Source: Malus domestica (taxonomy: Eukaryota > Streptophyta > Magnoliopsida > Rosales > Rosaceae). Taken from it: 64,000 nucleotides of DNA. The stretch spans positions 5,902,501 through 5,966,500 of the forward strand of contig NC_091675.1 of NCBI RefSeq assembly GCF_042453785.1, written 5' to 3'. Under the pieces are notes generated by a model, which saw only the letters and a list, made by a program, of their open reading frames with translations, did no database searches and had not been told where the DNA came from. Below, one piece after another: positions 1-64,000 of the stretch (position 1 is the first letter of the stretch; each line of letters opens with the position of its first letter). The position numbers were made by a program, and so were the translations under genes.

Positions 1-95
1 AATCTTGGTGTCTTTTATATTTTGTTCTTCCATTTCATTTGATATATTATAGCTTGAGTTGGTTCCAATTGGCTTGGTGTTATCTTAGCACAACA
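1..95 (+). repeat. 3' end of the 5' LTR of the copia element
   Basis: Bases 1-95 align with 4769-4872 of the downstream LTR. Over this stretch I count four substitutions and one 9-bp segment (4800-4808) that is absent here. The LTR ends in CAACA at 95, just before the primer binding site. Confidence 0.93.
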
Positions 96-97
96 AT

Positions 98-109
98 TGG
101 TATCAGAGC
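98..109 (+). other. Primer binding site (initiator tRNA-Met type)
   Basis: TGGTATCAGAGC lies three bases downstream of the LTR end. This is the usual plant copia primer site, complementary to the 3' end of initiator tRNA-Met. Confidence 0.9.
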
Positions 110-144
110 ACTGGTTGCTTTTGGGTACCGTCTAGTTGCTAAAG

Positions 145-3100
145 ATGTCAGATGGGCAAGATGAGAATCCTTTTGGAAACAGCTCCGGGTTTGCAAGAAC
201 CACGGTGCAAAATGCAAGGTTCAAAGTGGAAAAGTTTGATGGCACAAATAACTTCGGGATGTGGCAATGTGAGGTCAAGGATGTGTTGGCTCAACAATAT
301 CTACTTGCCGCTTTGGGAGATAAGCCGGTAGCTATGTCCAAGTCGGAATTGGAGAAATTAAATTTGTGGGCTTGCTCTACAATTCGGTTGTGCCTTGCAA
401 AAATTCAGAATTATTTTGTGATGCGAGAGACATTGGCAAATGTGTTGTGGTAAAAATTAGAAGACAAATACATGACAAAGAGTGTGGAGAACCAACTACA
501 CATGAAGAAAAAGCTCTACCACTTCCAATACAAAGAAGGTACAAAAATGATTAGACACCTCGATGCTTTTAATAAGTTGATTGCCTATTTAATGAATTTA
601 GATGAGGATATTAAGGATGAAGATAAGGCCTTAATATTGTTGAATTCCTTGCCGGACTCTTATGAGCATTTTGTTACCACTATTATGCATGGTAAAGAAA
701 CTGTGAAATTTGAAGATGTGTCAAATGCCTTGATGAATTATGAAATGAGGCATAGAGATAAGAATCATGATAGTACCCGTGAAGCTTTATTTGTTAGAGG
801 TAGATCATTAGAAATGAGATCCTTCTCTAGTAAGAAAAAATCATAGTCTCGACCTAGAGGAAATTCTAAAGTTAGAAAAAAACTTGGAAATGGATGAATG
901 TGGTTTTTGTCATAATACGGGCCGTTGGAAGAAAGATTGTCCTAGGTTAAGGACCAAAGGCAAAATAAGTTCTGAAGCTAATGTTGTTGAGCTTGAAAAT
1001 GATTTTTCTGATTTTGCTTTAATCGCTTCCACATCATTTGATTGTGCTACTAAGTGGGTGTTGGATAAAAGTTGTACTTATCATATGACTCCTCACAAGG
1101 ATTGGTTTTCAAGCTTGAAAGAGTTTGATGGTGGTGTTGTTTTCATGGGAGATGACAATCCTTGTACAACAAAAGGGATCAGTACAATTCATTTGAAGTT
1201 GCATGATGGTATGGTTAAAGAGATGACAGGTGTTCGGTATGTACCGAATTTGAAGAAAAATCTTATTTCTTTGGGCTCTTTAGAATCCAAAGGCTTCAGG
1301 TTTCATTCAGATGGACATACATTGAAAGTTACTTATGGTGCACTTGTTGTGATGAAAGCTCCTCGATGTGGTCATTTGTATCTATTGCAAGGAAGCACTG
1401 TGACAGGTGAAGCATCTGTAGTCTCAGAAAATATGGGCACATCTGATTCAAATACTACTAGACTGTGGCATATGAGATTAGGCCATGCCGGTGAGAGAGC
1501 TCTACAAGGGCTTATGAAACAAGGCCTTCTAAAATGTGTCACAACTTGTAAGCTTGATTTCTGCGAGCATTGTGTCTTGGGGAAGCAAACTAGAGTGAAG
1601 TTTGGTACTGCAGTACATCAGACGAAGGGCATTCTTGATTATGTGCATTTGGATGTTTAGGGTCCTACAAAGACTCCCTCTTTGAGTGGTAGACATTGGT
1701 TTGTGACCTTTGTTGATGATTATTCTAGAAGGTCTTGAGTTTACACTATGAGGCACAAGAGTAGGGTGTTGAGCATTTTCTTGAGTTGGAAGAAAATGAT
1801 TGAGAACCAGACTGGGAGAAAGATTAAGATTTTGAGATCGGATAATGGTGGTGAATACACATCCAACCCTTTCTTTAAAGTTTGCAAAGAGGAAGGGATT
1901 GTGAGGCATTTCAGTGTCCAGGGAACTCCACAACAAAATGGAGTTGCAAAAAGATCGAATCGAACCTTGCTTGAGAAGGTTAGATGTATGTTGTCTCAGT
2001 CAGGTTTGAGCAAGTCATTTTGAGCAGAGGCAGTTACTTATGCATGTCACATCATCAACCGGTTACCATCAGTTGTTGTTCAAGGCAAGACACCAATGAA
2101 GGTATGGATTGGAAAACCTTCTTCTAATTATGACTATATCCGTATTTTTGGTTCACCAGCTTATTTTCATGTGACTGAAAATAAACTTGATCCTAAAGCC
2201 AAAAAGGCTATCTTTCTTGGTTTTAGTAATGGTGTCAAATGTTATAGGTTATGGTGCCCAAAGATGAAGAAACCTGTAATCAGTAGAGATGTGACATTTG
2301 ATGAAGAAAGTATGTTTAAAGACTATGGGAATAATGTGAAAGATGTCCAACAGGTGAAGCTTGAGAAAATTGCCTCTAGTACTTTAAATCCTATTTCCGC
2401 TGATGTCGAAGCCACTACAAGTGAAGAAGTGGGAAACCATGATGATGTTGAAGAAGTTGAAGTTGAAGACTATTTTCAAGATGAAGAGCAAGTTTCACCT
2501 CACGAGTCTATTGCCAAGAACATAGGAAAGAGAAATATTACCAAGCCAGCTCGATATAGTAATTACGTTTCTTTTGCTCTTCCTATTATCACTAATGAGA
2601 TTCCATCCAATTTTGAAGAAGCTATTGAGAGTGAAGAAAAGGAGAAATGGTGCAATGTCATGGGTGATGAGATGAATTCTCTCTTGAAGAACAAGACTTG
2701 GGAGTTAGCTAAATTACCTAAGGGTAAGAAAGCTATTGGTTGCAAATGGGTGTATGCCAAGAAGGAAGGTGTTGATGAGAAAAGCAATGTGAGATTCAAA
2801 GCAAGATTAGTTGCTAAAGGGTATGCACAAAATGAGGGCATTGACTACAATGAAAGCTTTTCTCCGGTTGTGAAGCACTCTTCAATTTGCATTATATTAG
2901 CTTTTGTTGCACAATATGATCTTGAGCTTGTGCAACTCGATGTGAAGACGGATTTCCTACATGATGATTTAAATGAAGAGATTTATATGTGTCAACCGAA
3001 TGGGTACAAAGCGAAAGGGAAAGAAAATTTGTTTTGCAAGTTGAAGAAATCACTTTATGGCTTAAAGCAATCTCCAAGACAATGGTTTTTGAGGTTTGAT

Positions 3101-4135
3101 AAATTTATGAGAGGGCAAAATTATTCTAGAAGTCAATATGATTATTGTGTGTACTTCAAGAAGTTGCAAGATGGGTCTTTCATTTATTTGTTGATATATG
3201 TTGATGATATGTTGATTGCCTCAAAGAATGTCGAAGAGATTGAGAAATTGAAGAAGCAAATGAAGAATGATTTTGAGATGAAGGATCTTGGAGAAGCAAA
3301 GAAGATCATTGGCATGGAGATCACTAGAGATAAAGAGAAGGGTTTGGTATGCTTGAATCAAAGACAATACCTTGAGAAGTTGATTCAGAAGTTTGGAGTT
3401 CATGATTCAACCAAACCGGTTAGTACCCCTTTAGCTCCTCATTTTAAATTGAGTTATATACAATGTCCTAAAACTGATAAAGAGAAGTTGCAAATGAAAA
3501 ATGTACCATATGCAAATTTGATTGGTAGTTTGATGTACGCAATGGTATGCTCTAGACCGGATATTACTTATGCAGTTGGTATAATGAGTCGATATATACA
3601 TAATCCTGGTAAAGAGCATTGGCATGCATCTAAGTGGATATTGAGGTATCTCCATGGTACTCGAGATGTTGGTTTATGTTTTGAGAAGAATGGCTCTGGT
3701 ATTGGTCACTTTGCAGTTGGTTATGTTGATTCAGATTATTCAGATGATTTGGATAAAAGGAAGTCTACTACAGGCTATGTGTTTACTATGGCTAAAGGGC
3801 CAGTTTGTTGGAGGACCATTTTGCAGTCTTCTGTTGCCTTGTCCACTACAGATGCTGAATATATGGTCGTTGCCAAAGATTTGGGGGTTGATTAGAAGCA
3901 GGTGGAGTTGCATTGTGATAGTTAGAGTGCCATTTATTTGGCTAAGTATCAGGTTCATCATGCAATGACCAAGCACATAGATGTGCATTATCACTTTGTT
4001 TGTGAAGTTGTTGGTGAAAGGGATATCATTTTATAGAAGATTCCAACTAAAGACAACTCGGCTGATATGTTGACTAAGGTTGTTGGTGTAGCCAAGTTTG
4101 TTCATTGCTTAAACTTGGCTCACATTTTGCCCATA
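145..4135 (+). pseudogene. Copia gag-pol polyprotein, broken
   Basis: The first ATG is at 145. Gag continues to a TAA at 451-453, resumes in the same frame to a TAG at 844-846, then shifts frame before the zinc knuckle (from about 890). From 884 one frame holds protease, integrase, RT (YVDD box near 3197-3208) and RNase H, interrupted by TAG 1658, TGA 1736, TGA 2021, TAG 3893, TAG 3923 and TAG 4034. Key residues are also lost: the CCHC knuckle has Arg for His (TGRWKKDC), the protease DSG/DTG motif reads DKS, and the integrase third acidic residue is Lys (NGVAKRSNRT). Normal copia polyproteins are one ORF of about 1300-1450 aa. Confidence 0.93.
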
Positions 4136-4286
4136 TAAAGCAGGCATTGAGCAGTAGGAGCTTTGGAGCATTTTGGCTCGACTTGAGTTATTCTCTTGCT
4201 ACTTTTGGGAGTGGTTTTGTGTTGATTGTTGATTATGTTTGTTTGGCTAATCATGGCGCTTTCGGGAATTTGGCCAAAGTGGAGAT

Positions 4287-4872
4287 TGTTGAATATATGG
4301 CCAAATTGTAGTGGGCCTTTATTTATAAGCCCAACAGCCCATTTAAAGGGCCTTTCTTCTTTGGCCCATGTGAAAAGCCATGGCTGTGGCTAGGGTTTTA
4401 ATTGGCAGCAGCAGCTGCCTTTGTTTTTTAGCAGCAGAAAAAGAAAGAAAAAAAAAAGGAGTGCCGCAGCCCCCTTTTTGGAGAGAAGAAGAAAGTGTGC
4501 TCCTCTCATTTGGTTAGCACTCACTCAATTAAAAGTTGTATTTGTTGTAATAGTTTTGAGCTCTATATAGAGAAGAAATTAATCATTATATTTCTTTCTC
4601 TATTTGTTTCTTTGGTGAGTGAGAGTTTTTGGGTGTATTGGGGTTTTGGTTGTGAGATTGCCAACACTTTGTAAACACTCTCATTTGGCTAATAGTGGAT
4701 TATTGGGTGACCTCCTACTGCTCCGAGAACGTACTCCAGTTACACTGACTGTTGAGGAACCTTGTTAAAATCTTGGTGTCTTTTATATTTTGTTCTTGTA
4801 TTTCATTTGATATATTATCTGTGGGTTAGCTTGAGTTGGTTCCAATTGGCTTGGTGCTATCCTAGCACAACA
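4287..4872 (+). repeat. 3' LTR of the copia element (586 bp)
   Basis: The LTR starts TGTTGAATATATGG directly after the purine tract (GGCCAAAGTGGAGAT) and ends CACAACA at 4872. It contains a TATA-like CTCTATATAG at about 4560-4570 that could be the LTR promoter. Its last 104 bases match the window start. Confidence 0.92.
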
Positions 4873-7229
4873 AAACTTTTCCCCCAAATAATTTCTCATC
4901 CGTAGCTGTTGAGAAGCGTTGTAGTTTGTAGAGAACAAGAACTAATGAAAATATGTGTCTCTAATGTTCTAGTAATGTTGGTACTCTAGCAACTCAATTC
5001 ATTACTTTCCTCCGTTTCTCCTCATCTGTAATAGCTAATAAAATTTGTAGAAATCTAAGAAGGGTTTCTCTGCTTAAGACTCTAATCTGATATTTTTCTT
5101 GACATGTTGCATTTCCTAGTTTCACCTGTAAATTCGTTAGTCTTTCCAAGATGCACTTATATTTTTAATTTCCTACCTGTACTATGAATGAAGAAATGCA
5201 TGCAAATATGGGTGACTAAAAAAATCGAGGGAAAAAATCCAGATTCGTAAAAATATCGGTACTTGTAACATGTATTTATATGTTGTTTTCCAAAGCAAAA
5301 CAAATTGGCATGCTTTTGGTGTAGATCCAATTAGTAAAACATCTATCAGATGAGACAGGGCCAACAAAACTCTGAAATACCAAGCATCAAGAGTTAGAAA
5401 ATGAAATGAATGAAATTTCACAAAATGATATACTTAATCGTTGTTGCATCGTTCCAGCATACACGATTTTCTGGGAAATTTGAGTTTTGCCTCTCAAATT
5501 ATACCTTTGAAAGCATAACTAAAGGGAGAAAACATGGCCGAACACCATTCGTATGTGTCTTCTATACAATCCAAATCAAATGTTGTGTAAAGAAAAGAAA
5601 AAAGAAGAAAAAACAGTGATTCGGTTTAAGATAAACTCATTCACAGAAAACAATCCAAAATTTCAAAATTCATATTTTAGACTAGATTAAGTTATTAAAA
5701 AAACATCAGTGAAGAGCAATAAACAGACATTTTATCGACATGTTGCATCATATACTACCTACCATTCTGTTATTATGCAATCAAAGAAATCAGAAAAGGG
5801 TAGTTGAGTGCACCTTCGAAATCAAAATAGTGTTTTGCCTTGCATTATTGCATTATTCCACTCTGAAACTCCTAAAAGGTCGAATGTGTGTTAATAAAAG
5901 AAAACGTGATAGACGTTGAGAGTGAATCCCACGTCAGGGAAAGGAGCACCTTGTATATGTGCTTATAAGTAATTGGGTTATTCTCCATATTGCCAATTGG
6001 TATTATGGTGGAACCTTGCCACACACTATACATGTTGAGAGTGAATCCCACATTAGGGAAAGGAGGGACATTACATTTGCTTATAAGTAATTAGGCTACT
6101 GTATATATTCCCAATTGGTTTTATGGTGGAACCCTAACTTTCTGAAATAGAGGACTAAAATTGTGGGACTGCATTGTTCGGCTTAACAACAACAACAATA
6201 AGATAAAGGAGAATGACATATACTTGAAAATGGTAATTGTGCATCTTAAGCAACGGAAAAAAGAAATGAAGTATCAGCAATGGAACTAAGAAATCAGAAA
6301 TAAGATTGAAACATAAACATAAAACTGTAAGTGATACATAGTTTAGTTGTAAACCGTGGTTTCTTGTAAAGCATCTAGTTGTATGAGTACAGACTTCAAC
6401 AACTTGTCAACAGATGAGCCCTTCCCAGTACTTCGACTTCCACAAATTCCTCTGCTCCCCTTTTAAATATACCACCCACAAAACTAATGAAAAGATACGG
6501 ACATATTTGCGAGGGGTATTTGAAACAAAAAACTGCAAACTAAAAGTAAATATCGTGTCAGCCAATTTGATTTTTGGAAAATATGTATGGCAGGAGAAAA
6601 ATTCGGAATTTTGTATCATTAGTACTTAATTGCCACTGGTTTCGTGGATTTTGATATGGTTTGAAGAAAAATGCAGGTTTCTGTGTAATTGAATGATAGA
6701 AGAAGAGATAAAAGTTGTGGGAGGCCTGATGATGTCTTGGCGGAATGACTTCTTATGCGGAACTTATACGTAACCCTTATGCGACACTCTATGCAATTAC
6801 AATATGCATCGGAGAGATTTTAAAATTTCTTTTTAGGCATCTTTCCTTTAAGCATTGGCTTGTACTACTTGGTTGTCAATCGAAATCGAACGTCAACAAA
6901 AGTAAATTGGATTTTAACTAATCAATATGAGGAGTTTTTTCAATCATAATTTGTATCACATGACAAATTTGTTCACAAGATACTACTGATTTAATCACAA
7001 CTTATGAGTTGTATATATAGATTGTCAAATGTAGTATAGAAATATGTATACATATGTAGATTAAATCAGTTGACCAAGACAACGTACTTTCCACAACTCC
7101 ATAATCATCATCCCTCGCCATGACCATTACATTGCCATTACTACCATGACCATCACCACTCGACTAATAAATGAATACACTTGAGCTCTATTTACCCCAA
7201 ATAGAATACGAATAACAGAAATTTATAAG
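4873..7229. other. Intergenic DNA, no gene seen
   Basis: This is AT-rich sequence between the copia element and the 3' UTR of the first patatin gene. ORFs here are short and overlap on both strands, with no recognisable protein family. The only structure I can support is the duplicated block at 5915-6134. Confidence 0.6.
5915..6134 (+). repeat. Two diverged copies of a ~100-bp LTR-like block, period 119 bp
   Basis: Copies start at 5915 and 6034 with GTTGAGAGTGAATCCCAC, share CTTATAAGTAATT in the middle and end TTATGGTGGAACC. The layout (TG start, TATA-like TTATAAG, a CCAATTGG segment) looks like a fragment of a plant LTR or TRIM. The family call is tentative. Confidence 0.6.
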
Positions 7230-7475
7230 TAAGAAAATCAAAGCTTAATTTTATTGATAATTGAACAACAAATAAAAGAAAGAATGTATATGTTATACAT
7301 CTGTTACAGTGATATCCCAACTGGGATTAATCGAACACGAACAAATATTACAAGAATGAAGTATGATGGCATTTGCCCACGTACTCTTGAACTATCAATA
7401 ACTTTTTACAATTTACAATTCCAAACACTACTAAATTAAAGAATCATGACTTCATCAATCATAGGGTAATATATA
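7230..7475 (-). other. 3' UTR region of patatin gene 1
   Basis: The segment from about 7237 matches 44103-44360 downstream of the second patatin gene (for example ACAGTGATATCCCAAC in both). The shared non-coding sequence shows that the duplication included the 3' UTR. Confidence 0.75.
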
Positions 7476-9701
7476 TCAGTAGGTATTTCCAGCAGGCTCA
7501 TTAGTTGACCTGCTTGCTTGGCGAAGCAGCTTCTCTTCGGAGAGTAGTTTAGCAAACCTGAAATCATAATTAATTAAGTTCCAAATTTTCATTAATAAAC
7601 AATCATTACAATATATACGTGTGTATTATATATAAGATAAATAATTATGTTATGTACCTTGTAAGAGCCTCTGCATTAGTCTCATGATTAGAAGCCTCAA
7701 ACCTGCCACTGTCCAAATTAACCCTGGAAACTGGTTGTTTCAATAGCCCTTCACCAACTTTCACAAGATTGGCCAAATTTTTCTTTGTTGCCACATCTAC
7801 AGAAGATACTGTCCCGTGAAGGGTATCGTCCTGCATTTTGTTTCCACGAAGCGTATCAGAAATGTTGTTTTGTGTGTCTAAACCATATTAATAGACAAAT
7901 TAGACTAGCAGCCATGGATAAAATACATTTCAGATGATGATTTCATTACCTGAATTCGAAGATAGTTTTCTTCAGAATTAAGGGCTTGAAAAACGCCAGA
8001 AAGGTGAAGATCAACCATATCGGCGCTCGCTTGACTGAAAACGTCAATGATCGGGGTGGAACCACCGCTGGTTAACCAATTCAAGAGGCCCCATTTGGCT
8101 GCAGCAGGTGCATGGTATTTCCGTTCAGCTTTTGATGAGCCAGTTCCTAATGATATTACTAGAAATCGTCCATAGTCCATGAGTTTTACAGGAACGATAT
8201 CTGAATTCTCCTTCTCTATTTCGTTCATCACTTCACAAATAGCAACAAATGTCTGCAAGGTAAAAAAAATGTTTAAGCCATTTTCTAATTAAACCAAGTT
8301 TATTATAAATGAAATCTTAGATATACAGTACAACATTCTCTTGTCTGCAATCTATAATAAAAATAATATAACAGAAAACAGGGGTTTGAATCGTGTTATA
8401 ATATTTACCGGATTATTTGCAGCCACGCCGCCATCTATAAGGTTATATTCTCTAACTGTTCCTGCAGCATACTTGGTTTCAAAATAATGAGCTGGAAGGT
8501 AAGTTGGTGCTGCTGAGGTTGCAATGCATATGTCGGAGAGTAAGGCATCGGTGCACGGCTTCTTTTCCACCTGGTAAAAAACCACATAAATGCCCATGCG
8601 TATTAGATATCAACTACATATTTTTAAGTAATTTTCTTAACTATTTCTTTGGAGATGATGAAGAAGTGAAATTTCCAGATAGAAGAAGGTGATCAAGTAC
8701 AAACCCTAAGGCTAGAGAAGACAACTGGCTGGAGATTCCGAATGTCGAATGTGGGAATGACAACATTAGTCAATGTGTTGTGCAACTTGTTGTTGCCTAA
8801 TTTTTGCCTGATCAAGCCATGTAGATACTTACCGTCGTATTTTGGTCCTGTTAGAGCTTTCATAATCTTTCTTGTATACGGAAGCCAACTGTAAACAGAA
8901 GTAATATATTGACTATAAAGAATCTTAACCATATACAATAGCAATATAGTAACAAAATAATAAATTTGAAATTTAACATGTAATCCACAAATTTGAAATT
9001 TAACTTGTTGTAAAAGCATTACATCTTTTGGGGGAAGATTTTAGGGCATTCACTTAGGTAAAAGTCCTTAATATCTTCGGCAGCAAACAGTGGGCGGTCA
9101 TTCTCGTTTGGGGTTGTGAGCATGGCTGTCACAAGACCACCAGTGCTTGTTCCTGCGATCACATCGAAGTAGTCGGCAATTCTTGCATCCTCACCGTCCA
9201 GCTTCTGCAAACATTAATCTCAATTTAATACTTTTTTTATTTTTAAATTATTATTATTATTGAGGGGAGGAGAATAATTCGAAACTATTACAATACTTTA
9301 GGAAAGAAGAAGTTTTAGGACCTGAGGCACATGGAAACCTGACACCTACCAACTACTTGATAATACATGACACTGAACTACGTACTAACTAGTGTATTAC
9401 GCATGACGGACGTTGATTAAACTATATGTAACTATAATTTTGTTACACGCAAATGTGGAATGACATGGTGTGTATGCATTCACATATTTGCAAAATTAAC
9501 CTTATCCGGGAGGGGAACTTGAGACCTCTTCGGACAAAGTTGGAGATAAGTACATGACCAACAAAGTTAACATAATATTGTTAATCACATTACCTGAAGT
9601 TCAGATTCAAGAAAACCGAGGATGGTGGCTGGAATAAGGCCTCTTATCCCGCCGCCGTCGATGCTGAGAACTGTGATGAGCTTTCTACTGGTTATTTCCA
9701 T
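7476..9701 (-). CDS. Patatin-like phospholipase A, copy 1 (397 aa)
   Basis: Seven exons on the minus strand: 9701-9594, 9204-9023, 8888-8705, 8570-8409, 8252-7950, 7830-7658, 7557-7476. All have GT/AG borders and compatible phases, giving 397 aa, close to the ~400-aa plant PLP2/PLA-II size. The protein has the oxyanion-hole glycine loop DGGGIRG (aa 15-21), the nucleophile elbow GTSTGG (GxSxG) in exon 2 and the dyad aspartate in [10 protein letters not shown] in exon 4. The family hydrolyses acyl groups of galactolipids and phospholipids, usually in the cytosol or at membranes, during stress, pathogen or hormone responses. No signal peptide is evident, so it is probably not a vacuolar storage patatin. 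The start ATG at 9701 is preceded by a TATA box about 95 bp upstream. A second copy lies 35 kb downstream. Confidence 0.93.
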
Positions 9702-9796
9702 TAGAAGGTTTGAGAAAGGGAGAGGGAGATAGAGCCTGAACAATTGATGAGCTAGAGTTCTTAATTTGATTGTGATTTCTCCTTGAGAGTAGTTGG

Positions 9797-9804
9797 TATT
9801 TATA
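9797..9804 (-). promoter_or_regulatory. TATA box of patatin gene 1
   Basis: The minus strand reads TATAAATA about 96 bp before the ATG. The same motif sits upstream of the paralogue at 46479-46486, in matching flanking sequence. Confidence 0.7.
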
Positions 9805-11520
9805 GACTTTAGCTTGGTAGCTTGCTTGCGCGAATACGTATATACCATGATTTTCCAGGAATGAACCTCTCCCTTTAGATAGTTCATTTCCAACATGGTC
9901 ACTAACATATTAAACTCATGCTGAAGGCTTTAAGCTCATCCTCCAACTCAGCCCAGCTCCCTAATTAATCCAGAAATTTAGAGGCCAATTAACTGAGTTT
10001 GAATCATACTTAAATATAGGGAATGAATTTTGCATACGGCTTTTTCTTCTTTTGCACACCCTGTTTATTTCTGTCTACTAATTCTCCTTATTTTATTTGA
10101 CTGAAGTCCCAAAAATATTTCTCTAATTATAAAAGTCGGACTAATGTATACTAGTCTTATATATGTGAGAATTTCAAAACGTAAAACAAAACTTATTAAT
10201 TTAGCTAGCTTCCATGATCATAATCCTTGAGGCTCTTCCGTACAGGATATAAACATGAAGAGTTCTTCGTGCTAGTTGCATATCCTGCGCATGCAATATT
10301 GACCTGTTATTCATGACCACTAGTGGCCAAGTAGTGGTCCCTCCAAAATTTATACATATCCCCATATCCGCATATGCATATATGCGGGAATATATAATTG
10401 AACTGGTTTTATTATTCATGTCATCCTGCCGCCTTATTTACTCGTTCAATTCAAACAACAGAAAAAAAAAAAACGTCACCCATATTACTGTTGCGTCAAC
10501 CAAATGGTCCATGGCCCCAAAAGCCAATTCAACAATTAGCTTGACACATAGGACGACACGTAATCGATGGTTTTATCCAATCCGACTATATTTATTTATT
10601 TAAAGTGAGATGAATCATCTCTCTTCGTTTGCAAGTTTTGAATCACCCTCTCGCAGTTGAATTCGGACTTTCATCTCCTTATGTCTTTATTTTTATTTTT
10701 TTTACATTCACAAGAATTAAAATTAACCAAATGTCCGGTATGTTGTGAAAGGGAGAGACAATATTTTTTTTAGTTTCGAAAAACAATAGTTTGAACTGCT
10801 CTAATCTCCAAACAATAAATTTGAGTCTAAAAGGGAATGCACACTATCTTGCCTAACCCAACATCAGCGAAAAGTTTTGGAAAGTTTCTTTTTAATTTTT
10901 GTTTTTATATATTTTTTTTATATTGAGACACATACATACAATTTATTATGACATTTTTGGCTCTTCCATGTAATGCTTTCTTTCTTTAATGGAAACGTGG
11001 AAACATTTCATTGTATAGTGTAAGAATGAAATTCATAATCAACTAAAAACCCTTATTTGGATTAGAACCGTGATCCGTTGAACAATCTTTTGAGTATCTA
11101 CATCTCTCTTTGTATCGTGACAACTCCATAGCAAAAACAAATTATCTTCTACTCTCTTTCACTCATCTTATCACAACTCTATTCAATGGGGCTAGAAGGG
11201 TTATTTCTGGGTGCCGAATGTGAGAGCAGTGACCCTTGTTATATAATAATAGAGGTAGAATCCGAGTAGGGAACTTCCCATCATGTAATTCTGCTCAAAC
11301 AAGACTTTATCACCTAAAGTTTAGATTCATATCTAATTAGGTTTACTAATCGTATTAGGACTTCTATAGTTATAAAAACCTAGTAATACACTCTTCTCAT
11401 TAGCGTACAAGTATTATTAAAATCAATCTCTGCAATCCTTAATCTATAAGAGACGTTACATACAAGTGTGCAGCTCTAATATAGTCTTACATATAAACAT
11501 CATAACCAGAACCCTTCATT
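9805..11520. other. Upstream region of patatin gene 1; nearer ~0.85 kb shared with the paralogue
   Basis: Stretches at about 10140-10320 and 10490-10610 resemble 46617-47130 and 48090-48200 upstream of the second patatin gene (for example a shared GACACATAGGA motif). This marks the minimum extent of the duplicated promoter region. Beyond about 10640 I see no gene and no recognisable repeat. Confidence 0.6.
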
Positions 11521-11693
11521 ATCATATCTAGAAAAAGTCATTCAATTTAAAGACCGTTTAGTCATTCATAAGTGTCGAACAAATCAATGGTTATGGTGAT
11601 AATTAAGCAATGTACTTATGATAAACGGTCAATTTGTATGATCTATATGGATGCTAACAGTCTTCAAATTGAATGATTTTTTCTAAATATGAT
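11521..11693. mobile_element. Fold-back MITE, 173 bp
   Basis: The first ~34 bases and the last ~34 bases are inverted copies of each other with a few mismatches (ATCATATCTAGAAAAAGTC at the left; its near-complement at the right). The next inner blocks (GACCGTTTA...ATAAGT and ACTTATGATAAACGGTC) also pair. Almost the whole element could fold as one hairpin. It encodes nothing. Confidence 0.75.
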
Positions 11694-12784
11694 CTTTAGA
11701 TAATGATTATCAAAGAGAATGAACGGCTGTGATTATGACGTTTGTATGATAAAATGATCACTACACAAAATTTGAGCACTGCGCACAATAAATTATATGT
11801 GCCCTTTAAGGCCAAAAAGCACCAACATATGTACCCATAGACCAATAGCAACAGTGCAACAACTATATTTGTATAATTGCCCTCTATAGGCATCACCATT
11901 GCTAAAAGGGCACAATAAACTGTTTGGTGCTCAAAGAGGCAAGCACAAATAAAGGCATTTGTGTGTCTATGTTCTGACAAACTTGTCAGATGACCTTCTC
12001 CATCCATGTTTGCACTATTTTTGTTATTGTGCCCAATAGGTTCTATTTAAAAAAAAATAGAAATGTAAAATTTTGAAATAAAACCAAAAATTTAAAATTT
12101 TCATAAAATCAAAGATGGCAATCTCGGCTGTAAAAAGCAATCCAATAGTAGAAATGGAATGTCTATAATGAAACTACACTCATAAAGAACATGTTCAAGA
12201 TAAAAGACCAACAAAATAATGAGATTATCCTATCAATGCATCCATGCATTCCTACATATAGCCACCCATAACTGATTTTACCCTTTTTCCCAGCTCGGTG
12301 GATTATGCAATCATCTTCCTAAAATCCAAACCAAAGGAAAAATGAAAAAGGGAAAGGATCACATATTTCCAGTGATGTTTAACTACCCAAACATCCAATC
12401 AACATTGAGAATTCATTAGCTTTACACACACTACTACAAAAGGGCCTTATAGTGTCAGTAAGTGGCGTCGGTTTAATATAATATAGTGGCAGATAAGACA
12501 GTTGCGACACTAACTGAAGATGACGTAGGATTTACTGTCGCTTATAAGCGTCATAAAATGTCTACGTCGCTTTTAAACCGACGTAAACATTTAATGTCGC
12601 TTATAACTGACATATATTTTAATAATTTTAAATACTAGCGTCGCTTTAAACAAAACAGTGTCGCTTTTAAGCGACATAAAGCATTGGTGTCGCTTTTAAG
12701 CGACACAAAGTATTGTTTTTAAATATTTTAAAGTCTGCGTCGGTTCTAAATGACATAGATTTTAGTTTTTTTTAAATATCTATG

Positions 12785-13507
12785 TCAAAATGATAGATTT
12801 ACTAACACTTAGAATTTATTTATACTTTCATTAAATATAACATAAGATTTTGTGGTATCCACTAGTGTAAATATTTTAAATTGAAGATCGAATTCATTCA
12901 TTGTATTCATATAGGGTCAAGGAGTGTAGCTACTAAAAATCATCTAAATCGGATTTAAAATAACCGTTAAATCGTGATTTTTCATTTATAACCGTCGAAA
13001 AGTTTTGTCCTGTTACTTAATCTCTAAATGTTTGTTTTTTGTCATTTTTGGCGTATGCGACCTGGAAGCATATATAAACAAGTTTGATGGTTGGATCATT
13101 GAAATTAGTTTCATAGAATGTGTATCTCATCAAAACAATAGATTTACTAACACTTATAATTTATTTATACTTTCAGTAAATATAATATAAGATTTTGTGG
13201 TATCCACTAGTGTAAATATTTTAAATTAAAGATCGAATTCATTCATTGTATTCATATAGGGTCAAAGAGTGTAGCTGTAAAAAATCATCAAAATCGGAGT
13301 TAAAATCACCGTTAAATCGTGATTTTTCCTTGATAACCGTTGAAAAGTTTTGTCTCGTTGCTTGATCTCTGAATGTTTGTTTTTTGCAATTTTGGAGTAT
13401 GCGATCTCGAAGCATATATAAACAAGTTTGACAGTTCGATAGTTGAAATTAGTTTCGAAGGATGCGTATCCCATCAAAACGATAGATTCACTAACACTTA
13501 GAGTTTA
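12785..13507 (+). repeat. 345-bp satellite array, left part (about 2.1 units)
   Basis: The marker CTAACACTTA starts at 12802, 13147 and 13491, giving a 344-345-bp period. Each unit also contains GTTAAATCGTGATTTTTC and GTATGCGATCTCGAAGC-like blocks. The array stops abruptly at 13507 in mid-unit. Confidence 0.9.
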
Positions 13508-15072
13508 CTAGAAAATAAGCCCGCGCTATACTGCGGGAAATCAGTGTACTAATCGTAATTGGATGAATAAGAAACATTTATCTAAATAAATTCAACATAA
13601 TAATGAATGACAAAGGGATATATAAGGTGAGTAGAGAGTGTGCACCACCAATTTGTTTCGGTTTGGGCCCTTACCATAAACACGCAAACCGAACCTTGTT
13701 TTTTCTATTTTCACTGATTTCTTTGTACTGGGTCCTGGGGCAGTATCGAAACATTTCACTATCGTTCCTTCATTCTTTTCATCGTTTCGAGCCTTAATCA
13801 GTTCCCTTAAATTTTTTTACCAAATCGCCTTCTAGAATTTGTTATTCGCTTCGATCAATCTCTTTCACCATTTTATTAACCCTGAATAACAAATTAAATA
13901 CAACATTAATATTTATGTATTTAGAAAGAAAAATGTGTTTAGCTTGTAGATCTTAAAATAACTGTAACTGTGTCAAAAAAATTTAAAACTCAAATATAGA
14001 AGCTGTGAGTTTTTTGGAAATAACTTAGGTTTGTTCGGAGAGCGTAGTTATTAACAGCACTTATTAATGTACTTTGGGAGGGATGAGATGGTTGACTCTT
14101 AGGAAAACCTAACGAAAACACCAACCAAGCAAAGTAACTAACGTCTGAAGAATGGTTTGGAAATTGAAAACGCAACAAAGAAAGAAAGCAATTGACAAAA
14201 AAAATATATAAAATGACTAACAACATTCGACTAAGAATTAGGAACAACTAGTTAAAGCAAAATCACAGATGACGCCAATGCACCTTTGAACAATAATAGA
14301 ATGGTTGAGACCAATTTAAAACCAACAAAAACAAAGAAACCAATGAACTTGTGAAGTATCAAAAGATTACAGAGATAACCAAGAATGAGAAACAAAGCAG
14401 GTAGCAAACGAATGACATAAGCTGATAAAACCAAACAATCGACTTAAACATGATAAATTTGCATTAACTCAAACGGAAAGCACAGGGAAACAATGTATAT
14501 TAGTTTAGGTGACATACCAAATCCTTGATTCAAATGCAATAGATGCGGATTCCTAGATAAAGGCAGCAAGAAGAGCAGATCACAACATTGCAATAAGACC
14601 TTGATCTAAACTACAACAAATCAGTGAGACTGAGAGTTAGAATTCGATGCGCAAACAAATGGATACAGGAATAGTAACACAATTTGCGACAGTGCAATGG
14701 ACTCTAACTGGGACAGTTCAATGGACTTAATGTACGACAAATTTATATTTAACGAAAGAAAAGCTGCTAACAACGGGAATGCATCTTCTGTCACCATATT
14801 AATTTAAAGGCCTAAAGTAAGGATGAGGTATCGCAGGCGGTTCTTAATTAGTACAGGGGTTAGAGTGTGAGAACGTTGGTTTTAGAAGGAATAGGCTAAA
14901 TAGAGTAAATAATGGTTTACTGTGGAGTACGTTTAGTGAAAATCAATGAGATTGTTCATTTTTGGAAGAGGATGGTTTTGAGTTAGAATAGAACATTTGG
15001 ACTGCATTTAACAACCAGCATTTATGGTTCTATGAAAATAAGTATAAACTAAGTTGGAATGACAACAGCAGA

Positions 15073-15704
15073 CAGCAAAAAAAAAATTGAAGGAATGCAG
15101 AACTAAGGATTGTCAAATGGTTCAACATTTAACAACCACCATTCATGGTTCTATAAAAATGGGTATATACTAAGTTGGAATCACTACAGCAAATAGCAAA
15201 AGAAAAACAGAGAATGCAGCATTTTCTCATATTTTCGAATCAATTATAAACCCTGAAATCGTTACGCCTAGACCTTTTATTCACACCTCAGTCGTTGTTG
15301 TATCCCTACATCTATGAATCCAATTTCATTCAAGAAACAATGCAGATGAGAAAATCGAAAAAGAAGTATGTCCCCATGATTAGTTTTCTCGTCTATTCTT
15401 CACAAACTAATCACATATCTAAAATCTAAGTACAAAAGCTTTGCAAAGGTAATAAAAAATGGTGTATAACTAATTAGGCTTTGAACATATAATCAGTGTG
15501 CAGAATTGTATACCTAAAGAAGGCAATGAAGCGTATTGTTCCTCCCAGAATCAGGGTTCCTGAAATTTCCAAAGAATGTAAATCCGTTAGGAAATCCGAG
15601 AAATTGGAGGACCAAATCTCATTAAATTTGAGTTAAATGAGTTAACGTACACGAATTAAATGAGAAAGTAAACAGATTTCAAATCTATGAAATGTAATGG
15701 TTGA
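15073..15704. repeat. ~630-bp direct repeat, copy 1
   Basis: Nearly identical to 19376-20007, 4.3 kb away in the same orientation. A 46-nt exon-like block with intact AG and GT borders (15514-15559, minus strand) is kept in both copies. A shorter 120-bp tandem duplication overlaps the left edge (about 15000-15180). Confidence 0.85.
15514..15559 (-). pseudogene. Exon-like 46-nt fragment, unrecognised
   Basis: The minus strand reads TTTCAG, then 46 bases, then GTATAC. In one phase it encodes TLILGGTIRFIAFF, which looks like a membrane segment. I do not recognise the gene. The same fragment with four base changes lies at 19815-19860 and keeps both splice borders. It may be a captured exon. Confidence 0.35.
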
Positions 15705-18700
15705 AATCCAACCAAACCTAATCCTTCAACCTATTTTCTCGGATACCCCATACTAAAGAGAATGCATGTAAAGTTTAGTTTATAAAATTGCATGCTGTTT
15801 TCTCTCTTTGTACCGTTTAACAATTCACCAGTAAGATCATGTAAAAAATACTTATATTAGGAAATCTAATGGCGAACAATGTGAAACTGAAGATGGTTAC
15901 ATCCTTGGTCTTCCCAAATTTTCCTTAGAACTATAATGTTGTTTCAAGTTTTAAAAATTGATCACTGCAAGCAACAGAGCAGATAGTATTAAGATCGAAA
16001 ATGCATTCCGGAAACTGTAAAAGTAAAAAAAACTGTGATGGTGGAACGGATTAAATTTGCAAAAGTGCAACAAACAAAGGGTAAATCTCATAAGGGTTTA
16101 ACTGACAACCAGTCATTTATACTTGATAATGTTCTGAATTATCAGCCAGATAAAGCTGTTAAAATGTGTTTTGGAATCAGTCGTCTGACAGCATGTTTAT
16201 CCACGCTGTTGGGATCAAAATCTTGGATGTCGGGGTCAAAATTTTGTGTCCGCCTAAGGATATTTGAGGCTAAAAACTTAACTCTACTCAGTTTAGCTTC
16301 TAAGTTATTTTATTTTTCAGTCTTCAGATTTCAACTAAATATTTAACATTCCATAGTGTAGCTTCAACTTAAACTTTACCGCGAGAGCCTGTATACTGGA
16401 TTTACTTCTTTAGCCCTTTGTATGCAATTTAAATTACATGACTCAAAATACAACCCAAATAGAACACAAATGGCCCATAGAAAAAAATGCGAAATATTTA
16501 CCAATCACTATTCACAGTTTCTTCTGTCACACTTTAGTTCAATCATACGTACCAGACCCCACCAAACCACATGCTAATTAAACTAATTAACAAAGTAAAA
16601 CCATCTTTAGTCTTTAATATCCAAAGCCCGAAAAATGTTGCCCTCCCTTTGCAAACCAAATACAAAGAGAATATAACACATTTTCTATCAAAATATTATA
16701 CAAACATGTACTGACTAAACCAAATTTCGAGAGGATTTAGCCGACGCTAGCCAAATGAATACACTTAGAACCATAATGTTGTTTGAATTTTAAAAAAGGA
16801 AAACTAATGAAAAGTCCAAAAAAACTTCTCTTTTAATGAAAAGTCATTTTTAAAGGTATAGTGAATTGTGTCAGCTAAAGGTAAAAAAAGTGGTTTTTCG
16901 TTCAAAATGAATAGTACCGGGAGTGTTTTGTTAAAACTCCCGTTTTAAAAAATGTTAACTGATTGAAAAACCACACCATTTAAAGAACCAGTGGAGATCA
17001 GAATAAGTATGAAATACTACAGAGGTAAATGAACAGCCATTAATATAATTTTTTTTTTCTCGGCATGGCAACAACAATCATAAAAAGAAAAGGAGAAATT
17101 CTATGGGATAAATTTAAAGTCTATTTGAAATATTCAATATATATTTGTTTGTCAAACTCTGATAAAACTTCACACTCATGCTTTCCAAAAAGAAAAGAAA
17201 ACGAAAAACTTAAATCATTGACAATTGCAAGCAATATAGCAGCTATTATTAAGATCCAAAACTAATTGTGGAAAGTATGGGGACCAAACACTATTAGAAG
17301 TTGGAAAGATATGCCGATGCAGCAGTTTGAGAACACAGTTTGGGAAACTTTGGGTAGGAAATATGCTCGCAAGGAAAACCGACAATGGGAGTATGACTCT
17401 CAAAGATGGTTTATGTTTAATTTACTAAATTACCATAATCGTTGTTGGTTCGTTTTCACTGATGGTCTACTTTGAATTCAAGTTTTTGTAAAGAAAATTG
17501 GTCTTTTAACATGCTCTTTTCTAAATTTTAAAAAGGATCGTAATTTTGTAAATAAATTCAATTCCCAAATTGAAATTGCAAAGAAAGTAAATCCGTTAGA
17601 TGCTCATGTCTTTCTTGGTACAGATACTCATATTGTGCTTAATTAGCATCACACATCATGATATTAAAGTTCTAATCATGTTAGACCTATGCCATGTAGC
17701 ATATGCATTCAACTCAATACCCTAACATTACAGCCAAAATTAATTGATATTATCAAGAAGTTGAGACTTTACCAAAGCAGCAAAGTAGCAGTTGCAAAAT
17801 TTAGTCAAAAGCTTTCACTTTGTTTTGATCTGCAAAATACCAAAAAGACATTTACGATCGAGGAAAGAAAACACATTTGATTAAAGAATGCACTTCAGCC
17901 ATTATCAAATTGTCAACCAAGCGAAATGTATAAAACTACACACATTTACACAGCCAAACTCTATACTTCTTATCAGCGAAAAAAAAACAACAATTTACCT
18001 AACAATTAACATAAAATTACATACTCAAATTGATTCGACAGTTTTTATAAATTCAAAAAATGAACAGACGTTTTTTCGAATATCTAACTCATTGTGTCAT
18101 CTGAATTCACTTGTATACATAAGCTACTAACGCAATCACTCTGCTACCACATGTGGTAAGCTATGAATAGTAGATCAAAGCGATTTTCTATCAAACAACT
18201 AAAGACCTAAATTATAACGGCTATAGGGTAACCGGCACTTAAAAGAATAAACCATGCCAAAAACACGGTATAAATGAACTAAATTACGAACTCGACAAAT
18301 AAAAAGCATAAACGTTAAACAATTTAAAAGAAAAGAAAACAGCCCTTACTTCGGCTCTTGTTTCCTTCCCCTTTTCTTTTCCCAGATACTTCCTAGTGGG
18401 AAATATAAACCTTTAATTACGTGAAATGTCAGCCAAAAAATTGACAGGATTAGAGCAAAATAAAGTAACTAAAAGGTCTAACTTATGTGGTTGAGCACTA
18501 TGGGTTAATAAATACCCATCTAACCACAAACCATTTTCCCCCATCCAAATTTTAATGTTAACCAAGAGATATAAGACAAAATCGCAATAGAGAAAATAGG
18601 TGAATTAGATCATCAAACGCTGTATCAATAACTGAGATTGAATAGAATGGAGTGTCATTGTTGTGCTCAACTTGGACACCAGTATATACATGCTTTGACA

Positions 18701-18802
18701 GTTGGTACGTACATATTTCCAAAGATATAAGCAAGTTTATTGGAATACACATACACATACGCATATGCATACACACATACGTATACATATACATATACAT
18801 AC

Positions 18803-18844
<42 letters not shown>

Positions 18845-19375
18845 GGTGGTTACTAAATAAGAAAACAATTCCATCGGTTTCAGATCTTATATGTATATAT
18901 AAGCATTCATTAAACTTCAGACATATGCAGAAGTTTTGATAATGTTAAACCAATGAGACCTTAAATAGATATTCCATAGATTGAACAATTACCATATATG
19001 CTTACAACATTAATGTCCATAAGCCAAATTATTCATATGTGAACATTTTTTTTTTTTTTTTTGAAAAGAATTCATATGTGAACATAGGCATCTGTAAAGT
19101 TTGAAAAACATTGGCTTGTTCATGACTTACAATCAAATACTACACGAAAGTAATAAGAAATGTAAATCTACACTAACAACATGCCTGAGTCCTCTTCTAC
19201 ACGAACCTCAATTAAATGACAGAAGTAATATTTAGCAAATAGTAATTGTACAGCTTTAGTCTTATGACAATGCAATCATGATGATCTCTAATTGAAGGTC
19301 TAATAGCCATGCATCTTTGCAAATATACAATTATAAACCATCAGAAAAGAACATGAAAGGTTGTTCAAACTTGAA

Positions 19376-20007
19376 ACAGCAAAAAAAAATCAAGGAATGC
19401 AGAACTAAGGATTGTCAAATGGCTCAACATTTAACAACCACCATTCATGGTTCTCTAAAAATGGGTATATACTAAGTTGGAATCACTACAGCAAACAGCA
19501 AAAAAGAACAGAGAATGCAGCATTTTCTCGCATTTTCGAATCAATTCTAAACCTTGAAATCGTTACGCCTAGACCTTTTATTCACACCTCAGTCGTTGCT
19601 GTATCCCTACATCCATGAATCCAATTTCATTCAAGAAACCATGCAGCGGAGAAAATCGAAAAAGAAGTATGTCCCCATGATTAGTTTTCTCGTTTATTCT
19701 TCACAAACTAATCACATATTTAAATCTAAGTACAAAAGCTTTACAAAAGTAATAAAAAATTGGTGTACAATTAATTAGGCTTTGAACATGTAATCAGTGT
19801 GCAAAATTGTATACCTAAAGATGGCAATGAAGCGTATTCTTCCTCCCATAATCAGGGTTCCTGAAATTTCCAAAGAAAGTAAATCCGTTAGGAAATCAGA
19901 CAAATTGGAGGACCAAATCTCATTAAATTTGAGTTAATGAGCTAACGTACACCAATTAATGAGATAGTAAACAAATTTCAAATGTATGAAATGTAATGGT
20001 TGAAACA
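19376..20007. repeat. ~630-bp direct repeat, copy 2
   Basis: The partner of 15073-15704. The second exon-like fragment is at 19815-19860 and reads TLIMGGRIRFIAIF in the same phase. Confidence 0.85.
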
Positions 20008-20134
20008 GAGCCACAGTGAAAAAGGGAACAGCCAAAATTGTTTAACCATCTTTCTAATAAAACAAACTCCAATTGTTTAACCATCTTCAATGAAAGGCCA
20101 ACTTTAATTTTTCATTCCCCCAATTAAACCGCTA

Positions 20135-20228
20135 TACTCACAGAACCTGGGTTTTAAACCAACCTAAGCACATATTGAAACCATTATGCAAAAACAGCAA
20201 GCAATGCAAACCATTAAGCGTATATGCA
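20135..20228. repeat. Second copy of glutamate dehydrogenase intron sequence
   Basis: This stretch matches 28550-28628, the intron that follows the last surviving glutamate dehydrogenase exon (shared AACCAACCTAAGCACATATT). The two copies now lie on either side of the LTR pair, so the intron was partly duplicated before or during that insertion. Confidence 0.7.
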
Positions 20229-20462
20229 ATACCTACTTGCACATTATTATGAATGTCCATTGCGTGGTTTAGTTCAAATCCTCTAGCCTCATGCACAACC
20301 CATAAGAGGCATTCGGAAACCAAACCCCCCCCCCCTTTTGAAATTTAGCTCACTAACCCAATTGAATCAAAACAAATTCAATCAGGAAACAGAAAGTTAA
20401 GAACAACCTTAACTCACTAACCCATTGAATCAAAACAAATTAAGTTAGAGAAAAACTACAGT

Positions 20463-20470
20463 CCAAAATC

Positions 20471-20507
<37 letters not shown>

Positions 20508-20905
20508 CTAAATGTAAACCACTACTTAGCTAATTAACTGAGTATACCAAAGAATCAAATTAAACACAAATTCTTAAAGTTTGGCATCCCAATAACCAAA
20601 TAAGGAAAAACAACAATGTGTGTACTGTGTGTGTGAGTGCTTGTGCTGCATAAGTGTGTGAGTGTATATTGTATTGCTAAGGAAAAACAAAAAAATCTTC
20701 CAAGTGATAAAAAAAGGCATAAGCGTGTGAGTATATATTGTATGTGTTGTGTGTGTATAAGTACATGATAGTGTTTGTGTGACATTGCATGTGCATGTAC
20801 TGTGAATGCATATAAAATGTGTGTGTACTCTATGTGGATAAGTGTGTGATGTGTGTGTGTGTGTGTGTGTATTGTATGCGTATGCAATCTATGTGTGCAT
20901 ATAAC
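20463..20905. repeat. AT and TG-rich microsatellite tract
   Basis: (TA)n at about 20469-20503 is followed by irregular TGTG-rich sequence from 20623 and a pure (GT)n near 20849-20869. ORFs called here are low-complexity artefacts. Confidence 0.8.
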
Positions 20906-21652
20906 AAAAGGTAAGTGTATTCAGTGTGTATAAAAAGTTACAGTAGGGCTGCATATACCAAAATCCAAACATCATCCTTTCTCTTTCTCTCTCTCAAACA
21001 GTTCCACTCAGTTTCCAACTCACTGAAATGCAAAGGAAAACTGAATCTACATGCAGTAGCTAAAGGTTCATTCATATTCATTTTTTACACCTTTGTTGAT
21101 GCACAAAACCGAAGGTCTTGGAACAACGTAAATCCGACCGTGAATCTGCAAGTAATGTAAATGACACAAGATGTATCGTGGTTCACCCCAAGGTTTAGGC
21201 TACGTTCACACTAATTGTATTGTATTTATCTGAGAAGTGAGGGAGAAAATGTGAGAGCTTTGCTCTAGATAGGAGAGGCTTCGGGTTTGTGAGGGTGAGG
21301 AGGCCCTTTTATAGAATAAGGGCTCCTCCTCTAATTACATATTTTCCCCTTCCTTAATTACATAATTACATTTAAGTCCCCCGAGTATTTATACAAGGTC
21401 TAAATACGAGACCCTAAACATGGTATAAACAGTAGTCCGCCAAGTCTTCAGTCAAGAGAGTCTGTTGGCTAGAGACTTGAAATTCAGTCCATGTGTGGGC
21501 CGAAGTAACTAGATGCTGTCTTGAACCGATGTTCGATATAAGTCAGTGCTCAATCTGAAATGACGCTCAACTAGAAGTAGCACACGCTGCGAGGCTGCTT
21601 GGCTCGTGGCTTATGTTGCCTTGGTTGACTCGGCTTGTGGCGTTTGAAGGTA

Positions 21653-21900
21653 AGGGAGTCCTTTTTATAGAATAAGGACTCGCTCCTCAATACATGAATG
21701 ATGGGTTAGAGTTGATGCTCTCTAATGATGGTGAGGGAGTCCCTTTTATAGAATAAGGGCTCGTTCCTCAATACATAAATGATGGGCTAGAGTTCATGTT
21801 CGCGGCGAGGCGGTTGCTCAGTAGGCGACGATGCTCTCTAATGATGGTGAGGGAGTCCCTTTTATAGAATAAAGGCTCGCTCCTCAATACATAAGTAATG
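21653..21900. repeat. Three copies of an LTR-derived block
   Basis: AGGGAGTCC followed by TTTTATAGAATAA recurs at 21653, 21734 and 21850. The same block occurs inside the LTRs as the short TATA-like region, so these look like internal LTR debris. Confidence 0.75.
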
Positions 21901-22174
21901 GGCCAAGTCCTCCAAGTATTTTTCATGAGGCCCAGTTGAGGCCCAATAAATGGTACATAATGTAGTCCCCCAAGTCTTCGGTCAATAGAGTTTGTTGGCT
22001 GGAGACTTCAAATTGAATCCATGTATGGGCCGAAGTGGTGGTTGTTCGGAGGTGGTATTTGTATACCCTGCACTGAAACTTTGTAGGTGAAGCTTTGCAA
22101 GTGAAGCTTTAAAGCTAGGGCTCTGTAAATGATGTTTTTGAAGCTAGAGCTCTATAAATGAAGCTTTTGAAGCT

Positions 22175-22465
22175 GATTGACATGAATGATGCTCATGAAT
22201 GTTTATGTTGATTGACATGAGTGATGCTCATGGATGTTGTCATGAGTGATGCTCATGAATGTTAACATGAGTGATGCTCATGAATGTTTATGTTGATTGA
22301 CATGAGTGATGCTCATGGATGTTGTCATGAGTGATGCTCATGAATGTTAACATGAGTGATGCTCATGAATGTTGACATGAATGATGGTCATGAATGTTTA
22401 TGTATGATTGTCATGAGTGATGCTCATGAATGTTTATGTATGAATGACATGAGTAATGCTCATGT
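22175..22465. repeat. ~25-bp minisatellite of small palindromes
   Basis: CATGAGTGATGCTCATG and close variants repeat about ten times. Each copy is an imperfect palindrome with a 6-bp CATGAG/CTCATG stem and 5-base loop. An 85-bp higher-order period is visible (TGTTGATTGA at 22206 and 22291). Confidence 0.9.
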
Positions 22466-22469
22466 ATAA

Positions 22470-22755
22470 TTTGGAGTATTGGGCGTACTTCTGATCACCT
22501 GGTTGGTGGCATAAAGGAGAGTACGAGTTGTACATTTCGTCACCTGGTTGGTGGTATGAATGGCTAGTTGCCAAATGATATTAGAGTACGGGCTGTACAT
22601 TTCATCACCTGGTTGGTGGTAAAAGCGGCAGGTTGCCGAATAATTTTGAAGTACTGAGCGTACTTTTGATCACCTGATTGGTGGTAATAGCGGCGGGTTG
22701 CCGAATAATTGTGGAGTACTGGGCGTACTTTTGATCACCTGGTTGGTGCTATTTC
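22470..22755. repeat. ~65-bp minisatellite
   Basis: Four to five diverged copies centred on ATCACCTGGTTGGTGG, with GGTTGCCGAATAATT between them. The last two copies are 65 bp apart (22669 and 22734). Confidence 0.85.
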
Positions 22756-23149
22756 GGGCTTATGGGCCTTCGCCCTCTACAACATGCCAGCCCATTTGTT
22801 TTGGGCTTTGCTGTTTTTTTTTTTTTTTTTAGTTACCCTCTGATGGGGTTTATACATATTACCCTCTGATGGGGTTTATACAGATGTCTCCGAAAGATAA
22901 TAAAAATAAATTACATCATTCTGGTGGGGTGTTTATTCCTTGCTTTTGCTTTTCTCTTTTCCACCGCACCTTTCTTTTGCTTTTTGTGTTTTCTCTGAAA
23001 TGACAGCTGCTTTGGATAGCCTTTCCGACATCACCCATTTGCTTTTCTCTGGCTTTCAAAAAATAGGAACATGCATCATTTAGTGGTGGACAAAAGCAAA
23101 AATATAATCATTTCCTTTCTCTTTTAGCTTTTGCTTTTGTTTCTGTTTC

Positions 23150-23840
23150 TCACTTTTCTCTTTTCTTTTTTATTTTCTCGATCTGCTCCTTGAGAGAAAA
23201 CTGAAGGCCAAAAACCAACTGATCCTTTTCCGATTCCAATGCGGCGACCTCATCGTCCTCTTCATCTAGATCAACCTCATCACTATGACCATCGTCACCT
23301 TTGGGTAGCAGCTGGCTCGGTTTTTCAACACTTGCAGCCATGTTTTTCTTGTCACTATTAACGAGCTCCTCTTCTGCCATTTAAGAATTAAAGAGGAGGA
23401 AAGTGACGAGGAGGTAGACCCACAGCAGATTATCCCTCCTGACCCAATGAGGACAGCAGCGACGAAATCGATAAGGACCAAGACATTTACCCGGCTCGAC
23501 GGTGCGTAGAGAACAGGGGAGGTGGAGGAGCTCAAAACAGAGCTCTTGTTATGGCGGAACTGTTTGGCCTCCGAGACCAACCGCTTCACGAAAGCCCATG
23601 GAAGCTGAAAATGACCGCGTTTTGCAAAAACCCAGAAAGCAAAAACTGGAAATGCAGATTGGGCTGAAGAAGACGATTACCCGGCTGAAAAATGAGGACC
23701 AAGACATCAATGAGGACAGCAGCGATGAAATCGATGAGGATGACGACGATTACTCCTCCCTCCCTCTCCTGACTTGCACCCACCCTTCCTTCACCAGGTT
23801 CGAGTATTGTGATGAAGGCGAGTCTGAACGCCTCCTCTAG
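23150..23840. pseudogene. Acidic ORF fragments inside the LARD, possibly captured host exon
   Basis: A 76-aa minus-strand ORF (23380-23150, starting MAEEELVNSDKK) and a plus-strand stretch (23596-23840) that reads an acidic tract (NEDSSDEIDEDDDDYSS) followed by LLTCTHPSFTRFEY. The block AATGAGGACAGCAGCGA occurs at about 23447 and again near 23709, so the region is internally duplicated. I do not recognise the parent gene. The plus-strand frame ends at TAG 23838. Confidence 0.35.
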
Positions 23841-24930
23841 AAACCGCCCATCAATGACCCCGTAATTACCAAAACTGCCACTCCTTCCTCCGATTACGGG
23901 ATCCTTCCTTGTGGAAATGAAGTGCGAAAGGTTCCTGCCAAGGGTTTCTAGTGATGATGGAGCTCAAGAGTTAGAGGTATGGGTTATTAGAGAGAGAAAG
24001 TAAGAGGAAGGGACGAGAGAAAGTAAGTGGGGGTTTTCTAGAAAAGCCCAAGAATGGAGGTTCTGGGTTTCTGCAAATTCACGGTGGAGGTGAAAAAAAT
24101 GAAAGAGAACCGACATAGCTTTTCGTGTCAATTCCCACACGGCACCAAATGTTGATACACAAAACCGGAGGTCTTGGAACAACGTAAATCCGACTGTGAA
24201 TCTGCAAGTAATGTAAATGACACAAGATGTATCGTGGTTCACCCCAAGGTTTGGGCTACGTCCACACTGATTGTATTGTATTTCTCTGAGAAGTGAGGGA
24301 GAGAGTGAAAGCTTTGCTCTAGATAGGAGAGGTTTCGGGTGTGTGAGGGTAAGGAGGCCCTTTTATAGAATAAGGGCTCATTCTCTAATTACATATTTGC
24401 CCCTTCCTTTATTACATAATTACATTTAAGTCCCCTGAGTATTTATACGAAGTCTAAATACGAGACCCTAAATATGGTATAAACAGTGACTCCTACCATA
24501 TGCTACTGCACCTTGATACTCGGAAGTCTCACGACCACTCAGTGACTTGGATTTTTCAAGTCTCCAAACGAGAAGTTTTCCTCACTCGGGAAATTAAGGG
24601 AGCACTACCTCAACCTACATGCTTCACTCACAAAGCTTCAACATACAAGTTTCAACAAAAGGAAAAATTTAAAGAACTTAGTGAAGAAGGTCTTGATGTA
24701 TTTAACACAATACGTTGAAATGAAGCAAAGTTTGTTTATTGATATCTCCGATAAGTTACAAATATGTACATATACATGAATCAAAATAAACAAACAAGAG
24801 GGAGCCTTCACAAAGGTTGCTCAGAAGAAGTCTCAGCAGTCAGCAGAGCCCCAGAAAGAGGAGGCACCAAAGGGTGATTATTCGGAGCCTCAATACTAGG
24901 CTGAACCCCGGAAGGAGGAGGCACCGAAGG

Positions 24931-25500
24931 TTAATCATTTGGAGCTTCATTACGCGGTACAACCCCAGAAGACAAAGGCAATAAATGTCTTTGGAACAAA
25001 CCCACAAACCTCTGATGAACAAGTAAAATCTGACCATCAAATTCCTGCAGCTGGTCGAGCTTCCTCTTCATGTTTGTAGCATAATCATGTGTGAGCTTGT
25101 GCAACTGTTTATTCTCATGCTTGAGCCCTCTGATCTCCTGTTCGAGACTTATCACTTCAGCCGCCAATAATTCAACTTGGCGGGTTCGAGCAAATAGACG
25201 TTGGGCCATATTAGACACAGAAATTGCACACTAAACACTGAGAGCCAGATAATCCTTAACAGCCAACTCATCAGATCGTTTGGAAAGAAGTCTGTTATCT
25301 TTGGGAGTGAGAAGGTTCCTGGCCACCACCGCAGCAGTCATATCATTCTTCATCATAGAGTCCTCAACGGTAAGAGGACCAGTAGGGGAAGAAGGATAGA
25401 CGCCATATGTTGCCTTGAGAAAGCATGGTTGCCTCTTCACCAAAGTTCAAGTCAAAACGACGGTCGGATGGGCCAGACATTCTCAGAAATGATGAATAAG
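24931..25500 (-). pseudogene. Coiled-coil ORF antisense to its LTR element, frameshifted
   Basis: Read on the minus strand, a start MSGPSDRRFDLNFGEEA (near 25480) runs about 20 codons, then shifts frame into TGPLTVEDSMMKNDMTAAVV (about 25380), then shifts again near the VSNMAQRLFARTRQVE segment (25218). It goes on as a heptad-rich coiled coil (LLAAEVISLEQEIRGLKHEN) to 24931. I recall similar coiled-coil ORFs in many apple repeats, unverified. Function unknown. It is encoded opposite to the direction implied by the polypurine tract and LTR. Confidence 0.55.
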
Positions 25501-25624
25501 AAATGAGGTGCAATAAATCTCTGAAGTAAGGGGAAAATTCATACAAGTAATAACTCTTTGAATGTACTTCTTGCACACAATTGGTGCCCTTATAAAAGAA
25601 AGGGCAACATGGCCGTTGGTTCAA

Positions 25625-26745
25625 AAATCGAAGAGGCACCACTCTTCCGATTTCGAAGAGGCACCACTCTTCGGATTTCGAAGAGGCACCACTTTCCATA
25701 CTCAACATCAGCTCTTCGGGTACCACAGATAACTTTGCCAAATATTTCTGACAAAGTTTAGACACATAAATTTTGAAGGTCCAGCTACCCTACTATTACC
25801 CACAAGGGTAAAGGAATAGCACCACTGCTTGATAATTAGAAAATCCCAATGTGTGTCAACCTCCATGCTCCGTGGCAAGGCAGATTAGCAAAAATGCCCA
25901 ACCTTTACTCACATTGGAGAAAACACTCCCAACAAGATTGCTTGCTCAAAAATCGAAGAGGAACCACTCTCTGAATCTCGAGAGCCAGACTCCCAACAGG
26001 ATTACTTTCTCAAAAATCGAAGAGACACTGCTCTCCGAATCTCAAGAGTCAGACTCCCAGCAGGATTGCTTTCTCAAAAATCGAAGAGGCACCTTTCTCT
26101 GAATCTCGAGAGCCAGATCCCCGACAAGATTGCTTGTTCGAAAACTGAAGAGGTACCGCTCTCCGAACTTCGAGAGCCAGATTTCCTTGGATAAAGCTTG
26201 TCTGCAATCTTCACACACAACATCAGCTTTCCAGATACCACAAACCACTTTTTCAAAGCGCTCTGACAAAGTTAAAAAATGGGAAGCTTGCAGCTCCCAC
26301 TACATTACTATGACCAAGAAGAGTAAATGAATAACATTATTACTTGCTAAAAAATCGAAGAGGCACCGCCCTCCGAATCTCCAGAGCCAGACTCCCAACA
26401 GGATTACTTTCTCAAAAATTGAAGAGGCACCGCTCTCCGAATCTCAAGAGCCAGACTCCCAACATGATTGCTTTCTCAAAAATCTAAGAGGCATCGTTCT
26501 CCGAATCTCGAGAGCCAGATCCCCGACAGGATTGCTTGTTCGAAGACCGAAGAGGCATCGCTCTCCGAACTTCGAAAGCCAAATTTCCTTGGATAAAACT
26601 TGTTTGCAATCTTCATACGTAACATCAGCTTTCCAGATACCACATACCACTTTTTCAAAGTGCTCTAACAAAGTTAAAACACGTGAAGCTTGCAGCTCCC
26701 ACTACATTGCTACGACCAAGAAGGGTAAAGGAATAGCATTACTAC
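25625..26745. repeat. Nested tandem repeats: ~64-bp units in a 402-bp higher-order unit
   Basis: The short unit is built around AAAATCGAAGAGGCACC and CTCGAGAGCCAGACTCCC and recurs at least eight times between 25930 and 26560. A longer unit including TTTCCTTGGATAAA (26182 and 26584) and CTTGCAGCTCCCACTACATT repeats with a 402-bp period. ORFs on either strand here are repeat artefacts. Confidence 0.85.
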
Positions 26746-27984
26746 TTGTTGTTAGGGAGACTCCTATATATGTCGACCTTCATCCTCAACGGACAGGCAG
26801 ACCTGCAAAAATGCTCAACCCTTCCTCATATCTAAAATGGCACTCCCAACGAAGCCTCTCAAAATACTCAGCTTTCTTCCCCCCCTAATAATACCTATGC
26901 AAACCAGCCACACCAGAGCAAGAGTATCTCATATCATCAGGGTCAAAAGCAAGAGTATCCCATATCATGCTTTTTCCCTGTCTTTTCCTTTGGCATTGTT
27001 CTTACCTGCAAGACAATGAGAAAGAGAGTCATCAGTCAGCACTTGGAATCAAACTTTCAGTCATGAATTGACTGCATGTAACCCATTGCCTGATTACTTA
27101 CCTGGCATTGCTCTCGAGTACTCATTTTCAACATCTTATGCTTCCAGGAAAGATACCACATCTGCCTGAGGAACAGATAGGGCAAGTGAGAAGGATACAA
27201 GGAAGCATGTGGAGACAAGCGTAACAGAACACGTGCCGATTCATCTATTACTTCATCAACAGCAAAAGTATCACATATCATCAAGGTCGAACGCACTCTT
27301 GATTTGATGAACTTGTTTTGACCCTCAAATTCTTGAGTCGACCTTATACTTTGGAGGATACCAGAAAACCCTCCAGCACAGTTCAAGAATAAGCATGTGG
27401 AAAGTTACTTCTTCAAAAGCAAAAGTATCTCATATCATCTCTTCTCCATTTGCTTCTCCTTATCTTTGTTGCTGTTTACGACACAATGAGAAGAAGAACA
27501 ATCAACCGGAAGCCGAAGTCGAACCTCCAATCCAGGTGGCTTGCTTGGAAGTCTGATTGTTTACCTTATATGTTACCTCTTTCGGCAAATCTCTTAGCTC
27601 GGCGACTTAGGGGACTCCTATTATAGGGTTTTGTATCGCACTTGACCAAGCCCGAAACTACAAGTAAGCTTCAAGTGAAATTGATACATTACCTTGTGCA
27701 TCTTCATCGGTTAAAGATACCACCCCTGGATAGAGGAAAAGTACTTCTAGAGAAGATGCCACATCTACGTATAAGACAGATAAGGCAAGTGAAAATGATA
27801 CCACATTTCAGTACTTAGAAGTTTCGTGATTACTCAATGGCTTGGATCTTGCAAGTCCCCAACCGAGGAGCTTCCCTCACTCGGGAACTTAGGGGAGCAC
27901 TGTTTGTACCATACTTGACCAATCCCGAAACTACTGAGCACCGGTCAACGTTATACTGTCAAGGACCCAGAAGAGTTTCCCTCC

Positions 27985-28098
27985 AACCAGGAGGCCAATC
28001 ACAGCGTGACACGTGTCGACATCAGAAGTCAATCATAGTGTGACACGTGTCAACGTCAGAAGCCAATCACAACACGACACGTGTCAATGTCAGAATGA
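27985..28098. repeat. Three ~35-bp repeats each carrying the palindrome GACACGTGTC
   Basis: CCAATCACAGCGTGACACGTGTCGA-type units (one copy AGTCAATCATAG) repeat three times just upstream of the LTR TATA-like box. CACGTG is the plant G-box core bound by bZIP and bHLH factors, so these may act as LTR promoter elements (inference). Confidence 0.75.
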
Positions 28099-28361
28099 AA
28101 CTAGAAACTCTCTTCTATAAATAGAGATCATTCTCTCACAATATTTCCTAATGTCATTTGTACTAAATCATTCACTAGTACTCACTAAAGGAGAGCTTGA
28201 ACCTATGTACTTGTGTAAACCCTTCACAATTAATGAGAACTCCTATACTCCGTGGACGTAGCCAATCTGGATAAACCATGTACATCTTGTGTTTGCTTCC
28301 CTGTCCCTATCCATTTACATATTTATCCACACTAGTGACCGAAGCAATCTAGCGAAGATCA

Positions 28362-28490
28362 CAAAAAAAGGTTGTACCAAGTGCACAAGTCTCCCGCTTT
28401 ACGCAGGGTCTGGGAGAGGTGAATGTCGGCTAGCCTTACCCCCATTTTATGGAGAGGCTGCTCCCAAGTCTCGAACCCGAGACCACAAAC
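28362..28490 (-). mobile_element. SINE-like copy, Au-family-like
   Basis: On the minus strand a Pol III B-box-like GGTTCGAGACT (about 28475) leads to CCCTGCGTAAAGCGGGAG and GTGCACTTGGTACAACC, ending in a run of T (28369-28363). This tail matches my memory of the widespread plant Au SINE. The A-box half is unclear. Confidence 0.6.
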
Positions 28491-28626
28491 TTAACATTTT
28501 CTGTTGTACCAAAGTCCTCACTGATTTTGTGCATCAACAACCTTAATTCACACAACCTGAGTTTCAAACCAACCTAAGCACATATTCAAACCATTATGCA
28601 ACAACAGCAACCAATGCAAACCATTA

Positions 28627-29609
<983 letters not shown>

Positions 29610-29916
29610 CTAAAACCAGCTACTTATCACCTCCAATATCGGATTCTGCAAAAGAACAAACCACATGCATAAGGATTTATACAGTTCTTTGCTTTACCTA
29701 AGGTTACTGGACCAGAAATAAAAAACGAAATCACAGTGCTTTACTTTGTAAGGTTTGATTTGTAGAGGACTGGAGGCTAGAGCTGGGTTTGGTTTTGGCT
29801 TGAGGCAGTGGGAGAGGAGTCGAAGGGGCAATAATTTGAAATTACAGTTCTAGAAATCAAAATATATTACGGAAAAATACAAATAATTTGTGAAGCAGAG
29901 CAGAAGTGGGATTTAC

Positions 29917-30209
29917 CTCGATGCTATGTAGAGGGTTTGGAAGATGTCTTCCTTGTAGTGGTCCGTGCGACCAATTTGATAAAAAGTACTCTGAATCTCG
30001 TCAAACCCAGACAAACTTATATCAAACGTGTGCAGCAAAACGAGAGTAGTTTGAATTGATAAAAGATCTGTCTGTGTGAAAAAAATGAAATAACACATGA
30101 GAAGCATTAGCTTGAAAACGGAAAAAAGGGACATATATGTATATACCTGTTCCTCAACTTCATCTGATGGGCAAAGCTCATCAGGCAAACCTTCTAAGCC
30201 TGACTGAGT
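29917..30209 (-). pseudogene. Two exon-like fragments of an unrecognised gene upstream of the GDH fragment
   Basis: Minus strand: an exon ending at 30147 (SGLEGLPDELCPSDEVEEQ, then GTATAT) and an exon at 30071-29917 preceded by TTTTTTCACACAG and followed by GTAAAT. The second reads TDLLSIQTTLVLLHTFDI and includes HYKEDIFQTLYIAS. The phases join. I do not recognise the protein. It does not belong to glutamate dehydrogenase, so the insertion seems to have joined pieces of at least two genes. Confidence 0.5.
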
Positions 30210-30706
30210 CTTTCATGAACCGCATGAAATCTAACCATGATTGCCTCGCTTTCATGAAGCGCATCAACAAATAAATTAATAATTCACGGTTCCGAATTTG
30301 AACATCTATTAATTTTCAAAGGGAAAAAGCCTAACCAGATCAATTTTGCTCCCTGGACAAAACACCCACAACCCACGTTTAAAAGGATAAAAAACCCTCC
30401 ACAAATCAGATACCAGAAATAAGATTTCTTAAAATACGAAAAAATTTGGGATCGAAACACAACAATATCGAAGAAAAATAGTGAGAATAAGACACGAATC
30501 AGAGAAAGAAGTGAGATTTAATTACCTCTTGAAGGCTAGAGAATTTGGGTGCAGGATAAGGGGGCGAGAAGATCGTGAAGCAAAGATCGAAAAGATGAGG
30601 AAGCAGGGATCGAAGGGATCACGAAGCAGAGATGGAAGAGATCGATGTGGACTGTAGGACGCATGATCGAAGTCGCCAACCCGTTGCAGAGCAGCTGAGA
30701 ATGTTA

Positions 30707-33130
30707 GCTTGTTTGGTATTGGATTTGAGTTCAAAGTTTTTAACTTAAAAACAATTTTTAAGTTTTAAGGTAAAAATACATGTTTGGTAGGCCCATTTTG
30801 CAAAACTGGACTTAAAAATTTTTAAAAACAGTTCATTATAATTTCAAAACAACAAAAGTTAGGTTTTAGTGTTTTTTTTTTCACGAGTTCAGTTCCTGTA
30901 CCGCGATGGAGGTCTAAGCTGTGCTGCGCAGACCATGATCTAGCGTTGCGCCTCACCAACAACGAACTACCAAATATAAAGACGAATAGGTAATCCCTTT
31001 TTTTGAGTTTCTGGGTCTTTGAGACTGCAATTCCTCAATCCAATTCGAAGAGACCCATTTCACCTTGCATATTTGTGACTCGATTTCGGATTTAATTTTC
31101 TGTAACTCTCTCTCTCTTGTTTTCTGTATTATCTGTTTGTGTTGAATTGCATGAATGTTTGATTGTTTGTATAATTGGTCAATTTTGTGTTTTTATTGGT
31201 GGTTTTGGAGGTCTGTTGCAGCTGGGTTTATTGGGTTTCTTTAGAATTAGGCAACTATTGGGAAAATTGAGGGAAAATGTTGCAAAATTTCTTTAGAATT
31301 AGCCACCTTCGGTTCGAGGTATGGAAATCTCGAACTTGGAATCTACTTGGAGTGATGGGTTTATCTGGAATTTACTTGGAGGCCCTGCAATTTTTTTTTT
31401 CTCTTTCAATTTTGTTAAAAAAACGTATTGATATGATTTTTCTTGGTTTTCTGGATAATCCCATATCGAGAATTGTTCTTCATGAACCAAATATAATCCA
31501 GCCATATAAGCTAACTCCACTATTTTCCATTCACTGAAGGGAAATGTTGTCTTGTGTGTCACGTGAATTTCTCCTAATCCGGTCAGCATTTCCCTTGCAT
31601 TCTCAAAGAATCCCCTGACCAAATGCTAATGAAACTTGAAAAATGCATGAATTTAGTCTAGAATTTGAGTCATAGGTTTACATTGTTGTGCTAGTGTTCT
31701 GCTTGCTATCGAAATTGAGTCATTCCAGTAGCTTTTCCACTGGTTTGTTTTGGGTGTTTCTTCCTTTTTTAAATTTTTTTGGGTGGTTGAAAACATAAGA
31801 TCAACCATAGTACTGTTAATATTCATTAAGATATTAACAGCTTGCTGATTGAAGCACCAAACTGCAGGTTTGTACTTTGAAACCCAAATTCAGAACTGTC
31901 ATAATTTTGTTTTCTTTTCTTTACCATTCTCTTGGATATCTGAATGAGTGGCCATGAGTTTTGGTTGTATTGACCAAAAAGTTTTTCAAAACTTTCCTCG
32001 TGCATTTATGTTCTGTGATCCAACCTTAGCGTCTTCTCTAATTTGGGGGTTCATTACCAATTCAAATTTTTTGGATTATGAGAATTTGTGGCATATCGTA
32101 CTGAGAATCCTTCTTTCACGAGTGTACTTCCCCTGAACTGCTACTGTTTTTTATTTCTATATCCCTTATTCATTTTTATTATGTTGCAGATTATAAAGAT
32201 GCCCACAGCTGTTATGGGGGAATGTAGGCTTTTTGGCCAGTTGCTTTAGTTTAGTTGGTGTATCTTCATGTCCTTAGCTTTTTGAATTGTAACCCCGCAC
32301 CTTCAAATCTGAGCAAAAAGCCGGGATGCAACTCTTCAAAGACATTAGTGAGTGCTAGCTAGGACCAACTTTTGCATCTTTTACCGTTCCCTTGGTTCAT
32401 TTATAATATGCTTCTGCGTATACGGTAGACTGAAATGTCTCACTCCATGATATTAACTCTTCATATTGTCTTGAATTACTTATGTGAAATTTAATGAATC
32501 CCTATATTTGAATGGCTAATAGTTTCTTTTTGGGAGCAGGTGTTTTGATTTACTTGTATAGCTTTGTAGTTTTGTGAGTGACATGAATTCTATTACACAT
32601 GTTTGGTATTTGACTCTACAAGTTCATGCATTCTGAATTATTCATTTTTGGAGGTTACTGTGCCAAACTTCTGCCAGCATGTTATTAGTTTGTCTTACGC
32701 AATATAAACTGACACAAACTTTTCGATATTCACAGTCAATGTGGCTTGATTACGTCAATAACAATTAGTCTCAAAGTTTATTGGTTTTCTAGAATATTTT
32801 AATGTAATATTTATTATCTAAGACTTGAAGTTTAATTTGATTATCGAGCATATATATGTTGTATTTGCACATGGATATCAAAATAGTATGTTTAAGGTTT
32901 AATTTCATATGTTTTGTATATCTTAAAACAAATACATAATTGAAAAAAAAAAAAAAACTTTTTTCAAGAGTTAAACCAAACAAGTTTTCAAATTTTTAGA
33001 TTCAAAAATAGTTTTTAAGTTCAATGCCAAACAAGTTTTTGAAACCTAAAAAAAACTGTTTCTAAGAGATGATCCTGAAAATTAGTTTTAACAACAATTC
33101 AAGTTTTTGAGTAGGATACCAAACAGGCCC
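30707..33130. mobile_element. PIF/Harbinger-like element, 2.4 kb, possible TSD TTA
   Basis: The left end GCTTGTTTGGTA and right end (reverse complement GGGCCTGTTTGGTA) are inverted, followed inward by related runs rich in TTTTTAACTTAAAAAC. TTA lies just outside both ends (30704-30706 and 33131-33133). No transposase was seen. A minus-strand 107-codon ORF inside (31622-31299) matches nothing I recognise. Confidence 0.45.
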
Positions 33131-33643
33131 TTAGATTTCTAGCGTTTTCGGAAGACCAAAGAATACACACACCTATGCTTTCCGCTCTGTATCTCTCCCT
33201 GTCCATCTATCTCTCTAAAATGGGAGAAAATCCCATAGATCCTGGCAGAGCACCTACCTAAATATCTCTCACACTCAATCCAAACCCGTAGCTCCTATCT
33301 CTCTCCAATTTGTCAGGCCCTGTGTCTCCCTCCTCTGTAGTCGCTCTGTCCCCCTCTCTCCGCTATCCACAGGCACACCCAGCTGTCTCCGAGTCAAAAA
33401 TAGGAGCGATCTTCTCTCTCCAATTTGTCAGCCGTGATGTCCCCCCTCTCTCTCGCTGAGTCAAAAGCTGAAATGCAGCGAACGGCTGAAGATAGGTCCT
33501 CAAGCCTGAGTGGCAATTTTGTAAATTAAGAGAAAGCTGGTTAAAAGCATCTGAGTGGCAATCTTGTAAATAAACTGAAATGTGGTTCAAAACACTGTTC
33601 ATGTGTACAGTGCAATTGAAAAGCCTTCTTTAGACTAAAGTAA

Positions 33644-34996
33644 TTTACACTTTCATTGAGTATAACATAAGATTTTGTGGTATCCACTTCTATAAATATT
33701 TTAAATTGACGATCAAATTAGTTCCTTGTATTCATATAGAATCAAGGAGTGTAAGTGTAAAAAATCATCAAAATCAGAGTTAAAATAGCCGTTAAATCGT
33801 GATTTTTCGTTTATAACCGTCGAAAAGTTTTGTCTCATTACTTGATCTCTGAATGTTTGTTTTTTGAGATTTTTGGCGTATGCGATCTCGAAGCATATAC
33901 AAATAAGTTTAACGGTTGGATCGTTGAAATTAGTTTCGTACAATGCGTATCCCATGAAAATAATAGATTCACTAACACTTAGAGTTTATTTATACTTTCA
34001 TTAAGTATAACATAAGAATTTGTGGTATTCACTAGTGTAAATATTTTAAATTGAAGATCGAGCTCATTCATTGTATTCATATAAGATCAAGGAGTGTAGC
34101 AATAAAAAATCATCAAAATCAAAGTTAAAATAACCGTTAAATCGTGATTTTTCTTTTATAACCGTCAAAAAGTTTTCTCTCCTTACATGATCTCTGAATG
34201 TTTGTTTTTTGCAATTTTTGGCGTATGCGATCTCGAAGCATATATAAACAAGTTTGACGGTTGGATCGTTAAAATTAGTTTCATAGAATGCGTATCCCAT
34301 GAAAATGATTGATTCACTAACACTTAAAGTTTATTTATACTTTCATTAAGTATAACATAAGAATTTGTAGTATCCACTAGTGTAAATATTTTAAATTGAA
34401 TATCGAGCTCATTCATTGTATTCATATAGGATCAAGGAGTGTAGCTATAAAAAATCATCAAAATCAGAGTTAAAATAACTGTTAAATCGTGATTTTTCGT
34501 TTATAACCATAAAAAAGTTTTGTCTCCTTACATGATCTCTGAATGTTTGTTTTTTGCAATTTTTGGCGTATGCGATCTCAAAACATATATAAACAAGTTT
34601 GACGATTGGATCGTTGAAATTAGTTTCGTAGAATGCGTATTCCATGAAAATGATAGATTCACTAACACTTAGAATTTATTTATACTTTCATTAAGTATAA
34701 CATAAGAATTTGTGGTATCCAATAGTGTAATATATTTTAAATTGAAGATCGAGCTCATTCATTGTATTTATATAAGGTTAAGGAGTGTAGCTGTAAAAAA
34801 TCATCAAAATCAGAGTTAAAATAACCGTTAAATCGTGATTTTTCATTTTATAACCGTCGAAAAGTTTTGTCTCGTTAATTTATCTTTGAATGTTTGTTTT
34901 TTGTGATTTTTTACTGATGCGATCTCGAAGCATATACAAACAAGTTTGACTGTTAGATCGTTGAAATTAATTTCGTAGAATTCGTATCCCATCAAG
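33644..34996 (+). repeat. 345-bp satellite array, right part (about 3.9 units)
   Basis: Same unit and same orientation as 12785-13507. CTAACACTTA starts at 33972, 34317 and 34662. The first unit begins in mid-repeat at 33644, exactly where the left part stops. Confidence 0.9.
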
Positions 34997-35556
34997 TTCA
35001 ATGGTGTGTGTACATATATATATTAAGTAGATTTAAATTTATTTATTTTGTACGTATAACACTTAAGAAATTGAATGGTATGTATATTTAAGCCAATCCA
35101 ATGGTCACCATTTTTTAAAATTTATTTTAATATATATAATTATTATAGTTTTTAGGGGTATAAAATTGTTAAATTAATATATATAATTATTATAGTATTT
35201 TAGGGTTATAAAATTATAAAATTAATATATATAAAATTATAGTATTTGAAATATTAGGCGGGAAATTTCTCGCTTGTTTTGCACGAGGACATGGATGGAG
35301 AAACTTAGTGTCGGTTTTAATTGACGCTAGTTTCATTAAAGCGACGCTATGTGAATTTCAAAAAGTGTGTCAGAAGTTGGCGTCGGTTTAAACCGACGCA
35401 AACTAAGTACCCATATTTAAACCCCTCTCTTTCCCATTTCATCCGTGCTTTCATTTCTCCCCTAATTTCAGACTTTCTTCTTTTGTTTCCCCATTTCATC
35501 TGTGCATCCCTTTCTTCCTCCTTTTTAGGTTTTCCTCTTCTCCTTCCCCATTTTCT

Positions 35557-36095
35557 ATGGATCGCCATTTTGAAGATCAACATTCTGAGGAACTCCACTT
35601 CGACGAGGAAGAGCTCGAAGGTGGTTCATTTTACATTATTATGATTATTAATTTTAGTTTATGTTTTGTATTCTAACTAGTTTTATGCTTAAATTGAAAA
35701 TTTATTTTTGTTTCTTGGTTTTTAATTGTTTTTTTCTATATTTATAAGGATCAACTCAACAGAGATACGGACCCTCAATTCCGAATTGGAAAGAATAGCC
35801 TTGTTCGTTTGATTCGTCTGGAAAATGCATTAGTTATAATTCTAGTGCGTTTTCGAAACATGTAGCGGCAGAGGTTAAAGATTACAAAAATATTTAGATG
35901 GTGGCATACTGGAATAAAGAAAAAACAATGGTAAACGCTCCATGATTTATTTTATTATACCTTGAAATTTGTCTAATAAATTCTTTTATTTTTTAGGAGA
36001 TTGCCGAAAAAAATAAGCATAATCGGCAGTTGAAAACTATGAACCATACAACCGGTTCAAAATCTTTTGCAAGAGTTTGGGAAGAATTTGTATGA
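35557..36095 (+). pseudogene. Remnant of En/Spm-type plant transposase gene
   Basis: Three exon-like pieces on the plus strand: 35557-35620 (MDRHFEDQHSEELHFDEEEL), a piece from 35749 that reaches a TAG after GPSIPNWKE, and 35997-36095. The last reads EIAEKNKHNRQLKTMNHTTG then SKSFARVWEEF and a stop. The NK.NR...HTTGSKSFAR pattern is characteristic of the plant transposase (Ptta/En/Spm) domain. The gene is degraded and lacks the rest of the protein. Confidence 0.75.
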
Positions 36096-36709
36096 GTTGT
36101 ACATTTTTAGGAATTGTAGTTAATTTTAAATTTAATATATAGTTGGTAGAAATTTTATTTTTAATATGAAGTTTGCTTAAAATTGTTTGTTTTTTCATTG
36201 ACATATGGTGGGATTTATTTTTATATAATAATTTTTAATTATTATTATTTAAAAACGGAAAATGATTTTTTTTATTATTAATATATTTGGTGTCGCTTAT
36301 GAACGACATCATAACGGTCAAAACTGATGGTAGTTTGGATATTTTATAATTAAATTGGTAATTAGCGTCGTTTTAAACCGACGTAATGTTGAAGTTTGCG
36401 TCGCTTTAAACCGACGTCAGTGTCAGTGTCGCTTTTAACCGACGCTGCGTACTGGCGGATTAAGCGTACAAATCAACATTGAAGCCCTTTCGTGACGCCA
36501 GCATTAGTGTCGCTATTCCAATCTAACATTACATTGTTTTATGTCGGATTTTTGCTAAATTTCCGACAGAAATTGGGTTTCTTGTCGGTTTTTGCTTCGC
36601 CACTGATAAGGTATATTGTAGTAGTGACATATCTGATAACAATAACAATTTCATTTTCTCCGACAAAAAGAGAGAACATTTTTCTATTGGTACAACTAAA
36701 TGTCCAATG

Positions 36710-36880
36710 TACCAAATGGGTTTGAATTGCTAATCCATACACTAGAATTCCATATGTCATCAATCACATTTTATTCCAACTAATTTAAGGGAATGAAAGC
36801 TAATCACTTTGCAAATTCCATATGAAACATACCAAATGGGTTTAAATTGCTAATCCATACACTAGAATCCAAACCCAATC
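36710..36880. repeat. Short direct repeat pair, 120 bp apart
   Basis: TACCAAATGGGTTT followed by AATTGCTAATCCATACACTA occurs at about 36710 and again near 36830. I cannot assign it to a family. Confidence 0.7.
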
Positions 36881-37495
36881 CAAATTCAATTGTGGTCCTC
36901 TGAACCCAAAATAACAACTATGAGGTGTAAGGCCAAGGTTAATATGGAATGTATGCATCCCCTAAAACCTACAATCAATTTTAATAAATATCAATGAAGT
37001 CAAAAGGTCGATAAAACATTTACCTTAATAAAAGAATTACGTTAGAATCCAGATCTTCCTTAATTTCTCTAATTGCTGCATTATTAATAATTGACGAGTG
37101 TTGCAATGAACCAGCGTACAACTGAATGTAACGGCGACAAAGTTGACAAAGATCTCGAATGCGGTCCCAAGAGGATCGGCAACTGATTCAAGAAAACAAG
37201 TGTGAAGTCAGAACCAACATGGGAAATTCATAAAAGTACATCGATTTGTAAAATACATCCAAAAGCATATGGTGAGAAGTTTCACCAAATATTTGAAAAG
37301 TAAATACAAACTTCAACTCAATTCTAGTATTTTTATTTATAAAATTTAAAGGAATATTGTAAAAATAAGAAGCTGACAAAAAAGCCTTGAATACCAGGCC
37401 GTAAACAGGCATACAAGCATAGACCATAAAAGAGTATATAGATACACTTTTATCTGTCAAGTGTAGTGTATATATATGTGTTACCACATTTTCTT

Positions 37496-38155
37496 CTGCT
37501 GCAGGGCAGCTTGAGCAGCATCACGCCACCACAAATACAGACCCTCTGATAGGGGCACCACATGTCTCAGATGGGAAACATCAACATAAGTCTTGTATCT
37601 TGAAACAACTTCTAATAGTTTTATATCCAATCATAATATTGCCCTGAAAAATCTAGTAGAAATGAGTTGTAGCACTCCAGCTGCATACCAAGAAAGTAGA
37701 AAAGGAACAAATTTTATGGGTTGTGGAAAAGAGAAAATTAACACCTCAACTTTCCTCAGAGAGCTGAGAGAAGCAATTTTACTCGATACTTGTATATTAG
37801 AGAGGGAGAAGAGAAGTAGAGATATTAGAAGAAAACATTTAGAGAGGGAGAAGAGAAGTAGATAGCAATAGGGGGATACTAAAATGTGAAAGAGATCCTC
37901 CAGCGAAATCTTATTGCATTTTCCTAACTCCTACCATGAATTAAAGTTATAATATGAATATTTGTTTGTCAATGGCAGAACAGGAGAGAGGATGAATCAA
38001 AATAATACAGGGAATAACATTGTGCACCTCAGTTACTGTCAAAGAAACATCAATTAGCACGAGGGAAGCCTTCTCAAACGGAACCTCTAGATCATTTCCT
38101 TCTTGATTTCCAATGCGGTGATATTTTAAAGGGACATTTTGGATGCGGTCCTTAG
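37496..38155 (-). pseudogene. Captured VPS13-like (SHRUBBY-type) gene fragment, broken
   Basis: Minus strand, two exon remnants in order: about 38155-38027 reads DRIQNVPLKYHRIGNQEGND and then EVPFEKASLVLIDVSLTVTE before a GTGCAC border; 37625-37500 reads KLLEVVSRYKTYVDVSHLR and LYLWWRDAAQAALQQKKM. This pattern matches the N-terminal chorein-side region of plant VPS13 lipid-transfer proteins, which are several thousand residues long. A 2-nt insertion upstream of KLLEVV (in DWI-xx-KLLE) breaks the frame. It sits in the right arm of the outer CACTA element. The family assignment is by memory. Confidence 0.65.
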
Positions 38156-38167
38156 CTATCAATATTC

Positions 38168-38880
38168 TTTGATTGGAACCTTGTTAGTTTTTAGTTTTTT
38201 ATTGAGGTCCCTGACATTAATGTAATAATGTAAGTTACTATATTTTTCAAATTAAAAATTAAAAATTAAAAATTGAAAATTGTAATTGTTTATATTAATG
38301 AGATTTTAAATAAAACCCATAATTTATGGGATTAAAAATAATAAAATATAAATTATACTCTCTATTATATTGTGTGTGTGTGTGTACATATATGTACATT
38401 AGCCAAAATTAACAAAAAAAGTTATTGTACCAAAACATGGATACATTCTCAAATCAACGAAAAAGAATGTACCCATATAAGTTTAAACATGGATTAAAAA
38501 ATTTGAAAGGATTTTATATTAAAAAAAGGGTACATTTTACATATAACAAATTTTTGATATATTTGAGAATGGGTACATTTAAGATTAAAAAAATGTAAAA
38601 ATTATATGAATGGGTACATTTAAGATTAAAAAATTGAGAATCTTTTTATATATAAAAAAAAACTAATAGGTACAAACTTAATTTAATTTAATTTTTTTAT
38701 TATTTTGGAAATGTTTGAATTGAAAATTAATTAGAAGTTTAATAGAGGTGTGAGTATTAAACCCTAAATTAATTACTAATTTTTATATTAAAAAATTATA
38801 TAATAAACATGTAAATTCATTATCACATTAATGCTAGGGACTTGAATCAAAATTTGAGAACTAATAAGGTCTTAGTCAAT
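38168..38880. mobile_element. MITE, ~710 bp, with ~50-bp terminal inverted repeats
   Basis: The left end (TTGATTGGAACCTTGTTAG...GTCCCTGACATTAATGT) and the reverse complement of the right end (TTGACTAAGACCTTATTAG...GTCCCTAGCATTAATGT) match. The interior is AT-rich with GGGTACATTTAAGATTAAAAA repeats and a short (GT)n. It encodes nothing. Confidence 0.7.
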
Positions 38881-39764
38881 GAACAGTAAGAACTAGGGAC
38901 CGGATACTAATTTTTCCTATTTTAAAACTCCATTTCGTCCAGAGCTAGATACGAACAAAACGCGCACGTCCATAATTGTAAAATCCTTATTACATTTAAA
39001 ATTGAAAGAACAAACCAAAAACTCAATGGCTGGCTCCCACTGGTTTCGTAGATTCAAAATCAATTTAAAACTCAATTATAGTTAAGTGCTTCCTAAAAAC
39101 TCATATAGCCCTAAATTAATGCAAACATGCAACTACTTCAGATTAACTTAATTAGACAATTATTTTGAAAACTCATCAATCACAAAACTGGACGTTTTTA
39201 TTTTGAAAAATCACTTACACTGGATGATAGCCCACGATGAGAGGATCATTTTTACCTCTTCAGTCGAGGTCCAATTCCGGAAGACTTGGTCAAAAATTGG
39301 CCAGAAAATCCGTGGTAAGAATCGTTTCTTAGATTTGAAATTGAGGAAATTCTGAAGGCATGATTTGACGGTCGTTGGTGATCGGTGAACAGCGGCGCTG
39401 TTGCGCCAAAGAGAAGAGGGAGAGAGGATGTGGGAGGGAGGAAGATGGCTGAGAACAAGGAGAGTTTATTTTTTGGGAAACTGAGAACAAGGAGAGTTTA
39501 AGAGTGAGAGAAAGCAAATAAAGGAGAGGCGGAGTAATTGAGGATTGAGGAGGGAGGGAGGGAGAGTGAGTGAGGCGTGTAGTAAAGAGCACAAATACAC
39601 TCTCCTGTTTTTCTTTTTCGATGTGTCTTTTTGTTCAGAGGGCACATTTGAGTTAGTTTTGTGCTCAATGACATTTAAAAAGCACAAATATGTTTTTGTG
39701 TTGAATGAAAATGTAAAGAGCACAAATCAATTGTGTTCTTTTCTTAGCCCTTTTTTTTTGTAGT
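38881..39764. other. Right arm of the outer CACTA element, no gene seen
   Basis: The only recognisable structure is the subterminal cluster of AGCACAAAT/GGGCACAT motifs at 39586-39740. A minus-strand leader-like ORF (39458-39252, about 68 codons, Ser/Leu/Pro-rich) matches no family I know. Confidence 0.45.
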
Positions 39765-39765
39765 G

Positions 39766-41195
39766 GATGTATATGTCATCATGTATTGAGGAGTAGCTTG
39801 ATGTAAACTAGAAGAATGGAGAGACGTTCAATGAAGGTTATTTGTTGTAGCATATCCCCAAAATTAAGGTTTTTTATTTTTCGGCTTGTTGGAGTTAACA
39901 TAGCTTTAGAATGGCACTAGCAAAGGAGCCTGTGATGCTGCGGGTTTTAAAACTGTTAGGCATAACAAAAGCAGTTGGTGCAAAGTTGTAATGAATAGTT
40001 TGAAACGAATAGTTTCTTAACTTGTTCATGCTTCGGTAAATAATATTCATCAGCATATGTATAAACCAAACTAAATTTATTAATTTAAAAAATTATTTGC
40101 TTCCTCTGCCCAACCCAAATTAATTCATACAAAATTTGCACAACACAAATTAAGAGATCAAACCAAATCTACACAATTCAAATAAGAGATCAAACCAAGC
40201 TAATATTTTCCTTTTGGAAAAAGCAGCATACTCTTGGGAGAAAAGTGAGGTAATTAGTAGTGTACCACTAATCAGACCCCTGTAAATCAGGTTGGCCTTA
40301 ATTGATCAAACCGCACCTGCTTTTTGAAATTCTGAAATATCTATCAAAATGAAATTACACAAAATCAAATTTGAAAAACAAACCATACTAATTCAAATAA
40401 GAAATGCACACAGTTCCCAAATAAAGAGCATGGTTCAAGTTAGTGATTTGATTTAGGCACAGAATGCAATAGCAACCTATCTATTTATATAAATTAAAAA
40501 TATTTAAATATACACTTCAATAATGTTTACAGTTATTCTCTACTGTAAGCAATTATTTTTGTTTAACGAAGTTCATTATTTTGTAAGCAATTATTTGTTT
40601 ACAAATTCGAAAGCGATTTATTCACTTAAGTTCCTAATCAGAATAACATAAACATTCACATTAATAAAGAACTTGGAAAATGGTATGGACCTCCAACTGT
40701 TTACATCTTCTCATCTTGTCTAAAAATAAAACACCACATATGGGTTCTTCCATTGGATGAACACTTCATTTTCTATATTCTATTGGGTTCACTTTCTTTT
40801 CATTTTTTTTCATTTTTACCATACCAATCTGTGCATCAGTATGCCTTAACCTTTGACTCCCTATATGCACCTACTTTATTACCCTCTCTCTCTCCAGCTT
40901 TCCTTTTAAATAGGTTATCATAAACCCATGCTCACTCTCACCCAACAACAACAAAAAAACAGAGGAGAAAGGAAGACACCACATTTAATTAATTCATGAT
41001 TCGGTTTAATTAGCTTTGATTGAACTGGAAAACCTAAATCCTAAGCTCTATATAACAACCTGCATTTAAACTGTCAAGTGATTTAAACTGCATTAGGCTA
41101 ATTATTTTCAAATTTAAACTCACAACCATTTCAAAGAGTTGCAAGCATCACAATGCATAATTGAAATATTAAAAGAATAATAAATCTCTCCCCAC
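39766..41195. other. Non-coding DNA, one promoter-like stretch
   Basis: No ORF or domain was recognised. At 40870-40980 there is a CT-rich tract (CTCTCTCTCTCCAGC), a TTTTAAATAGG box and a CAACAACAACAAAAAAACAG leader-like tract, which looks like a plant promoter and 5' UTR without a following gene. It could be another captured fragment. Confidence 0.4.
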
Positions 41196-41265
41196 CTAAA
41201 ACAGTCAGATTCTCATTCTCATCCAAGGCCCCGATGACGTTTAAATACTCTATGGCGTTTTGCAC
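41196..41265 (-). pseudogene. Captured exon of a DExH-box RNA helicase (DHX36-like)
   Basis: Minus strand: TTTTACAG, 70 bases, GTGGGG. It encodes VQNAIEYLNVIGALDENENL followed by TVL. This block is highly characteristic of the winged-helix/HA2 part of plant DExH1/DExH3 helicases, proteins of over 1000 residues. Only this exon is visible here; no helicase motifs lie nearby, so it is a stray fragment. Confidence 0.7.
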
Positions 41266-41771
41266 CTGTAAAAGATATCAAGAGACAAAAGGTGAGTTGC
41301 AGATAAGAAGCAAAATTTACAAATAAGCACAACATCATTTCAGGAGGAACAATTTAGGGTCAGCCTTGAGCTTCACGTGTGCAGGGTGCAACTAAACCAC
41401 CATATGCCTCTACGATAACAAACAGACATTAATAAGCATATGCACTGAATGCTAAGGAATTAGCAATCTTTAGCTCTAATCAGTTTAAGAAAGTAAAGCT
41501 ACAATGAAAAGCAAATTACAACAATTCTCAATAAGCTTTCAGATCATTTTAGTTATGACAACTTAAATATTTCCATGTGATCTCAAATAATTGGAGAACC
41601 TCACATGATCCATCATCCATGTGATCTCACTTCTTTTTCAAATGGGTAGCCTCCAATCGATCTAATATCTACCGAGTAACACTCAAAGATCAATACTTTA
41701 AGCAAAAACATAAGGGGTTCCATTTATTTCCCAAATAAAATCAATGGTTTACATAGAAATTAGAAAAGCTG

Positions 41772-41870
41772 ACCAGTGAGCAAAGAATTCGACTATGGCA
41801 GAGGAGGCAGGGGTGTCTCCAAGGACTGCATCGAAGCTGGTGGCGTTCAAATCGACGGCAAAGTCACAAG
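41772..41870 (-). pseudogene. Captured exon of a QSOX-type sulfhydryl oxidase
   Basis: Minus strand after an ATCAG acceptor: CDFAVDLNATSFDAVLGD, TPASSAIVEFFAHWS. This is the start of the thioredoxin domain of Quiescin-sulfhydryl oxidases, secretory-pathway enzymes that make disulfides. In the family HW is followed by CPAC; here it is S-A-F-L, so the redox cysteines are missing. Nothing else of the gene was seen. Confidence 0.7.
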
Positions 41871-41879
41871 CTGATGTTC

Positions 41880-43700
41880 AAATTCCTGATTTTCTGTAAT
41901 GGTATAATGATGTTTAAGTGAAAAGAATAAACATGGCTCATTCATATCTCTATCAGTACAATTAATTTGATTAAATCGTCCATAACTTTCTTACAATAAA
42001 GCTCTATATTTCTGTTTAACCGCACTAAAAAGCCTGTTTTTCACTCAAGAATCTTGTCAATCCATCTCACCAGTAATTTTTCGAAAAAATCACACACATT
42101 TTAATCTAACACCAACCAAGGAGTTGTCAAATCAGGAAAAATCAAAAAGAGAAAAAACTTACCCAAAAAATAACAGGACCGCCGGAACCGTCAGTAAATC
42201 TGAGACTGACCAAGCAAGGAACCAAAGCGCAAAATATCCTGTTAGCCAGGAAAACTCTAGCACAGGAACAGAGCCAACCCAAAACCAAACGGTTACAATT
42301 CCATCCAAAATTAATCAAAACACAGAATAACAATCAAAACACAGCAGTTAGAAAACACACCTCAGTTGTAGAAAATTAACTTCCCAGCGATGCAAAAACA
42401 ACCGGTGCTCAAACGGAAAACAAAATCAGAAATAGATAGGACCAAAATCGGTGCAAATCAGACATAAACAAACGCAAAAAATCTCTTGTCTAGGCTTGGA
42501 AGCTACGAAATTGAAGAATCTATTCCTCATATTGATTCTACTTGATTTATCATTAGTAGGATCGCTAAATCATGAAATTATCCAAAAATCCTATATCGTA
42601 GAAAATTGAAAATTGCAGGTAATCAAAAGCTCAAGAATTTTACACAGAAGAACTAACTTTCAAATAATTAAATATATAATTACGGGAGAAACGATACCTG
42701 TGTATGGAGATGATCTTTCAAGTCCATAGGATATTTTGAGGTGTACTCAATTTATAATTTTAGCTAATAAGACAATATTATGTTCATTCTTCTATATTCG
42801 AGTACAAATCGTTCTATTTTCAGTTTTGTAAGAGATGATCTTTTACCGATTGTCAAAATGGTTCCAACCATAAATTAATATATCACTTACCTTTATTTGT
42901 TCTCTTAATTTATCAGGAATTTATTTGCATATGTGTGGTGTAGACAATTTTAACCAGTGAGTATTTAACTTTAATTGGAATTGATCTTTGTCTTACTTAT
43001 GGCATATACAATGAAAATATGATATGTGTCCACCTTTCTTCTTTTCATTTGTCGTTATTTTTCATACATTTGTGTTGATATAGGGAAGCAATGTGATCGC
43101 TAACTTTGTGTCACATTTTTGTGTAGGATTTTTTTTTATTTGAGACGTGGATATAAAGAGATGGATTGTGTTTATCACTGTTCATCAACAGTGTTCCACC
43201 CGTTTGGGTTTTAGTATATATAGAATGTCAATTTTGGACCCACATAACATCTTTTGAGTTGATGTGCGGTCAAACTACAACTAACATCGTATTCATGCTA
43301 TTTTTTCCACTTCACGCTATTCCATATCTTTACGGTCTGTGTTCTGCCACAAAATAAGAGGTGATTACTGTGATTTGTACTGAATTAAGGAAGTTTGAAA
43401 ATTTCAAAAATTAAAAAAAAAAAAAAAGAAGAAAGAAAAAGCTGTATGTGGGAGTTGAGGAAATTAATCCCAAAATCTCATCATTTCACTCTGCATATTC
43501 GGTTTAATATCCTCCAAATATATACATAATGCTGCGTGACTAGGATGCCTGCTTCTTGTAATCGTATTTTTGATACTCTTGCGTATATGATGAAGAACTG
43601 TAGTGCGGAGTCAAAAGTGATTGAAATAGGTATTTATTCAAAACATATTTCATTCATCCTCATCAAATCCTCCCCACAAGGTAACCTCCAAATATTCATG
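41880..43700. other. Non-coding DNA, nothing recognised
   Basis: AT-rich sequence. The ORFs (up to 68 codons) have no family resemblance. Confidence 0.5.
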
Positions 43701-44040
43701 CAAAATAGAATTAATTACCTAAATTAATTAATTGATTTTCTAATTAATTTCTTAATTGATTGCAACATATTATAATTACACCCTAAAACCACTAAATGTG
43801 GCCGGTTCCCACCTCTCCAAAGGGGGCCGGCCACACCCCTATAAATACTACTCCATTTCTCCAAAAACCTAGGTGGAATCCTCTTGCAAAATTCTTTAAA
43901 TTCTCTAAACATTTTTCCCTCAAAATTCTAACTTTGGCATTGGAAGTTCTTCGGCCAAAGCCCCTCTCCCCAACTCATGGTAGGCGCGTGAGGCTCTTGG
44001 CTTTGACCTAAGGTGTTAATTGTTTTTGCAAGTGCATTTT
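43700..44040 (+). mobile_element. Solo-LTR-like fragment
   Basis: This stretch has the anatomy of a plant LTR: a CTATAAATAC TATA-like box at 43839-43848, a CCGGCC-containing palindromic region just before it (43800-43833), and a tail GGTGTTAATTGTTTTTGCA. No internal domain flanks it. The borders are uncertain. Confidence 0.4.
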
Positions 44041-44099
44041 TGTCTAAAAACAAGAATGAAGAAATTTGCATCCACATGTAGACTGTAGTCCATGTTTTT

Positions 44100-44360
44100 A
44101 AAATGAAAGCTTAATTTTATTGAGGAACCAACAAGCAACAAATTAACAAAAAGAATGAATATATCGAATACAGAGAGATCTATTACAGTGATATCCCAAC
44201 AGGATTTATTCGAACACAAACAAATATTGAAAGACTGAAGTATATATGGTGGCCATTTGCCCCCATGCCCTCGAACTATCAATAATTTATTATAATTTAC
44301 ATTTCCAAACAGTATAATTTAAAGAATTACGACTTGTTATCGTCTTAGGGTAACAATCAA
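44100..44360 (-). other. 3' UTR region of patatin gene 2
   Basis: Homologous to 7230-7475 downstream of copy 1 (AAAGCTTAATTTTATTGA at both). Confidence 0.75.
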
Positions 44361-46148
44361 TCAGTAAGTACTTTCAGCATTCCCGTTGGTTGACCCTGCT
44401 TGGCGACTCCTCTTCTCTTTCGAGAGTAGTTTAGCAAACCTGAAAATTATAGTAAATTATATAGTTAATTAAGTTACAACTTCCCACTGATCATCATTTA
44501 CATAAATAAATCTGCAAGTTTAACGATAAATGTTTTACCTTATAAGAGCCTCTGCATTTGTCTCATGATTAGAAGCCTCAAATTTACCGCTGTCCAAATT
44601 AACCCGAGAAACTTGTTGTTTCAATAGCCCTTCACCAACTTTCACAAGATTGGCCAAATTCTTCTTCGTGGCTATATCCACAGAAGATATGGTCCCATGA
44701 AGGGTATCATCCTACGTTTGGTATCAGAAATGATGTCAGTTTTGTGTGTTTAAATAACATTAGTCTAAAAAAGTTATACCAAAAAATCCATGGATAAAAT
44801 GCATTTCGTATGCAACAAGTTCAGTACCTGAATTCTAAGATAGTTTTTTTCAGAATGAAGGGCTTGGAAAACTCCAGAAAGGTGAAGATCAACCATGTCA
44901 GCGCTTGCTTGACTGAAAACATCAATGATTGGGGTGGAGCCACCGCTGGTTAACCAATTCAACAGGCCCCATTTTGCTGCAGAACGTGCATGGTATTTCA
45001 GTTCAGCTTTTGATGAGCCAGTTCCTAATGATATCACTAGAAATCTCCCATAGTCCACAGGTTTCACGGGAAAGAGGACTGGATTCTCCTTCTTTATTTC
45101 GTTCGTCATTTCACAAACAGCAAGTAAAGTCTGCAAGACAAAAGTATTTTAAGTGTTTAAGTTATTCTAAACGCTAAGTTTACTTTTAAAAGCAATGGTG
45201 TAGATTGAGAGTCTCTGGCAATATATGTAACTCCTGCTCTAATATTATACATACTGGATTATTTGCAGCCACGCCGCCATCTATAAGGTTGAATTCTTTA
45301 TCTCTGCCTGCAGCGTCCTTGGTTTTAAAATAATGAGCTGGAAGATAAGTTGGTGCTGCTGAGGTTGCAATCCATATGTCAGAGAGTAAGGCATTGTAGG
45401 ATGGCTTCCTTTTCACCTGTCAATCAAATAATAAGCATATCATATTATATTACAACCATATAAGTAATTTGCTTAAATAATTTTTGGACATGAACAAATT
45501 TTACAGTGCTTCCACGTATAAATACTCTGGCATATACTAAAAAATCTTGAAATAGTGAATATATCAGAAAGAAGGTGAAGTACCCTATGGTTGGAGAAGA
45601 CAGTTGGCTGGAGATTCTTGATGTCAAACGTGGGAATGACAACATTAGTCAATGTTTCATGTAGTTTTTTGTTGCCCATTTTTTCTCTGATCAAGCTATG
45701 CAGATATTTTCCATTGTATTTTGGTCCTGCTAGAGCTTTAATAATCTTTATCGTATAACGAAAAATTGGGCAACTGCAGTTTGAATCATTAGAGTAAAAA
45801 TTATTATGAATAATCCAAAATATTAAAAATTATTTAAGTGGACATAATTAACATGTAATCAATTAAGCATGCATTACGTGTTCTGGGGGAAGATTTTAGG
45901 GCAGTGATGAAAGTAGAAGTCAATTATATCTTTGGCGGCGAATAGTGGGCGGTTATTCTCGTTTGGGGCTGCGAGCATAGCAGTCACAAGACCACCTGTG
46001 CTTGTTCCTGCAATCACATCAAAATAGTCGGCGATTCTTGCATCTTCACCATCCAGCTTCTGCAATACCATCAATGACATTAATCTGCTATTAGTACTTA
46101 ATTATATTCATTTAATTAAAGTATTATTATAACATAGATGGTAAAGTA

Positions 46149-46213
<65 letters not shown>

Positions 46214-46363
46214 ACAGACAGTCTTATATACCTGAAGTTCAGATTCAAGGAAAGCAAGAATGGTTGCCGGAATGAGGCCTCTTATTCCGCCCCCATCGAT
46301 ACTGAGAACTCTGACCATCTTTCCTAAGACTGGGGGGCGCCCTACGCTACCGCTTCTTTCCAT
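44361..46363 (-). CDS. Patatin-like phospholipase A, copy 2 (406 aa)
   Basis: Seven exons, minus strand: 46363-46232, 46059-45878, 45773-45584, 45416-45255, 45130-44828, 44711-44539, 44439-44361. Exons 2, 4, 5 and 6 are exactly as long as in copy 1 (182, 162, 303, 173 nt), and every phase agrees. Motifs: DGGGIRG (aa 23-29), GTSTGG nucleophile elbow, [10 protein letters not shown] aspartate. All needed catalytic residues are present, so it should be an active lipid acyl hydrolase. Differences from copy 1: a longer N-terminus ([15 protein letters not shown]), two more codons in exon 3 and a diverged C-terminal tail. A (GA)n tract begins five bases before the ATG, and intron 1 holds a long (TA)n run. 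Confidence 0.93.
46151..46211. repeat. (TA)n microsatellite in intron 1 of patatin gene 2
   Basis: About 30 uninterrupted TA units, absent from copy 1. It lies within 25 bases of the intron donor side. Confidence 0.95.
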
Positions 46364-46365
46364 CA

Positions 46366-46368
<3 letters not shown>

Positions 46369-46429
<61 letters not shown>
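46369..46429. repeat. (GA)n / (TC)n microsatellite in the 5' UTR of patatin gene 2
   Basis: About 30 GA units ending five bases before the ATG (46363). On the coding strand it is a CT tract in the leader. Copy 1 has no such tract. Confidence 0.95.
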
Positions 46430-46445
<16 letters not shown>

Positions 46446-46478
46446 TTTTGAGTTATGCTTTGAGAGATGTAGTCTTCG

Positions 46479-46486
46479 TATTTATA
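46479..46486 (-). promoter_or_regulatory. TATA box of patatin gene 2
   Basis: TATAAATA on the minus strand, about 116 bp before the ATG and in sequence homologous to the TATA box of copy 1. Confidence 0.7.
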
Positions 46487-46847
46487 GACTCGAACTTTCG
46501 TGCATGCGTGTTTCTGCATTGTAAATATGCAACCTCCCTGAATTGCCTAGCTCGTCCTTCAGAAATTAGGCGAATTAACTAATGTATAGCTATATTCAAT
46601 CGACTCTTTAATTACAAAGGTCGGACTGACGATTATTCTAGTCTTTATAGATTGAGTAACCAAACGTAACACAACAATCCGGCAAGCTCCTATATACGAT
46701 AAGAGAGATACTTGACTCCAGAAGAATTATAGAGAAATTTCCACAAAAATTACATCATAGCTAATTCAAGGAATTTTTGTTTATGATCGGAACTGTTTAT
46801 ATTATTTGACACCTTGTATAATAATCTCTATAAGGAATTTTTTTCTT

Positions 46848-46881
46848 CAGCCTCCCCCAGACTTGTGGTCAGGGGAGGCTG
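46848..46881. other. 10-bp perfect hairpin
   Basis: CAGCCTCCCC and GGGGAGGCTG flank a 14-base loop. It lies in a GC-rich patch (46848-46960) unlike its AT-rich surroundings, possibly the end of a small mobile element. Confidence 0.6.
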
Positions 46882-47449
46882 AAATGCCTCTGTGAGTCTT
46901 CCCGGCCCCCGAAAGAGGTGGATAACCATGGCTTGCCACCAGTTGTCCTCATTTTTTTTCAAAAAAAAAAACTATAATAAATAAATAGACAGTTCGTAAT
47001 ACTTTTCTTGATTCCGATCATCTGGCTTTATACATTTCGATGACTAGAATCTCCTACCAAATTTTATGGAGCCAATGTCCAGCTTGATGAGGCTCTTGCG
47101 TATGTTATATACTCCTGCATGCAACATTGACTTGTAAATGTTCATGTAGTGCCTCAAGGCTTATATATAGGGTAATATTAAGTAGACCAAATTTTTAAAC
47201 CAAATTTATAAGCTAAATGGTGTGTCCCAATAGCAAAATAAGCACATTAATCAACACTTAAAAGTAATAATCCAATTATCAACAACCATATCATTTTATT
47301 TACAAAATTAAATTTCAAAATTTAGTCTCCCTGGCATCACCTTACCCTTGTATATATGCTCATGCATAAATGGGAATAACTATTATGGAGCAAAAAATAA
47401 TCCAAAAAATCTTAGAGCTGACACATACATTTTTACCAACAAATGACAA

Positions 47450-47600
47450 TAATGGTCTTATTCAATTGGTAAGGCCATATTTATTACGCGCGCAATTCAA
47501 CCTTGTTGAAGACCTGAACTGCTCGCAAGTGTCTCTCTATCACAGTGGTGGAGATGAGTGTTGCTCTTGCACCACGGCGTAGGTTTGAATCATGTTGGCT
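47450..47600 (+). mobile_element. tRNA-derived SINE-like segment
   Basis: TTCAATTGGTAAGGCC (A-box-like) is followed about 115 bases later by GGTTTGAATCA (B-box-like). Spacing is longer than in a tRNA gene and there is no cloverleaf, so this is at most a SINE relic. Confidence 0.35.
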
Positions 47601-48819
47601 CCCTAATCTAACATCTAATTTAACAAATCTATAGTTTGACAAAAAAAAAATATATTTGCTCACTACAATCTCATCAACCTCCCTGAGAAAAGTCAAACAT
47701 ATTAAAAATAAGATCAATCACCAAATCTTATCTTTAATTAAATGAAGACCGCTTCCTCAGACAAGTCTAAGTAAGGAATCACAACCAAATTCAATCAGGC
47801 CCAGATTCTACAAGATATTATTATTCAATATTATCTTCGTGATAATTCTTTCCTATCCAACATATGATACAACTTGGCCAATTAGACGATGACACGTGCA
47901 TGGCAAACCCTACACATGCGGTGAGCCCTATGACCTATAAATACCTCAGTCTCCGCCAATTAATTGATAAGCAAGACAACGAATTTTTGTTATCACAACT
48001 ATATATTTCATTTATTCAATGTCATGCAGCCGTGTTTCATTAATTCAGTTCAACAAACAGAAAAAGCGATTGAATTTATTCCATGCCATTGTCAACCAAT
48101 TGGTCTTACATATGCCAGTAGGCAGTAGCCAATTCAACAATATCAGGTTGACACATAGGATAATATGTAGCTTTATCCAATAGGACTTCAAATTCTTCTT
48201 TTTAAAGAGTGAAGAATATTCATCTCTTAGCTTGTAAATAATTAGACTCTATCACGTGCCCTAAAAAACGAACCAAAACAGTCAGATGTTGGTTTTAAAT
48301 CAAACTATTGAAATAAGCCAAACCCTAAATTCAATTCCGGGTTTGAAAAAAAGGAGCAAACGAATTATTCTGTTTCAATTGAAGGATACTTTTTTTTGGT
48401 AAAACAATTGAAGGATACTTTCATCTTCTTGTTTAATTATTTGGGGTTTTTTTTTAATTATTGAAAAAGACAGGTTTAAACTTACTATTGGTCTATATAA
48501 ATTAGGGTGGATATGAAGGTGCTCCTTAGGGTGAGGACATATTCTCTCTTACACTCAAAACATAGTTCGAGTTGCGTCACCCGTCCAGTAAGTGTTAGTT
48601 GTGTATTTATTCTCATCTTACATAACAACAATACGTGGGATTGATGGACTTCGTATTCTTCTTCGAAATTGAAATCAAAATCCATATGACTTCTACATAA
48701 CATAAAATAAATGAGTTACTTTCATTTTTGCCCTTTAACCTTAGAAGTTGCTCTAGCGACCTAAAAATCAAAGGGGAAGTGGTAGGCCAAGTCAAGCTCG
48801 ACCAAATGCCCATGCACAT

Positions 48820-49560
48820 TGTTCTAAAAATCGGCCTAGACGTTGGACAGTGGCCAACCGTCGAGATTAATGCATAATCGGAAGCAAAATCAGGATAGGG
48901 ATTAGGCTGGCGCCGAGGCGGGCGACTAGGTGGCCTAGGTGGTCTGGGAATTTCAATATTTTCTGGTTTCGAACTTGAGAAAGGATGAATGCAGATCAAC
49001 TGTGTTATGGTTTTTCTGGACTTCCTGAGCTTCTGGTTTGTGTTCTTGCAAAGAGGAAAAAGATGAGAGAAAATTAGTTTCTCTTTCTTCCTTCCTCGCC
49101 CACGTGACCACTCTCAAACTGTTTAAGTTAATATTATTATATTTTTTTGGTTTCTGTCCACTCAAGTTTGGACAGCTAGCATAAGCTGCTTGACTTTAAA
49201 AAAAAAAAAAAGTTGTTAGTCCATAGCATCAGGTGCTATTGATTTTTTCTCATTAAAAAAACATAGATTGTCAGGATGATGTTGCCCATCTTTATGCGTC
49301 CCAATGTTCCACTTTTCTTTTCATACCCACATATTTGACACTTTCATTTCTCTTTAAATTCAAAATAAATTATTATGATCTCTAAAAGATATTTTATAAA
49401 TTAATACATACTTGTGATTATTTGAACTTCTATTTCATACCACCAAATTCACTAAGATACTAAAGATATATATTAAATTTACTTAAATCCGCCTAGTCCG
49501 CCTAGGCCTCAACTTACCGCCCGACTAACGTCTAGTGTCTTTTAAAACCTTGCCCGGGCA
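48820..49560. mobile_element. Degenerate inverted-repeat element
   Basis: The left block (CGGCCTAGACGTTGG...GGCGGGCGACTAGGTGG) and right block (CCGCCTAGGCCTCAAC...CGACTAACGTCTAGTG) are rough reverse complements about 0.65 kb apart. Coding was not seen. Confidence 0.35.
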
Positions 49561-49985
49561 AGATATGCCCAACTTTCTACCTTTTATTTGATGCTCATGT
49601 TTTACGAGTGGAGTTCCCAAAGACAATTCCCTATGCAAGGTGAAAATTCTGACTTAGCAAAAGGCATAAACTTGGGCTTTATGAAAATAAAGAGAAAATT
49701 CTGACAAAAAAAAAAAGTAAAAACCAAGCGTAGCCGAGGCCCATCAGGCCCAGTTTACGAGCCCATACCGTTACTTGAGGCAGAGGTTCGCATATCCCCC
49801 AAGAAAATTCCTCTCTCCGTAGACCCTTGAGTTCCCCGTATAAATCGCCAAATTTCCTCCCGCCATGGAAAGCCTCCCTCCGCAACGCCACCACCTTCAC
49901 TCCCCTCTTCTCCCTGTTTTCTTTTCTTTTCCCCCAAACTTAAAATAATCATTTCCCCACAATCCCCAAATTCCCAATTCCCCAA

Positions 49986-52900
49986 ATGTTGCTCCGCCTC
50001 TGTTACACAACCCGCCGCTACTGCCACCACCTCTTCCCCCACCACCGCCGTCATCACAATCGCGCCCGTTTATTTTCCTCATCCGCTTCCAGAAACCCCA
50101 ACGAGCCCCTCAGCAATCTCAAGAATTCCAATCAAGTCCAGCATCCTCCTTCTGTTCTCCACCGCCGCTTAAACCCTCTATATCCTATCCCTCTCGCTTC
50201 CTCTCTCCCTTGCACCGCCGCCATCGCGCTCTCCGGCACTCTCGCCTCCGCCCTGATCGTCTCGTACGTCTTCGTTTCGACGGACTCCGACGACAAGTCG
50301 TCAAATTCTCTATATGACGGCGTACGACACGCCGTCCTCAATTCCACCGAGTCGTTTAGGAAGCTCCTCCACCACGCCAAACAGACCGGCGTCGCCGCCT
50401 CCGTTTTGTGGCACTCTCTCAGCTCCGTCTTGTCCTCTGCCAACCACGAGGTCCGCTCCGGCTTCGAGCTCCGGGTCGCCGCGCTCCTTGCCGATATCGC
50501 CGCCGCCAATGCCCGCCGAAGGTCCGCCCTTGTTGGGGCTGGAGGTGGCGTCGTTGTCGATTGGCTGCTCGAGTCGGTGGCGGTCCCAAGAGATGGCTGT
50601 GGGACCCAGGCCGAGTCGGCTAGAGCTCTCGCCTTCTTGATCGCCGATCCTAATGTGTCCGCCGCCGTGCTCGGCAGGCCCGGCGCCGTTCCCAATCTCT
50701 TAAAGTTCATTTTCTCCTGCCAGCCTCAGTCGTCTAAGAAGGTGAGATTTCTCCATTCTTCTCTTGAATTTCGTTAAATTCTTCAAATTAGGAAAATTTT
50801 GTGCCTTTAGCATTTGCGCATTGAGTTCGTTTTTCGTTATGAACGTTGGCGTTGTCTTTCTATTGTGAACTCGGAGCACTAGAATAGTAACCGAGATCAA
50901 CATGATAAAGACGATAACTTTCAATAGGGAAATGCTTTGAGGCAATTTCCAGTGAGTGAGTATCGGTAGGATCCTTTGAGCCCCATTTTAATTAAAATCA
51001 CTCGAGCTTCATAACCGAGTTTGTTGATGCGTTTGGTTTTGTTTTAATATAATCAATGGAATTTCTGTCTGAGCAGCGTGCAAGACGCAGTTCACTCGAT
51101 GTTTATGAAAACTTGAAAGGCAGGAGCATGCTTGTAGCTGCCATTATGGATATCGTCACAGCCAACTGTGATAGTTTAGGAAAAGTGTCCTTTAAGCCAT
51201 CCCTGTCAGCGAATGCTGAAACACGGGATATAGCAGCTGCCATTCAAGTTATTGAAGATGGTGGCATGCGTTTGGACGAGTCACATGAAAATGATGACGA
51301 AGATGGGGACACTGGAATGAAGGGGATTGGTATTAAGGTTCTTGGGGGTACATCAGTTTTAGGCCTATCAAGAACAAATGGAGTTATGAAGCTGGGAAGT
51401 GTTGAAACTAGTGAGGTGGGATCAGAAAGGGTTACTCCTCATAATCTTGTCCTGCAAAATACGCATGAAAGTTTGATAGCACAAATTAATCTGTCTTCTG
51501 CTGTTGTTCCTGGCCTCTGGGATGATTTGAATTGTCAACATGTTGCTGTTCCTTTTGCTACTTGGGCATTGGCTAACTGGGCGATGGCATCAGAAGTGAA
51601 TAGATCACGGATACAGGAACTGGACGCTGATGGGCAAGCTATCATGACTGCTTTAATGGCGCCTGAGAGATCAGTTAAATGGCACGGAAGTTTGGTGGCT
51701 CGCTTGCTATTAGAGGATCAGAAACTACCCCTGATTGATTCAGTTTCTGATTGGAGTTCCAGTCTTCTTTCTACTGTTTCTCAGGCAACCAAAAATGAAG
51801 ACATTCCTTTGGCTCGGGTGGCTTTGTCAGCATTCTTGATTTCTGTTGAGAGGAGCCCTGAAGCACAAAAGATTGTGATGGAGAAGGGTCTTCATCTGAT
51901 GAGAGACACTGCGAAGCGGACGATGAAGCATGATCATGTGCAAGAAGCATTGTCAAAGGCATTGGAATTGCTTTGTTCTGGGGACTTGCATTTACCTCTT
52001 GAAGAAGGCCAAAGGTGGTCTGCTGTTTTGCTTCCTTGGGTGTTTGGAAAATCTTCCTCTGACACTATACGTTTGTCAGCGATAAAAATCCTTTCTCGCA
52101 TTCTCGAAGATTATGGACCATACTCTGTACCCATTTCTCAGGGATGGTTAGCTATTCTTCTTACTGAAATTCTGACTGGGAAAAAGGCATCATCAGTTAA
52201 AGGAACACCTCAGGCTAGATCTGTCAAAGTGAAGGTCTGCATTCTTATTTCCTGTTTGCAAATTCTTTTGTACCTTTAAGAGGGTTGCTTCCAATTTTGC
52301 ATTATGCTTAAACCAATTAAAGTTTCATATCTCTCATCTAGTTTTGTTTAGAATGTACATAGTAACCTTAATTTTTCTTTTGCAGACTCAAATTGATCAG
52401 TCAAACATGCTTTCCGCTTCACAGACTTCTAATCAGTTAGTGGCAGCTGTTGTTAATCTAGCAGGAAATCAGCTAGGAACAACCACTGATTCTACTGATA
52501 CATTTCCACTGGCAGATCTTCTTTCCGCTGAACCTTTTTCCAGGCCATTTAAAACTCTAGAGAAAGATAGTTTGCCTAAGGTTAATGCGGCAGATTCTGC
52601 AGTGGCAACTCTGAAGGGAATCAAAGCACTGACTGAAGTTTGTGCTGACGATTCTTTATGTCAGGAGAAACTAACAGATTTTGGAATCTTAAGTTTGCTG
52701 AGACGGTTTTTGTTACGTGATGATTATGAGAAACTTGCTGCCATAGAAGCGTATGATGCTTCTAAGACGCTTGAGGCACAAGAGCGAACTTCAGTTGTTC
52801 CTAAAGAGTCATCTATTCCAGATAGTAATGGTCCATCTAGTGTCCAAGTTCCACCTACAGCTCACATCCGTAGGCATGCAGCTAGGCTGTTAACAATTCT

Positions 52901-55490
52901 CTCGATACATCCAAAAGTCCAGAGAGTCATAATAGCGGATAAACCTTGGTGTAAATGGCTTGAGGATTGCGCTAACGGTAAAATCTCAGGTTGTAGTGAT
53001 CTTAAAATTCAAAGTTATGCTAGAAAAACACTTATAAATGTATTTTGTGGTCGCCAAATTAATAAAGATTCTGCAAATGGTGACGTTGCCGACTCTGGTA
53101 TTGCAAACGGAAACAAAAATTGTCCCCGTTATGATGACATGATATTCTTAATCAATCCTGAACTTTCCCATTGGAATTGCCCTGAAAAAAGTGACCAAGA
53201 CACAAGTCCAAGCGATGCATCCTCTTCGGATGAGGCAATTTCTGTTGAGGGTGTGGATAAATCTGTGACCAGAATTTCAGATGATGTTAACATATCCAGT
53301 TCTGTGAATGGATCTCAAAGTAGTGCAGACACAAGGGAGCCTCTTCTGGATATTGTTTTTGTCCATGGCCTCCGTGGAGGCCCTTATAAGACTTGGCGCA
53401 TATCCGAGGACAAGTCATCCACCAAGTCTGGCTTAGTAGAGAAGATTGACCAGGAAGCAGGAAAGCTAGGTACATTCTGGCCAGGTGAATGGCTTTCATC
53501 TGACTTCCCTCGAGCTCGTATGTTTACCCTTAAATACAAGGTTTGGTCTGGTGATGGTTGTAATAAATTTATTATTTCTTTTATATGCTGGTCCCCTCAT
53601 TGGCATCTAACTCTTTATCTGAATGATATATGCAGACAAATTTAACACAGTGGTCTGGCGCTAGCCTGCCTCTTCAGGTTAGTGTATTTGGTTGACGAAA
53701 ATTGGTCTCTATAGTGTGTTAAGGGCGCTAGTGCTTCAGATTCTAATGACTTCAGGAGTGTATTGTTTTGTAGAACATATGAATCTGTGCATGAGTTAAT
53801 TTTAGGAAATGATTTTTGGTTTCACCAACAATTCATGTTTGAGTCTCTGGCTGATGGAGATGTTTTTAGCTTCTTGCAGTTTCCAATTGTCTTCCTTTGT
53901 TTTGGATTGTGCAGGAAGTTAGCTCAATGCTGTTAGAGAAGCTTGTTTCTGCAGGTATTGGGAATCGACCTGTTGTTTTCGTGACTCACAGGTCTGTATA
54001 GTGTTGCTTGTGTGTTTAAATGTATCCCACTGGTGTCCCATTTTCAGTTTTCTCATACATTAGCCATAAGATATATATTTTTTCAGTCATCACACGCACA
54101 CATATAAAAATAAACTCCTCTTTGTTTTTTCAATTTCGAGTTCTAACTTTGACCAATTTAAGGATGTCTTTGTGGTCTTGTGTGTTGTCTTAGAGTTTTT
54201 TGTATCCCAAAAGAAAAACGAAACAAAAGTAAAGGGAGCAGGTGCTGCGGACGTTTTTCTTTTAAATGAACGTTCTGGTAAAAACCAAATGTGGTAGACA
54301 GTCTAACAACTGAAGGATATAGTCTTTTAAAGTGTCTTCCTTTTCTCCCTTCAAATTTTAGTGCAGTAATTAATGCGATCTTTCTCTTTTTTTTATGAAC
54401 GGTTCACAGCATCCTTTTATTACTAAGGTTTTATACATTATATTTTATAGATGATTTTAAATAATGTACTAGCTTCCTCTTGTTTGCAGCATGGGAGGTC
54501 TGGTTGTCAAGCAGATATTACATAAAGCAAGAGCAGATAATATTGATAACCTTGTGAAAAACACCGCTGGAGTTGTATGCACCTCTCTATAATTGAATAT
54601 TTCACTTACAATGCAGTTCTTCTCCCACCTGCGTATTATTACTTGTTATGTGATAAACTCATGTTTTATGCTGGCTTCAGGTTTTCTATAGCTGCCCGCA
54701 TTTTGGAAGCAAACTTGCAGACATGCCTTGGAGGATGGGACTGGTGTTTCGCCCAGCACCAACTGTTAGTATATGATCTTTACAACCACAAAGTTTTCCA
54801 TTCCAATAGTATCACATCGCTGGTTCCCAATGTTACAACCAGCAAATCTTGACGTATTAATAATGTTAATAGAATTATTTCTTGATGTTTCCTAGATAGG
54901 GGAGCTAAGAAGTGGATCTCCAAGATTAGTAGAGCTTAATGACTATATCCGCCGCCTTCACAAGAAGGGGATGCTTCAAGTCCTTAGTTTCTGTGAGGTA
55001 GTCCAAAGTTGTGAGGCTGTGCTTGTGTCTATTTGCGTCTTTGTGAACTTGTTAATCATGTAATGACTCCTTTTGCAGACCAAGGTAACTCCAATTGTTG
55101 AAGGCTATGGCGGATGGGCCTTCCGGATGGAAATTGTATCAATCGAATCAGCATATCCTGGATTTGGTGATCTCGTTGTAAGTATGACTGAACGAGTATA
55201 GATCACCTAAAGATCGATTAGGTTTAGGGTTGACTAACTTGCTTAAAACCAATTAAATAAATCGATTAGGTCATCCCCTAAAAATGATATATAACGAACT
55301 AGAATATCTTAATTTCGTTAGTGTTCCATACGCGACATGTCTTTTTATTTTCAGCATTAATTTTGTAACTTTGGAACAGGTATTAGACTCAACAGATCAC
55401 ATAAACTCATGCAAACCACTCAGCCGCACCGATCCCTCATATACAGAGATATTACAGTTTTTGCGGAAGCTGAAAGCAAGCCAGAAATGA
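49986..55490 (+). CDS. Helical-repeat protein with C-terminal SERAC1-like alpha/beta hydrolase (1222 aa)
   Basis: Ten exons: 49986-50741, 51077-52234, 52386-53540, 53636-53677, 53915-53991, 54490-54574, 54681-54764, 54896-54997, 55079-55177, 55380-55490. All have GT/AG borders and phases close to 1222 codons plus stop. The N-terminus is Arg/His/Ser-rich (MLLRLCYTTRRYCHH), resembling a mitochondrial presequence, with one membrane segment at about aa 71-97. The middle (about aa 120-900) looks like armadillo-type helices. The hydrolase holds IVFVHGLRGG (about aa 959), the nucleophile Ser1063 in THSMGG, YSCPHFGSKLADMP and a C-terminal STDHINSCKP that probably supplies the catalytic His. Human SERAC1 acts in phosphatidylglycerol remodelling at mitochondria-ER contacts; the plant substrate is inferred, not known. 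The upstream in-frame start is the first ATG of the ORF. Confidence 0.9.
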
Positions 55491-56405
55491 ACAGGCAATA
55501 GTGCAAAGGAAGCATGCCTCAGAAATTATGTTCATGAATCGTCCAAATCCAACACCACCAGGCGTCCCTGGTGGTTTCTGATCCAACAGGGATCAGGTCA
55601 CCGCGAGTCACGCCTGGCCGAGCGGAACCAAAAGCATATTTTTGACACATGATAGTTAAGTCAGGTATCTTTTATGTATAACAGAAACTAATCCGCTCCA
55701 ACCCGTAAGCGGACTTGTTACGTGAAACTGCAATTGCCATCTGACAGAAGCGGAAAGACGGCAGATTGTTTTGTACATTCTCCAGAATCGCTGCCGTTCT
55801 TGGTTGTACTCATTAGCATTGTTTTATTTTTTTTGTAGAAAAGCACCATAAACAAGGCAGTTGTATGAGATCATATCCATGTAAAACTCCGTATTAGTAA
55901 AGATTTCATTTATACGAAACGAAATGAATAAAAGTTTTATTGTTGCAATTGTTTGTCTGGTTTACTTAGACTTATTCCGATTGGAAAAGAAACTCTCAAC
56001 TCAAACTTTTCTCTCAACTTTCATACTTGATTTTCTTTTTCAAGGATTATTTGTTCTTGTGATAATCCAAAACTCAACTATTTGTTCTTGTGAAATTACA
56101 ATTGTTGTGCCCGTTGTGAGTTATCGATAATTAAGGTCGTCTATCATGTACGACGATGCCCGTATCGAAAATAAATGACCGCTTAATATTACGGTCTAAT
56201 AATATTCTTCTTCATTTGTAAGTGAGAAGTTTTAATCCGAATCTTAATATCAGCGAGTTCTTAATCAATTTTTTTCCTACCCCCTTAGAAGAGACAAAGT
56301 TACTAACAACTGATATAAGTTGGGATACGTCGGTAGATATAAAGGGTGGAATGAGTTAAGGGTGCTCGTGACACTGTTTGCAACATAACGCCATTATCTT
56401 CTGCA
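55491..56405. other. Intergenic: 3' UTR of the SERAC1-like gene and 5' region of HO2
   Basis: AATGAATAAAAG at 55923 and similar AATAAA-like motifs may serve as poly(A) signals of the upstream gene. No other gene was seen. Confidence 0.55.
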
Positions 56406-58015
56406 ATGCAAATTATGCAGTGCGCAACGATGTCGTCGTTAATGGAGAAAGCCGTCTCACCATCAATCGCTACTTTCTTCTTTCCGCACCCCCATTCGTC
56501 GAATGCCTCAACCATTTCAACCAGAAAGTTTCGTCGTCGAGCCCCGCCGCTCCGCTGCTCCGACTCGAGCGCCGTCGCTTCCACGTCTCTTTCTCCGCCG
56601 CCCATTTCGACGGCGAACACCGGTACGGCGCCGCCGGTGGTGAGGAGGAGGATGAGGTACCGGAAGCAGTACCCAGGGGAGAGCAAAGGCATCACTGAGG
56701 AGATGAGGTTCGTCGCCATGAAGCTCCGCAACATAAACGGCAAGAAATTGAACACCAACAGTAACAATTCCTCTTCTGATGACGATGACGGCGATGGTGA
56801 AAATGACGATAATGCCCCCGTCGAGGACAACAGCTCGGAATCGGATGCCGACGGCGACGGGGGTGAAACGGAGACTTGGCGGCCGAGCTTGGAAGGGTTT
56901 ATCAAGTACTTGGTGGACAGCAAGCTCGTCTTCGACACCGTCGAGCGCATTGTCGATGAATCGAACGACGTCGCTTGTGAGTTTATGGCTGATTTCATTT
57001 CATCACGTTTGTGTCTTTTCTTTTTTTTTCAAATTAATTGGGAATTTTAATTACAAATTAATTGGGTATTTTTTATTTTTCTTCAATTTAGATGCATATT
57101 TTAGGAAGACTGGATTGGAGAGATCGGAGAGTCTCTCGGAAGATCTCGAATGGTTTAAGCAGCAGGGCAATGTGATTCCAGAACCCAGTAATCCAGGAGT
57201 TTCATATGCTAAGTATTTGGAGGGGCTGGCAGAGGAGTCTGCCCCATTGTTCCTCTGCCACTTCTACAACATCTACTTTTCACATATAGCTGGTGGGCAG
57301 GTCATTGCAAGACAGGTACTTTTCGATTTTTCGGTACTTCCAATCTTTGCCCATATGATTCAAAGTCTTGAATTTTATTATGATTGTTCCGAATTCTGAG
57401 GCGGCGTTGGTGAATTTGCGTAAATTCTAGAGTACATCAATGCATGACATACATTTGCTGAATTTGCGCTGAAAAATGTAACGGATTTTGGTGTGCGATT
57501 CTAAGCCACGTAAAATGCAATGCATTGATGTAGAGTAGAAGGACTCCAAGTTATTGACTTCTTTCAGTCTCTTTCGTTAAAGCATGAAGGTTTTGATCCA
57601 TGTGTGGAAAAGATGAGGTTTTTTGAGTGTTTTTTCCAGGACCAAATCAACTGACTGGTAGCTACTTTTGCCTTCTGGAAACTGGGATTGGTGAATTTTA
57701 GGTATCTGAGAAGTTGCTGGAAGGAAGGGAGTTGGCATTTTGCGCATGGGAAGAGGACGTGCAGGAGTTATTGAAAGGTGTTCGTGAGAAGCTCAACAAG
57801 CTCGGAGAGGTTAATGCCTGAGCAACTATTTGTGCTCACTTCGGTTGAGTTTTCAATTGTGTTTAGTTCTTACTAGTACTTAGAAGTTGGAAATTTTTGT
57901 TTCGTGACTACAGCACTGGACGCGAGATGACAAAAACAAATGCTTAAAAGAAACAACAAAATCATTTCGGTATTTGGGGCAGATAGTTCGTTTGATCATC
58001 TTGGAGCTCAAGTAA
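56406..58015 (+). CDS. HO2: HO2-type inactive heme oxygenase, chloroplast (334 aa)
   Basis: Four exons: 56406-56976, 57092-57315, 57702-57809, 57914-58015. Start at 56406, with further in-frame ATGs at 56415, 56430 and 56442 that could also serve. The N-terminus is Ser/Thr/Arg-rich, a plausible plastid transit peptide (about aa 1-80). Then YRKQYPGESKGITEEMRFVA, an acidic insert rich in Asp/Ser (about aa 120-155), and the heme-oxygenase fold (VDSKLVFDTVERIVDES, EPSNPGVSYAKYLE, FYNIYFSHIAGGQV) to the end ...GQIVRLIILELK. At the position of the proximal heme His of plant HO1 (MRLHT) this protein has Arg (MKLRN), the hallmark of HO2, which binds tetrapyrrole but does not cleave heme. HO2 loss affects phytochrome chromophore and flowering in Arabidopsis. 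Confidence 0.93.
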
Positions 58016-58153
58016 TCTGAAATCAAAATGCTCGGGATCTCACTCATTGGTACGGCTGGAAGATAGTTCTTTACCCTCGTGTTTTGAATTCCTCTGAAAT
58101 TAACAGATTCCTTATTATTCAACATCTTGTCAACTAAAATTTTGGTTTTGCAG

Positions 58154-58324
58154 AAACTGGATGAGGTTCAGGACTTCCTAAGGTTACCACACAGGGAGCT
58201 CAAGAGCCGTCAGGTTAAGATACATACAACGCCGGTGTCAAAACAAGTCGAGGACTGGGAAGATGTGGAGAGAACACTCAGAGGGACGTCGTATGAGAGT
58301 TTCATGCATGCAAACTATCAACTG
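58154..58324 (+). pseudogene. Sulfotransferase-like last-exon fragment
   Basis: After TTTTGCAG the plus strand reads KLDEVQDFLRLPHRELKSRQ, then VKIHTTPVSKQVEDWEDV and GTSYESFMHANYQL. This resembles the C-terminus of plant P-loop sulfotransferase-like proteins (At4g34420 type, from memory). No upstream exons with the PAPS-binding P-loop were seen, and the frame runs on past the expected end. It lies just after HO2, so it is a displaced exon or part of an unannotated rearranged gene. Confidence 0.5.
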
Positions 58325-58574
58325 CATTCTTCAGTTTCACCCCCTAATTTGGGTTCATCACTCTCTCATCAGTTTGAAATGTACATAATTAACCACTTCA
58401 GTTCAGAAAATCAATTTTTTTTTCTATTTAAATTTGTTGTTGATTCATATTTTTATTTTTAATCCTCCAGCTTTTCTTTTTATCAACTTTTTCGTATTTT
58501 TCAGCAGAACTTTTTGCTTTTGTAAATTTCATTGTATTTAATTGATTGGATCTTGTAAATGCACTTCCCTTGTC

Positions 58575-58822
58575 CTCCTTGGCCTTCAAAGTAGGGAGAC
58601 TTTGAACCCTAAATCTCCGTTGTAGAATAGATATTCTGCTACGTAACCAGTAATATATCTTTTTGTATCTACATCTCTCGTTCCGGTTCCGGGTGTAACT
58701 CCTTGGCCTTCAAAGTAGGGAGACTTTGAACCCTAAATCTCCGTTGTAGAAGAGATATTCTGCTACGTAACCAGTAATATATCTTTTTGTATCTACATCT
58801 CTCGTTCCGGTTCCGGGTGTAA
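58575..58822. repeat. Perfect-length tandem duplication, 2 x 124 bp
   Basis: CTCCTTGGCCTTCAAAG... begins at 58575 and again at 58699. The two units differ at one base that I can see (GAATAG versus GAAGAG). The near identity implies a very recent duplication or an assembly artefact. Confidence 0.95.
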
Positions 58823-59024
58823 ACAAGGGGATATATTGCCGATCGTTGTACCTAAGAATCTGTGCTCATGGCATGGACGACACGATTCAATCCGGAACCG
58901 ATGCGCATGACGAAGTTTCTGTACAAATCGGGCAGGTAAAAAATTTAGGATGCAAAATATCACAATACAAACTAATTTTTTTTTTCCTATTGCTTTTCAT
59001 TCATTGCTATCTAAACGAAGGGGG

Positions 59025-62000
59025 CTACAATAATATTACTGATGCATCACTTGCTCCAACATCAGTTTTATCTGTTTGTCGAATAACAAACTGATCAACG
59101 ATTTTAACTGTATTTAACGGATCTTGTTGACCAGCTGACGCACTCCATTTGCTCGGAAATTTTCTAAGGTGGCTCATTTGTTCCGGCTGTTTTGGCTCCC
59201 GATCCCATTCAGGGTCTAGCTTCCATTTTTTGGGGACCTGCACGTTTTAATTTTGGATGTTAATTTTGAAAGGGCCTGAATATGTTATCGGAAAGAGAAC
59301 CAGCACTGAGCATTGCTTTCTTACCTTATCGACTGCAAGAGTGTAAACTTCAAGATCGCCGTCACTGTTGATGTGAAATCGGGTGAAAGACTTGTAATTT
59401 GCAATTCGGAGAGAGGAAAAGGCTTCATCGAAGTGTATGTGAAGCCAATTAATGCAGATGTATAAATAACTTCCAAACACCAAAGAAACTACTGGAGTCG
59501 AGAAGACCCAGAAATAGAGGAACACGGAAGCATAATATATGACACCACCAGCTCTAGATAGTGATTCCATCCCAGTCTTGCATATATTGTTTCGGGTGAC
59601 AGCCATAACCTGATGATATTACTTCATCGTCAATATATAACAAAGAAAAGGAATACCGAGTTTGCAAAGAGTTTTCCATACCTCTGGAACATCAAATGCA
59701 GACATGAAATACTTGATGCATGCTGGATAAAGGCCAAAAGTCCATTGTTCTATACGAGCTCGAAGGCCAGTTGGATCTGGAAAGTGCTCACTCTCCACCG
59801 ATCGGTACCACTGATATAAAGTATGATAGCCTGAAAGTAAAAAGTACATCATACAGCATACAAAATCCAAGAACATGATTTTCATAATGGTAAAAATCAT
59901 CGGATACTTAAAGGTGATCAGATAAACAAATGCAACAGATAAGGACAGAAAATAACAGAGAATATAAAGCTCACCTGAAGTTCCCAGTAGTTTATGCTGG
60001 ATGCACATCTCAACACCCAGTTCCAACAGTAACATAAGAATTAGAGCTGCAGCCAGGTGCGCAGACACATGAAGAACTCCAATCATCAATCGTTTCTTCC
60101 GAGACACCTTAGAGGGGACAAATGTAACTGCCACAATTAGCAGCAGCAGGGCACCTGCTAAAGATACATAAGAGCGTGCCAGCATGTACATAAAAGCATT
60201 CCACACTGTTTGAAAGAAAGACCCCACGTGACCAGAAAATGAATCTTCTCGCAGGATATGACCAAGCTTACACTACAAAAACGAAAAAGGAAAATTACAA
60301 TTTTCATGTCACAATAACAGAGTACGATCCCATCACTGGATAAGCAAATATAAAAACAATTTTGCAAGCTCCAAGGAAGGAAAAACACTAGTTTAACAAA
60401 GGTTGGTAAGGCACAAGTTATTTCAATAACAGCGAAGAATCAATCAACAACTCACCTGTGGGAACATAGAAAAAACCAATATGAAGTATATAATTCCACC
60501 AATAAAATCAAATTGCCAGTTCTTCTTTCGAAACTTTAAAATATTTCCCAGAGCAATCTGAAAGAGAAAACAGAACAAGAAACACACATTAGGACTAAGA
60601 ATGTGAACGAAATAAATATAAATGTGAATTTTTATTGACAATCTTGGTCTCATAATAAATTAAAAACCGAAACTAACCCTGCTTGAATCTTCAAATGAAG
60701 GATAAGCAGCCTTGGTCTCATAAGAAACTCCACAAAATTTCTTAAAATTACTAAAAGTGTGAGTGGGATGTAGAAAAGCCCCACCGCAACCATTTACAAT
60801 TAAATGTTGCACGGGAACTGGGCCATCTGTTTTAATAAATGAATGACGCATATAATGATGCAAATCTCCAGCCACTCGAAGCTTACATCTCCCTTTTAAA
60901 TAATCGCATATCAGGTGCGCAACATTCTTTCCAGAAACATCATTCCAGTACCAATCAAGAAGCCAATTTGGTTCATGCGTCATAATGATTACAGAGTCGC
61001 CATTTCTAACCTGAAAGAAACATGATGAGATGGGAATGTTAACTACGATCAGAAAATTTTTGGAACTTGAAAAATTAGAAATAAGCAAACAGTAAAAAGC
61101 TCAACAGTGTCCCTGGTAAGCATATACGTAGTTTATGTAGGTTTACATGCATCAAGCACAGGCGTAGCTATCACATTGGTGAAACTCTCAATTCTAAGAC
61201 ATAATATACGACATTTCTACTTTTATAAACAGGGGAAAATATATATGAACTCATAGCAAGTCTAGTGCGAATCCTCTCCAGTTCACTATTAGAAAAACAA
61301 AAGCACCAGTCTCATCCTCAACCAACATATTGCTTGTGTAATGTTAACCATAGAAACAATTAAAAAAGCCATGCGTACAAAAATTGGATCCTTCTATTTA
61401 CATCTCCAAAAAGTTAAAAGAAAAGGCAAAGGACAAAAGAAACAACTCACAAAATGCAGCACAACTTGAGAAGCTATGGGTGCCACTTTAAGTAAACCAT
61501 ATTGAAATTAAAAAGCAAAAGAAAAATAAGAAATACCTTGTTCTTAATAAGTTCTGTAAAGAATTTGAACTGGTACACATCAATATCACCATGGAGTGCG
61601 AGATCAAAACCAAATACCCACCATCTTTTAGGGAGTTGAAGAGCAAAATAACTCTTCTTTTGAGGCATAAACCACCCACCCAACCAGTTTTTATGGCATA
61701 TATACCTCATGAATGTATTAAGTCCATCAAACCAATCTGTAATTCCAAAAAGAAACAAAGAATATTTACTAAACCATATTAACATTATAGGTTTTACAAA
61801 GATGTTCAGGCTAAGAAGTAAGGCGAACCATGGTTTCCAGGAATGACAAAACACTGAGGCCCATCGTATTTCTTCAGTTCAGACACACCACGAGGTAGTT
61901 CAGGCTTATCTACAGCTATATGCTCTTGTTTAGACCATGGAGGAGGCTGGAGAGCATACTCAAAAGGACAAAAGAGGCGCCTTTCATACGTGAAAGATGA

Positions 62001-64000
62001 TGGATTAGGATACCTAAACATGTCAAATTCACAGATTATTAGATATTTAACATGATAAACTATCATTATCAGGTATGCCTTTATATTAAAATGCCTAAAC
62101 AAAACAAAAAAACCAATGGAATGAAAGGTTGAAGTACTCATGACAAACAAAGGTCTGAATAAAACATGATTGGCATATGCATACGAAGGAAAGGTTGAAA
62201 AACATCGGCAAAACTTGAATGGAATCTTCAAATGAAACATCATGGGCATATTCATGTATTTAGGTAATTAACATTATCTTAACCAAGGTTCCAACACGAA
62301 TTTTCTCTCAACCAGGGAATAAAGTAGACAGCACCAGCTGAGCAGCTAACCAATGTTCAACTGGTCAGTGAAATAGTGTAAGCAGAGAAAATGGTGGCAA
62401 TGAAAAGCCAATATTGGACCAGGGCAGGGCAACGTATGATGCAGACAGCATTGAGGGCAATAGGGTTGTTAGTGGTGGTTTCATCATAGTGCTGCTCATC
62501 AACGTTTCTGATGAAATTCACATTTCCCACCTCAAACATTGGTTTACGTAGTCCACAAAACTCTAGTTACACTTACAACAGGGATATTCAATCTCAGATC
62601 AAACCGGTTCCAGGAGTAGTCATTGAAGAGAACTACCTTCAGTAAAGGTCTATAACTAAAAGAAATAGCCACCAAATCTGAAATCTTAACTTTAAATTCA
62701 AAATTTTTCTAGCATTTTTAAGTGTAAACAGATATTTGGTCTATAAGGGTTTGGATATTTGAGACTCAAAAATTAATTCATTTCATTTCATACCATGTCA
62801 AGAATACACTACTGATGAACTACTTTAGAGTAATCATTTAAGCCACAGAAAGAAGCTCACAAATCATCACTTATAATTTACGATGAAACAAAAATCTATA
62901 TAATAAGTTAATAACTGATCAGCCATGCCAATGATGCCATATGTTAAATACAAATAAGAATGTCAACTTACGCAAGATCCCCTCCAATAAGAAGCAAGTC
63001 TCCACGTGGTAACTTCAGCATGGAATCATCTCTGTTAATATTAATGGAAGGTTGAGCAAGGAGCCGAGCCACAGAATAAGATGAGTTTCCACCATCGCCA
63101 GTATCAGCCATGAAGTCAAACCATAAATCATCCCTCTCGGCAAAGTTATCAAATAAAAGATCCTTTTGTTTGGCTCCATCATGGACCTTGTCCATAGCTG
63201 CCTGATCAGTGGAGAGGGAAACATAAATATGTCACTATATCATGGCCCTTATTTAAATTACAGAAGAAATTTCAAAACAAAGTAAATATTGACAAATAAA
63301 AAGACAGCTCATTTTAACCAAAGAAAACAGGAGATCAATTTTTGAAATTAGAATATATGTTTCATGATCAACCGATAATCAAAAATACATTTTTCTTCTT
63401 TCTATTTATTAATTAATTAGACTTATAAAAGACAACCATACAATAGCGTACCATAGAGATACTACTGACAAGAAGGAATATATAGAGACACTAATGTGAA
63501 CAAGAAACTTCTAACCAATTAGACACTATTTGTAATATATATATATATATAATATATATATAAGGGAAGTCACAGAAGCATAAAAATTAAAATAGTAAAT
63601 GGAAAAAATGGTTTCTCTGGAAAAGTAAAACAATGAAAAAAAATTTCTTGAATGCTACCATGTATATTGGAAAAATGAAATGATTCAAGTGCATGATAGG
63701 CATTCAAAATTTTGAGAGGATAATCTCAAAGCTAAGCTAGAATACAGAACATGAAGCTATGAGATTACCTGCATCATACGCATGTCAAAGCGGCCAACAA
63801 AGACGGTTACTGATACCAAGAGGTCAAAGACAGTCTTGAATAAATCAGCTGATGTTCTGCAATATAAACATCAGCAAAGTCAGCACAGCTCCCCCTGCGC
63901 ACGAGAATAGAAGGGAAGGGAAAGAGGAGAGAGGAGAGACAGATAAACAGAGAAAGCATATACCCTGAATACCAAGGAACCATATCCAAAAAATCTGGCT
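59025..64000 (-). CDS. Membrane-anchored calcineurin-like metallophosphoesterase, partial (3' 705 codons)
   Basis: Eleven exons on the minus strand, the first cut by the window edge: 64000-63964, 63856-63769, 63201-62972, 62013-61829, 61736-61537, 61010-60678, 60557-60456, 60272-59975, 59830-59682, 59609-59325, 59237-59025. Every border is GT/AG and the phases join. Metallophosphoesterase motifs in order: MADTGDGG, LLLIGGDLAY, IPGNHDWFDG (GNHD is completed across the 61829/61736 splice), IIMTHEPNW and AGDLHHYMRH. After the catalytic domain come about five membrane segments (for example GGIIYFILVFSMF, GALLLLIVAVTFV, YASVFLYFWVFSTPVV) and a soluble tail rich in Lys/Asp ending DASVILL. The plant family has about 1000 residues, so roughly the first 300 are outside the window. 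The substrate is unknown. Confidence 0.9.

Follow-up and report, generated by a model that had tools for sequence, protein, structure and literature searches.

In Malus domestica, 28 kb of the DNA between two patatin-like genes are occupied by a stack of seven mobile elements of several kinds, nested in or adjoining one another, within the 64,000-nucleotide stretch analysed here (the window). We are highly confident that these are nested transposons at one intergenic site between tandem genes, built up by layered insertions as an earlier note on this DNA had proposed. For every insertion event, sequence comparison located an uninterrupted counterpart elsewhere in the same genome, so that most of the insertion order can be read with confidence. 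Searches for copies, sisters and empty sites covered the 651-Mb genome from which the window comes. Plants commonly carry nested transposons, and this kind of structure is already well known; the present stack is not mentioned in the titles or abstract openings of the literature searched.

Table 1. Positions of the genes, elements and target duplications in the window.
Feature	Position	Strand	Details
Patatin-like gene, left copy	7234..9257	-	ORF 7908-8288 matches patatin 1oxw, E 3.5e-10
Outer CACTA target duplication	GAT 11756-11758 + GAT 39766-39768		joined flanks align with unoccupied site on C8
Outer CACTA, left part	11759..12428	+	starts CACTACACAAAA; sister L041 continuous across 12428|36627
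Inner CACTA target duplication	ACA 12426-12428 + ACA 36627-36629		single ACA in L041, a sister of the outer element
Inner CACTA, left part	12429..13507	+	starts CACTACTACAAAAGGG; subterminal repeats of the GTCGCTTTTAAGCGAC type; 2.1 satellite units
345-bp satellite inside inner CACTA	12787-13507 + about 33644-34995	+	both parts on the same strand
Helitron-type rolling-circle element	13508..33643	-	3' hairpin and CTAG at 13508; 5' end TTACTTTAG at 33643
Direct repeat inside Helitron-type element	15072-15706 + 19376-20005 (span 15072..20005)		93.7%; also in sister L048
LTR element E1	21094..24485	-	338-bp LTRs 21094-21431 and 24150-24485; left duplication ACCTT 21089-21093
LTR element E2, 5' part absent	24488..28539	+	ends CATCAACA, then ACCTT 28540-28544
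SINE in E2 LTR	28366..28483	-	flanked by CACAAA
Captured glutamate dehydrogenase segment	28626..29625	-	exons and introns
PIF/Harbinger-like non-autonomous element	30707..33130		TTA 30704-30706 + TTA 33131-33133; ends GCTTGTTTGGTAT / ATACCAAACAGGCCC
Inner CACTA, right part	33644..36626	+	ends TATATTGTAGTAGTG / GTAGTAGTG, then ACA; 3.9 satellite units
Outer CACTA, right part	36630..39765	+	ends TTTTTTTTTGTAGTG, GTAGTG at terminus
Patatin-like gene, right copy	44100..46130	-	ORF 44777-45148 matches patatin 1oxw, E 1e-11

The two patatin-like genes are 73% identical to each other, and on this identity their duplication is likely to have preceded the outer CACTA insertion. Three ORFs of the patatin region returned no Pfam family; both of the two that were searched against PDB sequences were identified. 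The ORFs of the stack matched 23 Pfam families, of which two were kept (E < 1e-11) and the other 21 (E 0.0014-0.049) were treated as chance matches. No transposase was found among the stack's own ORFs of at least 60 aa, and Rfam and tRNA scans of the whole window gave no matches.

Within the stack the earlier note had placed a 7.4-kb LTR pair. A unit of this size with ACCTT on both sides does exist inside the Helitron-type element (21094-28539), but on sequence comparison it consists of two unlike LTR elements, E1 and E2, fused together, and is not a simple pair. One 7.4-kb pair is ruled out, the LTRs measuring only 338 bp and two E1 copies elsewhere ending at the same point; a 4.4-kb LTR was likewise discarded. 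E1 in the window is flanked by ACCTT only to its left. Its copy at locus L084 combines paired TG...CA LTRs of 338 bp with a 5-bp duplication (actct/actct), and the copy at L083 has an inexact match (aactc/agctc). We take E1 to be comparable to non-autonomous LTR retrotransposons of the TRIM/LARD type, given its 338-bp LTRs, the 5-bp duplication at L084 and the lack of gag/pol in ORFs of at least 60 aa of the window copy; unlike these, it is joined to a second element, of which the 3' part remains, and shares a single duplication with it. All ten E2 copies read elsewhere continue upstream of 24488, and the 5' part of E2 is therefore missing in the window. The first 415 bases of E2 are 96-98% identical to at least 39 places elsewhere, among the matches listed. 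The empty site of the unit is preserved in the Helitron-type sister L048, which has a single ACCTT.

There is about an even chance that the unit is the product of two steps: E1 and E2 would have inserted separately at one and the same ACCTT, and a deletion would afterwards have removed the 5' part of E2 together with the intervening ACCTT. The loss of sequence that the E2 copies elsewhere retain points in this direction; the two steps do require that a single pentamer was hit twice and that a deletion stopped at the E1 end or at most two bases from it, and the single ACCTT in the sister is equally compatible with one insertion. We more tentatively consider one integration of chimeric DNA, with an old, complete E1 head to head with the 3' part of a young E2. 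This single event, which possibly proceeded through the 3' ends of two LTRs and would leave a single ACCTT, would, if true, be a transduction by an LTR element of its older neighbour. It would also account for E1 seeming older than its host. The two LTRs of E1 differ at 20 of 336 positions (6.0%), about 2.6 times the divergence between the window's Helitron-type copy and one sister, on C15 (214/9307, 2.3%; p ~2e-4, run with 20/334). E1 would thus appear older than its container, the reverse of what nesting would give under a single clock, and this counts against a simple clock.

The SINE in the LTR of E2 has flanking duplications (CACAAA), an empty site in the E2 copy at L084 and a further copy, 94% identical, at L025. 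It had been placed last in the order of events: the uninterrupted E2 at L084 agrees with this as far as E2 is concerned, but does not establish that the SINE is later than the arrival of the LTR unit at this locus.

A further element of 2.4 kb, which had been missed in the earlier reading, lies to the right of the LTR unit. It has inverted ends (GCTTGTTTGGTAT versus GGGCCTGTTTGGTAT) and bears gene fragments, including one that is BMT5-like (31305-31625, minus strand). TTA or TAA adjoins all 14 ends examined in its family (12 of them independent; two pairs share a flank), and the duplications match in both of the copies that could be paired. Sister L048 again provides the empty site, save for two extra T. 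The TWA duplication and the inverted ends are those of PIF/Harbinger elements, and we call the element PIF/Harbinger-like, an assignment made by duplication and end sequence only. Presumably it is comparable to the Pack-type elements, which likewise combine a TTA/TAA duplication, short inverted ends, internal gene fragments and further copies. The Helitron-type sisters on C16 and C10 appear, from their length only, to have neither this element nor the LTR unit.

The 20-kb insertion proposed in the earlier note is indeed present, and its nature can be corrected: it is a Helitron-type element of 20,136 bp, inserts included, that has captured exons of a glutamate dehydrogenase gene. It lies in the satellite of the inner CACTA element between A and T and caused no duplication, as expected of Helitrons; intact satellite units read TTTA|TTTA at the cut position. 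GTAA stands at the plus-strand edge of the 5' end in the window, in three sisters and in all 20 further copies, and a host T follows in the window, the three sisters and 19 of the 20 (C follows in L068; one flank is common to two of the 20, leaving 19 sites). At the 3' end, A precedes CTAG in five of the six ends seen, and CTAG is lost in the C16 sister. A hairpin is predicted whose end lies 12 nt from that of the element, within the 10-15 nt typical of Helitrons upstream of a 3' CTRR, and 6 of 200 shuffled sequences fold as well. A TC start is ruled out by the TT found across copies, and we therefore term the element Helitron-type and do not class it as a canonical Helitron. The donor-like gene for the captured segment is at C12:538218-539217 (94% identical), and each of the three sister copies has the segment at 97-98% identity.

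It is improbable that the insertion is filler or some other DNA transposon. The TT start, where TC is canonical, would fit such a reading, as would the finding of no RepHel in the ORFs of at least 60 aa in the insertion (none in 113 such ORFs of the whole stack); constant ends in many copies, the A|T target, the lack of a duplication, the 3' CTAG and its hairpin at 12 nt, and a captured gene segment that retains its introns all speak against it. In sister L048, four of the eight ORFs of at least 110 aa were compared and gave no RepHel.

The Helitron-type element divides a CACTA element of ~4.1 kb, the inner of two. Its satellite had been described as split, and it is: the 345-bp units form two parts on either side of the 20-kb insertion. 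The proposed pairing of its ends with ACA flanks holds, since the element belongs to a dispersed family in which the 3-bp flanks match in 13 of 14 other copies with both ends (1/64 expected with equal base use). These copies were picked by hand among the matches listed, mostly for the presence of both ends. The exception is L021 (tat/ata); four further places examined yielded a single end each, and CACTA is altered in three left ends among those examined (L023, L024, L026). Two relatives bounded by the same ends, L033 (atg/atg) and L036 (cat/cat), contain pieces of Transposase_21 (tnp2). Relatives carry from none to about seven satellite units. The empty site is found in L041, a sister of the outer element that is continuous across 12428|36627 with a single ACA.

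That outer CACTA element measures ~3.8 kb once the insert is subtracted. Its pairing, with GAT flanks, is equally sound: it too is dispersed, and all seven other copies have matching 3-bp flanks (again 1/64 expected by chance with equal base use), copies being all places with both ends on one strand and at most 9 kb apart among the matches listed. Each pair was said to have its own subterminal motif, and the counts (both strands) agree. For G[TC]CG[CG]TT the inner ends, of 358 and 377 bp, contain 11 and 7 copies, as subterminal repeats at both ends, the outer ends none, and 35.7 kb of flank 6; for GTGC[TC]C the outer ends, of 300 bp each, contain 5 and 4 copies, the inner ends none, and the same flank 16. 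The empty outer site, set beforehand as the decisive check, was found on contig C8 of the same genome: once joined, the flanks can be aligned right through the junction (73%) inside collinear blocks, with a diverged triplet where GAT is expected. To the left, the outer element is flanked by a repeat that is also dispersed, and the 9.1 kb of C8 examined around the site contain no patatin match.

Origin of the ends in different CACTA families had been named as one of two observations that would overturn the proposal, the other being that the empty site never occurs in a relative, and neither was made; left and right ends co-occur elsewhere with matching duplications, and so the paired ends are not of different families. 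The notion that the ends are chance or ill-matched and the stack an arbitrary patchwork, for example a misassembly, is largely refuted and very improbable, for although CACTA terminal motifs are short and the flanks disagree in one of the 14 inner copies, complete ends are found together between matching duplications (7/7 outer, 13/14 inner) and each insertion has its uninterrupted counterpart.

The sequence shows the following course. A ~3.8-kb outer CACTA element inserted at GAT, and a ~4.1-kb satellite-bearing one, whose end family includes tnp2-bearing relatives, into it at ACA. A Helitron-type element, already with its glutamate dehydrogenase segment, then entered the satellite between A and T without duplication. 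The fused LTR unit (at ACCTT) and the PIF/Harbinger-like element (at TTA) followed in either order, and the SINE entered the LTR of E2 before or after E2 reached this locus. Family resemblance suggests cut-and-paste movement for both CACTA elements, with transposase provided in trans, rolling-circle movement for the Helitron-type element and the usual routes of their kinds for the rest. The sequence from outer to inner CACTA element, 20-kb insertion and LTR unit given in the earlier note is upheld by the nesting and by an uninterrupted counterpart for each. Its use of target duplications for dating is not: duplications show insertion and give no date, and the order comes from the nesting.

Jozin, an En/Spm-type CACTA element of Chenopodium, resembles the inner element in its CACTA ends, its subterminal repeats and an internal satellite array that several copies have (PMC8978399). 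Its monomer is 171 bp, versus 345 bp here, and its array has 32.5 units, versus up to about seven in the elements read here. Unlike in that description, the satellite also occurs in copies of only 2-5 kb, and the array served as a target for a Helitron-type element. Xuan-Feng, a canonical Helitron1 of wheat (PMC13286980), is likewise non-autonomous, with no duplication, a CTAG 3' end and a hairpin 12 nt from the end; our element differs in its 5' TT, not TC, in the copies seen and in the gene DNA aboard. The A|T target agrees with that given for Helitron1 in PMC5148889.

A stack resolved to this degree is useful although nesting is ordinary in plants. In our judgement an uninterrupted counterpart for each layer inside one genome is strong evidence and, to our knowledge, such a set is seldom complete; with the set complete, the locus is a clean test bed for comparing nesting order with divergence. 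Two separate captures of gene fragments are documented inside the one stack. The Helitron-type family has 5'-TT ends, and a TC...CTRR scan might miss such elements. The locus also documents a CACTA family with which a 345-bp satellite is carried through the genome.

The stack lies between two minus-strand patatin-like genes (Table) in a genome of 651,096,769 bases on 19 contigs (C1, C2 and so on), in which the window occupies C15:5902501-5966500. It is real, and the interpretation put forward in the earlier note is largely right. By nesting, the outer CACTA element came first, followed by the inner CACTA element, the 20-kb Helitron-type element and then both the 7.4-kb LTR unit (E1 and E2) and a 2.4-kb element, whose mutual order nesting does not give. 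All copy numbers from genome searches are lower bounds, counted among the matches listed. Beside the left patatin gene, window 454-3895 holds long open frames that resemble a copia-type polyprotein, as judged by eye only.

Features of the stack, its flanking genes and sister elements; positions without a contig refer to the window.
Feature	Position	Strand	Size	Remarks
Patatin-like gene, left	7234-9257	-		73% identity to right copy; one ORF matches solved patatin 1oxw
Outer CACTA	11759-39765			GAT flanks
Inner CACTA	12429-36626			ACA flanks
Helitron-type element	13508-33643	-	20 kb
Helitron-type sister, both ends (L048)	C15:19127805-19138186		10.4-10.5 kb
Helitron-type sister, both ends	C16:39078602-39088958		10.4-10.5 kb
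Helitron-type sister, both ends	C10:40940442-40950949		10.4-10.5 kb
E1	21094-24485		338-bp LTRs	L083 and L084 copies have same end bases
E2	24488-28539			3' part of another LTR element
SINE	28366-28483			within E2
2.4-kb element	30707-33130			TTA on both sides
Patatin-like gene, right	44100-46130	-		73% identity to left copy; one ORF matches solved patatin 1oxw

The outer family was searched with the left and right 400 bases of the element, pairs being both ends on one strand < 9 kb apart. At least seven other places with both ends were found among the matches listed, and the 3-bp flanks match in all seven (gtt, tga, aaa, cgt, ttt, gtt, tct), confirming the outer pair. The empty site sought by the earlier note was found on C8, although its single triplet is not GAT. 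The joined flanks (370 bases, one GAT, junction at base 159) match C8:8445764-8445996 at 73% over query bases 83-298, spanning the junction; at the other places listed most matches end near the junction and one extends to base 176. The left flank (window 11615-11755) also recurs elsewhere as a short dispersed repeat, which is probably a small inverted-repeat element; many of its matches (∼ 72-83%) end near GAT. The support from C8 exceeds this repeat: seven collinear blocks on the left (window 10213-11755) and two on the right (39804-43567) keep the same order, at 71-90% identity. C8 is the partner chromosome of C15 in apple, and we take the C8 stretch to be the unoccupied site. No patatin match is present in the 9.1 kb of C8 read. 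Near the site the two differ twice in length: C8 is ∼ 2.3 kb longer in one place, and window 39908-43271 has ∼ 3.4 kb extra where collinear C8 has ∼ 80 bp; these 3.4 kb either were inserted next to the stack in a further event or have been lost from C8.

For the inner family, 20 fetched stretches represent 18 elements. Both ends were located in 14 (a single end only in four), and the 3-bp flanks match in 13 of these, the exception being L021. In three relatives (L023, L024, L026) the left end starts with altered bases. In L041, a copy of the outer element on C7, the junction 12428|36627 is continuous and ACA occurs once; this is the uninterrupted site of the inner element. Two long relatives contain Transposase_21 pieces between inner-family ends (L033 has DUF4218 as well, L036 DUF4216), which makes the family En/Spm-like. 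The inner element also contains a 345-bp satellite, with none to ∼ 7 units in the fetched elements and at least 153 clustered matches on many contigs in the first genome search. A transposase-bearing relative on C10 carries 2.8 units in opposite orientation (L034:1917-2894).

The Helitron-type element splits this satellite, which resumes across it as TTTA|TTTA, matching intact units. Its left edge, on the minus strand, shows a hairpin with CTAG and then host T, and TTACTTTAG opens the right edge after host A. In the next 20 listed copies (L049-L068; L049 and L052 have a common flank and count as one site) the 5' end always has GTAA, then T in 19 and C in L068. The family begins TT, not TC, in 24 of 24 copies examined (window 33625-33643, three sisters and these 20), most of them with TTACTTTAG. 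Of six 3' ends, five have A before CTAG, and the C16 copy has lost CTAG; the predicted hairpin stops 12 bases short of the terminus. Canonical Helitrons start with TC, according to PMC13286980, and the 5' TT differs from this; in all else the insertion is a rolling-circle element. It holds a 1-kb glutamate dehydrogenase segment, introns included, for which identity is 94% at C12:538218-539217 and 88-89% on C14; 0.6 kb of it recurs at two further places (C13, C10; 94-95%). All three sisters carry the segment (97-98%), so it was captured before these copies spread.

Two long stretches of the window, the 7.4-kb unit (21094-28539) and the 2.4-kb element, are extra relative to L048 (9.6 of 10.4 kb compared); their absence from the C16 and C10 sisters was judged from length only. 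At the 2.4-kb element, which has short inverted ends, L048 is continuous, with two extra T. At least two copies exist elsewhere, one spanning bases 1-2019 of 2424 (97%), another bases 1-1788 and 1784-2336 (96%). TTA or TAA precedes 5/5 left ends and follows 9/9 right ends fetched (12 of the 14 independent, as two right-end pairs have a common flank), and in the two copies with both ends read the flanks agree (TTA/TTA on C1, TAA/TAA on C17). TTA/TAA at element ends is the PIF/Harbinger pattern. The element contains a BMT5-like fragment (E 1.9e-12), part of it 94-95% identical to two C10 places, and a second gene-like stretch (31833-32741) 88% identical to C4:28736040-28736944.

The 7.4-kb unit had been read as one LTR pair, which does not hold: two LTR elements are fused head to head within one shared ACCTT, present twice in the window and once in L048. 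The E1 copies are flanked by actct on both sides (L084) and by aactc/agctc (L083). The first 415 bases of E2 occur at 39 or more places (96-98%), and E2 is a 3' part only, because 10/10 fetched copies extend upstream with sequence absent from the window. The SINE, with CACAAA on either side, is absent from the E2 copy in L084, which would fit its arrival before or after E2 came here. This absence alone is insufficient to make the SINE the last step, as the earlier note had it; its sequence of outer CACTA, inner CACTA, 20-kb insertion and LTR unit stands by nesting.

Matching target duplications, by which the earlier note dated the stack, give no date on their own. The outer element differs from one copy (L041) by 147/2941 substitutions (5.0%), the inner from nine loci by 3.8-6.3% and the Helitron-type element from one sister (C15) by 214/9307 (2.3%); these are upper bounds, not ages, and the outer and inner ranges overlap. 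The E1 LTRs are out of line with this, differing at 20/336 (6.0%), above the 2.3% of the element that contains them (p ∼ 2e-4, computed with 20/334). The LTR at 21094 is 94% identical both to its partner and to several LTRs elsewhere, with 20 differences from the partner and 24-30 from the four LTRs of L083 and L084, whose own pairs differ at 6/338 and 18/338. This leaves faster evolution of LTRs or an E1 that was already old on arrival with E2.

The stack is an unusually complete case of an ordinary plant phenomenon. Less ordinary are the gene-carrying Helitron-type family with its unusual 5' end, the satellite-bearing CACTA family and the LTR fusion.
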